Shown here: piece by piece, positions 1-46,837 of the stretch
Numbering within the stretch: the first letter of the stretch is position 1
Layout: each line of letters begins with the position of its first letter
Source of the DNA: Bacteroides sp.
GTDB lineage: Bacteria > Bacteroidota > Bacteroidia > Bacteroidales > Bacteroidaceae
Assembly (NCBI GenBank): GCA_017621035.1
Contig: JAGATY010000077.1
Span: 1-46,837 of the forward strand
DNA: 46,837 bases
Reading direction: 5' to 3'
Made by a program: the position numbers and the translations under genes
The notes under the pieces: generated by a model
What the model saw: only the letters and a program-made list of their open reading frames with translations
Databases searched by the model: none
Told to the model about the DNA's origin: nothing

Positions 1-2
1 GG

Positions 3-80
3 ACTAATAATGTCAAAGTAACGCTGTTTGAGTCCACTAACGGACATTTTGGGAACGGCAGACTCAAAATCGCGGCATGA
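3..80 (+). CDS. C-terminal fragment of an unidentified protein
   Basis: An open frame runs from the left edge of the window to a TGA at 78-80, giving about 25 residues that end in GNGRLKIAA. No start is present, so this is the tail of a gene lying mostly outside the window. A GC-rich hairpin follows 25-30 nt downstream, where a terminator would be expected, and this supports a real gene end. The fragment is too short for me to assign a family. Its residue pattern (VTLFESTNGHF) would suit a beta-rich secreted protein, but that is only an impression. Confidence 0.4.
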   Translation, partial: TNNVKVTLFESTNGHFGNGRLKIAA

Positions 81-103
81 CCATAGAAAGGAAGAACGAT
101 GAA

Positions 104-140
104 ATAAAAAGAGGGCGCGCCGATTTTTGACACGCCCTCA
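104..140 (+). terminator. GC-rich hairpin, terminator-like, missing its 3' T-tract
   Basis: GAGGGCGCG at 111-119 pairs with CACGCCCTC at 131-139 (eight of nine positions) around a T-rich loop. An A-tract precedes the stem (106-110). The T-tract expected after the stem for the plus-strand gene ending at 80 is absent. Instead the sequence changes directly into what reads as the mature N-terminus of the next gene, which suggests a recombination junction at about 140. Confidence 0.5.
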
Positions 141-167
141 TCGTGCAGCAATGAGTTAGATGAAGCA

Positions 168-1418
168 TTGCAGCCCGCCCATAATGGCACGTTGCAATTC
201 GTTGTCAGTGACTTCCCCGCCTTCGGAGAAGACCCGGAGACCCGTGCCATCGGCACACAAGATGCCGGCAAGGCCGCTTGGGAGAAGGACGATGAAATCA
301 TCGTCGAACTCAACTCATCGAAGTATGGTACACAGTTCGCCACACTCATCTACGACAGCTCCCAGTGGAACTTGAACGGCAGCCTCTTGTACCTTGAAAA
401 CGAGACGCCCGTCGTCTACGCCTACTATGCACCGTGCTACGAGGTGACAGGCAACACGATGAACTTGAGAACAGGTATGCTGGATGGAATGACAGAATAT
501 CTTGAGGCATTTGATTGTCAAGTAGAAAACAACACAATCAGCATCAGCTTCGAAGATGTGACCCGTGATTACAGCCGCCTGCGCATCGTAGGATTGGCAA
601 ATCAGACGTTGACCGTTACCACTACCGACTTCACTCCCGCAGCAGCAACCTCAGAAGCGACGGAGGCATACACCCTAACCGCCGACAGCTTAGGCAACAC
701 CTACCTCTATGGCACCTTTGCCAAAGACGCGACCGTAACTGTAAAGCAGGGAACAGCCACTCTTGCCGGCTTCACTTTCTCCGAAGACAAAGGCTTTGCC
801 AACGGTACAGAGCACAATAAGAGCTACGCGCTGGATGCAAGAGTCGCGCAAGTTACCGAGGAGTACATCGATGCCTTGGTGGAGACACTCAAGGCCAATG
901 CGGATAACGATACTTCCACGGTTATAACAGGTAATGCTATGATAACTGTGGACGGGGAGAACAAGACCGCCATTGGCGAAGCCATTTCTCGCTTGTCGGA
1001 CGATGAGGATTATTACGGCAAGATTGATTTGATTCTTCAGGACGCTACGGAAATCATTGACCAAGAATTTGCTTATGCATACGCCCTTAACAGCATCACC
1101 CTTCCCAAAGTCACGAAGTTAGGAAGTGAGGCTTTTGCATGGTGCGAATATCTGACGAAAATTACATTTGAGTCTGTTGTTACAGCAGGTATCGAGAATG
1201 GTTCTGACGTATTTCGGGACGTTGGATACGCTTATGATGGTAGTTCAACTACCAGCTGTGACCTTTTCCTCAATTGCGAACAGGAAAATGCCGAATTAGA
1301 GTACCAGCCGTACATAGACGTCGACGATACTTATTGGTGGTGGGAAACTGAGTGGAAGAGCTTCACGCTGACCCACTCCGGCGATAACATGTACTGCAAC
1401 GTATGTCTTGGATATTAG
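168..1418 (+). CDS. Fimbrillin-like / BspA-type lipoprotein lacking its signal peptide
   Basis: The first half resembles Bacteroidales fimbrillin-family lipoproteins: a conserved opening around LQFVVSDFPAF and TRAIGTQDAGKAAWEKDDEI, then an all-beta region. The last third (about residues 270-360) has BspA-like LRR_5 character (ALNSITLPKVTKLGSEAFAWC). Such proteins are exported lipoproteins of surface appendages or adhesins. Only a TTG at 168 is available as start. Yet the frame is open back to 108, and coding similarity appears to begin at 141-146 with S-C-S-N-E, which looks like the lipobox cysteine of an intact relative. The ATG at 99 is in frame but is followed by TAA after one codon. No hydrophobic signal precedes the cysteine, so the gene is probably a 5'-truncated pseudogene or silent cassette. 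Family assignment is fairly confident; expression is doubtful. Confidence 0.6.
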   Translation: MQPAHNGTLQFVVSDFPAFGEDPETRAIGTQDAGKAAWEKDDEIIVELNSSKYGTQFATLIYDSSQWNLNGSLLYLENETPVVYAYYAPCYEVTGNTMNLRTGMLDGMTEYLEAFDCQVENNTISISFEDVTRDYSRLRIVGLANQTLTVTTTDFTPAAATSEATEAYTLTADSLGNTYLYGTFAKDATVTVKQGTATLAGFTFSEDKGFANGTEHNKSYALDARVAQVTEEYIDALVETLKANADNDTSTVITGNAMITVDGENKTAIGEAISRLSDDEDYYGKIDLILQDATEIIDQEFAYAYALNSITLPKVTKLGSEAFAWCEYLTKITFESVVTAGIENGSDVFRDVGYAYDGSSTTSCDLFLNCEQENAELEYQPYIDVDDTYWWWETEWKSFTLTHSGDNMYCNVCLGY

Positions 1419-1435
1419 AAACCCTCGCCAACCCC

Positions 1436-1660
1436 ACTCAACGGGTGCAAGACACCGTCCCAACTCGGGAAAGCCTCCGCAACCGTTGAGTGACACTGTC
1501 CCGACCCCGGGAAAGTGCTTTGCAACCGTTGAGTAACGCCGTCCCAGCCTCGGGAAAGTGCTTTGCAACCGTTGAGTGGCACTGTCCCGCCCCGGGAAAG
1601 CCTCTGCAACCGCTGAGTGGCGTTGTCCCGCCCCCGGGACAGTGTCTTGCAACCGATGAG
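1436..1660 (+). repeat. Tandem array, 43-bp period, five units (array 1)
   Basis: The head GCAACCGNTGAG recurs at 1479, 1522, 1565, 1606 and 1649 (steps 43, 43, 41, 43). Each unit also carries an imperfect palindrome of the form TCCCG...CGGGA. The array starts 18 nt after the preceding stop codon. Its two ends (about 1437-1457 and 1640-1660) are imperfect inverted copies of each other. It belongs to the same sequence family as the array at 16579-16831 but lies in the opposite orientation. Confidence 0.85.
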
Positions 1661-1683
1661 AACCATCAGAACCCATTTTTTAT

Positions 1684-1767
1684 GAACACAGAGACACAAA
1701 AACACAGAGAATCGTTCGTAGTTGACAGTTGATAATTAACCCTCCGTGTCTCCGTGTCTCTGTGTTC
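1684..1767. repeat. Inverted ACACAGAGAC repeat
   Basis: Positions 1684-1710 (GAACACAGAGACAC...) are inverted at 1741-1767 (...TGTCTCTGTGTTC). The spacer holds a GTTGACAGTTGATAATT motif that also recurs elsewhere. The same 9-10 bp module (ACAGAGACAC, with GGAG variants) forms the palindrome at 4505-4592 and flanks the element at 2633-2868. Together with array 1 it fills the 392-bp gap before the next gene, where I see no other gene. Confidence 0.7.
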
Positions 1768-1810
1768 CAAATCAAAATCATTATTATAAACCATTTAATA
1801 CATTTGAAAG

Positions 1811-2608
1811 ATGAAGCAGATAGAAAACTTCAAGATTGGAAACCTCCGCACCGAGGAGGACTTCGGCTTCCAGAAACGAGTGGAAACCGCCGCCCTGGCC
1901 ATGCTCGACCAGGAGAGTGACAAGGCCATGGTGGACGCCTACGTGGCCGCCCTGGCACAGTTTGACGCCGCCCTGAAGCAGAGCCAGAAGAACAGTCAGA
2001 CCGAGGCCGTGACCGAAGCCGACGCCGCCTTCGACGCCCTCTACACCAACGCCTACGCCCTGGCCCGCATCCTGCCCGCCCATCCCACTGCCGAGGCCGC
2101 CGAGGCCGGAAAGGTCATCCTCGCCATGTTCGACAAGTACGGCTCCATCACCCGCCTGGGCTACAACGAGGAGTACGGCGCCGCCCACAACCTGCTGCAA
2201 GACCTGGCCACCCTCACCGCCGACCAGCTCACCGCCACCGCCTTCACCCCCTGGCTGGAAGCGCTGAACCTGGCCTGCGCCCGCTTCCAGATAGCCCGCG
2301 AGAGCAAGGCCACCGAAGACGCCGCCCGCGTCACCGGCCTGGTGAAGGACGCCCGCACCGCCGCCGACACGGCCTACAAGACCCTCGTGCAGAAAGTCAA
2401 CGCCCTCTGCGTCGTCATGGGCGAGGAGCACTACGCCGCCTTCATCGACCAGGTGAACGTCTATGTGGCCGACGCGCAAGCCACGCTGAAGTCCCGCGCC
2501 ACGCGCTCGGCGAACAAGAGTACGGAGGAGGGAGAAGAGAGTACAGAAAACGGAGAACAGAGTACAGATACAGATACAGATACGTCGAATGAGTATCCGA
2601 TAGAGTAA
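1811..2608 (+). CDS. DUF6261-type protein, function unknown
   Basis: A 265-residue protein with no signal peptide and no membrane segments, rich in Ala, Glu and Lys and apparently largely helical. The opening MKQIENFKIGNLRTEEDFGF and the overall layout match my recollection of DUF6261 proteins, which occur almost only in Bacteroidetes and have no known function. The last 30 or so residues change to a low-complexity acidic tail (STEEGEE, TDTDTDT). That tail is encoded by GAGTACAG/ACAGAG repeat DNA which continues past the stop codon, so the C-terminus probably grew from repeat sequence. A TACATTTG motif at 1799-1806 lies only 4 nt before the ATG, too close for a normal leader. Codon use is strongly GC-rich. 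Confidence 0.6.
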   Translation: MKQIENFKIGNLRTEEDFGFQKRVETAALAMLDQESDKAMVDAYVAALAQFDAALKQSQKNSQTEAVTEADAAFDALYTNAYALARILPAHPTAEAAEAGKVILAMFDKYGSITRLGYNEEYGAAHNLLQDLATLTADQLTATAFTPWLEALNLACARFQIARESKATEDAARVTGLVKDARTAADTAYKTLVQKVNALCVVMGEEHYAAFIDQVNVYVADAQATLKSRATRSANKSTEEGEESTENGEQSTDTDTDTSNEYPIE

Positions 2609-2632
2609 AGAGGACAGAGAACAGAGAACAGA

Positions 2633-2868
2633 GGATGGCACGCGGATGACGCGGATTGGGGCGGATGACCGCAGATTTTTCTTTTATTCTTAATCAAAAC
2701 GAGACCTGTGTCAAAATTCCCTCCTCCGTGTCATTTTTCGCTTCGCTCAACAACTCGTCTGAGGAACGAAGTGACGAAGAATGACACGACATTCTGATAG
2801 TCGTTTCCCTTTTTGATACAATCCCTAAAAAAAATCTGCGGTCATCCGCCCCAATCCGCGTGCCATCC
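2633..2868. repeat. MITE-like element with about 40-bp terminal inverted repeats
   Basis: The left arm 2633-2680 and right arm 2830-2868 are inverted copies built on GCGGATTGGGGCGGATGACC. The left arm has an extra 9-bp TGACGCGGA duplication. The interior (about 150 bp) holds a second long imperfect hairpin (GTGTCATT... near 2736 pairing with ...AATGACAC near 2785) and no ORF. An ACAGAG/CTCTGT module flanks both arms. This fills most of the gap before the phosphodiesterase gene. Confidence 0.75.
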
Positions 2869-2911
2869 TCTGTGTCTCCGTGTCTCTGTGTTCGATAGTA
2901 CCAATCCCCTC

Positions 2912-2942
2912 TTGCACAAATCTCAATCTTATGCTACCTTTG
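2912..2942 (+). promoter_or_regulatory. Bacteroidetes-type promoter for the phosphodiesterase gene
   Basis: TTG at 2912-2914 and TACCTTTG at 2935-2942 are separated by 20 nt, matching the Bacteroidetes -33/-7 pattern. The start codon at 2972 gives a short leader. Confidence 0.65.
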
Positions 2943-2971
2943 CGGCACTAACCCTAAAAAGTATATCGAGT

Positions 2972-3754
2972 ATGAAAGGAAAGAAGATTATGACGGTGCT
3001 GGCATGGGCACTCTGCTTAGCGGCAGGCGTGCAGGCTCAGCAGACAGAGGTGATTGCCCACCGGGGCTACTGGAAAACGGAAGGGTCGGCACAGAACTCG
3101 CTGACGGCACTGGTAAAGGCGGACGGAATAGGCTGCTACGGCTCGGAGTTTGATGTGTGGCTGACAGCTGACGACCGGTTGGTGGTGAATCATGACACCA
3201 AGTTCAAAGGCGTGACGCCCGAGGAGGCCACGGAGCGCGTTTGCACCTCGGTGGTGCTGGACAACGGCGAACAGCTGCCCACGCTGAAACAGTATCTGCA
3301 GATAGGCAAGGCACTGAAGACGAAGCTGGTGCTGGAGTTCAAGGTGAGCAAGCTGTCGGAAGAGCGGCAGACGCTGGGCGTGGAGAAAATCGTGGCTCTG
3401 GTGAAGGAGATGGGGCTGGAGGAGCGCACGGAGTACATCGCCTTCTCGCTACACGCCACGAAGGAGTTCATCCGCCTGGCACCGAAAGGAACACCCGTCT
3501 ACTACCTGAACGGTGACCTCAGTCCGCAAGCGCTGAAAGAGATAGGGGCGGCAGGACCGGACTATCACCACTCCGTCTTCAAGAAGAATCCCACCTGGAT
3601 AAAGCAGTGCCACGACCTGGGCATGAAGGTGAACGCCTGGACGGTGAACGATGCGGAGACAATGCAATGGCTCATCCGCGAACAGGCAGACTTCATCACC
3701 ACCAACGAGCCGGAACTGCTGCAGCAGGTTATCAGCGAAGAGAAGAAGAAGTAA
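2972..3754 (+). CDS. Glycerophosphodiester phosphodiesterase family protein
   Basis: Predicted to hydrolyse glycerophosphodiesters to glycerol-3-phosphate and an alcohol, probably in the periplasm. The chosen ATG gives 260 residues opening with a Sec signal (MKGKKIMTVLAWALCLAAGVQAQ); the frame is open upstream but only through repeat DNA. GDPD family residues are visible: H30-R31 in IAHRGYW, E59 and D61 in GSEFDVW, and H74 in VVNHD. A late VNAWTVN motif and ITTNEPE near the C-terminus are also typical. The length suits a single catalytic domain. The next gene follows 32 nt later and encodes an outer-membrane barrel, so the two probably share a transcript. Substrate specificity is unknown. Confidence 0.85.
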   Translation: MKGKKIMTVLAWALCLAAGVQAQQTEVIAHRGYWKTEGSAQNSLTALVKADGIGCYGSEFDVWLTADDRLVVNHDTKFKGVTPEEATERVCTSVVLDNGEQLPTLKQYLQIGKALKTKLVLEFKVSKLSEERQTLGVEKIVALVKEMGLEERTEYIAFSLHATKEFIRLAPKGTPVYYLNGDLSPQALKEIGAAGPDYHHSVFKKNPTWIKQCHDLGMKVNAWTVNDAETMQWLIREQADFITTNEPELLQQVISEEKKK

Positions 3755-3786
3755 TAACTATCAGATTGTTTAACCTAAAAGAAAGA

Positions 3787-4488
3787 ATGAAAATGAACAG
3801 ATTGAAAATGAACATGGCGGCAGTTGCTTTGGCCCTCATTATGCCACTGGCGGTCGCTGCACAGGAGAAAGTAGAAGCCTCGGTAGGCGCAGACGTGGTA
3901 AGCAGCTACCTCTGGCGCGGTCAGGACCTGGGCGGTGTAAGCATTCAGCCGGAAGTGAGCGTGTCGTACAAGGGACTGTCACTCACAGCGTGGGGTTCGG
4001 TAGGCATCGAGAGCAGCGACACGAAGGAGATAGACCTGACGCTGGGCTACGAAACCGGTGGATTCAGCATCTCCATCACCGACTATTGGACAAACGAGAA
4101 TCCCAAGTACTTTCACTACGGTGCCCGCAGCACGAGCCACGTGTTTGAAGCACAGGTGGGATACGACTTCGGCCCCGTGGCCGTGAACTGGTTCACCAAC
4201 TTTGCCGGTGCCGATGGCGTGAACAAGGACGACAAGCGAGCCTACTCATCATACATCAGTCTGGCTGCCCCCTTCACCTTGGGCGGACTGGAGTGGACGG
4301 CCGAAGTGGGTGCCACACCTTGGGCAACGGACTACTACGAGGCGAGCGGCTTCTCGGTAATCGACATCAGTCTGGAAGTTTCCAAGGAAATCAAGATAAC
4401 CGACTCCTTCAGCCTGCCACTGTTTGCCAAGCTGGCTTGCAATCCCCGCACTGAGGCCACTCACTTTGCCGTGGGACTGAGCTTCTGA
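3787..4488 (+). CDS. Predicted outer-membrane beta-barrel protein (TorF-like)
   Basis: A 233-residue exported protein. The start at 3787 (MKMNRLKMNM) gives a clean signal peptide ending AVAAQ; a frame open farther upstream overlaps the phosphodiesterase gene and lacks a signal. The mature part opens with VSSYLWRGQDLGG, the signature start of small TorF-type barrels. It continues as alternating polar/hydrophobic strands with aromatic girdles and ends in a terminal phenylalanine (FAVGLSF), the usual outer-membrane insertion signal. No ligand is evident. It sits 32 nt after the phosphodiesterase gene, so it may be a pore for the same class of small phosphorylated compounds, but this is inference from position. 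Confidence 0.7.
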   Translation: MKMNRLKMNMAAVALALIMPLAVAAQEKVEASVGADVVSSYLWRGQDLGGVSIQPEVSVSYKGLSLTAWGSVGIESSDTKEIDLTLGYETGGFSISITDYWTNENPKYFHYGARSTSHVFEAQVGYDFGPVAVNWFTNFAGADGVNKDDKRAYSSYISLAAPFTLGGLEWTAEVGATPWATDYYEASGFSVIDISLEVSKEIKITDSFSLPLFAKLACNPRTEATHFAVGLSF

Positions 4489-4504
4489 AGCAGAACAGGA
4501 TTCG

Positions 4505-4592
4505 GACACAGAGACACGGAGACGCAGAGGTTTTATTTCAAGTATTTGATTCTCTGAAATAAATCGACGCTGCGTCTCCGTGTCTCTGTGTC
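4505..4592. repeat. Perfect 23-bp inverted repeat (ACACAGAGAC family)
   Basis: Positions 4505-4527 are exactly inverted at 4570-4592. Inside them TTTATTTCA (from 4531) pairs with TGAAATAAA (from about 4554), so the transcript could form a long interrupted hairpin. It lies 16 nt after the barrel gene stop and may act as a terminator. No T-tract follows it. Confidence 0.8.
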
Positions 4593-4651
4593 TATACATC
4601 CTCTCCCCGCCCTCACCTAAAAACATTTTGCCACATTTTCCAGCAAATACT

Positions 4652-4681
4652 TTTGCAAATAGAAACTTGTTCGTATCTTTG
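4652..4681 (+). promoter_or_regulatory. Promoter for asnB
   Basis: TTTG at 4652-4655, an 18-nt spacer and TATCTTTG at 4674-4681, followed 48 nt later by the asnB start. Confidence 0.65.
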
Positions 4682-4728
4682 CCGAGCAAAAAGACAATTA
4701 AACAAGTAACCATAAATCACAAATCATT

Positions 4729-6408
4729 ATGTGTGGCATTGTAGCTATCTTTCAGATTAAGCAGCAGACGCAAGAGCTGCGCACCAAAGCATTGAAAATG
4801 TCTCAGAAACTTCGTCACCGCGGACCGGACTGGAGCGGCATCTATGTAGGAGGCAGCGCCATATTGGCACACGAACGCCTCTCCATCGTAGACCCTCAGA
4901 GCGGCGGACAACCCCTCTACTCGCCCGACAAGAAACAAGTGCTCGCCGTGAACGGAGAAATCTACAACCATCGTGACATCCGCGCCCGGTACAACGGAAA
5001 GTACAACTTCCAGACGGGAAGCGACTGCGAAGTCATCCTCGCCCTCTACCGCGACAAGGGCATCGACTTCTTAGAGGAACTGAACGGCATCTTTGCTTTC
5101 GCCCTCTACGATACGGAGACGGACGACTTCCTCATCGCCCGCGACCCTATCGGCGTGATACCTCTCTATATAGGCTTCGACGCCGACGGAAAGGTGTATT
5201 GCGCCAGCGAACTGAAGGCATTGGAAGGCTTCTGCGACCGCTACGAACCGTTCCTGCCCGGCCATTACTATCGGGGCAGCGAGGGACGAATGGTGAGGTG
5301 GTACAAACGAGACTGGATGGAGGCTCCCAAGACTTCTGCCGAAGAGAAGCAATCGCTAACCGCTCTTTCCGGAACAATCAAGGAGAGCTTGGAGGCAGCC
5401 GTGAAGCGGCAGTTGATGAGCGATGTGCCATACGGCGTGCTGCTTTCGGGCGGACTGGACTCTTCGGTCATCTCTGCCATTGCCAAGAAGTATGCCGCCA
5501 AGCGTGTGGAGACCGACGGACAAAAGGAAGCCTGGTGGCCGCAACTCCATTCGTTTGCCGTGGGATTGAAGGGCGCACCGGACTTGGCCAAGGCTCGCGA
5601 GGTGGCCGACTACATCGGCACCGTGCATCACGAAATCAACTACACCATTCAGGAGGGGCTGGATGCCATTCGCGACGTCATCTACTACATCGAGACTTAC
5701 GATGTGACCACCGTCCGCGCCTCCACACCCATGTATCTGCTGGCGCGTGTCATCAAGAGCATGGGCATCAAAATGGTGCTGAGTGGCGAAGGAGCGGACG
5801 AAGTGTTCGGCGGCTATCTCTACTTCCACAAGGCGCCCGATGCAAAGGCTTTCCACGAGGAGACCGTCCGCAAATTGGGCAAGCTCTACCTATATGATTG
5901 TCTGCGTGCCAACAAATCGCTCTCCGCATGGGGTGTCGAGGGTCGCGTACCTTTCCTCGACAAGGAATTTCTGGACATCGCCATGCGCCTCGACCCTGCC
6001 GTCAAGATGTGTCCGGGACAGGTCATCGAGAAGAAGATTGTGCGCGAAGCCTTTGCCGACATGCTTCCCGAGAGCGTGGCTTGGCGACAGAAGGAACAGT
6101 TCAGCGACGGTGTAGGTTATTCATGGATTGACACACTGAAAGCCGTCACCGCCGAAGCTGTGAGCGACGAACAAATGGCACGTGCTGCCGAACGCTTCCC
6201 CATCAACACCCCGATGAACAAGGAGGAATACTACTATCGCACCATCTTCGAGGAGCATTTCCCCAGCGAAAGTGCCGCTCGAAGCGTACCCCACGAGGCC
6301 AGCATCGCCTGCTCCACCGCCATCGCCCTGGAATGGGACAAAGCCTGGAAGGGACAGAACGAACCGAGCGGACGTGCGGTGAAAGGGGTGCACGAAGAAG
6401 CGTACTAA
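4729..6408 (+). CDS. asnB: Asparagine synthetase B (glutamine-hydrolysing)
   Basis: Converts aspartate, glutamine and ATP to asparagine, glutamate, AMP and PPi in the cytoplasm. The 559-residue length is typical of AsnB. The N-terminal glutaminase domain starts MCGIVAIF, and C2 becomes the nucleophile after Met removal. RHRGPD (about residues 30-35), LAVNGEIYNH and GSDCEVI follow as expected. The synthetase half carries the PPi loop SGGLDSS at about residues 240-246, and SGEGADEVFGGY and GVEGRVPFLD farther on. A glutamine synthetase gene begins 38 nt downstream, so the two probably form a nitrogen-assimilation operon in which one makes and the other uses glutamine. Very confident. Confidence 0.96.
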   Translation: MCGIVAIFQIKQQTQELRTKALKMSQKLRHRGPDWSGIYVGGSAILAHERLSIVDPQSGGQPLYSPDKKQVLAVNGEIYNHRDIRARYNGKYNFQTGSDCEVILALYRDKGIDFLEELNGIFAFALYDTETDDFLIARDPIGVIPLYIGFDADGKVYCASELKALEGFCDRYEPFLPGHYYRGSEGRMVRWYKRDWMEAPKTSAEEKQSLTALSGTIKESLEAAVKRQLMSDVPYGVLLSGGLDSSVISAIAKKYAAKRVETDGQKEAWWPQLHSFAVGLKGAPDLAKAREVADYIGTVHHEINYTIQEGLDAIRDVIYYIETYDVTTVRASTPMYLLARVIKSMGIKMVLSGEGADEVFGGYLYFHKAPDAKAFHEETVRKLGKLYLYDCLRANKSLSAWGVEGRVPFLDKEFLDIAMRLDPAVKMCPGQVIEKKIVREAFADMLPESVAWRQKEQFSDGVGYSWIDTLKAVTAEAVSDEQMARAAERFPINTPMNKEEYYYRTIFEEHFPSESAARSVPHEASIACSTAIALEWDKAWKGQNEPSGRAVKGVHEEAY

Positions 6409-6446
6409 GCAACCCATCAAACCACAAGAGTTATCATAATAGGCTT

Positions 6447-8636
<2,190 letters not shown>

Positions 8637-8684
8637 CACCCCTCCCCGAGAAATATTTCTTTTGTTGGTTGTTTTAAGTTTGCA

Positions 8685-8726
8685 AGGAGGCAAATCGTCG
8701 TGAGATGAGTTGCCTCCTATTCTTTT
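8685..8726 (+). terminator. Rho-independent terminator after glutamine synthetase
   Basis: AGGAGGCAA at 8685-8693 pairs exactly with TTGCCTCCT at 8710-8718, followed by a T-rich stretch (TTCTTTT). It closes the asnB-glnN unit. Confidence 0.8.
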
Positions 8727-8761
8727 ACCCCGACGCCGAAAACTATTTGCAGAATATTCCG

Positions 8762-8769
8762 TAGCTTTG
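8762..8769 (+). promoter_or_regulatory. -7 element upstream of HAD hydrolase gene
   Basis: TAGCTTTG matches the TAnnTTTG consensus 26 nt before the start codon. The nearest TTTG (8746-8749) is too close for a normal -33 element, so only the -7 box is supported. Confidence 0.4.
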
Positions 8770-8795
8770 CCCCCTCAAACTAAAAAGCCATCCCT

Positions 8796-9464
8796 ATGAC
8801 AACAACAGAACCAAGCAAGAGACCCAAACTCATCATCCTTGACTTCGACGGAACCCTGGGCGACACCCAAAGCATCATCGTACGCACCATGCACCAGACC
8901 CTGCAGGAGCTGAATCTGCCCGACTGCACCGACCAGCAGTGCGCCTCCACCATCGGACTGCCCCTGAAACAGTGCTTCACTACCCTGATGCCCATGACCG
9001 ACGAGATGGGCGACCGCTGTGCCGAGGTCTACACCCGCATCTTCTTCCAAAACAACCGCCCCGGTGCCGTGCCACCCTTCCCCCACGTCATCGAAACCCT
9101 CGAGGAACTCCACCGACAAGGCCACACCCTCACCATCGCCAGCAGCCGAGGCCGCGATACCCTGCTCGACTTCGTAAAGTCAATGGGATTAAGTGAAATC
9201 ATCACCTACATCCTCAGTGCCAACGACACCACCCTGGCCAAACCCCACCCCGAACCCGTACTGAAAACATTGGAACACTTCTCCTGCCCTCCGGAAGATT
9301 GCTTGGTTGTGGGCGACATGACCTACGACATCCTGATGGGCCGCCGTGCCGGTGCCAAAACCTGTGGCGTGACCTACGGCAACGGCACCCCCGCCGACCT
9401 CATCCAAGCCGGTGCCGACTTCCTGATAGATGACTTTGGGCAGCTGCCGGGGATTCTGGAGTAA
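8796..9464 (+). CDS. HAD-superfamily phosphatase (phosphoglycolate phosphatase-like)
   Basis: A 222-residue cytoplasmic HAD hydrolase. Motif I is ILDFDGTLGDT with the nucleophile and acid at D16 and D18. Motif II is the serine in TIASSRGRD, motif III the lysine in AKPHPEP, and motif IV GDMTYDILMGRRAG with the metal-binding aspartates. A helical cap lies between motifs I and II (about residues 20-85), as in PGP/beta-phosphoglucomutase-like subclass I enzymes. The substrate cannot be told from the sequence. The gene has its own -7 element after the glnN terminator and is followed by about 1 kb of repeats, so it is likely monocistronic. Confidence 0.88.
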   Translation: MTTTEPSKRPKLIILDFDGTLGDTQSIIVRTMHQTLQELNLPDCTDQQCASTIGLPLKQCFTTLMPMTDEMGDRCAEVYTRIFFQNNRPGAVPPFPHVIETLEELHRQGHTLTIASSRGRDTLLDFVKSMGLSEIITYILSANDTTLAKPHPEPVLKTLEHFSCPPEDCLVVGDMTYDILMGRRAGAKTCGVTYGNGTPADLIQAGADFLIDDFGQLPGILE

Positions 9465-9606
9465 GTGCACTACCTGAATTCGTCGAGTTACCCCATTCAC
9501 CACCCCCAAATAGAGGGAGCCATCCGCCTGCCGCCCGTTCCCCCCACCACAGCAGCAAGTACGGCGGGCTCCCCCCCTGCTTTCCCCCCTTCCTTCCCCT
9601 CCGAAA

Positions 9607-9683
9607 GGTCAACCCACCCCCTCCGCAGACCCAAACAACCCACCAAATGGGTCAACCTACCCCCTACGTAGACCCAAAAACTA
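9607..9683 (+). repeat. 43-bp repeat, two units, GGGTC...GACCC family
   Basis: CAGACCC at 9626 and TAGACCC at 9669 are 43 bp apart, within units of the form GGTCAACC-CACCCCCT-C-GACCC. This is the reverse-complement version of the five-unit array at 32855-33060. Confidence 0.7.
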
Positions 9684-9765
9684 TCCCCGGACCATCCTCC
9701 ACCCCCGGACCCTCCCCCAACCCCTCCACAAGGGAGGGGAGGAGGATGCGCGGTGGGTGGGAAAA

Positions 9766-9951
9766 GTATCTGAAGGGAGGGGCGGGAGTATCTGAAGGGG
9801 GAAAGCGGAGTAGCTGAAGGGGGAAGCGGGAGTATCTCAAGGAGGGATGGGAGTATCAGAAGGGGGAAGCGGAGTATCTGAAGGAGGAGGCGGAGTATCT
9901 GAAGGGGGGGAAGTGGGAGTAGCTCAAGGGGAAAGTAGGAGTATCTCAAGT
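9766..9951 (+). repeat. Tandem array with 21-22 bp period, nine units
   Basis: GTATCTGAAGG and variants start at 9766, 9788, 9810, 9832, 9853, 9874, 9895, 9919 and 9941. The strand is almost entirely purine. Shorter copies of the same unit occur at 32309-32360 and, inverted, around 32735-32795. The period is half that of the 42-43 bp arrays. No gene is visible anywhere between 9465 and 10440. Confidence 0.8.
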
Positions 9952-10056
9952 CCCCCTCAACGAGGGGGTGGCGCAACGCGACGGGGGAGGTTAAACCAAG
10001 TTGAAAGATAAAAGATGAAAGTTGACAGTTATAGGGGTACAGTTATATAATTGGTA

Positions 10057-10234
10057 ACAGAACTGGGCAAGTGGTGTAACTCAGCTCCCCTCCTTCTGGA
10101 AGGAGGGGTGGCACAAGGTGACGGGGTGGTAGGTAGAGTTGGTTTACTTTGTGTTTCCACCTACCACCTCCCCCTGCGGGTACTCCTCCTTCCAGAAGGA
10201 GGAGAGCCGAGTTACACCACTTGCCCAGTTCTGT
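10057..10234. repeat. Long palindromic element, copy 1
   Basis: Positions 10057-10082 (ACAGAACTGGGCAAGTGG...) are exactly inverted at 10209-10234. Inside are two further hairpins centred on CTCCTTCTGGAAGGAG and CTCCTTCCAGAAGGAG. A second copy at 32457-32630 has a nearly identical central part of about 125 bp, and a partial copy lies near 33620-33690. The element has no coding capacity. Confidence 0.85.
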
Positions 10235-10299
10235 ATCATTACCTTCCACACCTTATATACCAACTGTCAACTGTCAACTATCAACCGTATCCACCGCGC

Positions 10300-10356
10300 A
10301 GCCACTCCCCTCCCTTGGGAGGGGCCGGGGGAGGGTCCAGGAGCCGGGGGAGGGTC
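10300..10356 (-). repeat. CCTCCCAAGGGAGGGG module, inverted copy
   Basis: GCAGCCACTCCCCTCCC then TTGGGAGGGGCCGGGGGAGG is the reverse complement of modules at 32259-32310 and 34858-34905; related copies lie near 9706-9755 and 32798-32845. It contains the palindrome CCCTCCCTTGGGAGGG. The final GGGAGGGTCC piece is duplicated here. Confidence 0.7.
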
Positions 10357-10404
10357 CGACTCTTCTACCACATCCATGGTACACAATATGCCCCACCTGC
10401 GGGA

Positions 10405-10435
10405 TTGTGAGGGTGGCGGGGGCGGCGTACCTTTG
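10405..10435 (+). promoter_or_regulatory. Promoter upstream of the Cys-leader ORF and susC
   Basis: TTG at 10405-10407, a 20-nt spacer and TACCTTTG at 10428-10435 fit the Bacteroidetes consensus. Transcription would start near 10442, about 24 nt before the short leader ORF and 118 nt before susC. Confidence 0.65.
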
Positions 10436-10465
10436 CAGCATCAAAATCAACTAAAACAAAAGCAT

Positions 10466-10630
10466 ATGAAACGAATGACAAACGGGCGAATGTACTGCTG
10501 CTGCAGACGTCGCGAACCATTAACTACTAATCACATCTATCTAAACAGGGTATATAAGTATGAAACGATTCAACAAAGCTATAACAACATGGGCACTCAG
10601 CCTGATAATTACCTCGGCTGCTTGGGCTGA
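10466..10630 (+). CDS. Candidate leader peptide with Cys-Cys-Cys run, overlapping susC start
   Basis: A 54-codon ORF begins MKRMTNGRMYCCCRRRE; the three TGC codons are at 10496-10504. It lies just inside the predicted transcript start and runs 71 nt into susC in a different frame, ending with TGA at 10628-10630. Consecutive cysteine codons in a short upstream ORF are the hallmark of cysteine-responsive attenuator leaders described in mycobacteria. Such a leader would let ribosome stalling report cysteine supply to the downstream operon. The overlap with the susC start would allow translational coupling. Against it: no ribosome-binding site stands out, ATGs at 10466, 10475 and 10490 all compete, and a chance ORF of this length is not rare. 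I rate the ORF plausible and the function hypothetical. Confidence 0.4.
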   Translation: MKRMTNGRMYCCCRRREPLTTNHIYLNRVYKYETIQQSYNNMGTQPDNYLGCLG

Positions 10631-13600
10631 GGAGGTCTCCCCGACGGATATTCGCATCAAGGGGAGGGTAACTGATAAGCAGGGAGAAGCCATCATTGGC
10701 GGAACCATCCAAGTAGAGAACAGTTCAATAGGTACAACATCTGATATCGACGGCCGGTTTGTGCTGGAGAATGTTCCCGCCGACAAACGCATCCAAATCA
10801 AGATTTCTTATCTGGGTTATAAGACCGTCGTCAGGGAGGTGAGTGCCGGTGAGGACTTCGACCTGCGTAACATTGTGCTGGAAGAAGATGCGCTGGGTCT
10901 GGACGAAGTGGTGGTAGTGGGCTACGGCACGCAACGTCGCACACAGCTGACCGGCTCGGTGACGAAGGTTCACGGAGAGCTGTTCGACAAGGGCACGGCT
11001 CCCACGCTGGATGCCTCACTCAGCGGAGCCGTCGCGGGACTGACCGTAACAGCCTCGTCGGGTCAGCCGGGAGCAGCCTCCAGCCTGCGCATCCGAGGGG
11101 GCAACTCGGTGAATGCCAGCAACGAGCCGCTCTACGTCATCGACGGGTTCATCTACTACAAGGATGCCAGTGCCACACAGACCGGACTGGGTGCCATCGA
11201 GAGCAGTCTGAACCCCCTCTCTACCATCAATCCGCTCGACATTGAGAGCATCGAGGTGCTGAAGGACATCTCAGCCACCGCCATCTACGGCTCGCGCGGT
11301 GCCAACGGCGTCATTCTGGTGACCACCAAGAAAGGTCGCCAAGGTAAAGCCACCGTGAGTTATCGCTACTCGGCCGGCTTCGACCAGGTGAGCAAGCAGC
11401 TCGACCTGATGACAGCTTCGGAGTGGGCCGGTTTCCAGAAGAAATACTACAGCTACAACAAGGGAGGATTCAGCGAGGCAGAAATCGCCACCCTGGGCGA
11501 AGGTACCGACTGGCAAGAGGCCATGCTTCGGAACGCCTTCCGGCAGAGCCACGAGGTGTCGGTCAGTGGTGGTACAGAGACGGCACGGTACGCCTTCTCG
11601 GCAAGCTACAGCAATCAGGACGGCATTGTGCTGAACTCCGGCTTCAAGCGCTACAACTTCCACCTCAATGCAGACTGGAACCTGAGCAAGCAACTCTCCT
11701 TCGGCATCTCGGCTACCTACGGCAAGAGCACACAGCATGGTCTGACCACCACGGAGGAGGTAGCCTACAACTCATCTCCCTACTCGGCCGGCATCACCAA
11801 CAGTTTTGTCTACGGACTGCTGACACCACGGGTGGTTCCCGTCTACCTGGAAGATGGCTCATTCAACTACTCCAACCCCTACGAGTATGCCTACTTCGCC
11901 ATCGGTGACAAGTCTGCCAATGCCGTGAGCGACCTGGTGAACTCCGTGGCCGAAAGCATCAACAGCTATCTGCTCTCCAACATCTGGGCGCAGTACAAGC
12001 TGGGAGACTTCACCGCCAAAGTTACCGTGGGACTGAACAAGGAGCAGATTACACAGAACTACTTCTCGCCCTCGTACACCTCGCTCGGCCTCTCCAACGA
12101 AGGCATGGGCGGCATCGGCAACAAGGCCAACGAAATCTGGCAGCAGGAATACACACTGAGCTGGGCCAAGCAGCTGAACGATGCCAACTACGTGGATGCG
12201 CTGGTGGGGTACACCTATCAGAACAGCAGCTCAAACTACAACTCCGTGCTGGTGACACACTTCACCAACGAGGAACTGAAACACAACAATCTGGCCGACG
12301 GTTCGGACATCTACCCTCCCCGCTCGGGCGAGACGAAGGCCAGGCTGAACTCCCTCATTGCCCGCGTAAACTACACGTTGCTCAATCGCTACAACCTGAC
12401 GGCAACCTTCCGTGCCGACAACTCCTCCCGCTTTGCCAAGAGCCATCGCTGGGGATATTTCCCCTCACTCGGCCTGTCGTGGAACGTCAACGAAGAAGCC
12501 TTCCTCGCCTCTTCACCCGTGGTATCGGCACTGAAGTTAAGAGCATCGGCCGGCGTGGTGGGTAATCAGGAGATTGGTGACTATGAATACTCGCTGAACT
12601 ACACGGCCGGACAGTATGACGGTTCATCCAGCTACAGCAAGGCCAATGCCGCCAACGACAATCTGAAGTGGGAAACCACCACCTCCTACAACATCGGTGC
12701 AGACCTGGGACTGTGGAACAACCGCGTGAACGTGGTGGCCGACCTCTACTACAAGAAGACGAGCGACCTGCTGCTGGAAGTGCCCGTAGGTTTTGCCTCC
12801 GGCGTCAGCACCCAGCTGCAAAACGTAGGCAATGTGGTGAACAAAGGAGTCGAACTGAGCATCAGCGCCACTCTGCTGAAGCGGAAAGCCCTACAATGGA
12901 GTGCCTCGGCCAACATCGCCCACAACAGCAACCGCATCACCAACATGGGCAGTTCAGACAACATCATCATGGGCACAAGCAATGAGACCATTCTTCGCCG
13001 CGGCGAATCGCTGGGCAGCTTCTACGGCTTGCGCTTCGAGGGCGTGGTGCAGCAGGAGGACAACATCGCCCAACTGCCCACCGTGAACGGTAACAATGCC
13101 AAGCCGGGTGATGCCCGCTTTGCCGATACCGACAAGAATGGACGCATCGACGGTAATGACCGCGTCATTCTGGGTAGCATCCAGCCTGACTTCACCTACG
13201 GCTTCTCCACCCAACTCAACTGGAAGCAACTGGACATAGCCATTTCATTTGCCGGCAGTGTAGGCAACGACCTGTTCAACTCGCTGGGCAGACGTCTGGA
13301 GCAAACCGGTGACAGCTACAACCTGTTGCGCACGGTACTCGACAGCTGGACCAGCGACAATCCCTCGCAACGCTATCCCTATGCCGGCAACCAGCGTCCC
13401 TTCTCCTACATCGACAGTCGCTATGTGGAAGATGCCTCCTACCTGAAGCTGCGTAACGTAACCGTGGGCTACACCCTACCCCTCCGTCCGAGCATCCCGC
13501 TGAAGGCACGAGTGTTTGCAACGGCATCCAACCTGTTCACCTTCACCTCTTACTCGGGTTACGACCCGGAGGTGGCCTCTGGTACAGACACCGGCGCCTA

Positions 13601-13646
13601 TCCCTCAGCACGCTCTTTGGTATTCGGCATAGACCTTACCTTCTGA
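10560..13646 (+). CDS. SusC/RagA-family TonB-dependent outer-membrane transporter
   Basis: A 1028-residue protein that imports a large nutrient across the outer membrane using TonB energy. Order: signal peptide (residues 1-23, ending AAWAE), carboxypeptidase-regulatory-like domain (about 28-105, IKGRVTDKQGEAIIGG), the SusC signature DEVVVVGYGTQ (about 114-124), plug domain with LRIRGGNSVNASNEPLYVIDG and IEVLKDISATAIYGSRGANGVI, then the 22-strand barrel ending in LVFGIDLTF. It is paired with a SusD-like lipoprotein gene 55 nt downstream. No glycoside hydrolase, sulfatase or hybrid two-component sensor is nearby. Instead a symporter follows SusD and cysK follows that, so the cargo may be a peptide or sulfur-containing compound rather than a glycan; that is inference. 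Confidence 0.95.
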   Translation: MKRFNKAITTWALSLIITSAAWAEEVSPTDIRIKGRVTDKQGEAIIGGTIQVENSSIGTTSDIDGRFVLENVPADKRIQIKISYLGYKTVVREVSAGEDFDLRNIVLEEDALGLDEVVVVGYGTQRRTQLTGSVTKVHGELFDKGTAPTLDASLSGAVAGLTVTASSGQPGAASSLRIRGGNSVNASNEPLYVIDGFIYYKDASATQTGLGAIESSLNPLSTINPLDIESIEVLKDISATAIYGSRGANGVILVTTKKGRQGKATVSYRYSAGFDQVSKQLDLMTASEWAGFQKKYYSYNKGGFSEAEIATLGEGTDWQEAMLRNAFRQSHEVSVSGGTETARYAFSASYSNQDGIVLNSGFKRYNFHLNADWNLSKQLSFGISATYGKSTQHGLTTTEEVAYNSSPYSAGITNSFVYGLLTPRVVPVYLEDGSFNYSNPYEYAYFAIGDKSANAVSDLVNSVAESINSYLLSNIWAQYKLGDFTAKVTVGLNKEQITQNYFSPSYTSLGLSNEGMGGIGNKANEIWQQEYTLSWAKQLNDANYVDALVGYTYQNSSSNYNSVLVTHFTNEELKHNNLADGSDIYPPRSGETKARLNSLIARVNYTLLNRYNLTATFRADNSSRFAKSHRWGYFPSLGLSWNVNEEAFLASSPVVSALKLRASAGVVGNQEIGDYEYSLNYTAGQYDGSSSYSKANAANDNLKWETTTSYNIGADLGLWNNRVNVVADLYYKKTSDLLLEVPVGFASGVSTQLQNVGNVVNKGVELSISATLLKRKALQWSASANIAHNSNRITNMGSSDNIIMGTSNETILRRGESLGSFYGLRFEGVVQQEDNIAQLPTVNGNNAKPGDARFADTDKNGRIDGNDRVILGSIQPDFTYGFSTQLNWKQLDIAISFAGSVGNDLFNSLGRRLEQTGDSYNLLRTVLDSWTSDNPSQRYPYAGNQRPFSYIDSRYVEDASYLKLRNVTVGYTLPLRPSIPLKARVFATASNLFTFTSYSGYDPEVASGTDTGAYPSARSLVFGIDLTF

Positions 13647-13701
13647 ACAACTATTAAATACAAAACAACTTATTACTCAAACAAACTAAATCAATTAAAG
13701 T

Positions 13702-15354
13702 ATGAAAAAGATTTTATTCCTTCAGACACTGGCTGCTACAGCTTTTGCAGCCACACTCGCTGCCTGCAGCGACAATGACAACAACGGTTCAAACCCGGGC
13801 ATCATCGACAACCCCGTCACCAGCGACGAGACAGCCATCTCCACCGTCAACGGTGTATATAGTCAGTGGCAACCACTCAGCTCTTCATTCTCGTTCATCA
13901 TTGAATTGAATAGCAACAGCCTCATATCATTCGAGGGAGAAGAGTCAGAAGCAGGGCCGCAGAACAGTCGATTCGAGCAAACGCCCGACAGCTGGTATCA
14001 GGTGAAGATATTCAACAAGCTGCTGCTTGGCGTAAGCAACGACAACGAAAACATCACGCTGGTGACCGACGCCTACAAGAACGGCAAGGTGAGTGAAGCC
14101 GGCTACAAGGCTGCCGTGGGTAAGGCCAAACTGCTACGTGGACTGGCCTATCTCTATCTGGTTCAGCTGTGGGGTGAAGTTCCCGTCTTTACAGAAGAGG
14201 GAGGAAGCACCACCGAGCGTCAGAGCATCGACAACGTCTATAACCAAATCGTAAGCGACCTGACCGATGCCGAATCACTGCTGGCCGACTACAACGGTGA
14301 CCCTATCACTCCCTCCAAACAGGCTGCACAAGCTTTGCTGGCACGTGCTTACCTGGCATGGGGCGACAATCCGCTCACCACTTCGCAGATTGAAGCCATT
14401 GCCAACAGTCAGACAGACCCTGCTTTCAGTAAGACTGACTCCCGACTGGAGAAAGCTGTAGCGTATGCCGATAAGGTAATCAAGAGCGGAAAGCTGGCAC
14501 TGGCCGCCGACTACTCCAAGCTTTTCGGCCGCGAATACGAAAGCAACAAGTTGGGTGACAACGAGCATCTCTTCACCATCAAACACGACGGTGACGCCTT
14601 CGACGCACAAGGCAACCACCAAACACACTGCTCCTGGACATTCCCCTTCCTGAATGGTGAGAACGGACAAGAGTTCAAGGACAACCACACCGAGGTGGCC
14701 GACATCGACCTCTACGACAACTGGGCAGCCGAATATCCCGACGACAAACGTCTGGCCAAAACCTATCTGACTAAGTTAACCAACCCTGAAGATGGTTTCA
14801 CCTATACTTATTATGCCCCTATCTACACTCCTCTCAATGGCAAGGGCGTAGACCAGTCATACTACAACTCCGAGAATGAGGAGATTACCAAGAACTCTGT
14901 CGACCGCATTGAGGTGCGCTATGCCGAAGTACTGCTTATCAAGGCAGAGGCATTGGTTCAGCTAGGACGCAACAGTGAGGCAGCCGAGCCCTTCAACCAA
15001 CTGCGCCGTCGTGCCGGTATCGAGGAGGTAAGTGCCCCCACCTTCGACCAAATCAAGCGTGAGTGGGACTATGAGTTCACCTACGAGCAGAAGAAGGTGC
15101 TGAACAACTACCGCTGGAAAGACCTCATTGCTTCCGTACAGAAGGTTTCCACTTATGAACACTTCGACGACAGCTATGCAGTGGAGGGGGAGACTGGCCG
15201 CGACGGCAACGTGGTATCAGCCTTCTATGCCAAGGTACACAAGCATCTGGTGGCTAAGTACAACAATGTGAAAGGCAAGCACTATCGCCAGCCCATCCCC
15301 ACCGGACTGAAGGGTGAAGACTTGGGCATTGTGCCGCAAAACCCGGGATATTAA
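13702..15354 (+). CDS. SusD/RagB-family nutrient-binding outer-membrane lipoprotein
   Basis: A 550-residue lipoprotein that caps its partner SusC transporter and binds the substrate at the cell surface. The signal peptide ends in the lipobox LAAC with C22 as the lipidated residue, followed by S-D-N-D, a likely surface-export signal. SusD-type helical repeats are visible: AKLLRGLAYLYLVQLWGEVPVF (N-terminal SusD-like region), ALLARAYLAWG, then the C-terminal RagB region with RIEVRYAEVLLIKAEALVQLG and FNQLRRRAGI. The C-terminus RQPIPTGLKGEDLGIVPQNPGY is the usual family ending. It shares an operon with the SusC gene and probably with the symporter gene 70 nt downstream, since no clear terminator lies between them. 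Confidence 0.94.
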   Translation: MKKILFLQTLAATAFAATLAACSDNDNNGSNPGIIDNPVTSDETAISTVNGVYSQWQPLSSSFSFIIELNSNSLISFEGEESEAGPQNSRFEQTPDSWYQVKIFNKLLLGVSNDNENITLVTDAYKNGKVSEAGYKAAVGKAKLLRGLAYLYLVQLWGEVPVFTEEGGSTTERQSIDNVYNQIVSDLTDAESLLADYNGDPITPSKQAAQALLARAYLAWGDNPLTTSQIEAIANSQTDPAFSKTDSRLEKAVAYADKVIKSGKLALAADYSKLFGREYESNKLGDNEHLFTIKHDGDAFDAQGNHQTHCSWTFPFLNGENGQEFKDNHTEVADIDLYDNWAAEYPDDKRLAKTYLTKLTNPEDGFTYTYYAPIYTPLNGKGVDQSYYNSENEEITKNSVDRIEVRYAEVLLIKAEALVQLGRNSEAAEPFNQLRRRAGIEEVSAPTFDQIKREWDYEFTYEQKKVLNNYRWKDLIASVQKVSTYEHFDDSYAVEGETGRDGNVVSAFYAKVHKHLVAKYNNVKGKHYRQPIPTGLKGEDLGIVPQNPGY

Positions 15355-15424
15355 GGAAAGCAAAGAGCCTCCCCATAAGAGTGTGTCATCAATCGATGGA
15401 TCCGATTAAATTATAATTTCAGAT

Positions 15425-16573
15425 ATGAAAACAATCCTTACTCTAATCCTTGCCGTTGTGCTCGGCTGTGTGGCCGGAGTCTTCATTCCCGAAGCCGGAA
15501 TGGAGGGGGTACTTGTGGTGAAACAAGTGTGCGGAGAGGTCATCTTCTTTCTGGTGCCACTCATCATTCTAGGGTTTGTGGCACCTTCCATTGCATCGCT
15601 CAGAGGCAATGTGTCACGTCTGATTCTGCTGGCCTTTGCCTTGGCCTATCTCTCCTCGGTGGGAGCTGCCGCCTTTGCTACCCTGGCCGGCTACGAGCTG
15701 ATTCCTTGGTTGAACATCCGGCCTGCCGATGAAGATGCCCGGATGCTTCCCGAAGTGTTGTTCCGCCTGGAGATTCCGCCCCTGATGAGTGTGATGTCTG
15801 CCCTGCTGACAGCTGTATTGCTGGGGTTAGGCGTCATCTGGACCCGTGCCGAAGAGGTGGGAAGACTGCTCACCCAGTTTCAGCAGATTGTACTCCAACT
15901 GGTCAGACGTGTGCTCGTGCCCGTGCTGCCCATCTATGTGGCCGCCAACTTCTGTGCCCTGGGGTATGAGGGAAGCCTCAGCCGCCTCAAGGTGTTCCTG
16001 CCCGTTATTCTGATTGTCATCGTGGGACACTTCCTCTGGCTGGCATTGCTCTATGGCCTGGCCGCTCTCTACTCGGGAAAGAACAGTCTGGAGGTGATTC
16101 GCCACTACGGATCGGCCTATCTGACGGCACTGGGTACCATGTCCTCGGCCGCCACGCTGGGGGTTGCCCTGCAGTGTGCCCACAAGAGTCGGCTGTTGCG
16201 GAAGGAGACGGTGGACTTTGGCATTCCGCTCTTTGCCAACATTCATCTCTGCGGGTCGGTGCTGACGGAGACATTCTTTGTCTGCGTGGTTTCCCAACTG
16301 CTCTATGGCCACCTGCCCGAGCCGGTCACAATGTTTCTCTTCATTCTGCTGCTGGGCGTGTTTGCCGTAGGCGCACCGGGTGTACCGGGCGGAACGGTAC
16401 TCGCGTCACTGGGTATCGTCATCTCAGTGCTGGGTTTCGATGATGCCGGCACAGCCATGCTCATTGCCATCTTTGCACTGCAGGATAGCTTCGGCACAGC
16501 CTGCAATGTCACGGGTGATGGAGCACTGACACTCATCCTCGACACCTGGTCTCGCAGGAGGGGAAAGGCGTAA
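15425..16573 (+). CDS. Dicarboxylate/amino acid:cation symporter family protein (paralogue 1)
   Basis: A 382-residue inner-membrane transporter with about eight hydrophobic segments plus re-entrant loops. Family hallmarks are the serine-rich loop ALGTMSSAATLG (around residue 240), GAPGVPGGTVLASLG (around 320) and [15 protein letters not shown] near the C-terminus, the last holding the substrate-coordinating Asp and Asn. Members carry glutamate, aspartate, C4-dicarboxylates, serine or cystine with Na+ or H+. The substrate here is not evident. Its place 70 nt after SusD makes it the likely inner-membrane step of the same uptake route. With cysK downstream and a Cys-rich leader upstream, a sulfur amino acid such as cystine is worth testing. 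A paralogue lies at 35936-37120. Confidence 0.88.
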   Translation: MKTILTLILAVVLGCVAGVFIPEAGMEGVLVVKQVCGEVIFFLVPLIILGFVAPSIASLRGNVSRLILLAFALAYLSSVGAAAFATLAGYELIPWLNIRPADEDARMLPEVLFRLEIPPLMSVMSALLTAVLLGLGVIWTRAEEVGRLLTQFQQIVLQLVRRVLVPVLPIYVAANFCALGYEGSLSRLKVFLPVILIVIVGHFLWLALLYGLAALYSGKNSLEVIRHYGSAYLTALGTMSSAATLGVALQCAHKSRLLRKETVDFGIPLFANIHLCGSVLTETFFVCVVSQLLYGHLPEPVTMFLFILLLGVFAVGAPGVPGGTVLASLGIVISVLGFDDAGTAMLIAIFALQDSFGTACNVTGDGALTLILDTWSRRRGKA

Positions 16574-16578
16574 AAAAG

Positions 16579-16831
16579 CCCCGAAAACAGTACTCAACGG
16601 TTGCAAAAGGGTGTCGGGAAGCCCCGACAGGTCGCGCAACCGTTGCAAAGCATCGTCGGGAGTCCCGACAGCACTACTCAACCGTTGCAAAGCACTGTCG
16701 GGAGGTCCCGACAGCATTACTCAAGCGTTGCAAAGTATTGTCGGGAGGTCCCGACAGTGTTACTCAAGCGTTGCAAAGCATTGTCGGGAGTCCCGACAGC
16801 GCTACTCAACGCTTGAGTTCTGTTTTCGGGA
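16579..16831 (+). repeat. Tandem array, 42-43 bp period, five units, with terminal inverted repeats (array 2)
   Basis: TTGCAAA recurs at 16601, 16643, 16685, 16728 and 16771. Most units contain a strong palindrome such as TGTCGGGAGGTCCCGACA, with loop length varying by one base. The ends 16579-16603 and 16807-16831 are inverted copies (21 of 25 positions). The array begins 6 nt after the symporter stop and is the reverse-orientation relative of array 1. The hairpins may end the upstream transcript. No gene is seen from 16574 to 16938. Confidence 0.88.
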
Positions 16832-16875
16832 CTTTCCGACACCCTCTCTCCCTGCAAAATACCACAGTCACGGTA

Positions 16876-16906
16876 TTGCCAGTACCACAAAAGGGGCGTA
16901 TCTTTG
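16876..16906 (+). promoter_or_regulatory. Promoter for cysK
   Basis: TTG at 16876-16878, a 20-nt spacer and TATCTTTG at 16899-16906, 33 nt before the cysK start. It indicates that cysK is transcribed separately from the SusCD-symporter genes, at least in part. Confidence 0.65.
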
Positions 16907-16938
16907 CAAAAACTTTTAATCAATAAACGGATATAACT

Positions 16939-17886
16939 ATGGCAAAGATTCATCAAAGCCTGACTTCCCTCATCGGGAACACGCCCCTTTTGGAGGTGCA
17001 GAACATCGAGAAGGCCGAGGGCCTGAAGGCACGCCTCCTTGTGAAAATCGAGTACTTCAACCCCGGTGGCAGTGTGAAGGACCGCATCGCCCTGGCCATG
17101 ATAGAAGATGCCGAGGCTAAGGGACTGCTGAAGCCCGGAGCCGTCATCATAGAACCAACCAGTGGCAACACGGGCATCGGTCTGGCATGGGTGGCCTCGG
17201 TAAAGGGTTATCGACTTATCCTTACCATGCCCGAAACAATGAGCACCGAGCGACAGAATCTTCTGAAAGCACTGGGCGCCACACTGGTTCTGACCCCCGG
17301 CAGCGAGGGAATGAAAGGCGCCATCCGCCGTGCAGGGGAACTGAAGGAGGAGAATCCCGGCAGCATCATCCTGCAACAGTTTGAAAATCCGGCCAACCCT
17401 GCCATACACACCCGTACCACTGCCGAAGAAATCTGGCGCGACACCGACGGCGAAGTAGACCTCTTTGTTGGGGGCGTTGGCACCGGAGGAACGCTGAGCG
17501 GTACGGCCGAGGGACTGAAGAGACACAATCCACAGATAAAAGCCATAGCCGTGGAGCCGGACAACTCGCCCGTGCTGAGCGGTGGCAATCCCGGTTCGCA
17601 CAAGATACAAGGCATCGGTGCCGGCTTCGTGCCCCGGAACTTCCATGCAGAAGAAGTAGATGAAATCATCCGTGTGAAAGATGACGACGCCATCCGCGCC
17701 TCGCGCCTGCTGGCACAGAAAGAGGGACTGCTGGTAGGCATCTCCTCCGGTGCAGCCCTGCATGCCGCCATCCAACTAGCCAAACGGGAAGAGAATGCAG
17801 GGAAAACCATCGTCACACTGCTGCCCGACACCGGTGAGCGATACCTCTCCACCGTGCTCTATGCGTTTGAAGACTATCCGGTATAA
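16939..17886 (+). CDS. cysK: Cysteine synthase A (O-acetylserine sulfhydrylase)
   Basis: A PLP enzyme that makes L-cysteine from O-acetylserine and sulfide in the cytoplasm. At 315 residues it has the standard length. NPGGSVKDR carries the PLP lysine (K47). TSGNTG (about residues 74-79) is the substrate loop, [10 protein letters not shown] binds the PLP phosphate, and [11 protein letters not shown] lies near the C-terminus. The start follows a good promoter and a short leader. No serine acetyltransferase gene is adjacent. It sits downstream of the SusC/SusD/symporter genes, which raises the possibility of a shared link to cysteine supply. The enzyme call is strong; the link is inference. Confidence 0.95.
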
Positions 17887-17954
17887 GAAAACAACCCCTC
17901 GCAGACTCTCTCCTATCCAAGGGGAGAGCCTGTAAACCAATTTACACATACAAC

Positions 17955-18590
17955 ATGACTTCATTCATTTTAGCCGACAATCAAGACATTACCCGTGCCG
18001 GATTGCAGCATTACATCTGCCAACTCTTTCCGGAAGCAAGCATCGTTAACGTGACTTGCAAAAGGGAGCTGATGACAGCACTGAAAGAGCACGAAAACGG
18101 CATCGTGGTGATGGACTACACCTTGTTCGACCTGCAGGGCACGGATGAGCTGCTCATCATCGGGAAACGCTTTCCGCAAAGCAGGTGGCTGCTCTTCTCC
18201 CACGAGCTGAGCGAAAACTCCATCCGTCAGCTGAGTGCCGAACCCTCCATCAGTCTGATACTGAAAGAGTGCTCCTGCGAGGAGATTTTCATGGCGCTGA
18301 AGTGTGCCACACAGGGTGAACGCTACCTCTGCCATCAGATTTCAAACCTGCTACTCACCCACCCCACCAAGCAACCCTCCATCCTGACCACGACCGAAGT
18401 AGAAATCCTGAAACTGATTGCCCACGGGAAGAGTGTAAAGGAGATTGCCGCCCTCCGCGTCTCAAGCATTCATACCATCATCACCCACAAGAAGAACATC
18501 TTCCGCAAACTGGAGGTGAACAATGTTTATGAAGCTACCCGCTATGCACTCCGCGCAGGGCTGATTGAACTGGTGGAGTATTACATCTGA
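17955..18590 (+). CDS. Orphan LuxR-family response regulator
   Basis: A 211-residue DNA-binding regulator. The N-terminal receiver-like domain (about residues 1-118) has an acidic start ADNQD, a candidate phospho-acceptor D54 in VVMDYTLFD, a switch serine in LLFSHE and K104 in SLILKEC. The C-terminal LuxR/NarL helix-turn-helix (about 143-205) reads LTTTEVEILKLIAHGKSVKEIAALRVSSIHTIITHKKNIFRKL, given here in overlapping pieces only as a guide: LTTTEVEILKLIAHGKS, then VKEIAALRVS, then HTIITHKKNIFRKL. No histidine kinase is adjacent, so its partner is encoded elsewhere or it responds to another signal. It is convergent with the ferritin gene. Confidence 0.85.
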   Translation: MTSFILADNQDITRAGLQHYICQLFPEASIVNVTCKRELMTALKEHENGIVVMDYTLFDLQGTDELLIIGKRFPQSRWLLFSHELSENSIRQLSAEPSISLILKECSCEEIFMALKCATQGERYLCHQISNLLLTHPTKQPSILTTTEVEILKLIAHGKSVKEIAALRVSSIHTIITHKKNIFRKLEVNNVYEATRYALRAGLIELVEYYI

Positions 18591-18633
18591 ACCGGTGGAG
18601 CATTGCATCTGAATGAAGGAAAGAATGAGGGGA

Positions 18634-18686
18634 ATAAAAAAACGAGTTGACAAGGTTTGCATTGCATAACTCCTTGTCAACTCGTT
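18634..18686 (-). terminator. Terminator of the ferritin gene
   Basis: AACGAGTTGACAAGG at 18641-18655 pairs perfectly over 15 bp with 18672-18686. Read on the minus strand the stem is followed by a T-tract (complement of the A-run at 18635-18640). On the plus strand no T-tract follows, so it serves ferritin mainly. Confidence 0.85.
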
Positions 18687-18705
18687 AACTTATCAGTTCG
18701 TCAAC

Positions 18706-19221
18706 TTATTCAGCCAACGGTGAAGCCTGTTTGTAAGCACGTGCTGCCAACTCCTTATTCAGCATGTACATGCCATACTTGTTACCCTCCACAGCTTCTA
18801 CGGCAGCAATCATATCGCGAGCAGACTCTTCCTCCTCAATTTGTTCGTCGATGAACCAAACCAGACGGTTGATAGAAGCGAAATCTTTGTCTTCGTTAGC
18901 GATAGTTGCCAGGTTATTGATGAGTGCTGTTACCTTCTTCTCATGTTCCAATGTCTGCTTGTACATATCCAACACACTGTTCCAAGTAGTGGGTACCTCT
19001 TCAATAGGCAGCAGTGTTACCTTAGCATCAAGTGAGTTCAGATAGTTCATGAAGATACGAGCATGGTCTTGCTCTTCGCAGAATTGCACGTAAAACCAGT
19101 TGGCCACACCCTTGTGTCCCTTGGCTTCAGCGTCCATTGACATAGAAAGATAGAGGTAAGCAGACCAAAGTTCTGCATTGATTTGTGCGTTAATCGCATC
19201 ATGTAATTTCTGGCTTAACAT
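18706..19221 (-). CDS. ftnA: Bacterial ferritin
   Basis: Stores iron as a mineral inside a 24-subunit shell. At 171 residues it is a full-length non-heme ferritin. The four-helix ferritin fold carries the ferroxidase residues at the same positions as in E. coli FtnA: E17, E50 and H53 (in QFCEEQDHAR), E94, Q127 and E130. The start MLSQKLHDAI is standard for the family. The gene is transcribed toward the orphan LuxR-type regulator and ends in its own terminator. Upstream on the minus strand a promoter and a small palindrome can be seen, which may mediate iron- or oxidant-dependent control. Confidence 0.95.
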   Translation of the reverse strand: MLSQKLHDAINAQINAELWSAYLYLSMSMDAEAKGHKGVANWFYVQFCEEQDHARIFMNYLNSLDAKVTLLPIEEVPTTWNSVLDMYKQTLEHEKKVTALINNLATIANEDKDFASINRLVWFIDEQIEEEESARDMIAAVEAVEGNKYGMYMLNKELAARAYKQASPLAE

Positions 19222-19264
19222 AGTCGTACAGTTTTAAATGAATAAATTTGTTTTTTTGTTGATG

Positions 19265-19295
19265 CAAAAGTAGTGCATCCCAACCAATCCTGCAA
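19265..19295 (-). promoter_or_regulatory. Promoter for ferritin with possible operator upstream
   Basis: On the minus strand TTG (complement of 19293-19295), a 20-nt spacer and TACTTTTG (complement of 19265-19272). Just upstream, CTATC at 19306-19310 and GATAG at 19315-19319 form a small palindrome with a further TTTTTCCTATCC copy beside it, a candidate operator. Confidence 0.6.
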
Positions 19296-19410
19296 CAGAT
19301 TTTTTCTATCATGGGATAGATTTTTCCTATCCCCACTCCTTTTGCCGGCAATAACCTCTCCCTATTCCATCCTCCTACCAGCTCCAATATCTTATCGCAT
19401 CACATTTGTT

Positions 19411-19478
19411 ATTGCTTCGATATATATTCGCTAATATACTGGTTTACCAAGGATATATCAAAGAAATATCGAAGCAAT
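19411..19478. repeat. 13-bp perfect inverted repeat with nested palindrome
   Basis: ATTGCTTCGATAT at 19411-19423 is inverted at 19466-19478. The 42-bp spacer holds a second palindrome (TATA-CTGGT-TT-ACCA-GG-ATATA). The pair lies in the 636-bp gap between ferritin and potA. It could be a recombination site, an operator or a folded leader element. Confidence 0.6.
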
Positions 19479-19589
19479 ATTGAATGTATTACGATGAAGA
19501 TAGCTTGAAGAAGGGGCGTAATAAGGTAGAAATCGGACGTTTGAAAGGTGATGAAAAATCTTTTGAAAGAAAATCAAAACAGACTCTTA

Positions 19590-19618
19590 TTGTTTTCTAA
19601 AGAAATTTTCTACCTTTG
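19590..19618 (+). promoter_or_regulatory. Promoter for potABCD with a leader of about 230 nt
   Basis: TTG at 19590-19592, 18-nt spacer, TACCTTTG at 19611-19618. The potA start is at 19858, so the leader is unusually long. The leader contains ACTAGT inverted repeats near 19768-19790. I recognise no known riboswitch in it. A 117-codon frame across this region reads through into potA in another frame and does not look coding. Confidence 0.55.
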
Positions 19619-19857
19619 TCCCCTTAAAGTGGGGAGTTATGTTGATTGGTTAGCCAAGAAGGGACTGACGAGTCGGCAAGAAGCGGGAAATCACCGCATT
19701 GCAGCTGTCAAGAAACCAACAAAAGAAGAGACCTCCGGAAGGGTTAACCGATTTTCAGCCTCCTCATCACTAGTCTACTTGTTAACTAGTAAACTGAATT
19801 TATTATGTGTGATTGGTTTTATTTGTTTCATCTTTTTGGATAAAGTAGAATACGCTT

Positions 19858-21240
19858 ATGCAAAAGTCCGACTGCATCATCAGCGTGGAGCACGTATCTA
19901 AGAGCTTTGGCGAGAAGACCGTGCTGAATGATGTGAGCTTGTCTGTCCGTAAGGGCGAGTTTGTAACGATTTTGGGACCTTCGGGTTGTGGAAAAACCAC
20001 CTTGCTACGATTGATAGCCGGGTTCCAAACCGCTACGGAAGGAGTGATAACGATTTCAGGTAAGGACATTACACAGACGCCTCCCCATCAGCGTCCGGTG
20101 AATACTGTGTTTCAGAAGTATGCACTGTTCCCCCACCTTAATGTTTTTAACAATATTGCCTTTGGCTTGAAGCTGAAGAAGATGCCCGACGCTACCATCG
20201 AGAAGAAGGTGAAGCAGGCACTTCGTATGGTAGGCATGACAGACTATGAAGACCGCAATGTAGACTCGCTTTCCGGCGGACAGCAACAGCGTGTGGCCAT
20301 AGCACGTGCCATCGTCAACGAGCCTGAAGTGCTATTGCTGGACGAACCCCTGGCTGCCCTTGACCTAAAGATGCGAAAGGACATGCAGATGGAGTTGAAA
20401 GAGATGCACCAGAAGTTGGGCATCACCTTTGTCTATGTAACCCACGATCAGGAGGAAGCTCTGACGCTGAGTGATACCATTGTGGTGATGAGCGAGGGAA
20501 AGATTCAACAGATAGGTACACCAATGGACATTTATAATGAGCCTACCAACTCGTTTGTAGCCGACTTTATTGGAGAGAGCAACATCTTGAACGGCACAAT
20601 GATTGAAGACAAGCGTGTACGCTTTGCCGGACATGAATTTGAGTGTGTGGACAAAGGGTTTGGTGAAAACACACCGGTGGATGTGGTTATCCGCCCGGAA
20701 GATATCTACATCTTTGACCCCTCGGATGCAGCCCAACTGACAGGTACGGTAACCAGTTGCATTTTCAAAGGAGTGCATTTTGAGATGTTGGTGCAGACCA
20801 AAGAGGGCTATGAACTGATGGTACAGGACTATCACAGTTTTGAGGCCGGTCGTGAAGTAGGCTTACTGGTAAAACCTTTCGACATACACGTCATGAAGAA
20901 AGAGCGTACCTGCAACACTTTTGAGGGAAAACTGATTGACGAGACACACGTTGAGTTCCTAGGATGTGAGTTTGAATGTGCTCCGGTCAAGGAGATAACT
21001 GCCGGAAGCGATGTGAAGGTAGAAGTAGACTTCGACAAGGTTATTCTAGAAGACAATGAGGAAGACGGACGTCTGACGGGTGAAGTAAAATTCATCCTCT
21101 ACAAGGGCAACCACTACCACCTCACCGTATTCTCCGACTGGGATGAAGACATCTTTGTCAATACCAACGATGTGTGGGATGATGGCGACCGAGTGGGTAT
21201 CACAATCGCGCCGGAAGACATCAGAGTGAGAAATAATTGA
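19858..21240 (+). CDS. potA: Spermidine/putrescine ABC transporter, ATP-binding protein
   Basis: Powers polyamine import by PotBCD from the cytoplasmic face. Walker A is GPSGCGKTT at residues 40-48, the signature [14 protein letters not shown] is near 139, Walker B is [12 protein letters not shown], and the H-loop is VTHDQEEA. After the ATPase domain the protein is longer than usual: 460 residues against roughly 370-380 for typical PotA. The extra length reads as two successive TOBE-like units, one ending near [15 protein letters not shown] and one ending in [10 protein letters not shown]. The start at ATG 19858 directly precedes the conserved [12 protein letters not shown]. First gene of a compact potABCD operon. 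Confidence 0.93.
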
Positions 21241-21277
21241 CAATCAATAATAGAGAATTGACAATTTAAAGAAGAAG

Positions 21278-22078
21278 ATGCTCAATAGTCTATCCCGTTT
21301 CTTTATGCGTCGCAGAAATTGGTCTATTCCTTATGCCATATTCCTGCTGATATTTGTGGTAGTTCCGCTACTGCTGATTGTGGCTTATGCCTTCACCGAT
21401 GAGGAGGGAGCCTTTACCTTGAGTAATTTCCGGAAATTCATGATGCACCCTGAAGCGATGAACACGTTCATCTATTCAATAGGTATTGCAGTCATCACAA
21501 CCCTTGTTTGTCTGGTACTTGGTTATCCGGCCGCCTATATTTTGAGTCAGAAAGAGTTCAAGACCTCAAAGACGATGGTGGTACTCTTCATCCTGCCGAT
21601 GTGGGTGAACATTCTGATTCGTACACTTGCTACCGTAGCCCTGTTTGATTTCCTTAGGCTTCCATTAGGTGAGGGAGCTTTGGTTTTCGGTATGGTCTAT
21701 AACTTTCTGCCCTTCATGATTTACCCCATCTACAACACGTTGCAGAAGATGGATCATAGTTTGATAGAGGCTGCACAAGACCTTGGAGCCAATCCCGTAA
21801 AGGTGTTTACTAAGGTGGTATTACCCCTCTCCATGCCGGGTATTGTAAGTGGCATTACGATGGTATTTATGCCAACGGTCAGCACGTTTGCCATTGCCGA
21901 GCTTCTGACCATGAACAACATCAAGTTGTTTGGTACAACGGTTCAGGAGAACATCTATAACGGTATGTGGAACTATGGAGCAGCTCTCTCTCTCATCATG
22001 TTGCTGTTGATAGGAGTCACAAGTCTCTTTACCAATGAGGAAGATAATGCACAAAACGAAAGTGGAGGAGTGATATAA
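21278..22078 (+). CDS. potB: Spermidine/putrescine ABC transporter permease
   Basis: A 266-residue inner-membrane permease with six predicted transmembrane segments. The EAA loop that docks to PotA is visible as EAAQDLGANPVKVFTKVVLPLSMPGI (in two parts: EAAQDLGANPVKVF and KVVLPLSMPGI). The N-terminus PYAIFLLIFVVVPLLLIVAYAF is the first segment, here cited as PYAIFLLIFVVVP. It starts 37 nt after potA and is followed 1 nt after its stop by potC, so translation is probably coupled. Confidence 0.93.
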   Translation: MLNSLSRFFMRRRNWSIPYAIFLLIFVVVPLLLIVAYAFTDEEGAFTLSNFRKFMMHPEAMNTFIYSIGIAVITTLVCLVLGYPAAYILSQKEFKTSKTMVVLFILPMWVNILIRTLATVALFDFLRLPLGEGALVFGMVYNFLPFMIYPIYNTLQKMDHSLIEAAQDLGANPVKVFTKVVLPLSMPGIVSGITMVFMPTVSTFAIAELLTMNNIKLFGTTVQENIYNGMWNYGAALSLIMLLLIGVTSLFTNEEDNAQNESGGVI

Positions 22079-22079
22079 C

Positions 22080-22871
22080 ATGAAACAGATTTTAGCTAAA
22101 GGATATTTGTGGTTGCTATTGGCACTGCTCTATTCGCCAATCCTGATTATCATGATTTTCTCATTCACCGAAGCCAAGGTGCTGGGTAACTGGACGGGAT
22201 TTTCCTTCAAGTTGTACAGCTCTTTATTCTCGGGAGGCATGCACCACTCGCTGATGAATGCTATCTGGAACACCTTTACCATTGCTTTGATAGCAGCCTC
22301 TGTTTCAACAGCATTAGGAAGTGTGGCAGCCATTGGCATCTACAATTTGAGAAGTCGGACACGGGCTGTGATGAATTTCACTAACAACATTCCTATCATG
22401 AATCCGGACATTATTACGGGTGTGTCCCTCTTCTTGTTGTTCGTAAGCTTCGGCATTTCGCAAGGTTTCACTACGGTGGTATTGGCGCATATTGCCTTCT
22501 GTACACCTTATGTAGTGTTGAGTGTTATGCCCCGGTTACGTAAGATGAACCCGAACATTTATGAGGCTGCACTCGATTTGGGGGCAACTCCTTTTCAGGC
22601 TCTCCGCAAGGTTATTCTTCCGGAGATACTGCCGGGCATGATTAGTGGCTTCATTTTAGCATTCACTCTTTCTATTGATGATTTTGCTGTTACCATTTTC
22701 ACCATCGGAAATGAGGGATTGGAAACACTCTCAACTTACATTTATGCTGATGCACGTAAGGGAGGATTGACGCCAGAGCTTCGCCCGCTTTCAACCATCA
22801 TCTTTATTACTGTGTTAGTATTGCTGATAGTCATCAATAAACGGGCAGAAAAGCAACATAAAGAAGAATAA
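22080..22871 (+). CDS. potC: Spermidine/putrescine ABC transporter permease
   Basis: The second permease subunit, 263 residues with six predicted transmembrane segments. It carries its own EAA loop (EAALDLGATPFQALRKVILP) and the PotC-typical stretch SIDDFAVTIF, whose acidic residues lie in the translocation path. The ATG begins one base after the potB stop and the stop lies 3 nt before potD, so the operon is tightly packed. Confidence 0.93.
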   Translation: MKQILAKGYLWLLLALLYSPILIIMIFSFTEAKVLGNWTGFSFKLYSSLFSGGMHHSLMNAIWNTFTIALIAASVSTALGSVAAIGIYNLRSRTRAVMNFTNNIPIMNPDIITGVSLFLLFVSFGISQGFTTVVLAHIAFCTPYVVLSVMPRLRKMNPNIYEAALDLGATPFQALRKVILPEILPGMISGFILAFTLSIDDFAVTIFTIGNEGLETLSTYIYADARKGGLTPELRPLSTIIFITVLVLLIVINKRAEKQHKEE

Positions 22872-22874
22872 GCA

Positions 22875-24209
22875 ATGAAGAAGATAAGTTACATATTTCT
22901 CTGTGCCCTGTGCAGCCTCCTCATGTTCTCATGCCAGCGCTCACAGGAGGAACGTAGTAGAATTTTAAAAATCTACAACTGGGCAGATTATATTGATGAA
23001 GACGTTCTGGCCGAGTTTCCTGAGTGGTACAAAGAGCAAACCGGAGAGGATATCAGTATTATCTATCAGGTTTTTGACATCAATGAAGTGATGCTTACCA
23101 AGATTGAGCGGGGTCATGAAGACTTCGATGTGGTGTGTCCCTCGGAATATATCATTGAGAGAATGATGCGAAAGGATATGCTGCAACCTATCAATCGCGA
23201 CTTTGGGAACACTCCCGACTACATCAATAACCTCTCTCCTTACATCCAACATGAACTGAACAAGATGACTCCGGACAACCGAAAGGTAACCGACTATGCT
23301 GTAGCCTACATGTGGGGAACAGCCGGCATCTTGTACAACAAAGCTTTGGCTACAGAAGAAGAGGCATCTACTTGGCAAAGTTTGTGGAATGAAAAGTTTC
23401 GCAATCAGATACTAATGAAAGATGCCTACCGCGACTGCTATGGCACAGCTATCATTTATGCCAATACCGACAAGCTGAAAAGAGGTGAAGTAACCGTGGA
23501 GGAGTTGATGAATGATAACTCTCAAGCGGCCATCAACACTGCCGAGAAGTATCTCAAAGAGATGAAACCTAATATTGCAGGATGGGAAGCAGACTTCGGC
23601 AAAGAGATGATGACAAAGGGCAAAGCCTGTTTAAACTTCACCTGGAGTGGTGATGCTGTCTGGGCCATTGAAGAAGCTGATGCTGTTGGAGTAGAGCTTG
23701 ATTACGTGGTTCCTATAGAGGGTAGCAACGTCTGGTTCGATGGGTGGGTTATTCCTCGCTATGCGCGTAATGTCAAGGCAGCCAGCTATTTCATCAACTA
23801 CATGTGTCGTCCGGACATCGCTCTCCGCAACATGGATGCCATTGGCTATGTAAGTGCTGTCGCTACCCCCGAGATATTGGAAGCTAAAATCGATACCACT
23901 ATAACACAAGTTTCTGACCTTAGCTACTTCTTCGGCACGGAGGCAGACAGCGTTCAGATTGACCCAGTACAATATCCTGACCGTCAGGTAATAGAGCGTT
24001 GTGCCGTCATTCGCGACTTCAGTAACAAGGCTGACCTTGAGAAGGTACTGGAGATGTGGAGCAGAGTTAAAGGAGATAATCTCAACACCGGCATCATTCT
24101 CATCATCTTTGCTGTGTTTGGTGGATTGTTTGTCTGGTTGATTATCAGCAAAATCCGCAAATACAGGTATAAGAAACGTCGCACTCGCCGACGCCGTCGC
24201 CGGAAGTAA
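22875..24209 (+). CDS. potD: Spermidine/putrescine-binding lipoprotein with C-terminal membrane anchor
   Basis: Captures polyamine and hands it to PotBC. The N-terminus is a lipoprotein signal (LLMFSC, cysteine at about residue 20). The type II solute-binding fold follows: LKIYNWADYIDEDVLAEF, FDVVCPSEYIIERM, YMWGTAGILYN and FTWSGDAVWAIEEA are PotD landmarks, with the acidic and aromatic residues that hold the amines. Unusually, the protein goes on past the normal end to a hydrophobic helix (about residues 405-425, TGIILIIFAVFGGLFVWLI) and a strongly basic tail of 19 residues ending RRRRRRK. That gives 444 residues against about 350. The positive-inside rule would place the tail in the cytoplasm, tethering the protein at both ends. 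Confidence 0.92.
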   Translation: MKKISYIFLCALCSLLMFSCQRSQEERSRILKIYNWADYIDEDVLAEFPEWYKEQTGEDISIIYQVFDINEVMLTKIERGHEDFDVVCPSEYIIERMMRKDMLQPINRDFGNTPDYINNLSPYIQHELNKMTPDNRKVTDYAVAYMWGTAGILYNKALATEEEASTWQSLWNEKFRNQILMKDAYRDCYGTAIIYANTDKLKRGEVTVEELMNDNSQAAINTAEKYLKEMKPNIAGWEADFGKEMMTKGKACLNFTWSGDAVWAIEEADAVGVELDYVVPIEGSNVWFDGWVIPRYARNVKAASYFINYMCRPDIALRNMDAIGYVSAVATPEILEAKIDTTITQVSDLSYFFGTEADSVQIDPVQYPDRQVIERCAVIRDFSNKADLEKVLEMWSRVKGDNLNTGIILIIFAVFGGLFVWLIISKIRKYRYKKRRTRRRRRRK

Positions 24210-24306
24210 GCTTTTCTCTACTCCCTACCCTAGAGAGCTAAAGAAGAGGTGTTGACAGTTTTTAGAAGAGATTAAAAAGATCCAATCAATTAAAATAAAG
24301 AGAACC

Positions 24307-25470
24307 ATGCTTACCCAAATTATCAATGGACGCATATTCACGCCACAAGGGTGGTTGAATGAAGGTTCCGTCTTGATGCGTGACGGAAAGATTATTGAAG
24401 TAACCAACTGTGACCTTGCCTTAATTGGCGCTAAGCTGATTGATGCCAAGGGAATGTACATTGTACCGGGCTTCATCTGTATGCACGCCCACGGAGGAGG
24501 CGGACACGACTTTACCGAGTGTACCGAAGAAGCTTTCCGCACAGCTGTACACTCGCATCTCACACACGGAGCCACCACAAACTTCCCAACCCTTTCTTCT
24601 ACCACGTTTGAGAATCTGTACAAGGCTGCCGCCATTTGCGAGAAGTTGATGGATGAGCCAAACAGCCCCATCATGGGACTCCACATAGAAGGTCCCTACC
24701 TGAACAAGAAGATGGCAGGAGGACAGTATGCTGAGTACGTGAAGGATATTGACGAGGCTGAGTATAAGAATTTTGTTGAAAGCACTCGCTGTGTGCGCAG
24801 ATGGGATGCCGCTCCTGAGTTATCCGGAGCCTTGGAGTTTGCCAGCTATTTGCGCGATAAAGGCATACTGGTAGCCGTTTCTCACACAGAAGCAGAGTAT
24901 GAAGAGATTAAGAAGGCATACAAAGCCGGCTTTACCCATGCTGCTCACTTCTACAATGCAATGCCCGGCTTTCACAAGAGAAGAGAGTACAAGTATGAAG
25001 GAACGGTGGAGAGCGTTTATCTTACTGACGGCATGAGCATTGAGCTGATTGCCGACGGTGCACATCTTCCCGCCACCATCCTCCGACTGGCCTACAAATT
25101 GAAAGGGGTAGATCAGACTTGTTTAGTAACAGACGCCCTCTCTTTCGCAGGAACCAATACTACCGAGAGTAACGACCCACGCTATATCATTGAAAACGGC
25201 GTGTGCAAACTGGCCGACCGTTCTGCCTTGGCCGGAAGTATTGCCACCAATGATGCGCTTGTTAGGAATATGGTCAAAGCAGGTGTTCCCTTGGGAGACG
25301 CATTACGCATGGCCTCAGAGACTCCGGCCAAGATTATGGGTGTGGACAACAGAAAAGGCTCATTAGAGAAGGGTAAGGATGCCGACATCGTAATCATGGA
25401 CAACGATTTGCAGATTCGTGCCGTTTGGCAGATGGGAGAGTTGGTGGAAAAGACCAACACCTTATTTTAA
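24307..25470 (+). CDS. nagA: N-acetylglucosamine-6-phosphate deacetylase
   Basis: Removes the acetyl group from GlcNAc-6-phosphate, giving glucosamine-6-phosphate for amino-sugar use or cell-wall recycling. At 387 residues it is a full amidohydrolase-fold enzyme. HAHGGGGHDF carries the first metal/structural histidines, LHIEGPYLN the metal glutamate, VSHTEAEYEE and THAAHFYNAMPGFHKR the later metal histidines and substrate loop, and LVTDALSFAGT the catalytic aspartate. The C-terminus KGSLEKGKDADIVIMD is the usual amidohydrolase ending. It starts about 100 nt after potD, and no nagB lies nearby. A weak hairpin follows its stop. Confidence 0.93.
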   Translation: MLTQIINGRIFTPQGWLNEGSVLMRDGKIIEVTNCDLALIGAKLIDAKGMYIVPGFICMHAHGGGGHDFTECTEEAFRTAVHSHLTHGATTNFPTLSSTTFENLYKAAAICEKLMDEPNSPIMGLHIEGPYLNKKMAGGQYAEYVKDIDEAEYKNFVESTRCVRRWDAAPELSGALEFASYLRDKGILVAVSHTEAEYEEIKKAYKAGFTHAAHFYNAMPGFHKRREYKYEGTVESVYLTDGMSIELIADGAHLPATILRLAYKLKGVDQTCLVTDALSFAGTNTTESNDPRYIIENGVCKLADRSALAGSIATNDALVRNMVKAGVPLGDALRMASETPAKIMGVDNRKGSLEKGKDADIVIMDNDLQIRAVWQMGELVEKTNTLF

Positions 25471-25489
25471 TTTGATAATGAACAATTGG

Positions 25490-25507
25490 AGGCTTAGAAG
25501 CCTTTCT
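25490..25507 (+). terminator. Weak hairpin after nagA
   Basis: AGGCTT at 25490-25495 and AAGCCT at 25498-25503 form a short stem followed by TTTCT. The loop is very tight, so the call is tentative. Confidence 0.3.
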
Positions 25508-25556
25508 GTAGGAAATAAATCACCTAATTAAAAAAGTAAATATAGTAAAATAGCAT

Positions 25557-26240
25557 ATGAAGAGTATCAAATTAACATCCATAGCACTAGCTGCAGCACT
25601 TTTACTGGCCGGCTGCAGTACGTTCAGCAATATGAACAATACTACCAAAGGAGGCATCATTGGCGGTGGATCAGGTGCTGCGGCAGGAGCAGCCATTGGC
25701 GGACTGATTGGCAAGGGCAAGGGTGCTGCCATTGGGGCAGCCATTGGGGCGGCATTAGGTACAGGTACCGGCGTCATCATTGGTAAGAAGATGGACAAGA
25801 AAGCGGCCGAGGCTGCCAAGATTGAAGGTGCACAAGTAGAGATGGTCACCGACAACAACGGGCTGGATGCCGTCAAGGTGACATTTGATGCCAACATTCT
25901 GTTCGGCTTCAACTCTGCCACATTGAGTGGAGAGGCAAAATCATCCCTCCGCGAGTTGGCACAAATCCTAAAGGACGATACCACGACTGACGTTGCTATC
26001 ATTGGACATACAGATAAGGTAGGCAGCTACGATGCCAATATCAAGGTTTCGAAAAACCGTGCCTACAGCGTAGAAAACTACCTGGAGAGTTGTGGCGTTT
26101 CTCCGGCACAATTCAAGCAGGTAGAGGGTGTGGGCTACAATCAGTATAACGATGCCCTCACTGCTGCCCAGAACCGTCGTGTAGACATCTATCTTTATGC
26201 CAGCGAGCAAATGATTCAAAATGCTCAAGCCGGTAATTAA
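25557..26240 (+). CDS. OmpA-family lipoprotein with glycine-zipper (YiaD-like)
   Basis: A 227-residue outer-membrane lipoprotein. The signal peptide ends in the lipobox LLAGC (cysteine at about residue 20). A long glycine-zipper segment follows (about 32-80, repeats of GAAAGAAIGGLIGKG type), which may insert in or pack against the membrane. The C-terminal OmpA domain (about 108-220) contains the peptidoglycan-binding core VAIIGHTDKVGSYDANIKVSKNRA, cited in parts as VAIIGHTDKVGS and NIKVSKNRA, and the closing AQNRRVDIYLY. It is expected to link the outer membrane to peptidoglycan. Its last 20 bases overlap the start of the next gene, which suggests translational coupling. Confidence 0.9.
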   Translation: MKSIKLTSIALAAALLLAGCSTFSNMNNTTKGGIIGGGSGAAAGAAIGGLIGKGKGAAIGAAIGAALGTGTGVIIGKKMDKKAAEAAKIEGAQVEMVTDNNGLDAVKVTFDANILFGFNSATLSGEAKSSLRELAQILKDDTTTDVAIIGHTDKVGSYDANIKVSKNRAYSVENYLESCGVSPAQFKQVEGVGYNQYNDALTAAQNRRVDIYLYASEQMIQNAQAGN

Positions 26241-27495
26241 GACTCTCCTCACAATTATGATAGGTTGCCATATGTTCGCATGTGGCAACCTTTCCCTTTT
26301 TGCACAGGCCCCATTCTCCTGCGTACCGCAGCTGGCAACCGTACAACTCAAGGCAAATGGTGATTCTTTCGCCCCCGCGCTGATTCGGCAGGAGAGGGAC
26401 GAGAAGCTGGAAATAAGCTTCGACGAACTGTCACACGATGTGCACCGATACAGCTACCGCCTCTTGCACTGCAATGCTGACTGGGTTCCTTCCGACCTGC
26501 CGGAGAGTGCTTTCCTCGACGGTTTCAACCCCAATCCTGTAGAAGAGTATGAGCCGTCTGCCAGTACCTCTGTCCCCTACACTCACTACCGTGTGACTAT
26601 TCCTAACGAACGGGTACGACTGAAACTCTCCGGCAATTATCTCTTCCAACTGTTTGATGAAGACGAAGCATCCGACACTCCCCTCCTCAGCGTTGGTTTT
26701 CGGGTGGCCGAGGCTCTGATTACTGTGGAGGCAAACGTCTGCAGCGATACCGACATCGACCGCAACCGCCGGCATCAGCAACTCTCCTTCACTCTTCATC
26801 ATCGGGGTTACGAGATACGCAATCCACAACAAGAGTTAAAGGTGGAGGTGATGCAGAATGGACGTACAGATAATGCAGTGCGTGGAGTGCTTCCCTCCTT
26901 CATCGGCCAGGATGTGGTGAAGTATGAACACCTACGCCCGCTCATTTTTCCCGCCTCCAACGAGTACCGCCGCTTTGAGACTGTCACCACCTGCTACCTG
27001 CCCCTCGGCGTAGAGGCCTTTTCCTACCATGCTCCCTATTACCACGCCGTACTTCGTCCCGATGTCTTCCGTAACGGGCACTATCTGTACGACGATGACC
27101 ACAATGGGTATCTCTACATTCGCAATGCGGAGAGTGACCGCCCCGACACCGAGGCTGATTACTATTTGGTTCACTTCACTCTGCAGATGCCCGAGCCGCT
27201 ACCCGATGGAGAACTCTATCTGCAAGGCGGCTTCACTCATGGATGCCTTGACGAGCGTTTCCGGCTGCAGTACCACCCCCAGGAACGTGCCTATACAAGC
27301 ATTCAGCTGCTGAAACAGGGGGCTTATGACTACCACTATCTCTATCTTCCGCACGGCAAACAGTCTGCCCAAACCGCTCTGGTAGAGGGCGATTTCTACA
27401 ACACCGAAAACGAGTATCTCCTGCTCGTCTACCACCGCAAGCCCGGCGAACGCTACGACCGCCTCATTGCCCATCGCCGCATTTTCTTTCCCTAA
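26221..27495 (+). CDS. DUF5103 / type IX secretion plug-like protein
   Basis: A 424-residue exported protein. The ATG at 26221 overlaps the OmpA-like gene by 20 nt and gives a signal peptide ending LSLFAQA; an internal ATG at 26257 would shorten it but still leave a signal. The body resembles the DUF5103 family: an N-terminal beta domain with YSYRLLHCNADWVPSDLPESAF and LSGNYLFQLFDED, then a second part with GDFYNTENEYLLLVYHRKPGERYDRLIAHR (cited in parts). In T9SS-bearing Bacteroidetes the family member PorV-independent Plug seals the Sov translocon. Gut Bacteroidales without a full T9SS also keep it, where its role is unknown. No other T9SS genes are in this window. Confidence 0.75.
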   Translation: MLKPVIKTLLTIMIGCHMFACGNLSLFAQAPFSCVPQLATVQLKANGDSFAPALIRQERDEKLEISFDELSHDVHRYSYRLLHCNADWVPSDLPESAFLDGFNPNPVEEYEPSASTSVPYTHYRVTIPNERVRLKLSGNYLFQLFDEDEASDTPLLSVGFRVAEALITVEANVCSDTDIDRNRRHQQLSFTLHHRGYEIRNPQQELKVEVMQNGRTDNAVRGVLPSFIGQDVVKYEHLRPLIFPASNEYRRFETVTTCYLPLGVEAFSYHAPYYHAVLRPDVFRNGHYLYDDDHNGYLYIRNAESDRPDTEADYYLVHFTLQMPEPLPDGELYLQGGFTHGCLDERFRLQYHPQERAYTSIQLLKQGAYDYHYLYLPHGKQSAQTALVEGDFYNTENEYLLLVYHRKPGERYDRLIAHRRIFFP

Positions 27496-27579
27496 CCATC
27501 TCACCCACTCCATTTCCATTTTCCTTCATCGACACAAATCGGCAGGCGGGAGGGGGAAGTTTTGGGTTGGTCCATTCTT

Positions 27580-27611
27580 TTTGTCGGGGTGGTGAGGGGG
27601 GCGTACATTTG
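27580..27611 (+). promoter_or_regulatory. Promoter for the efflux operon
   Basis: TTTG at 27580-27583, a 20-nt spacer and TACATTTG at 27604-27611. The transcript would start almost on top of a seven-codon ORF (27620-27643, MLTTNQE) that stops 2 nt before the TolC-like start. Confidence 0.65.
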
Positions 27612-27645
27612 CAGAGGAAATGTTAACGACTAATCAAGAATAGGA

Positions 27646-29004
27646 ATGAAGGCAAAGATTCTTTTCATGGCATGGCTCTGTGCGGGCACGACAACAGTCG
27701 TGTGTGGGCAGGAGGCGGAGAAGATGCTTCCAGACCGGTGGACACTCCGGACGTGCATCGACTATGCCTTACAACACAACATCACCTTGAAGCAGCAGCG
27801 CATCAGTGCGGAGAGCAGCGAGGTGGACGTGAAGATGGCCAAGGCAGCACTGTTTCCCAGTCTGTCGGCCAGCGTGAGCCAACGGGTAGTGAACCGCCCG
27901 AAAAGCGAGACCAGTACCATCATTGACGGCGACCAGGTGAAAAGCAGTACAAGCAAGACATCCTACAACGGCAGTTATGGCATCGACGCCAACTGGACGC
28001 TGTTCAACGGCAAGCGACTCAACACCCTGAAGCAACAGCGGCTGAACAGTCGCATCGCCTCGCTGCAGGTGGCCGAGAGCAAGAACAGCATCGAGGAACA
28101 GGTTGCACAACTCTACGTACAGATTCTCTACGCCACGGAGGCGGTGGAGGTGAACCGCGCCACCTTGGAGGTGAGCCGCGCACAAGCCGAACGGGGTGCC
28201 CAACTGTTGCAAGCAGGTAGTATTGCCCGGAGCGACTTGGCGCAGTTGGAAGCGCAAGTCAGCACAGACAACTATCAGTTAGTGATGGCAGAGGCCACAT
28301 TGCAGGAGTACAAACTGCAGCTGAAGCAGTTGCTGGAGCTGGACGGCGAGGTGGAGATGGCGCTCGACTTGCCCGTGCCGGAGGATGAATCGGTTCTCAC
28401 TCCGCTGCCCGCCAAGGCCGACGTCTACCGCAGTGCCCTGGCTCTCCGTCCCGAGATTGAGGCGGGCAAGCTGGACAAAGAGGCGGCCGACCTGCAGGTG
28501 CGGATTGCACGCGCCGGATACCTGCCCTCGCTCAACCTGACGGCGGGCATCGGCACCAGCCACGTCAATGGCAACGACTTCACCTTCAGCGAGCAGGTGA
28601 AGCAGAACTGGAACAACTCGCTGGGCCTTTCGGTCAGCATTCCCATCTTCACACAGCGGCAGACCAAAAGCGCGGTGGAGAAAGCCAAGCTGCAACAGCA
28701 AAGCACCGCCCTGGCTCTGCTGGACGAGCAGAAGACACTCTACAAAACCATCGAGAGCCTCTGGCTGGATGCCAACAACGCCCAGCAGCAGTATGCCGCC
28801 GCCAGCGAGAAGTTGCGCAGCACGCAGGTGAGCTACGACCTGGTGAACGAGCAGTTCTCCCTCGGCATGAAGAACACCGTGGAACTGCTGACGGAGAAGA
28901 GCAACCTGCTCAGTGCCCGTCAGGAGACGCTGCAAGCCAAGTACACGGCCCTACTGAACGCTGCCCTGCTGCGCTTCTACCAGGGCGAAGAGATAGCACT
29001 ATAA
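27646..29004 (+). CDS. TolC-family outer-membrane efflux protein
   Basis: The outer-membrane channel of a tripartite exporter, 452 residues. A signal peptide ends VVCGQ. The two-fold OEP repeat is visible: each half has long coiled-coil helices (for example around EVDVKMAKAALFPSLSASVS in the first half and LQVRIARAGYLPSLNLTAG in the second) and the family pattern of A-x-x-x-x-P-S-L. It heads a compact operon with a membrane-fusion protein, an ATPase and a permease at gaps of 40, 18 and 5 nt. This gene order fits a MacAB-TolC type pump. Substrate unknown; peptides, siderophores or antibiotics are options. Confidence 0.9.
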   Translation: MKAKILFMAWLCAGTTTVVCGQEAEKMLPDRWTLRTCIDYALQHNITLKQQRISAESSEVDVKMAKAALFPSLSASVSQRVVNRPKSETSTIIDGDQVKSSTSKTSYNGSYGIDANWTLFNGKRLNTLKQQRLNSRIASLQVAESKNSIEEQVAQLYVQILYATEAVEVNRATLEVSRAQAERGAQLLQAGSIARSDLAQLEAQVSTDNYQLVMAEATLQEYKLQLKQLLELDGEVEMALDLPVPEDESVLTPLPAKADVYRSALALRPEIEAGKLDKEAADLQVRIARAGYLPSLNLTAGIGTSHVNGNDFTFSEQVKQNWNNSLGLSVSIPIFTQRQTKSAVEKAKLQQQSTALALLDEQKTLYKTIESLWLDANNAQQQYAAASEKLRSTQVSYDLVNEQFSLGMKNTVELLTEKSNLLSARQETLQAKYTALLNAALLRFYQGEEIAL

Positions 29005-29044
29005 CCCCATCCGTAAATCCCATTCAACAATCATAATCACACTT

Positions 29045-30271
29045 ATGAACAAGAAGAAAATCATTCTCATCGCCGCAGCCACCATCGTCGTGGTGGCAGC
29101 CGGCACATGGATGTTCGGCGGAAGTGAGGCACGGCACAAGGTGACCTACATGACCGCCACCGTGGCTCCGGGCAACATCTCGGAGAGCATCACGGCCACC
29201 GGAACCATCGAGCCCGTCACGGAAGTGGAAGTGGGCACGCAGGTGAGCGGCATCATCGACAAAATCTACGTGGACTACAACTCAGTCGTCACCAAGGGGC
29301 AGCTCATCGCCGAGATGGACCGCGTGACCCTGCAGAGCGAACTGGCCTCACAACGCGCCTCCTACAACGGTGCCAAGGCCGAGTACGAGTACCAGCAGAA
29401 GCTGTACGAGCGCAACCGAACCCTCTACGACAAGCAGCTGATTGCCGCCACCGACTATGAGCTGTCGCTCTACAACTACGAGAAGGCCAAGAGCGCCTTC
29501 GAGAGCAGCAAGGCCGCCCTGGCCAAGGCTGAGCGCAACCTCTCCTACGCCACCATCACCTCGCCCATCGATGGCGTGGTCATCAGTCGCGACGTAGAGG
29601 CCGGGCAGACCGTGGCTTCGGGATTCGAGACGCCTACCCTCTTCACCATCGCCGCCGACCTGACGCAGATGCAGGTGGTGGCCGACGTGGACGAGGCCGA
29701 CATAGGCGGCGTGGAGGAGGGACAGCGTGCCACCTTCACCGTGGATGCCTACCCCAACGACACCTTCGAAGGCGTGGTGACGCAAATCAGACTGGGCAGC
29801 ACCGCCAGCAGCTCCACCACCACGAGCAGCACGGTGGTCACCTACGAGGTCATCATCTCAGCCCCCAACCCCGACCTGAAGCTGAAGCCGCGTCTGACGG
29901 CCAACGTCAACATCTACACGCTGGACAAGAAGAACGTGCTCTGCGTGCCCGCCCGTGCCCTGCGCTTCACACCGGAGCGTGCCCTCATCGGCGAGCAGGA
30001 CGTGGTGAACGACTGCCAGGCCGCGCATAAAGTCTGGACTCGCCAAGGCAATACCTTCACGGCACACGCCGTAGAGACGGGTATCAGCAACGGCAGCCTG
30101 ACGGAGATTCTGAGCGGCGTTTCTGCCGGTACCGAAGTCGTTACCGAAGCCACCCTGAGTACCCCGACCGCTGCGGGAGGTATGCCGCAGATGCAGGGAG
30201 CGCCCGACGGCGGCAACCAAGAGCAAAGCCCCTTCATGCCCGGCCCTCCGGGAAGCAAGAAGAAGAAATAA
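29045..30271 (+). CDS. macA: MacA-like periplasmic adaptor (membrane fusion protein)
   Basis: Links the inner-membrane permease to TolC. It is 408 residues long with an N-terminal membrane anchor (about residues 4-24, KKIILIAAATIVVVAAG) and no lipobox. Domains in order: membrane-proximal strand with ITATGTIEPVTEVEVGTQVSG, lipoyl half with YVDYNSVVTKGQLIAEMD, a coiled-coil hairpin (about 100-160), the second lipoyl half with SPIDGVVISRDVEAGQTVAS, and a beta-barrel. The C-terminus is a low-complexity tail rich in Pro, Gly, Met and Gln that ends in four lysines (PGSKKKK). The MacA name is by family resemblance and operon context. Confidence 0.88.
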   Translation: MNKKKIILIAAATIVVVAAGTWMFGGSEARHKVTYMTATVAPGNISESITATGTIEPVTEVEVGTQVSGIIDKIYVDYNSVVTKGQLIAEMDRVTLQSELASQRASYNGAKAEYEYQQKLYERNRTLYDKQLIAATDYELSLYNYEKAKSAFESSKAALAKAERNLSYATITSPIDGVVISRDVEAGQTVASGFETPTLFTIAADLTQMQVVADVDEADIGGVEEGQRATFTVDAYPNDTFEGVVTQIRLGSTASSSTTTSSTVVTYEVIISAPNPDLKLKPRLTANVNIYTLDKKNVLCVPARALRFTPERALIGEQDVVNDCQAAHKVWTRQGNTFTAHAVETGISNGSLTEILSGVSAGTEVVTEATLSTPTAAGGMPQMQGAPDGGNQEQSPFMPGPPGSKKKK

Positions 30272-30289
30272 CGGAAGGAGAATGCAGCC

Positions 30290-31033
30290 ATGAACAAGAC
30301 CGTTATCGAACTACAGAACATCCGGCGCGACTTCGTGGTCGGCGAGGAGACGGTACACGCCCTGCGCGGCGTATCGTTCACCATTGCCGAGGGCGAGTTC
30401 GTCACCATCATGGGTACCTCCGGCTCCGGCAAGTCCACTTTGTTGAACACGTTGGGATGCCTGGACACGCCGACGAGCGGAGAGTACCTGCTGGACGGCA
30501 CGCCCGTACGACAGATGTCGAAGTCGCAACGCGCCGTACTGAGGAACCGCAAGATAGGCTTCGTGTTCCAGAACTACAACCTGCTGCCCAAGACCACGGC
30601 GGTGGAAAACGTGGAGCTGCCGCTGATGTACAACTCCTCCGTCTCGGCCTCGGAGCGGCGGCGCAGAGCCATTGAAGCCCTGCAAGCCGTGGGTCTGGGC
30701 GACCGGCTGGAGCATAAGTCGAACCAGATGTCGGGCGGACAGATGCAGCGTGTGGCCATCGCCCGCGCCCTGGTGAACAACCCCGCCGTCATCCTGGCCG
30801 ACGAAGCCACGGGAAACCTGGACACGCGCACCTCGTTCGAGATACTCGTCCTCTTCCAGCGCCTGCACAGCCAGGGACGCACCATCATCTTCGTCACCCA
30901 CAACCCCGAGATAGCCCAGTACAGCAGCCGAAACATCGTCCTGCGCGACGGCCGCATCAAGGAAGACACCCAGAACAACAACATACTCAGCGCAGCAGAA
31001 GCCCTGGCGGAGCTGCCGGTAATGGAAGAATAA
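30290..31033 (+). CDS. MacB/LolD-type ABC transporter ATPase
   Basis: A 247-residue ATPase with Walker A GTSGSGKST (residues 42-50), Q-loop FVFQNYNLLP, signature [19 protein letters not shown], Walker B ILADEATGNLD and H-loop FVTHNPEIA. This is the MacB/LolD/FtsE class, which drives mechanotransmission rather than classical transport. In E. coli MacB the ATPase and permease are one chain; here they are separate genes 5 nt apart. Confidence 0.92.
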   Translation: MNKTVIELQNIRRDFVVGEETVHALRGVSFTIAEGEFVTIMGTSGSGKSTLLNTLGCLDTPTSGEYLLDGTPVRQMSKSQRAVLRNRKIGFVFQNYNLLPKTTAVENVELPLMYNSSVSASERRRRAIEALQAVGLGDRLEHKSNQMSGGQMQRVAIARALVNNPAVILADEATGNLDTRTSFEILVLFQRLHSQGRTIIFVTHNPEIAQYSSRNIVLRDGRIKEDTQNNNILSAAEALAELPVMEE

Positions 31034-31038
31034 TCTAT

Positions 31039-32256
31039 ATGAACGGAACCAACCTATTCAAAATCGCCCTGCGTGCCCTGGCCAACAACAAGATGCGCGC
31101 CTTCCTCACCATGCTGGGCATCATCATCGGCGTGGCGTCGGTCATCGCCATGCTGGCCATCGGACAAGGCTCCAAGCGGAGCATTCAGGCACAAATCTCC
31201 GAAATGGGAAGCAACATGATTATGCTGCACCCGGGCGGAGACATGCGAGGCGGTGTGCGACAGGATGCCGGCTCCATGCAGACCCTGAAGCTGGCCGACT
31301 ACGAGGACCTGCGCAACGAAACCAACTTCCTGGCCGCCATCAGCCCCAACGTATCCAGCAGCGGACAGCTCATTGCCGGCAACAACAACTACCCCGGCAG
31401 CGTCAGCGGCGTCAGCATCGACTACCTGGAGATACGACAATTGTCAGTGGAGAGCGGCGAGATGTTCACCGAGCAAGACATTCAGACCTCGGCCAAGGTG
31501 TGCGTCATCGGCAAGACCATCGCCGACAACCTCTTCCCCGACGCCGACCCCATCGGCCAGGTGATGCGCCTCAACCAAGTGCCCTTCCGCGTGGTGGGCG
31601 TGCTGAAAGCCAAAGGCTACAACAGCATGGGCATGGACCAGGACGACGTGGTGCTGGCCCCCTACACCACCGTGATGAAGCGACTGCTGGCGCAGACCTA
31701 CCTGAGCGGCATCTTCGCCTCCGCCCTGAGCGAGGAGATGAGCGACCTGGCCACCGAGGAAATCACCGAAATCCTGCGCCGCAACCATAAGCTGAAGGAG
31801 ACGGACGACGACGACTTCACCATCCGCACGCAGGAAGAACTGTCCAGCATGATGAACTCCACCACCGACCTGATGACCATGCTGCTGGCCTGCATCGCCG
31901 GCATCTCGCTCGTGGTGGGCGGCATCGGCATCATGAACATCATGTACGTCAGCGTCACCGAGCGCACCCGCGAAATCGGCCTCCGCATGTCCGTCGGCGC
32001 GCGCGGCATCGACATCCTCTCCCAGTTTCTCATCGAAGCCATCCTCATCAGCATCACCGGCGGCCTGATAGGCGTCTTGCTGGGCTGCGGTGCCGCCTGG
32101 CTGGTGAAGGCACTGATTCACTGGCCCGTCTACGTGCAAGCCTGGAGCGTATTCCTCTCCTTCGCCGTCTGCACCCTCACCGGCATCTTCTTCGGCTGGT
32201 ACCCTGCCAAGAAAGCAGCCAATCTGGACCCGATAGAGGCGATAAGGTATGAGTAG
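31039..32256 (+). CDS. MacB-type ABC transporter permease
   Basis: A 405-residue four-helix permease. The first transmembrane helix includes MRAFLTMLGIIIGVASVIAM, the family hallmark. A periplasmic MacB_PCD domain follows (about residues 45-240, with GSNMIMLHPGG and VCVIGKTIADNLFP). Three C-terminal helices form the FtsX domain, with SVTERTREIGLRMSVGAR and a final YPAKKAANLDPIEAIRYE. It is the last gene of the TolC/MacA/ATPase/permease unit and is followed at once by repeat DNA; no conventional terminator is visible. Confidence 0.92.
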   Translation: MNGTNLFKIALRALANNKMRAFLTMLGIIIGVASVIAMLAIGQGSKRSIQAQISEMGSNMIMLHPGGDMRGGVRQDAGSMQTLKLADYEDLRNETNFLAAISPNVSSSGQLIAGNNNYPGSVSGVSIDYLEIRQLSVESGEMFTEQDIQTSAKVCVIGKTIADNLFPDADPIGQVMRLNQVPFRVVGVLKAKGYNSMGMDQDDVVLAPYTTVMKRLLAQTYLSGIFASALSEEMSDLATEEITEILRRNHKLKETDDDDFTIRTQEELSSMMNSTTDLMTMLLACIAGISLVVGGIGIMNIMYVSVTERTREIGLRMSVGARGIDILSQFLIEAILISITGGLIGVLLGCGAAWLVKALIHWPVYVQAWSVFLSFAVCTLTGIFFGWYPAKKAANLDPIEAIRYE

Positions 32257-32258
32257 GA

Positions 32259-32405
32259 GGACCCTCCCCCGACCCCTCCCAAGGGAGGGGAGTGGCTGCG
32301 CGGTGGGAGTATCTGAAGATGGGGGCGAAGTATCTGAAGGTGGGAGGCAGGAGTAACTCAAGTCCCCCTCTGCGAGGGGGTGGCCGAAGGACGGGGGAGG
32401 TTAAA
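32259..32405 (+). repeat. Mosaic of dispersed modules after the efflux operon
   Basis: In order: a GGACCCTCCCCC / CCTCCCAAGGGAGGGG / GCTGCGCGGTGGG module, three GTATCTGAAG-type units (32309, 32330, 32353), then TCCCCCTCTGCGAGGGGGTGGC. The same modules in the same order occur at 9706-10000. The whole stretch 32257-33060 has no recognisable gene. Confidence 0.75.
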
Positions 32406-32456
32406 CCAAGTTGATAGTTGAAAGATGATAGTTGAAAGTTGGTGTGGAAGGTGTGG

Positions 32457-32630
32457 TACAGAACTGGCAAGAGGTGTATCTCAGCTCCCCTCCTTCTGGA
32501 AGGAGGGGTGGCACAAAGTGACGGGGTGGTAGGTGAAGTTGGTTTACTTTGTGTTTCCACCTACCACCTCCCCCTGCGGGTACTCCTCCTTCCAGAAGGA
32601 GGAGAGCCGAGATACCACAACTTGGGAGAT
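32457..32630. repeat. Long palindromic element, copy 2
   Basis: The central part (about 32483-32608) differs from copy 1 (10083-10208) at only a few positions. The outer arms have changed together: GTATCTC/GAGATAC here where copy 1 has GTAACTC/GAGTTAC. Arms beyond that are more degenerate than in copy 1. Confidence 0.85.
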
Positions 32631-32697
32631 ACTCCCGCTCCCACCTTATATACCTTATACCTCCCCTATAACTTTCATCTTTCAACTTGTATTAACC

Positions 32698-32850
32698 TCC
32701 CCCGCCCTGCGGGCACCCCCTCGCAGAGGGGGACTTGAGATACTCTCGCCTTCCCACTTCAGATACTCCCGCCCCTCCCTTCAGATACTTTCCCCACCCA
32801 CCGTGCATCCTCCTCCCCTCCCTTGGGAGGGGTCGGGGGAGGGTCCTGGG
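32698..32850 (-). repeat. Inverted mosaic modules
   Basis: Reading on the minus strand these are the same modules as at 32259-32405 (TCCCAAGGGAGGGG, then TATCTGAAG units, then CCCCTCTGCGAGGGGG), so the long palindrome at 32457-32630 is bracketed by inverted copies of the mosaic, giving a roughly 590-bp mirror structure. Confidence 0.7.
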
Positions 32851-32854
32851 GATA

Positions 32855-33060
32855 GTTTGGGTCTGTGTAGGGGGTAGGTTGACCCATCGGAGAGGTAGTT
32901 TGGGTCTGGGGAGGGGGTCAGTTGACCCATCGAAGGGATAGTTTAGGTCTGAGGAGGGGGGCCGTTGACCCATCGGAGGGGTAGGTTGGGTCTGTGGAGG
33001 GGGTAGGTTGACCCATCGGAGTGATAAAAAAGGTCAAAGGAGGGGGGTGGTTGACCTAAA
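32855..33060 (+). repeat. Tandem array, exact 43-bp period, five units (array 3)
   Basis: GGGTCTG or its variants start at 32859, 32902, 32945, 32988 and 33031, each exactly 43 bp apart. Every unit contains an inverted pair GGGTC...GACCC (GGTC...GACC in the last). The final unit runs into the promoter of the AraC-type gene. The reverse-complement family member lies at 9607-9683. Confidence 0.88.
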
Positions 33061-33066
33061 ATTGAT

Positions 33067-33074
33067 TATCTTTG
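33067..33074 (+). promoter_or_regulatory. -7 element for the AraC-type regulator, placed at the end of array 3
   Basis: TATCTTTG matches the consensus. A TTG at 33051 inside the last repeat unit is too near for a canonical -33, so activation by another factor may be needed. Confidence 0.45.
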
Positions 33075-33107
33075 CAGCAAATAAAGTAATTATTGGAGGA
33101 TATACAG

Positions 33108-33572
33108 ATGGAAAAAGCACCGCAATTCAGCATTGACGCACTCTACATTCCGCGCGCCACGGCCGTGAGACGGTACGACGCGGAGGGGGTGGCGCACTAC
33201 GAGGCGCTGACGCATTCGGACAAGCCTACAGGCGTGGAGGTGCTGGACGCACTGGCTCGGACGCTGTCGACAGGCAGAGGTCACGAGGTTGTGCTGGCAC
33301 AGTTTGGCATCAGCGCAAAGGACCTCGGAGCCGTGTGCCGCGTGATGCTGGGTATGCAGCTGAACGAGGTGGAGCGCGAGGTTCGCTTCCGCCTGGCCGA
33401 CGACTTGCTGCGCTACACCAACCTGCAGCTGGGCGAGGTGGCTCGCCGCGCCGGCATGCACACCTGCACTCAGCTCTGCAAAATGTATCGCCGCCGCGTG
33501 AAATGCTCGCCGACGGAGTACCGAAAGAGGATTAGAAAGGAGAGGGATGTGGGGAGATACAAATTTAGTTGA
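33108..33572 (+). CDS. Small AraC-type DNA-binding protein
   Basis: A 154-residue protein made of a short N-terminal part and a complete AraC-type double helix-turn-helix. The first half-domain is FGISAKDLGAVCRVMLGMQL (about residues 65-84) and the second is LQLGEVARRAGMHTCTQLCK with the closing CSPTEYRKR typical of HTH_18. No ligand-binding domain is present: the first 50 residues (ALYIPRATAVRRYDAEG) match nothing I know. The ATG at 33108 was chosen because a strong GGAGGA ribosome site lies at 33095-33100; a TTG at 33093 would include that site in the gene. Its place between the MacAB-like operon and the LytS/LytTR pair suggests control of one of them. Confidence 0.75.
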   Translation: MEKAPQFSIDALYIPRATAVRRYDAEGVAHYEALTHSDKPTGVEVLDALARTLSTGRGHEVVLAQFGISAKDLGAVCRVMLGMQLNEVEREVRFRLADDLLRYTNLQLGEVARRAGMHTCTQLCKMYRRRVKCSPTEYRKRIRKERDVGRYKFS

Positions 33573-33599
33573 AAGTTGATAGTTGATAGTGGAAAGTGG

Positions 33600-33760
33600 A
33601 GGTACAGTTATATAATTGGTAACAGAACTGGGCAAAGGTGGTATCCTGGCTCTCCTCCTTCCAGAAGGAGGAGAACTTGAGTTACTCCCCGCCTCCCACT
33701 TGAGATACCACCGTCTCGCAGCGCAGCCTCTCCCCCTCTATAAAAGGAGTAGCGGTGGAG
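33600..33760 (+). repeat. Partial copy of the long palindromic element and flanking modules
   Basis: GTTATATAATTGGTAACAG then AACTGGGCAAAGGTGG repeats the left side of copy 1, followed directly by the right-hand hairpin CTCCTTCCAGAAGGAG, so the middle is deleted. ATAAATCATAATTCATAA words follow up to the kinase start. No gene in the 220-bp gap. Confidence 0.65.
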
Positions 33761-33792
33761 GACAAATCATAAATCATAATTCATAAATCAAA

Positions 33793-34929
33793 ATGCGTTT
33801 TCGTCGTTCCGAAATATTTCTTCATCTGCTGTGCTGGGCCGTTGTGCTGACGTTTCCGTTCATCATGATGACGCGCAGCGGGTTCGAGGTGAGCCTGACG
33901 CAGTACTTGCGCCACGGCAGCATTGTGCCGCTGTCGTTCTTCTTCGTGTTCTACATCAATTACTTTGTACTCATTCCGCGCTACCTCTTTGGCAGGCAAA
34001 CCAAGAAGTTCTTACTGCTGAACGTGCTGCTGATTGTGCTGGTGGCGGGGTTTAATTATGAATTACAAATTATGAATGATGAATTAACTAAACCTATTCA
34101 AAATTCAAAATTCATAATTCAAAATTCTCCCCCTCCTCCCCGTCCTCCCCGTTTGATATTCTTCTTCCGCGACCTCTTTACCATGGTTCTCACCGTGGGT
34201 CTGAGCGTGGCCATCCGCCTCAGCAGCCGCTGGAGCCAGATAGAGAACGCACGCCGCGAAGCCGAACGCGCTCGCACCGAAGCCGAGCTGACCAACCTGC
34301 GCAGCCAGCTGAATCCGCACTTCTTGCTGAACACGCTGAACAACATCTACGCCCTGATAGCCTTCGATGCCGACAAGGCACAAACGGCCGTGCAGGAGTT
34401 GTCGCGCCTGCTGCGCCACGTACTGTACGACAATCGCCAGGCCACCGTACCGATAGAAAAGGAGATGGACTTCATGCGCAACTACATCGAGCTGATGCGC
34501 ATCCGCCTTGCGCCCAACGTGCAGGTGGAGACGCAGTTCGACATTCCCTCCGGCAGCCGGACGCAGATAGCACCGCTCATCTTCATCTCCCTCATCGAGA
34601 ACGCCTTCAAGCACGGCATCTCACCCACCCGCCCCAGCTACATCCACATCCGTTTCAGCGAGTCGCAGGGCAGCGTGGAGTGCGACATCCGCAACAGCTA
34701 CCACCCCAAAAGCACCTCAGACAAGAGCGGCAGCGGCATCGGTCTGGAGCAGGTGCGCAAGCGCCTGGAACTGACCTACCCCGGCCGGTATGAGTGGAAG
34801 CATGGGGTGAGCGAGGATGGAAAGGAATACTATTCGGTATTGAAGACCCAGCAGAGCCCCAAGACCCTCCCCCAACCCCTCCCAAGGGAGGGGAGTGGCT
34901 GCGCAGTGAAAGCAAATCATAAATCATAA
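33793..34929 (+). CDS. LytS/YesM-type sensor histidine kinase with repeat-derived insertions
   Basis: Membrane histidine kinase of the His_kinase (PF06580) class, 378 residues. Hydrophobic segments occur at about 8-26, 43-62, 72-87 and 121-141. A coiled-coil linker (150-172) leads to the phospho-acceptor H176 in LNPHFLLNTLNNI, and the ATP domain has IENAFKHGI (N-box) and SGSGIGLEQVRKRL (G-box). Residues 88-112 (YELQIMNDELTK, IQNSKFIIQNS) are encoded by an AATTATGAATT/AATTCATAATT repeat that sits between two membrane segments. The last 25 or so residues (LPQPLPREGSGC) are encoded by the AAGGGAGGGG module. Both look like insertions kept in frame. The response regulator gene follows 41 nt later. 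Confidence 0.85.
   Translation: MRFRRSEIFLHLLCWAVVLTFPFIMMTRSGFEVSLTQYLRHGSIVPLSFFFVFYINYFVLIPRYLFGRQTKKFLLLNVLLIVLVAGFNYELQIMNDELTKPIQNSKFIIQNSPPPPRPPRLIFFFRDLFTMVLTVGLSVAIRLSSRWSQIENARREAERARTEAELTNLRSQLNPHFLLNTLNNIYALIAFDADKAQTAVQELSRLLRHVLYDNRQATVPIEKEMDFMRNYIELMRIRLAPNVQVETQFDIPSGSRTQIAPLIFISLIENAFKHGISPTRPSYIHIRFSESQGSVECDIRNSYHPKSTSDKSGSGIGLEQVRKRLELTYPGRYEWKHGVSEDGKEYYSVLKTQQSPKTLPQPLPREGSGCAVKANHKS
34053..34127 (+). repeat. AT-rich ATTATGAATT repeat inside the kinase gene
   Basis: AATTATGAATTACAAATTATG and the inverted AATTCATAATTCAAAATTC pieces lie within the reading frame. The same words occur outside genes at 33765-33790 and 34915-34970. Confidence 0.8.
34858..34905 (+). repeat. 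CCTCCCAAGGGAGGGG module forming the kinase C-terminus
   Basis: GACCCTCCCCCAACCCCTCC followed by CAAGGGAGGGGAGTGGCTGC is the same module as at 32267-32310. Here it supplies the last coding part of the kinase gene. Confidence 0.8.
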
Positions 34930-34970
34930 ATCAAAAATCATAACTCATAAATCATAATTCATAATTCAAA

Positions 34971-35669
34971 ATGCCCCTAACCTGTGCCCTCATCGACGAC
35001 GAGCCTCTGGCCTTGAGCCTGCTGGAGAGCTACGTAGAGAAAACCCCCTTTCTGGAACTGACCGGACGCTGGAACAGCGCCGTGCAAGCCATGAACGAAC
35101 TGCCCAATATGCAGGTGGACCTGCTGTTTCTCGACATCCAGATGCCCGAACTGAACGGACTGGAGTTCTCGAAAATGGTCAGCCCCACGACACGCATCGT
35201 CTTCACCACCGCCTTCTCGCAGTACGCCATCGACGGCTACAAAGTGAATGCGCTGGACTATCTACTGAAACCCATCGCCTACCCCGACTTTCTGGCTGCC
35301 GCCAACCGTGCCCAGCAGTGGTTCGATATGATTCGCCCCAAAGAGGAGATTCAAAGCATCTTCGTGAAGAGCGACTACAAGCTGGTGCAGATAGAACTGA
35401 AGAACCTGCTCTACGTGGAGGGGCTGAAGGACTACATCAAAATCTACGAAGAAGATAAGCAGCGCCCCGTACTGACCCTGATGTCCATGAAGGCGATGGA
35501 AGAACTGCTGCCGGCCAGTCGTTTCCTGCGCGTGCACCGGTCGTACATCGTGAACAAGGAGAAGATTCGTATCGTAGACCGCGGACGCATCGTCTTCGGC
35601 AAAACCTTCATCCCCATCAGCGACAGCTACAAGCCGGCGTTTCAAGAGTTTCTGGAGAAGAGAAGCTGA
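34971..35669 (+). CDS. LytTR-family response regulator
   Basis: A 232-residue regulator, cognate partner of the preceding kinase. The receiver domain (about 3-118) has the acidic pocket DDE at 9-11, phospho-acceptor D55 in LLFLDIQMPELNG, T-switch in VFTTAFS and K105-region LDYLLKPI. The LytTR DNA-binding domain (about 130-228) shows IFVKSDYKLVQIELKNLLYVEGLKDYIKIY in order (IFVKSDYK, LLYVEGLKDYIKIY) and the closing FLRVHRSYIVN. LytS/LytTR pairs usually control a few neighbouring genes; candidates are the AraC-type gene, the efflux operon or the symporter downstream. Confidence 0.93.
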   Translation: MPLTCALIDDEPLALSLLESYVEKTPFLELTGRWNSAVQAMNELPNMQVDLLFLDIQMPELNGLEFSKMVSPTTRIVFTTAFSQYAIDGYKVNALDYLLKPIAYPDFLAAANRAQQWFDMIRPKEEIQSIFVKSDYKLVQIELKNLLYVEGLKDYIKIYEEDKQRPVLTLMSMKAMEELLPASRFLRVHRSYIVNKEKIRIVDRGRIVFGKTFIPISDSYKPAFQEFLEKRS

Positions 35670-35724
35670 GGAGGCTCAGCCGCTTTATGTTCTACAACAC
35701 TTTTTTGTTTTTTCTAAACAATAT

Positions 35725-35756
35725 TTTGTGAATTACAAAAGGAACGCTTACCTTTG
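35725..35756 (+). promoter_or_regulatory. Strong consensus promoter for a short transcript
   Basis: TTTG at 35725-35728, 20-nt spacer, TACCTTTG at 35749-35756. It is followed within 110 nt by a terminator and no ORF. Confidence 0.65.
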
Positions 35757-35762
35757 CAGCGA

Positions 35763-35866
35763 ACAGACGAAGTCGTGAGACTTCCCAATAGAATAGTTTA
35801 GTTAAGTCTAGTTTAGTTTTTGTGTGAAGCACTTTCCCTGTAAGCGAACAACGGAAAGTGCTTTTT
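35763..35866 (+). ncRNA. Candidate small RNA or attenuated leader
   Basis: Predicted transcript of about 100 nt from the promoter above to the T-run at 35862-35866. It contains a hairpin AAGTC-GTGA-GACTT (35770-35783), an AT-rich single-stranded middle with TAGTTTAGTT words, and the terminator hairpin. There is no ATG in it. A separate TACTTTTG element at 35895-35902, after the terminator, could serve the symporter gene, so this unit may be an independent small RNA. It could also be a leader whose terminator is read through under some condition. Confidence 0.45.
35827..35866 (+). terminator. Intrinsic terminator
   Basis: AAGCACTTTCC (35827-35837) pairs perfectly with GGAAAGTGCTT (35853-35863), followed by TTT. 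Confidence 0.88.
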
Positions 35867-35935
35867 GTATGCAGCGTATGTCGGGGGAATGTAGTACTTT
35901 TGTGAGTTGAAAGTTGATAGTTAAAAACAAATAAG

Positions 35936-37120
35936 ATGGTTATGAAAAAGAATTTTCGCCTCGGCCTGCTGCCGCGCATATTGATTGCCATTGCGCTGGG
36001 CATTGTGCTGGGCAATGCGTTGCCACAGTTTTTGGTGCGCATCTTCGTTACATTCAATGGAATATTCAGTGAGTTTCTTGGTTTCTCCATCCCGCTCATC
36101 ATTGTGGGACTGGTGACGGTGGCCATTGCCGACATCGGGCGGGCTGCCGGACGCATGTTGCTGGTGACGGTGCTGATAGCCTATGGCGCCACGCTGGTGT
36201 CGGGCTTCCTATCTTACTTCACCGGCATGACGTTCTTCCCGTCGATGATTGAAACGGGCGTCCCGCTGGAAGAGGTGAGCGAGGCACAGGGCGTGGTACC
36301 CTACTTCTCGGTCGGCATTCCCCCGCTGATGGAGGTGATGACAGCACTGGTACTGGCCTTCACCCTGGGATTAGGATTGGCCTACCTGAAGAGTGACGCT
36401 TTGAAACAGGTGGCACGCGACTTTCAGGAGATTGTAGTGCGCATGATTTCGGCCGTCATCCTGCCTCTGTTGCCCATCTACATCTTCGGCATCTTCCTGA
36501 ACATGACTCACTCGGGCCAGGTGTTTGACATACTGACGGTCTTCATCAAAATCATCGGCGTCATCTTCGTGTTGCATGTCGGGGTGTTGTTGCTTCAGTA
36601 CGCCGTGGCCGGAGCCATTGCTAAGAAGAATCCTCTGAAAGCCCTGTGGCGCATGATGCCTGCCTACTTTACCGCCTTGGGCACACAGTCCAGTGCCGCC
36701 ACCATTCCCGTGACGCTGGAGCAGACAAAGAAGAACGGTGTGCACGACGACATTGCCGGCTTCGTCATTCCCCTCTGCGCCACCATCCACTTGAGCGGCA
36801 GCACGCTGAAGATTGTGGCCTGCGCCATGGCGCTGATGATGATGCAGGGCATGCCGTTCGACTTCCCCATGATGGCCGGCTTCATCTTCATGCTCGGCAT
36901 CACCATGGTAGCCGCACCGGGTGTACCGGGAGGTGCCATCATGGCCTCGCTGGGCATTCTGCAGAGCATGTTGGGCTTCGACGAGAACGCGCAAGCGCTG
37001 ATGATTGCCCTCTACATCGCCATGGATAGCTTCGGCACTGCCTGTAACGTGACAGGCGACGGAGCACTGGCGCTGATTATCGACCGAATCTTCAGGAAGA
37101 AAGAGCAAAGACAGGGTTGA
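35936..37120 (+). CDS. Dicarboxylate/amino acid:cation symporter family protein (paralogue 2)
   Basis: A 394-residue inner-membrane transporter related to the one at 15425-16573. It shares [30 protein letters not shown] and [18 protein letters not shown] with the same spacing. ATG at 35936 and ATG at 35942 ([14 protein letters not shown]) are both possible starts. Substrate cannot be assigned; the family covers C4-dicarboxylates, glutamate/aspartate, serine and cystine. It lies downstream of a candidate small RNA and the LytTR regulator gene. Confidence 0.9.
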
Positions 37121-37172
37121 GATTGTTTCGGAAAGTCAGAAGCAATAGTCAGACCGGGTTTCCCCTCGAAAA

Positions 37173-37204
37173 TTTGCTCCGCTCCACAGAAGTAACTACT
37201 TTTG
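37173..37204 (+). promoter_or_regulatory. Promoter for gmd-fcl
   Basis: TTTG at 37173-37176, 20-nt spacer, TACTTTTG at 37197-37204; the gmd start follows 26 nt later. Confidence 0.65.
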
Positions 37205-37230
37205 CCACAGAAAAAAGAAACATAGACAAT

Positions 37231-38286
37231 ATGAAAATAGCACTCATCACCGGCATCACCGGACAAGACGGCTCTTTCTTGGCCGAGTTTTTGTTGCAGA
37301 AAGGGTACGAGGTTCACGGCATTCTGCGCCGCTCGTCCTCATTCAACACCGGACGCATCGAGCACCTCTACTTCGACGAGTGGGTGCGCGACATGAAGCA
37401 ACGCCGGCTCATCAATCTGCACTATGGCGACATGACAGACTCATCGTCTCTCATCCGCATCATTCAGCAGGTGCAACCCGACGAAATCTACAACCTTGCC
37501 GCACAGAGCCACGTCAAAGTGAGTTTCGAGGTTCCAGAATACACCGCCGAAACCGATGCCGTGGGTACTCTCCGCATTCTGGAAGCCGTCCGCATACTAG
37601 GCATGGAGAAGAAGACGAAAATCTATCAGGCATCCACCTCCGAACTGTTTGGTAAAGTGCAAGAAGTTCCTCAGAGCGAAACAACCCCGTTTTATCCTCG
37701 CAGCCCCTACGGTGTGGCCAAGCAATACGGTTTCTGGATAACAAAAAACTATCGCGAAAGCTATGGAATGTTTGCCGTGAACGGTATTCTCTTCAATCAC
37801 GAGAGCGAACGCCGAGGCGAAACCTTCGTCACCCGCAAGATAACGTTGGCAGCAGCACGCATTGCCCACGGCTTGCAAGACAAACTCTACTTGGGAAATC
37901 TCGATGCCATGCGTGACTGGGGATATGCCCGCGACTACGTAGAGTGCATGTGGCTCATCCTGCAACATCCCAATCCGGAAGATTTTGTTATCGCCACCGG
38001 CGAGATGCATTCCGTTCGCGAGTTCTGTACCTTGGCTTTTCAAGAGGCAGGCATCAACCTGCGTTGGGAGGGACAAGGTGTGGAGGAGAAAGGAATCGAC
38101 CAAGCAACCGGACGCGTACTTGTGGAGGTAGACCCGAAGTATTTCCGTCCCGCCGAGGTGGAACAGTTGCTGGGCGACCCGACCAAAGCACGTACTTTGC
38201 TGGGTTGGAATCCGTGCAAAACCCCCTTCACAGAGTTGGTACGCATTATGGTGCAGCACGATTTGAAGGAAACAATGCAAAAGTAG
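37231..38286 (+). CDS. gmd: GDP-mannose 4,6-dehydratase
   Basis: First step of GDP-L-fucose synthesis, making GDP-4-keto-6-deoxymannose. The 351-residue length from ATG 37231 is standard; the frame continues upstream but only across the promoter. The NADP-binding loop is [15 protein letters not shown] (residues 7-21) and the cofactor/substrate segment [16 protein letters not shown] follows. The catalytic pair sits in SPYGVAKQY (YxxxK) with the Thr/Glu partner in [28 protein letters not shown] is typical of Gmd. The next gene completes the pathway. Confidence 0.95.
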
Positions 38287-38394
38287 AATTCTCCCCGCTT
38301 CTTTTTGAAGTGAGAGGAGATAAGGCTCATTTCATCTATCAGAAATCACACATCATCCATCGATTTTCAGCAATCATCAATCAGAAATCCCATC

Positions 38395-39468
38395 ATGACT
38401 TTTGATTCCAAAATATACGTGGCCGGACATCGCGGCCTGGTAGGCTCTGCCATCTGGAATAACCTGTTGGAAAAGGGCTATACCAATTTAGTGGGACGTA
38501 CGCACAGCGAGCTAGACTTGCTGGACGCTGTAGCCGTGCGTCGATTCTTCGACGAAGAGCAACCGGAATATGTTTTTCTGGCTGCCGCCTTCGTGGGAGG
38601 CATCATGGCAAACAGTATTTATCGTGCCGACTTCATCTACAAGAACCTGCAAATTCAACAGAACGTCATCGGCGAGAGTTTTCGCCATGGAGTAAAAAAA
38701 TTGCTCTTTCTGGGCAGCACCTGCATCTATCCGCGCGAAGCTCCACAGCCTATGAAGGAAGAAGTATTGCTTACATCACCTTTAGAGTACACCAACGAGC
38801 CGTATGCAATCGCCAAAATTGCCGGTTTGAAGATGTGCGAGAGCTTCAATCTGCAATACGGAACTAATTACATCGCTGTGATGCCCACCAATCTCTATGG
38901 ACCGAATGATAACTTCGATTTACAGCGGAGCCATGTACTTCCGGCCATGATTAGGAAGATTCACCTCGCGCATTGTCTGCTACAAGGAGATTGGGCTGCC
39001 GTGCGACGCGACCTGAACCGGCGTCCCGTGGAAGGGATTGATGGAAAAGCCGGCGAAAATGAAATTCTCACCTTATTATATAAGTACGGCATCAGTTCCA
39101 ACGAGGTAAGATTGTGGGGGACAGGCACGCCCTTGCGCGAATTCCTATGGAGCGAAGAGATGGCCGATGCTTCAGTCTTCATCATGCAGCACGTCGATTT
39201 CAAAGATACCTATCGCGAGGGAGAACACGACATTCGCAACTGTCACATCAACATCGGCACCGGTAAAGAAATAACCATCCGTCAGCTGGCCGAGCTCATC
39301 ATCCGAACCGTGGGCTATCAAGGTCGATTGACTTTCGACTCCTCCAAACCCGACGGCACATTCAGAAAACTTACCGACCCCGGCAAGCTGCATAACCTAG
39401 GTTGGCATCACCGAATTGAGATTGAAGAGGGAGTGGAAAAGCTATATCGCTGGTATTTACAATCATAA
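38395..39468 (+). CDS. fcl: GDP-L-fucose synthase
   Basis: Epimerase-reductase giving GDP-L-fucose, used for capsule or glycoprotein fucosylation. 357 residues, slightly longer than E. coli WcaG (321). VAGHRGLVGSAIW is the NADPH loop (residues 9-21), GSTCIYP holds the catalytic Ser/Cys region, and YAIAKIAG supplies the YxxxK pair. A stretch around residues 190-225 (RRDLNRRPVEGIDG) is the extra loop often seen in Bacteroidetes versions. It lies 108 nt after gmd without a clear terminator. Confidence 0.94.
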   Translation: MTFDSKIYVAGHRGLVGSAIWNNLLEKGYTNLVGRTHSELDLLDAVAVRRFFDEEQPEYVFLAAAFVGGIMANSIYRADFIYKNLQIQQNVIGESFRHGVKKLLFLGSTCIYPREAPQPMKEEVLLTSPLEYTNEPYAIAKIAGLKMCESFNLQYGTNYIAVMPTNLYGPNDNFDLQRSHVLPAMIRKIHLAHCLLQGDWAAVRRDLNRRPVEGIDGKAGENEILTLLYKYGISSNEVRLWGTGTPLREFLWSEEMADASVFIMQHVDFKDTYREGEHDIRNCHINIGTGKEITIRQLAELIIRTVGYQGRLTFDSSKPDGTFRKLTDPGKLHNLGWHHRIEIEEGVEKLYRWYLQS

Positions 39469-39492
39469 ATCGGACGAAAAAGACTGGAAAAG

Positions 39493-39523
39493 TTTGCACT
39501 CTATTCGGAAAGCCTTATATTTG
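39493..39523 (+). promoter_or_regulatory. Promoter for the acyl-CoA ligase gene
   Basis: TTTG at 39493-39496, 19-nt spacer, TATATTTG at 39516-39523, 29 nt before the start. Confidence 0.65.
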
Positions 39524-39552
39524 CACATTCCAAATTAAAATGTGCAACCAAC

Positions 39553-41211
39553 ATGGATCAAAGTTTTATTGCTTACGTAGAGAACAGTATTAAAAAGAAC
39601 TGGGACCTAGATGCGCTTACCGACTACAAAGGTGCAACCCTGCAATATAAAGATGTAGCTCGGAAAATTGAGAAACTCCACATCATTTTTGAATCATGCG
39701 GCATACAAAAGGGTGACAAAATAGCTGTATGTGGGCGAAACAGTTCGCACTGGGGTGTTGCATTCCTTGCCACACTAACGTACGGTGCCGTAGTTGTTCC
39801 CATCTTGCATGAATTCAAAGCAGATAATGTACACAACATTGTAAACCACAGCGAGGCAAAGCTACTCTTTGTGGGAGATCAGGTTTGGGAGAATCTGAAT
39901 GAAGCTGCCATGCCTTTGCTTGAGGGAATCATGCTCATCAACGACTTCTCCTTGTTGGTTTGTCGGACCGGCAAGCTGGAATATGCCCGCGAACATCTCA
40001 ATGCCATGTTCGGCCAGAAATATCCTAAGAATTTCAGAAAAGAGCACGTTTCTTACCACAAGGATCAGCCTGAAGAGCTTGCCGTGCTCAATTATACCTC
40101 CGGAACAACAAGCTATTCAAAGGGTGTAATGCTTCCCTACCGCGCTTTGTGGTCCAACACTCGTTTTGCATACGAAGTGCTCGACATGAATCCGGGCGAC
40201 AAACTCGTTTCAATGCTTCCCATGGCGCACATGTACGGCTTGGCATTCGAGTTCCTCTATGAATTCACCGTCGGATGCCACATCTACTTCCTCACCCGAA
40301 TGCCTAGCCCGAAGATTATCTTGCAAGCATTTGCCGAGGTCAAACCGCGACTCGTGGTAGCCGTCCCACTCATCATCGAAAAGATTATCAAGAAGAACGT
40401 ACTGCCTAAACTCGAAACACCCACCATGAAACTGCTGCTGAAGGTACCTTACATCAATGATAAGATTAAGGCAACCGTGCGCGAGCAAATGATGAAAGCG
40501 TTTGGTGGAAATTTCTACGAGATAATTGTCGGCGGAGCTGCGTTTAATCAAGAGGTCGAGCAAGTACTCCGAATGATCGAATTCCCATACACCGTCGGCT
40601 ACGGAATGACCGAATGTGCACCGATTATTTGTTACGAGGACTGGAAACGATTCAAGCAAGGCTCTTGCGGAAAGGCTGCCCCCCGCATGGAAGTGAAAGT
40701 GCTCTCTGACGACCCCCAAAATATCCCCGGAGAAATCATCTGCAGAGGTCCCAATGTCATGTTGGGATACTTCAAAAACGAGGAAGCAACCGCCGAGGTG
40801 CTCGACGCCGACGGATGGATGCACACAGGAGACCTCGGATTGATTGACGCCGACGGAAATGTAACCATCAAAGGGCGTTCCAAAAATATGCTCCTCGGAC
40901 CAAGCGGTCAAAACATCTATCCCGAGGAAATCGAGGACAAGCTGAACAACCTGCCGTATGTGGCGGAGAGTATTATCGTCCAGCAAAACGAAAAATTGGT
41001 CGGTTTGGTCTATCCGGACTTCGAGGATGCATTCGCGCACGGGCTTAAGCAGGAAGACATTGAGAGAGTGATGGAAGAAAACCGTCAAGCTCTGAATGCC
41101 GAGCTCCCGGCCTATTCGCAAATCGCCAAGATGAAAATCTACCCCGAGGAATTCGAAAAAACACCCAAAAAGAGCATAAAAAGATTCTTATACCAGGAGG
41201 CTAAAGGGTAA
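39553..41211 (+). CDS. AMP-binding long-chain fatty acid-CoA ligase-like protein
   Basis: A 552-residue adenylate-forming enzyme. The P-loop is YTSGTTSYSKGVMLPYR (about residues 180-196), the adenine motif VGYGMTECAPII, and the Asp-Gly hinge DGWMHTGDLGLIDADG followed by KGRSKNMLLGPSGQNIYPEEIE. The C-terminal lysine lies in KTPKKSIKRFLY. These are features of long-chain acyl-CoA synthetases, though acyl-ACP or exotic acids cannot be excluded. It has its own promoter and a terminator, so it is probably transcribed alone. Confidence 0.9.
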   Translation: MDQSFIAYVENSIKKNWDLDALTDYKGATLQYKDVARKIEKLHIIFESCGIQKGDKIAVCGRNSSHWGVAFLATLTYGAVVVPILHEFKADNVHNIVNHSEAKLLFVGDQVWENLNEAAMPLLEGIMLINDFSLLVCRTGKLEYAREHLNAMFGQKYPKNFRKEHVSYHKDQPEELAVLNYTSGTTSYSKGVMLPYRALWSNTRFAYEVLDMNPGDKLVSMLPMAHMYGLAFEFLYEFTVGCHIYFLTRMPSPKIILQAFAEVKPRLVVAVPLIIEKIIKKNVLPKLETPTMKLLLKVPYINDKIKATVREQMMKAFGGNFYEIIVGGAAFNQEVEQVLRMIEFPYTVGYGMTECAPIICYEDWKRFKQGSCGKAAPRMEVKVLSDDPQNIPGEIICRGPNVMLGYFKNEEATAEVLDADGWMHTGDLGLIDADGNVTIKGRSKNMLLGPSGQNIYPEEIEDKLNNLPYVAESIIVQQNEKLVGLVYPDFEDAFAHGLKQEDIERVMEENRQALNAELPAYSQIAKMKIYPEEFEKTPKKSIKRFLYQEAKG

Positions 41212-41224
41212 GGCTTCCCGGTTA

Positions 41225-41304
41225 GCACGGATTACGCAATTACATTGATTCATAAACAAAGCTCATACTTACTGTAGCTACCGCGTAGTCCGTGCGTTTT
41301 TTTT
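41225..41304 (+). terminator. Long-loop terminator after the acyl-CoA ligase gene
   Basis: GCACGGATTACGC (41225-41237) pairs with GCGTAGTCCGTGC (41283-41295), one mismatch, followed by a run of eight T. The loop is about 45 nt. Confidence 0.75.
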
Positions 41305-41329
41305 GTCCCTACTCAAAACACAATCCATC

Positions 41330-42703
41330 ATGATTTTGATTCATTTTTCACTGAGAACGAAGCCGGTAACTTCGTTCCAAGCTCCTATTTCCGTTCGCGA
41401 AACTGAACAAAAGACGTTGCTGAGTGGCGCTACAGGCCGCGGAAGAGAACCTAACTGTCGGCAAGCCGGAATTTCCGTTCGGAAAACTGAGCGGAAGAGG
41501 TTGCTTGGTGGCCCTGCAGGCCGCGGAAGGGAGCGAAACGTCCTCTTCGCCATCCTCACACTCCTCACAATGACCTGCCTGCCGATGAGGGCGCAAAGTC
41601 CGGTAGAGAAACAGAGCGGAAAGTCCGTCGTAAACCTCTCGCTCTGGAAAAACATCGCCACGCATCGTACAGACACCACCTCCACCGTCGCGCTCAACCT
41701 CGGCATCGTCTCGCAGATGAATGCCTTGCGTGGATTTGGTACCAATCTGCTCAGCAGCACGGTTCTACGCAGCGCGGAGGGACTTCAGCTGGCGGGTATC
41801 TCCAACCTCGTGGGGAAAGACTTTGCAGGCGTGCAAGTGGCCGGCATCACCAACATCGCGGGGAGCCAAGCGCGCGGCGTGGTGGTTTCGGGCATGGTGA
41901 ACATAACCGGAGCAGAAATTCGCGGCCTCTCGCTGACGGGGTTGGTCAACATCGCAGGCGGAGAGGTCGACGGAATGATGGCGAGCGGGCTTATCAACAT
42001 TGCAAGCTCGCCCCTTCGCGGGGGACAACTCTCCGGCATGTGTAACATTGCGGCCGACACGGTGCGCGGTGCCTCGGTCAGCGGATTGATGAACGTGGCC
42101 GGCAAAAGTATGCGCGGCCTACAACTTTCAGCCCTGGGCAACGTGGTGGGCGAGCAGCTGAGCGGGGCGCAAATAGGTCTCGCCAACCTCGCGGTGAGCG
42201 GAAAAGGGGTGCAGCTGGGTTTGGTGAACTACTATAAGGAGGATTTCAGCGGCATACAGCTTGGATTGGTCAACGCAAACCCGCAAACGCGTGTGCAGCT
42301 GATGCTCTTCGCGGGGAATCGAAACAAATTCAACATCGCTGCACGTTTCAAAAATAAAATCCTATACACCACGCTCGGCATCGGACTCCCCTATTACGAC
42401 GCCGACCAACTCTTCTCCACCTCCTTTTTCTACCGCGCGGGAGCCGCCATGCCGCTGTGCAAGCGAATTTCGCTGACGGGCGACTTGGGCTATCAGCACA
42501 TTGAAACGTTTCGCAGCTGGAAACAAGGACTCCCCGCGCGATTGTACGGCTTGCAAGCCCGCGTCAGCCTGGAATACGAACTTTCTGCCCGCTTCGCGCT
42601 CTTCGCAACGGGCGGATACGGTGGCACGCGCTTTTATCAAAAGGACGTGACGTTCGATAAAGGAATTATCCTTGAATGCGGCATGATATTGCTCCGCATT
42701 TAG
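41330..42703 (+). CDS. LA_2272-like surface repeat protein with repeat-expanded N-terminus
   Basis: About 457 residues from the ATG at 41330. Residues about 135-320 are a run of roughly 20-residue repeats of the form G-x-Q-x-(S/A)-G-(L/I)-x-N-I-A-G, for example LQLAGISNLVG, VQVAGITNIAG and LSLTGLVNIAG. These probably form a beta-helix, as in LA_2272-type surface repeat proteins. The C-terminal part (AGAAMPLCKRISLTGDLGYQ) looks like barrel strands. A clear signal peptide (VLFAILTLLTMTCLPMRAQS) lies only at residues 71-90. The 70 residues before it are encoded largely by a 42-bp periodic repeat (ISVRETEQKTLL / ISVRKTERKRLL, GRGRE). The true start may therefore be internal, such as a TTG near 41504, or the protein may have an elongated leader. 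Family call moderate. Confidence 0.65.
   Translation: MILIHFSLRTKPVTSFQAPISVRETEQKTLLSGATGRGREPNCRQAGISVRKTERKRLLGGPAGRGRERNVLFAILTLLTMTCLPMRAQSPVEKQSGKSVVNLSLWKNIATHRTDTTSTVALNLGIVSQMNALRGFGTNLLSSTVLRSAEGLQLAGISNLVGKDFAGVQVAGITNIAGSQARGVVVSGMVNITGAEIRGLSLTGLVNIAGGEVDGMMASGLINIASSPLRGGQLSGMCNIAADTVRGASVSGLMNVAGKSMRGLQLSALGNVVGEQLSGAQIGLANLAVSGKGVQLGLVNYYKEDFSGIQLGLVNANPQTRVQLMLFAGNRNKFNIAARFKNKILYTTLGIGLPYYDADQLFSTSFFYRAGAAMPLCKRISLTGDLGYQHIETFRSWKQGLPARLYGLQARVSLEYELSARFALFATGGYGGTRFYQKDVTFDKGIILECGMILLRI
41387..41550 (+). repeat. 42-bp periodic palindromic array reading in frame (array 4)
   Basis: Palindromic cores TTCGCGAA (41394-41401), CCGCGG (41437-41442), a degenerate TTCGGAAA (41478-41485) and CCGCGG (41521-41526) have centres exactly 42 bp apart. 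Alternate units match best, giving an 84-bp direct repeat (ATTTCCGTTCG at 41387 and 41471). Because 42 is a multiple of three the frame stays open. Confidence 0.8.
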
Positions 42704-42714
42704 TTACTTTCTAT

Positions 42715-42900
42715 CTTCCGCGGCCGCGAAAACTACCTAAACGGTTTACAAATAGGTTTTCGCGGCCGCGATTTCCTATTTTTCAATCTGCAAACACGTT
42801 TTCGCGGTCGCGGAATCCTATTTTTCAATCTGCAAACCGGTTTTTTCGGTCGCGAAATCCTATTTTCCTTTTTACAAGGTCGATTTCGCGACCGAGGTAG
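42715..42900 (+). repeat. Tandem array, exact 42-bp period, five palindromic units (array 5)
   Basis: GCGGCCGC or variants start at 42720, 42762, 42804, 42846 and 42888. Two of the five cores are perfect NotI-type palindromes and the others (GCGGTCGC, TCGGTCGC, GCGACCGA) are close. Spacers share CCTATTTTTCAATCTGCAAA. The array begins 12-17 nt after the preceding stop. From 42901 to 43121 I see only AT-rich non-coding sequence. Confidence 0.9.
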
Positions 42901-43121
42901 CTTCGCAATCACTTTTTAGGTCGTTTTTTCTACTTGGGAATGGAGTTTCTCCACTCCCCCGCCCCATTTTGTCGCCATCAAATGGCATCCTACTGTTTAC
43001 AAATCCGATTTACAAATCAGACAAATAACCCTGTCTGTCGCTTAATTATAAATAAAACTTAAATAGGATAGCCGTCAACAAATTAGCGGCTGATTTATTA
43101 GGATATTTCCGAGCAAAACCC

Positions 43122-43129
43122 TATTTTTG
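43122..43129 (+). promoter_or_regulatory. -7 element for the helicase gene
   Basis: TATTTTTG matches TAnnTTTG, 33 nt before the start. No convincing -33 element is seen. Confidence 0.4.
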
Positions 43130-43162
43130 CACCATCAAACCAGCTTAAAAGAAAACAAACAT

Positions 43163-45616
43163 ATGGAAGCATCCAATCCCACCCACAACCTATTGAATGA
43201 ACTGAACGAAAGTCAGCGTGCCGCCGTTGAATACATCGATGGTCCTCAACTTGTGATTGCTGGCGCAGGCTCGGGAAAGACCCGCGTGCTTACTTACAAG
43301 GTTGCCTATCTGGTGGAAAGAGGCTTGCACCCGTTTAGAATCCTCGCCCTCACGTTTACCAACAAAGCGGCGCGTGAGATGAAGCAGCGCATTGCGAAAA
43401 CCGTGGGCGACGAGCGTGCACGTCATCTTTGGATGGGAACTTTCCACTCACTCTTTTTGCGAATCCTTCGCACGGAGCACGAAGCCATCGGCTTTAGCAG
43501 CAGATTCACAATTTACGACACGGCAGACAGCAAAAGTCTTATTCGCTCCATTATCAAGGAGATGCAACTGGACGAAAAGGTTTACAAGCCCTCGTCCGTG
43601 CAGAGCCGCATCAGCAACGCTAAAAATCACCTCATTGCACCGCCCGCGTATGCCAACGACCGACAGTTGTATGAGGACGATTGTGCGCGGAAGATGCCTG
43701 CCATCCGTGACATCTATCGCCGCTACTGGGAAAGGCTGCGACAATCGGATGCGATGGACTTCGACGACCTGCTTTTCCAAACTTATTTGCTCTTCCAACA
43801 AAATCCGCAAATTCTGAGCAGCTATCAGCAGCAATTTGCCTATATTCTGGTGGATGAGTACCAAGATACCAACTTTGCTCAGCATTGCATCGTGCGACAG
43901 CTGGCTGCACAGCATCAGCGTGTCTGCGTCGTGGGCGACGATGCGCAAAGCATCTATTCGTTCCGGGGCGCCAACATCGACAACATCCTGACGTTTGCCA
44001 ACTCCTTTCCCTCGGCCAAACTTTTCAAATTGGAGCAAAATTACCGCTCCACGCAGACGATTGTGGGGGCTGCTAACAGTCTGATTTCAAAAAACCGTCG
44101 GCAGATAGAGAAAAACGTGGTATCGATGAATGCCGAAGGCGAGAAAATTGCGCTGATACAGGCGTACAGCGACATCGAAGAGGGCGAAATCGTTGGAAAT
44201 AAGATTCGTAACCTCTGCTCCTGCTGCAATGCAAGCTATGCAGACTTTGCGATACTTTATCGCACGAACGCACAGAGCCGCATCTTTGAAGAGGTTCTTC
44301 GCAAGAAGGGGATTCCTTACCGCATCTATGGCGGCCTCTCTTTCTACCAGCGGAAGGAGATAAAAGATGTGATAGCTTATTTCCGCCTCGTAGTAAACCC
44401 GCACGATGAAGAGGCGCTCAAAAGAATCATCAATTATCCGGCCAGAGGAATCGGCGAGACCACTTTAAAAAAAGTAATTGGAGCCGCGGCCGAGTTTGGC
44501 GTCAGTCTCTGGCAGGTATTGTGCGAACCACTCAGTTTTGGCGTAAATGTAAACAGCGGAACGCTTGGAAAACTGCAAAAGTTCCGCTCGCTGATGGAGG
44601 AACCGATGCAGCGCGAAGCAAGCTCGGATGCCTACGAGTTGGGGCTGGAAATCTTGAAGAAATCCGGCATCGCGGAGGTATATGCGACCACGAAAGAGGT
44701 CGAGGAGATTGACCAGCGCGAGAATATCGAGGAACTGATGAACGGCATCAATCTCTTCGTCGAGCAACGTCGCGAAGAGGGCAACGAGCACGTTTCGCTG
44801 AGCGATTATCTCTCCGAAATCTCCCTCATCACCGACCAGGACATGGAGAAAGGAGATGATACTGAGTTTGTTACGCTCATGACCATTCACGCAGCAAAAG
44901 GACTCGAGTTTAAGTCTGTTTTCGTGGTGGGAATGGAGGAAAACTTGTTCCCGGGTGCCCAATCTGCCGAATCTGCCCAGCAACTTGAGGAGGAGCGTCG
45001 CCTCTTCTACGTCGCCCTGACCCGTGCCGAAGAGCGTTGTTTCCTCTCCTACTCCAAATCGCGCATGCACTATGGCAAAATGGATTATAGCGCCCCCAGC
45101 CGTTTCCTCAAAGACATCAACCCCCAATATCTCCACATCCCCCAAACAATGTTTACAAATAACCCCGTTTCTCGGAGCGAAAATCGAATCAATCAAGAGT
45201 CAACCCCCATTTTCAAAACTTTTGAAAAACCTAACCGAAGTTTTGGCTCCTCTCAGCAATCTTTTGAACAACCCAACCGAAACTTCAGCCCCAATCTCGG
45301 CCTGAAAACCGACCGCCCAATATCTTCTTCTCATCCCACAACCATACAACCCAACTTCAGAAAAGTGCAACCCACTTCTCCGGCTGACCAATCTAATTTC
45401 CGGAGAGTGCAGTCCGCTTCTCCTTCCGAGAACCGACCCAACCCCGTCCCCACCTTATCTATAGGCAGTCTCATTGAACACGACCGCTTTGGAATCGGCC
45501 AAGTTCTGCAGCTGGAAGGAACCGGCGACAACGCCAAAGCCACCATCCAATTTAAAAATGCCGGCGTCAAGCAACTCCTCCTCCGCTTCGCCCGCTTCAA
45601 GCTCATCACCCCATAA
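43163..45616 (+). CDS. UvrD/PcrA/Rep-type superfamily 1A DNA helicase
   Basis: An ATP-driven 3'-5' helicase for repair and replication restart. The ATG at 43163 (MEASNPTHNLLNELN) gives 817 residues; an upstream TTG coincides with the promoter and is unlikely. Motifs in order: Walker A AGAGSGKT (33-40), LTFTNKAAREM, Walker B DEYQDT, GDDAQSIYSFRGA, QNYRST, TIHAAKGLEFK and VALTRAEERCFLSYSK. After the helicase core comes a low-complexity linker of about 110 residues with loosely repeated FEKPNRSF/FEQPNRNF and NFRKVQ/NFRRVQ pieces. A PcrA-type C-terminal Tudor-like domain (IEHDRFGIGQVLQLEG) ends the protein; in PcrA/UvrD it contacts RNA polymerase. Confidence 0.93.
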   Translation: MEASNPTHNLLNELNESQRAAVEYIDGPQLVIAGAGSGKTRVLTYKVAYLVERGLHPFRILALTFTNKAAREMKQRIAKTVGDERARHLWMGTFHSLFLRILRTEHEAIGFSSRFTIYDTADSKSLIRSIIKEMQLDEKVYKPSSVQSRISNAKNHLIAPPAYANDRQLYEDDCARKMPAIRDIYRRYWERLRQSDAMDFDDLLFQTYLLFQQNPQILSSYQQQFAYILVDEYQDTNFAQHCIVRQLAAQHQRVCVVGDDAQSIYSFRGANIDNILTFANSFPSAKLFKLEQNYRSTQTIVGAANSLISKNRRQIEKNVVSMNAEGEKIALIQAYSDIEEGEIVGNKIRNLCSCCNASYADFAILYRTNAQSRIFEEVLRKKGIPYRIYGGLSFYQRKEIKDVIAYFRLVVNPHDEEALKRIINYPARGIGETTLKKVIGAAAEFGVSLWQVLCEPLSFGVNVNSGTLGKLQKFRSLMEEPMQREASSDAYELGLEILKKSGIAEVYATTKEVEEIDQRENIEELMNGINLFVEQRREEGNEHVSLSDYLSEISLITDQDMEKGDDTEFVTLMTIHAAKGLEFKSVFVVGMEENLFPGAQSAESAQQLEEERRLFYVALTRAEERCFLSYSKSRMHYGKMDYSAPSRFLKDINPQYLHIPQTMFTNNPVSRSENRINQESTPIFKTFEKPNRSFGSSQQSFEQPNRNFSPNLGLKTDRPISSSHPTTIQPNFRKVQPTSPADQSNFRRVQSASPSENRPNPVPTLSIGSLIEHDRFGIGQVLQLEGTGDNAKATIQFKNAGVKQLLLRFARFKLITP

Positions 45617-45645
45617 CCCACCCCATTTTCCCGCCGCGCCATCCA

Positions 45646-45813
45646 TCTCATCACCTCCTCCGCCCCTCTTTTCCTTCGCTCAACCTACTCCCGCAGCCCT
45701 TTTAGCCCTTTCCGCCCTCGTTCAACCTCTCTCATCACCCCCTCCGCCCCTCTTTTCTCTCGCCACATCCACCCCCGCAGCCCTTTTAGCCCTTTTCACC
45801 CTCGCCGCCCTCA
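45646..45813 (+). repeat. 84-bp direct repeat made of 42-bp units (array 6)
   Basis: TCTCATCACC starts at 45646 and 45730, with 84-bp units that match closely. Within each, TCG landmarks at 45676, 45718, 45760 and 45802 are exactly 42 bp apart (for example CCTTCGCTCAACCT and CCCTCGTTCAACCT). The strand is almost all pyrimidine and continues so to about 45900. It begins 30 nt after the helicase stop. No palindromes are seen and no gene is supported from 45617 to 46012. Confidence 0.78.
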
Positions 45814-45970
45814 CCCCAACCCTTTCCAACCCCCTTTTCACCCCACCATCACCCCCTTCCCACCCTTTTACCCTCATTTCCTTCCCCCTTTCTTCCCCTT
45901 CAAACCAACTGATAATCAACACCATCCCATCACACCCTCTAAAAACCTCAATAAAAAAGTGTGCGGAATG

Positions 45971-46001
45971 TTTGCAGGTAAAAAGAAAATGTCTACCTTT
46001 G
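45971..46001 (+). promoter_or_regulatory. Promoter for the tRNA operon
   Basis: TTTG at 45971-45974, 19-nt spacer, TACCTTTG at 45994-46001, 11 nt before the first tRNA. Confidence 0.7.
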
Positions 46002-46012
46002 CATCCGCAATC

Positions 46013-46085
46013 GCGGAAATAGCTCAGTTGGTAGAGCACAACCTTGCCAAGGTTGGGGTCGCGAGTTCGAGCCTCGTTTTCCGCT
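46013..46085 (+). tRNA. tRNA-Gly (GCC), copy 1
   Basis: Cloverleaf with acceptor GCGGAAA/TTTCCGC, D-arm GCTCAGTTGGTAGAGC, anticodon loop TTGCCAA and T-loop TTCGAGC. No CCA encoded. Identical to two later copies. Confidence 0.95.
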
Positions 46086-46116
46086 CAAACAATTACATAG
46101 ATTGCGTTAGCCTTTT

Positions 46117-46198
46117 GCCCAAGTGGCGGAATTGGTAGACGCGCACGTTTCAGGTGCGTGTGTCGCGAGACGTGCAGGTTCGAGTCCTGTTTTGGGCA
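46117..46198 (+). tRNA. tRNA-Leu (CAG), copy 1
   Basis: 82 nt with acceptor GCCCAAG/TTTGGGC, class II long variable arm (GTC-GCGA-GAC), anticodon loop TTCAGGT and T-loop TTCGAGT. Confidence 0.95.
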
Positions 46199-46244
46199 CA
46201 AAAGGAAAGCAATCGAGGTTCTTTGATTTCATGGGAGATTGTAT

Positions 46245-46328
46245 GGAGAGGTGGCGGAATTGGTAGACGCGCTACTTTGAGGGGGTAGTGACAATTATGT
46301 CGTGGGAGTTCGAGTCTCCTTCTCTTCA
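46245..46328 (+). tRNA. tRNA-Leu (GAG)
   Basis: 84 nt with acceptor GGAGAGG/TCTCTTC (with wobble pairs), D-arm GCGGAATTGGTAGACGC, anticodon loop TTGAGGG and a long variable arm (TGACAATTATGTCG). Confidence 0.93.
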
Positions 46329-46345
46329 CACACAACATCTCGTTT

Positions 46346-46418
46346 GCGGAAATAGCTCAGTTGGTAGAGCACAACCTTGCCAAGGTTGGGGTCGCGAGTT
46401 CGAGCCTCGTTTTCCGCT
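46346..46418 (+). tRNA. tRNA-Gly (GCC), copy 2
   Basis: Same sequence as copy 1 over the full 73 nt. Confidence 0.95.
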
Positions 46419-46441
46419 CAAACAATTTCGAGATGACCTTT

Positions 46442-46523
46442 GCCCAAGTGGCGGAATTGGTAGACGCGCACGTTTCAGGTGCGTGTGCCGCGAGGCGTGC
46501 AGGTTCGAGTCCTGTTTTGGGCA
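46442..46523 (+). tRNA. tRNA-Leu (CAG), copy 2
   Basis: Same as copy 1 except for two paired changes in the variable arm (GCC-GCGA-GGC). Confidence 0.95.
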
Positions 46524-46552
46524 CATTCTTTAAGAAGAAAAGGTCATCATTT

Positions 46553-46625
46553 GCGGAAATAGCTCAGTTGGTAGAGCACAACCTTGCCAAGGTTGGGGTC
46601 GCGAGTTCGAGCCTCGTTTTCCGCT
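46553..46625 (+). tRNA. tRNA-Gly (GCC), copy 3
   Basis: Same sequence as copies 1 and 2; last gene of the operon. Confidence 0.95.
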
Positions 46626-46633
46626 CAAGTAAA

Positions 46634-46667
46634 GGAGGGCATTCTTCAAAAGAATGTTCTCCTTTTC
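46634..46667 (+). terminator. Terminator of the tRNA operon
   Basis: GGAGGGCATTCTT and AAGAATGTTCTCC form a stem with two wobble pairs and a small A-rich loop, followed by TTTT. Confidence 0.8.
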
Positions 46668-46702
46668 TATTTATATAACCTAAAAAAAAACAAAGAAAGG
46701 GC

Positions 46703-46767
46703 TTATTGGTCAAAATAGTACATAAAATCGAGGCGGTTTTTGTTTATTGGTCAAAATAGTACATAAA
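46703..46767. repeat. 24-bp direct repeat, two copies 41 bp apart
   Basis: TTATTGGTCAAAATAGTACA plus TAAA occurs exactly at 46703-46726 and 46744-46767. It lies between the tRNA terminator and a possible minus-strand gene end. Further copies may lie outside the window. Confidence 0.8.
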
Positions 46768-46789
46768 TGCGGGTATTTGCCCTCATTTT

Positions 46790-46837
46790 CTACTTGTATT
46801 TAAGCCTGAAATACTCGTCTATAAAGAGTTTGCGATA
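46790..46837 (-). CDS. Possible C-terminal end of a minus-strand gene
   Basis: On the minus strand the right edge reads YRKLFIDEYFRLKYK followed by TAG at 46792-46790. The other two frames have stops. Fifteen codons are too few to identify anything; a recombinase or other element gene next to the tRNA cluster would be no surprise but is not shown. Confidence 0.25.
   Translation of the reverse strand, partial: YRKLFIDEYFRLKYK

Follow-up and report, generated by a model that had tools for sequence, protein, structure and literature searches.

Plasmid iterons are short, tandemly repeated sites, spaced by about two turns of the helix, to which an initiator binds cooperatively. Unlike iterons, the tandem arrays of the Bacteroides sp. 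genome described here lie in many chromosomal gaps, with a different sequence at each. The host belongs to the same order as Porphyromonas gingivalis. In P. gingivalis, BrickBuilt and 464/PgRS elements are spacer-free, dispersed intergenic arrays with units of 23 and 41 nt, and units of 22 nt are reported for strain W83; repeats of 23 nt and those of 41 nt lack mutual homology, and long stem-loops are predicted (PMC4596501). BrickBuilt comprises 1 to 22.8 units with a leader, a tail and terminal inverted repeats like those of ISPg1/ISPg9, and the portion of PMC4596501 available to us draws no link between the 22-, 23- and 41-nt repeats through a common period. Set against that portion, our arrays are likewise intergenic, dispersed and tandem with near-equal unit lengths, and the BrickBuilt-type trait of dispersed intergenic tandem arrays of 22–23 or 41 nt is present. 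Unlike BrickBuilt, they fall into many more families, often have about three units, and have flanks that look inverted by eye in one family (family A) only.

REP elements are extragenic palindromes, and BIMEs are regularly spaced, alternate in orientation and are mosaic in composition (PMC2817692). Compared with the sections of that account at hand, our arrays share the extragenic palindromes of alternating orientation and the mosaic make-up, and differ in the many sequence families, the sharp two-turn spacing and the lack of a detected RAYT in this genome. In addition, Nostoc, Xanthomonas and Beggiatoaceae carry intergenic tandem heptamer repeats of a single unit length, according to the parts seen of two reports (PMC4692102, PMC4679880).

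Arrays of the window

The window is the whole analyzed stretch of 46,837 nucleotides, in which the predicted 42–43-bp arrays were each tested against 200 shuffles in a lag scan (Table 1). The original prediction, which is borne out for the most part and extends past the window, listed six arrays with a 42–43-bp period. Those beginning at 1436, 16579, 32855 and 42715 bear this period, whereas 41387–41550 and 45646–45813 are two-copy 84-bp repeats, whose best lag-42 scores, 6.4 and 9.8, do not reach the 95% maxima of the shuffles (8.8 and 14.4). The 43-bp step of the two-unit copy at 9607–9683 was recovered, as were a 21–22-bp array at 9766–9951 and the anchor steps of 43/43/41/43 at 1436–1660 (significant lags 43 and 41) and 42/42/43/43 at 16579–16831 (significant lags 43 and 42). 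Four arrays do start within 60 nt past a stop codon, at 18, 6, 12 and 30 nt after the open reading frames ending at 1418, 16573, 42703 and 45616.

Table 1. Tandem repeats of the window
Feature	Position	Strand	Units and evidence
43-bp tandem array	1436..1660	+	about 5 units, each with two dyads, CAAC.GTTG and CCCG..CGGG; TRF, lag scan
Inverted two-unit copy of the 32849 array	9606..9688	-	lag 43; blast to 32935-33020, 78%
22-bp array, unit AGTATCTGAAGGGGGAAGCGG	9765..9950	+	8.5 units; TRF; belongs to composite element 9600-9960
43-bp-family array, orientation opposite to the 1436 array	16579..16831	-	5.2 units; TRF
Inverted copy of 22/23-bp array	32733..32789	-	2.5 units; TRF, blast
43-bp array	32849..33056	+	4.8 units; steps 43 x4; TRF, lag scan (43)
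Heptamer array AAATCAT, example of separate 7-bp class	34914..34972	+	8.6 units; TRF
84-bp repeat, no 42-bp array	41387..41539	+	two copies; lag 84 score 38.2; lag 42 below shuffles
42-bp array with strong dyad TTCGCGGTCGCGAA	42716..42866	+	TRF; lag 42
C/T-rich 84-bp repeat	45646..45804	+	two copies; 30 nt past uvrD stop; TRF; lag 84 score 50.8; lag 42 below shuffles

Apart from the pair of 84-bp repeats, the 42–43-bp arrays of the window form three families: the arrays at 1436 and 16579, which match at 76% over 108 bp; those at 32855 and 9607; and the array at 42715, the unit of which is symmetric under reverse complement (p=0.01). The half-units of 32849–33056 are partly similar, with an identity of 0.47 at lag 22 in the half-period profile. 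Together with 32733–32789, this array makes up a second composite element, which is an inverted copy of the first (9600–9960) at 81% identity over the best match. The arrays are not CRISPRs, given that the units are contiguous, the whole unit repeats and unique spacers are lacking.

Period and sequence family across the genome

The genome-wide period histogram, computed on 1.225 of 2.64 Mb, displays the predicted peaks. TRF reported 306 tandem arrays in this sample, comprising 114 at 21–22 bp, 13 at 41–43 bp and 93 heptamers, compared with three arrays after shuffling in 200-bp windows, which rejects a chance origin. A bias of TRF toward 22 bp was likewise rejected by simulation, with 13–17 of 20 arrays recovered at each period from 19 to 26. 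The arrays are mainly intergenic and occupy 86 of the 545 sampled gaps that are 60 bp or longer. Among intergenic arrays with a period of at least 12 bp, 68 of the 88 with at least 2.8 copies have a period of 21–22 bp and 11 have 41–43 bp, versus 16 of the 50 with fewer than 2.35 copies at 21–22 bp. Among periods of at least 12 bp, three or more copies occur almost exclusively at these lengths. An independent lag scan gave the same peaks, cleanest at 22, 44, 41 and 43, which are non-multiples of 7. Periods of 31–33 bp are nearly absent from the scan; three turns would phase the units equally well, and this near absence speaks against helical phase.

The heptamer peak is as sharp as that at 21–22 bp and is not helical, which also weighs against a helical-phase reading. 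Heptamer arrays add to the lag-scan counts at 21, 42 and 84. The TRF arrays of 21, 22 and 41–43 bp are not heptamer multiples, since neither lag 7 nor lag 14 gives a signal in them. The 7-bp class, which resembles the heptamer repeats of Nostoc, Xanthomonas and Beggiatoaceae as far as the partial descriptions go, is therefore separate from the 21–22/41–43-bp class, which, unlike those repeats, has no 7-bp sub-period.

The period is independent of sequence family. At a similarity of 0.55, the 88 arrays with 2.8 or more copies fall into 45 clusters, including 30 at 21–22 bp and nine at 41–43 bp; at the loosest cut-off of 0.46, which adjoins the null maximum of similarity, they still form 26 clusters, 16 of them at 21–22 bp. 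Even when all 165 intergenic arrays with a period of at least 12 bp are chained at 0.46, 22 clusters remain, eight at 21–22 bp. The cluster counts at 0.55 and 0.46 rule out a single spreading sequence as the source of the common period. Relatives were sampled twice; of their intergenic arrays with periods of 12–60 bp, 14 of 20 in one sample and 25 of 39 in the other are at 21–22 bp, and none of 46 units resembles those of this genome. The proposal of a common length without common sequence is supported for 21–22 bp here and in the sampled relatives, and for 42–43 bp in this genome only. The same two samples contain no intergenic array of 41–43 bp (0 of 20 and 0 of 39), an observation that disfavors the helical-phase reading. 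A 110-kb sample of E. coli K-12, too small to serve as a period control, held no arrays, and two scans of viral contigs, with one exact pattern each, returned no match.

Palindromes, genomic position and mobility

The architecture of the 43-bp family is doubled: two palindromes alternate, with centers every 20.0–21.5 bp, and the 42–43-bp period is thus mostly a doubled module of about 21 bp. The initial suggestion of about four turns of B-DNA is sharpened, for this family, to two dyads about two turns apart. All 29 measured steps are 41–43 bp, and single arrays mix 41, 42 and 43. Units are reverse-complement symmetric in 9 of 13 arrays at 41–43 bp, and this class displays the alternating palindrome orientation typical of BIMEs. 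In one of the palindromes, P2, the two arms change together, with Watson–Crick pairs in 75 of 87 cells (permuted mean 37.6, maximum 62), a figure favored by choosing the loop to maximize pairing in the real units only and obtained from units that are kin by descent. Within arrays of 20–23 bp, hairpin covariation was searched for and not found, with one Watson–Crick double change among 193 changed cells. Just 36 of 125 arrays in this range have a significant dyad (p<=0.05), so that most lack one, and both results are again at odds with a helical-phase reading; where present, the dyad is 9 to 23 nt long and the period is still 20–23 bp.

Tandem hairpins in 3' untranslated regions could act at the RNA level as terminators or message-end stabilizers, which we regard as improbable. 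Among arrays of 41–43 or 84 bp, a flanking stop codon was available for 12, of which 7 are no more than 60 nt away from it, and a flanking start for 12, of which none is that close (0.31 expected in each case). The very stable folding of two family A copies (z -6.8 to -9.6 in three folds) is compatible with such a role, as is the P2 covariation. However, arrays of 21–22 bp are found in convergent (20), divergent (24) and co-directional (43) gaps, and 37 arrays oriented by transcription display no clear strand preference (G-U 27 versus A-C 21). The variable dyad length at a steady period also argues against RNA-level action. Furthermore, Rfam covariance models gave no match over the listed window arrays at E<=1, nor did they match the arrays of seven further loci at the gathering score.

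The arrays might instead be cargo of MITE-type selfish elements like BrickBuilt, spread through their terminal inverted repeats by a transposase of the host; the similar periods would then go back to a small number of founders. The 66-bp element of family A is dispersed and has flanks that look inverted by eye, and composite 9600–9960 has 17 genome matches including itself, mostly to parts of the composite. The 23-nt BrickBuilt and 41-nt 464/PgRS arrays, as described in the accessible part of PMC4596501, offer a precedent. Inverted flanks are somewhat enriched at 41–43/84 bp (0.29 above the null 95%, n=14), but arrays of 21 and 22 bp show no general excess, the fraction above the null 95% being 0.06 for 81 arrays at 22 bp; the null in both cases mixes copies of one family. 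Given also the many unrelated sequence families and the lack of a match to the Y1 (RAYT) transposase family PF01797 in this 91% complete genome, we regard this origin as very unlikely. PF01797 is present in 12 of the 25 genomes searched and has no match in this one; RAYT-driven mobility of the arrays was rejected on this ground. The reverse transcriptase family PF00078 also has no match in this 91% complete genome, leaving the earlier idea of RNA-templated copying unsupported.

Spacing and its candidate causes

The indel/substitution ratio, measured as 0.083, predicts about 0.6 indel-free arrays among 99, whereas 80 are free of indels. For family A, all 15 TRF-reported copies keep a gapless 3 x 22 bp, although selection by TRF at period 22 means that indel-bearing copies could be missed. 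Because other dispersed repeats have indels more often and three or more copies occur almost only at these lengths, it is supported, short of proof, that array spacing is kept. The repeat lengths of otherwise unlike sequences cluster sharply at about 21–22 and 42–43 bp, or two and four helical turns, a hint that it is the spacing and not the sequence that is preserved.

Length-biased duplication is a close rival to selection on spacing. Slippage past hairpins, staggered nicking with fill-in, or a transposition-linked event may copy a fixed 21–22 bp or so, with no later selection on spacing. We consider this possible, if doubtful. It would account for a length common to arrays of unrelated sequence, a second sharp length of 7 bp and the scarcity of significant dyads, and since arrays of about two copies already favor 21–22 bp, the pattern may be due in part to biased duplication. 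It fits poorly with the excess of indel-free arrays, with single arrays mixing steps of 41, 42 and 43 instead of one copied length, and with the division of 43-bp-family units into two dyads spaced by about 21 bp.

We tentatively favor, at somewhat less than even confidence, the reading that the window arrays are part of a genome-wide class of mosaic elements, mostly intergenic and REP/BIME-like, in which selection on DNA preserves the spacing of two-turn modules. Each module would span about 21 bp, equal to two turns of B-DNA. One module repeated head to tail would yield the 21–22-bp period, and two different or oppositely facing modules in alternation would make the repeat read as 41–43 bp. 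What is kept would be helical phase at the DNA level, with every module presenting the same face. The array could then be used by a DNA-binding protein, dimeric or architectural, or by in-phase hairpin extrusion under supercoiling, while the base sequence would be left to drift. A broader and rather unlikely proposal is a sequence-independent two-turn ruler of Bacteroidales, in which one conserved architectural protein or repair/replication activity would build or maintain arrays between genes in increments of about 21 bp, with spacing and symmetry heritable instead of sequence.

In summary, if spacing is kept, a notable share of intergenic gaps in this genome, the 86 of 545, would carry a signal invisible to sequence-based motif and homology searches. 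It would then become testable whether helical-phase selection or a length-measuring mutation process acts on bacterial repeats, and the unrelated 22-, 23- and 41-nt repeats of P. gingivalis would be united.

Repeat lengths across the genome

The draft genome G000, of which the window is one entire contig (C14), comprises 2.64 Mb in 93 contigs and is 91% complete. It is Bacteroidales-like and near Bacteroides. Its UvrD shares 58–67% identity with 29 other genus loci and, among named relatives, at best 62% over most of the protein (67% over part in one); no close sister was found among the relatives compared by UvrD. From 80 stretches of G000 plus the window (1,225,042 bases), TRF returned 306 arrays, overlapping rows being merged to the smallest period whose score reached 60% of the best, a rule that leans to short periods. 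The period histogram proposed in the original prediction peaks at 21–22 and 41–43 bp: 3 arrays have a period of 20 bp, 32 of 21, 82 of 22, 8 of 23, 3 of 33–34, 13 of 41–43 and 2 of 84, with 24 at 14–15 bp and the remainder scattered. Seven base pairs is a second sharp repeat length, with 93 arrays of mostly A/T-rich heptamers of many sequences; heptamers make up 8 of 88 arrays among 68 named loci of relatives.

A lag scan of intergenic DNA gave 55 and 82 events at lags 21 and 22, compared with 9 at lag 20 and 10 at lag 23, and 17, 33, 14, 30 and 24 at lags 41, 42, 43, 44 and 84, over a constant background of 7 events that is present in shuffles as well and probably reflects masked stretches. 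Given that heptamer arrays (55 events at lag 14, 28 at lag 28) add to lags 21, 42 and 84, the clean signals are 22, 44, 41 and 43. Coding DNA yielded 8 events at lag 21 and none at 22, 41, 42 or 43; as an internal control, 53 of its 74 TRF arrays with periods of at least 5 bp have a period that is a multiple of three.

As had been proposed, the period is common to unlike sequences. The 88 intergenic arrays with periods of at least 12 bp and at least 2.8 copies (68 at 21–22 bp, 11 at 41–43, one at 84 and 8 elsewhere) cluster, at a similarity cut-off of 0.55, not into one sequence but into 45 families (30, 9, 1 and 5, respectively). Arrays below 2.35 copies are spread more widely in length, 21–22 bp accounting for 16 of 50, or 6 of 25 with at least 90% matches. 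Thus many lengths occur at two copies and few besides 21–22 and 41–43 bp at three, a comparison in which short two-copy arrays score only if very alike.

Coding sequence was predicted by an ORF caller written for this analysis. Twelve of the 114 arrays at 21–22 bp fall within these predictions and 15 at the edge of a contig or sampled stretch; 43 occupy co-directional, 20 convergent and 24 divergent gaps. They avoid starts (0.07 of 67, expected 0.20) and are near neutral towards stops (0.33 of 63, expected 0.28). Arrays of 41–43 or 84 bp lie within 60 nt of a stop codon in 7 of 12 cases and of a start in 0 of 12 (expected 0.31 for either), each count omitting 3 of 15 arrays that have no such neighbour.

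Paired modules in the 41–43 bp arrays

The original prediction gave six arrays of the window, and a two-unit copy, a shared period of 42–43 bp. When each array was scanned by lag against 200 shuffles, this held for some and failed for two, at which lag 42 was not above shuffles (see table); the assignment of the first two arrays to one family stands.

Arrays and accompanying features in the window and in two relatives
Feature	Position	Observation
Array, 43-bp family	start 1436	42–43 bp steps
Array, 43-bp family	start 16579	42–43 bp steps; orientation opposite to 1436
Array	start 9607	42–43 bp step in two units
Array	start 32855 (also 32849)	42–43 bp steps
Array	start 42715	42–43 bp steps
Array	start 41387	two-copy 84-bp repeat
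Array	start 45646	two-copy 84-bp repeat
Composite element	9600–9960	8.5 22/23-mer and two 43-mer units (TRF)
Composite element, inverted copy	32733–33056	2.5 22/23-mer and 4.8 43-mer units (TRF)
Large inverted repeat	32258–32396 / 32700–32848	83% identity, within intergenic mosaic; between arms, heptamer array and plant miRNA model match below gathering score
sRNA BTnc049 (Bacteroides) match	35763–35868 (+)	100 bits, gathering score 81.9
Six clustered tRNA genes	46013–46625 (+)	3' of uvrD 3' array (Rfam tRNA model)
23-bp array, L093 (Tannerella MAG)	4829–5063	10.2 copies
23-bp array, L190 (genus member)	4785–5133	15.5 copies

The composite element joins a 43-bp array, a GC-rich hairpin and a 22/23-bp array; its first copy has 17 genome matches including itself, mostly to portions of the composite.

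Within the 43-bp family, the 29 unit steps at five places measure 43 bp (14), 42 bp (10) or 41 bp (5), mixed inside single arrays. Every unit carries two palindromes, with centres 20.5–21.5 bp apart one way and 20.0–21.5 bp the other. The second, P2, has three main arm types (CCG/CGG, AGC/GCT and GGG/CCC) plus some mismatched hybrids. Its inner-pair cells are Watson-Crick in 75 of 87 cases (permuted mean 37.6, maximum 62 in 10,000), in a parse that favours pairing in real units and among units that are related. This apparent arm covariation is strong but not clean evidence, and could stem from template-switch correction of imperfect palindromes. Units resemble their own reverse complement (p ≤ 0.05) in 9 of 13 arrays at 41–43 bp, 25 of 82 at 22, 2 of 32 at 21 and 0 of 93 at 7, and in 11 of 46 at 20–23 bp in relatives; the symmetry is absent at 32849 and 45646. 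Averaged over 12 arrays at 41–43 bp, a weak half-period signal appears at lags 20–22, 0.05–0.10 above base composition; 32849 does have a half-period signal, with an identity of 0.44–0.47 at lags 21–22. Given the paired palindromes, the reverse-complement symmetry and the half-period signal, the 42–43 bp period thus consists in most cases of two modules of about 21 bp.

Relatives and known systems

Relatives were sampled as eight genomes of the genus (640 kb) and 66 named loci (1.0 Mb; 68 minus two Caldilineaceae loci). Among intergenic arrays with periods of 12–60 bp, 21–22 bp accounts for 14 of 20 and 25 of 39, respectively. No intergenic array of 41–43 bp was found in either sample; one coding repeat with a period of 42 occurs in the genus sample. 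The relatives' 46 intergenic arrays at 20–23 bp form 43 clusters, and none of their units matches any unit of the G000 sample. In a scan of lags 15–49 3' of uvrD, 6 of 91 loci showed repetition at lag 21 or lag 22. Three of the loci (L071, L072 and L196) have in common one 22-bp array that starts about 8 nt past the stop codon and is conserved a little better (0.84–0.86) than the 105 bp that follow it (0.75–0.80); as these are close relatives, with UvrD 95–99% identical, this is weak evidence.

P. gingivalis is a member of the same order. MITE-like elements of this species have tandem repeats of 23 nt (BrickBuilt) and 41 nt (464/PgRS), without mutual homology, and strain W83 is reported to have 22-nt repeats (PMC4596501). 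The 23-bp arrays of L093 and L190 are like BrickBuilt in unit length. Searches of open full-text literature, which mostly excludes subscription papers, turned up no statement that such arrays share a two-turn period. REP/BIME elements are a functional analogue of the G000 arrays but differ in their accompanying Y1 transposase, which was sought and not found in the 91% complete genome; PF00078 reverse transcriptase likewise had no match there.

Possible retention of the spacing

At 21–22 bp, 80 of 99 arrays scoring at least 60 are indel-free, as are 51 of 64 with at most 85% matches. Simulated arrays run through the same program give an indel-free fraction of 0.58–0.69 at indel/substitution ratios of 0.1–0.05 (0.50–0.59 for diverged arrays) and 0.89 without indels (0.85). 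The ratio in dispersed intergenic repeats of G000 is 0.083 (635 gap openings and 7660 mismatches over 482 pairs). Family A (GCACAAGATGSCATCTTGTGCA), a dispersed 66-bp element, has 15 TRF copies in the sample, each of exactly three units; they carry 61 substitutions from the majority and no gap in 66 bp, in a TRF-based selection that could have missed copies with indels.

A duplication process that measures length could itself make the periods. It is a close rival to selection on spacing, because three-turn periods are almost missing though they would phase as well, the heptamer class is equally sharp without helical meaning, most arrays at 20–23 bp lack a significant dyad (present in 36 of 125), and a single Watson-Crick double change occurs among 193 changed cells in 77 such arrays. 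The indel counts, read against a simulation and one measured ratio, favour spacing under selection; the arrays would be best read as REP/BIME-like, mainly intergenic elements built of two-turn modules of about 21 bp.
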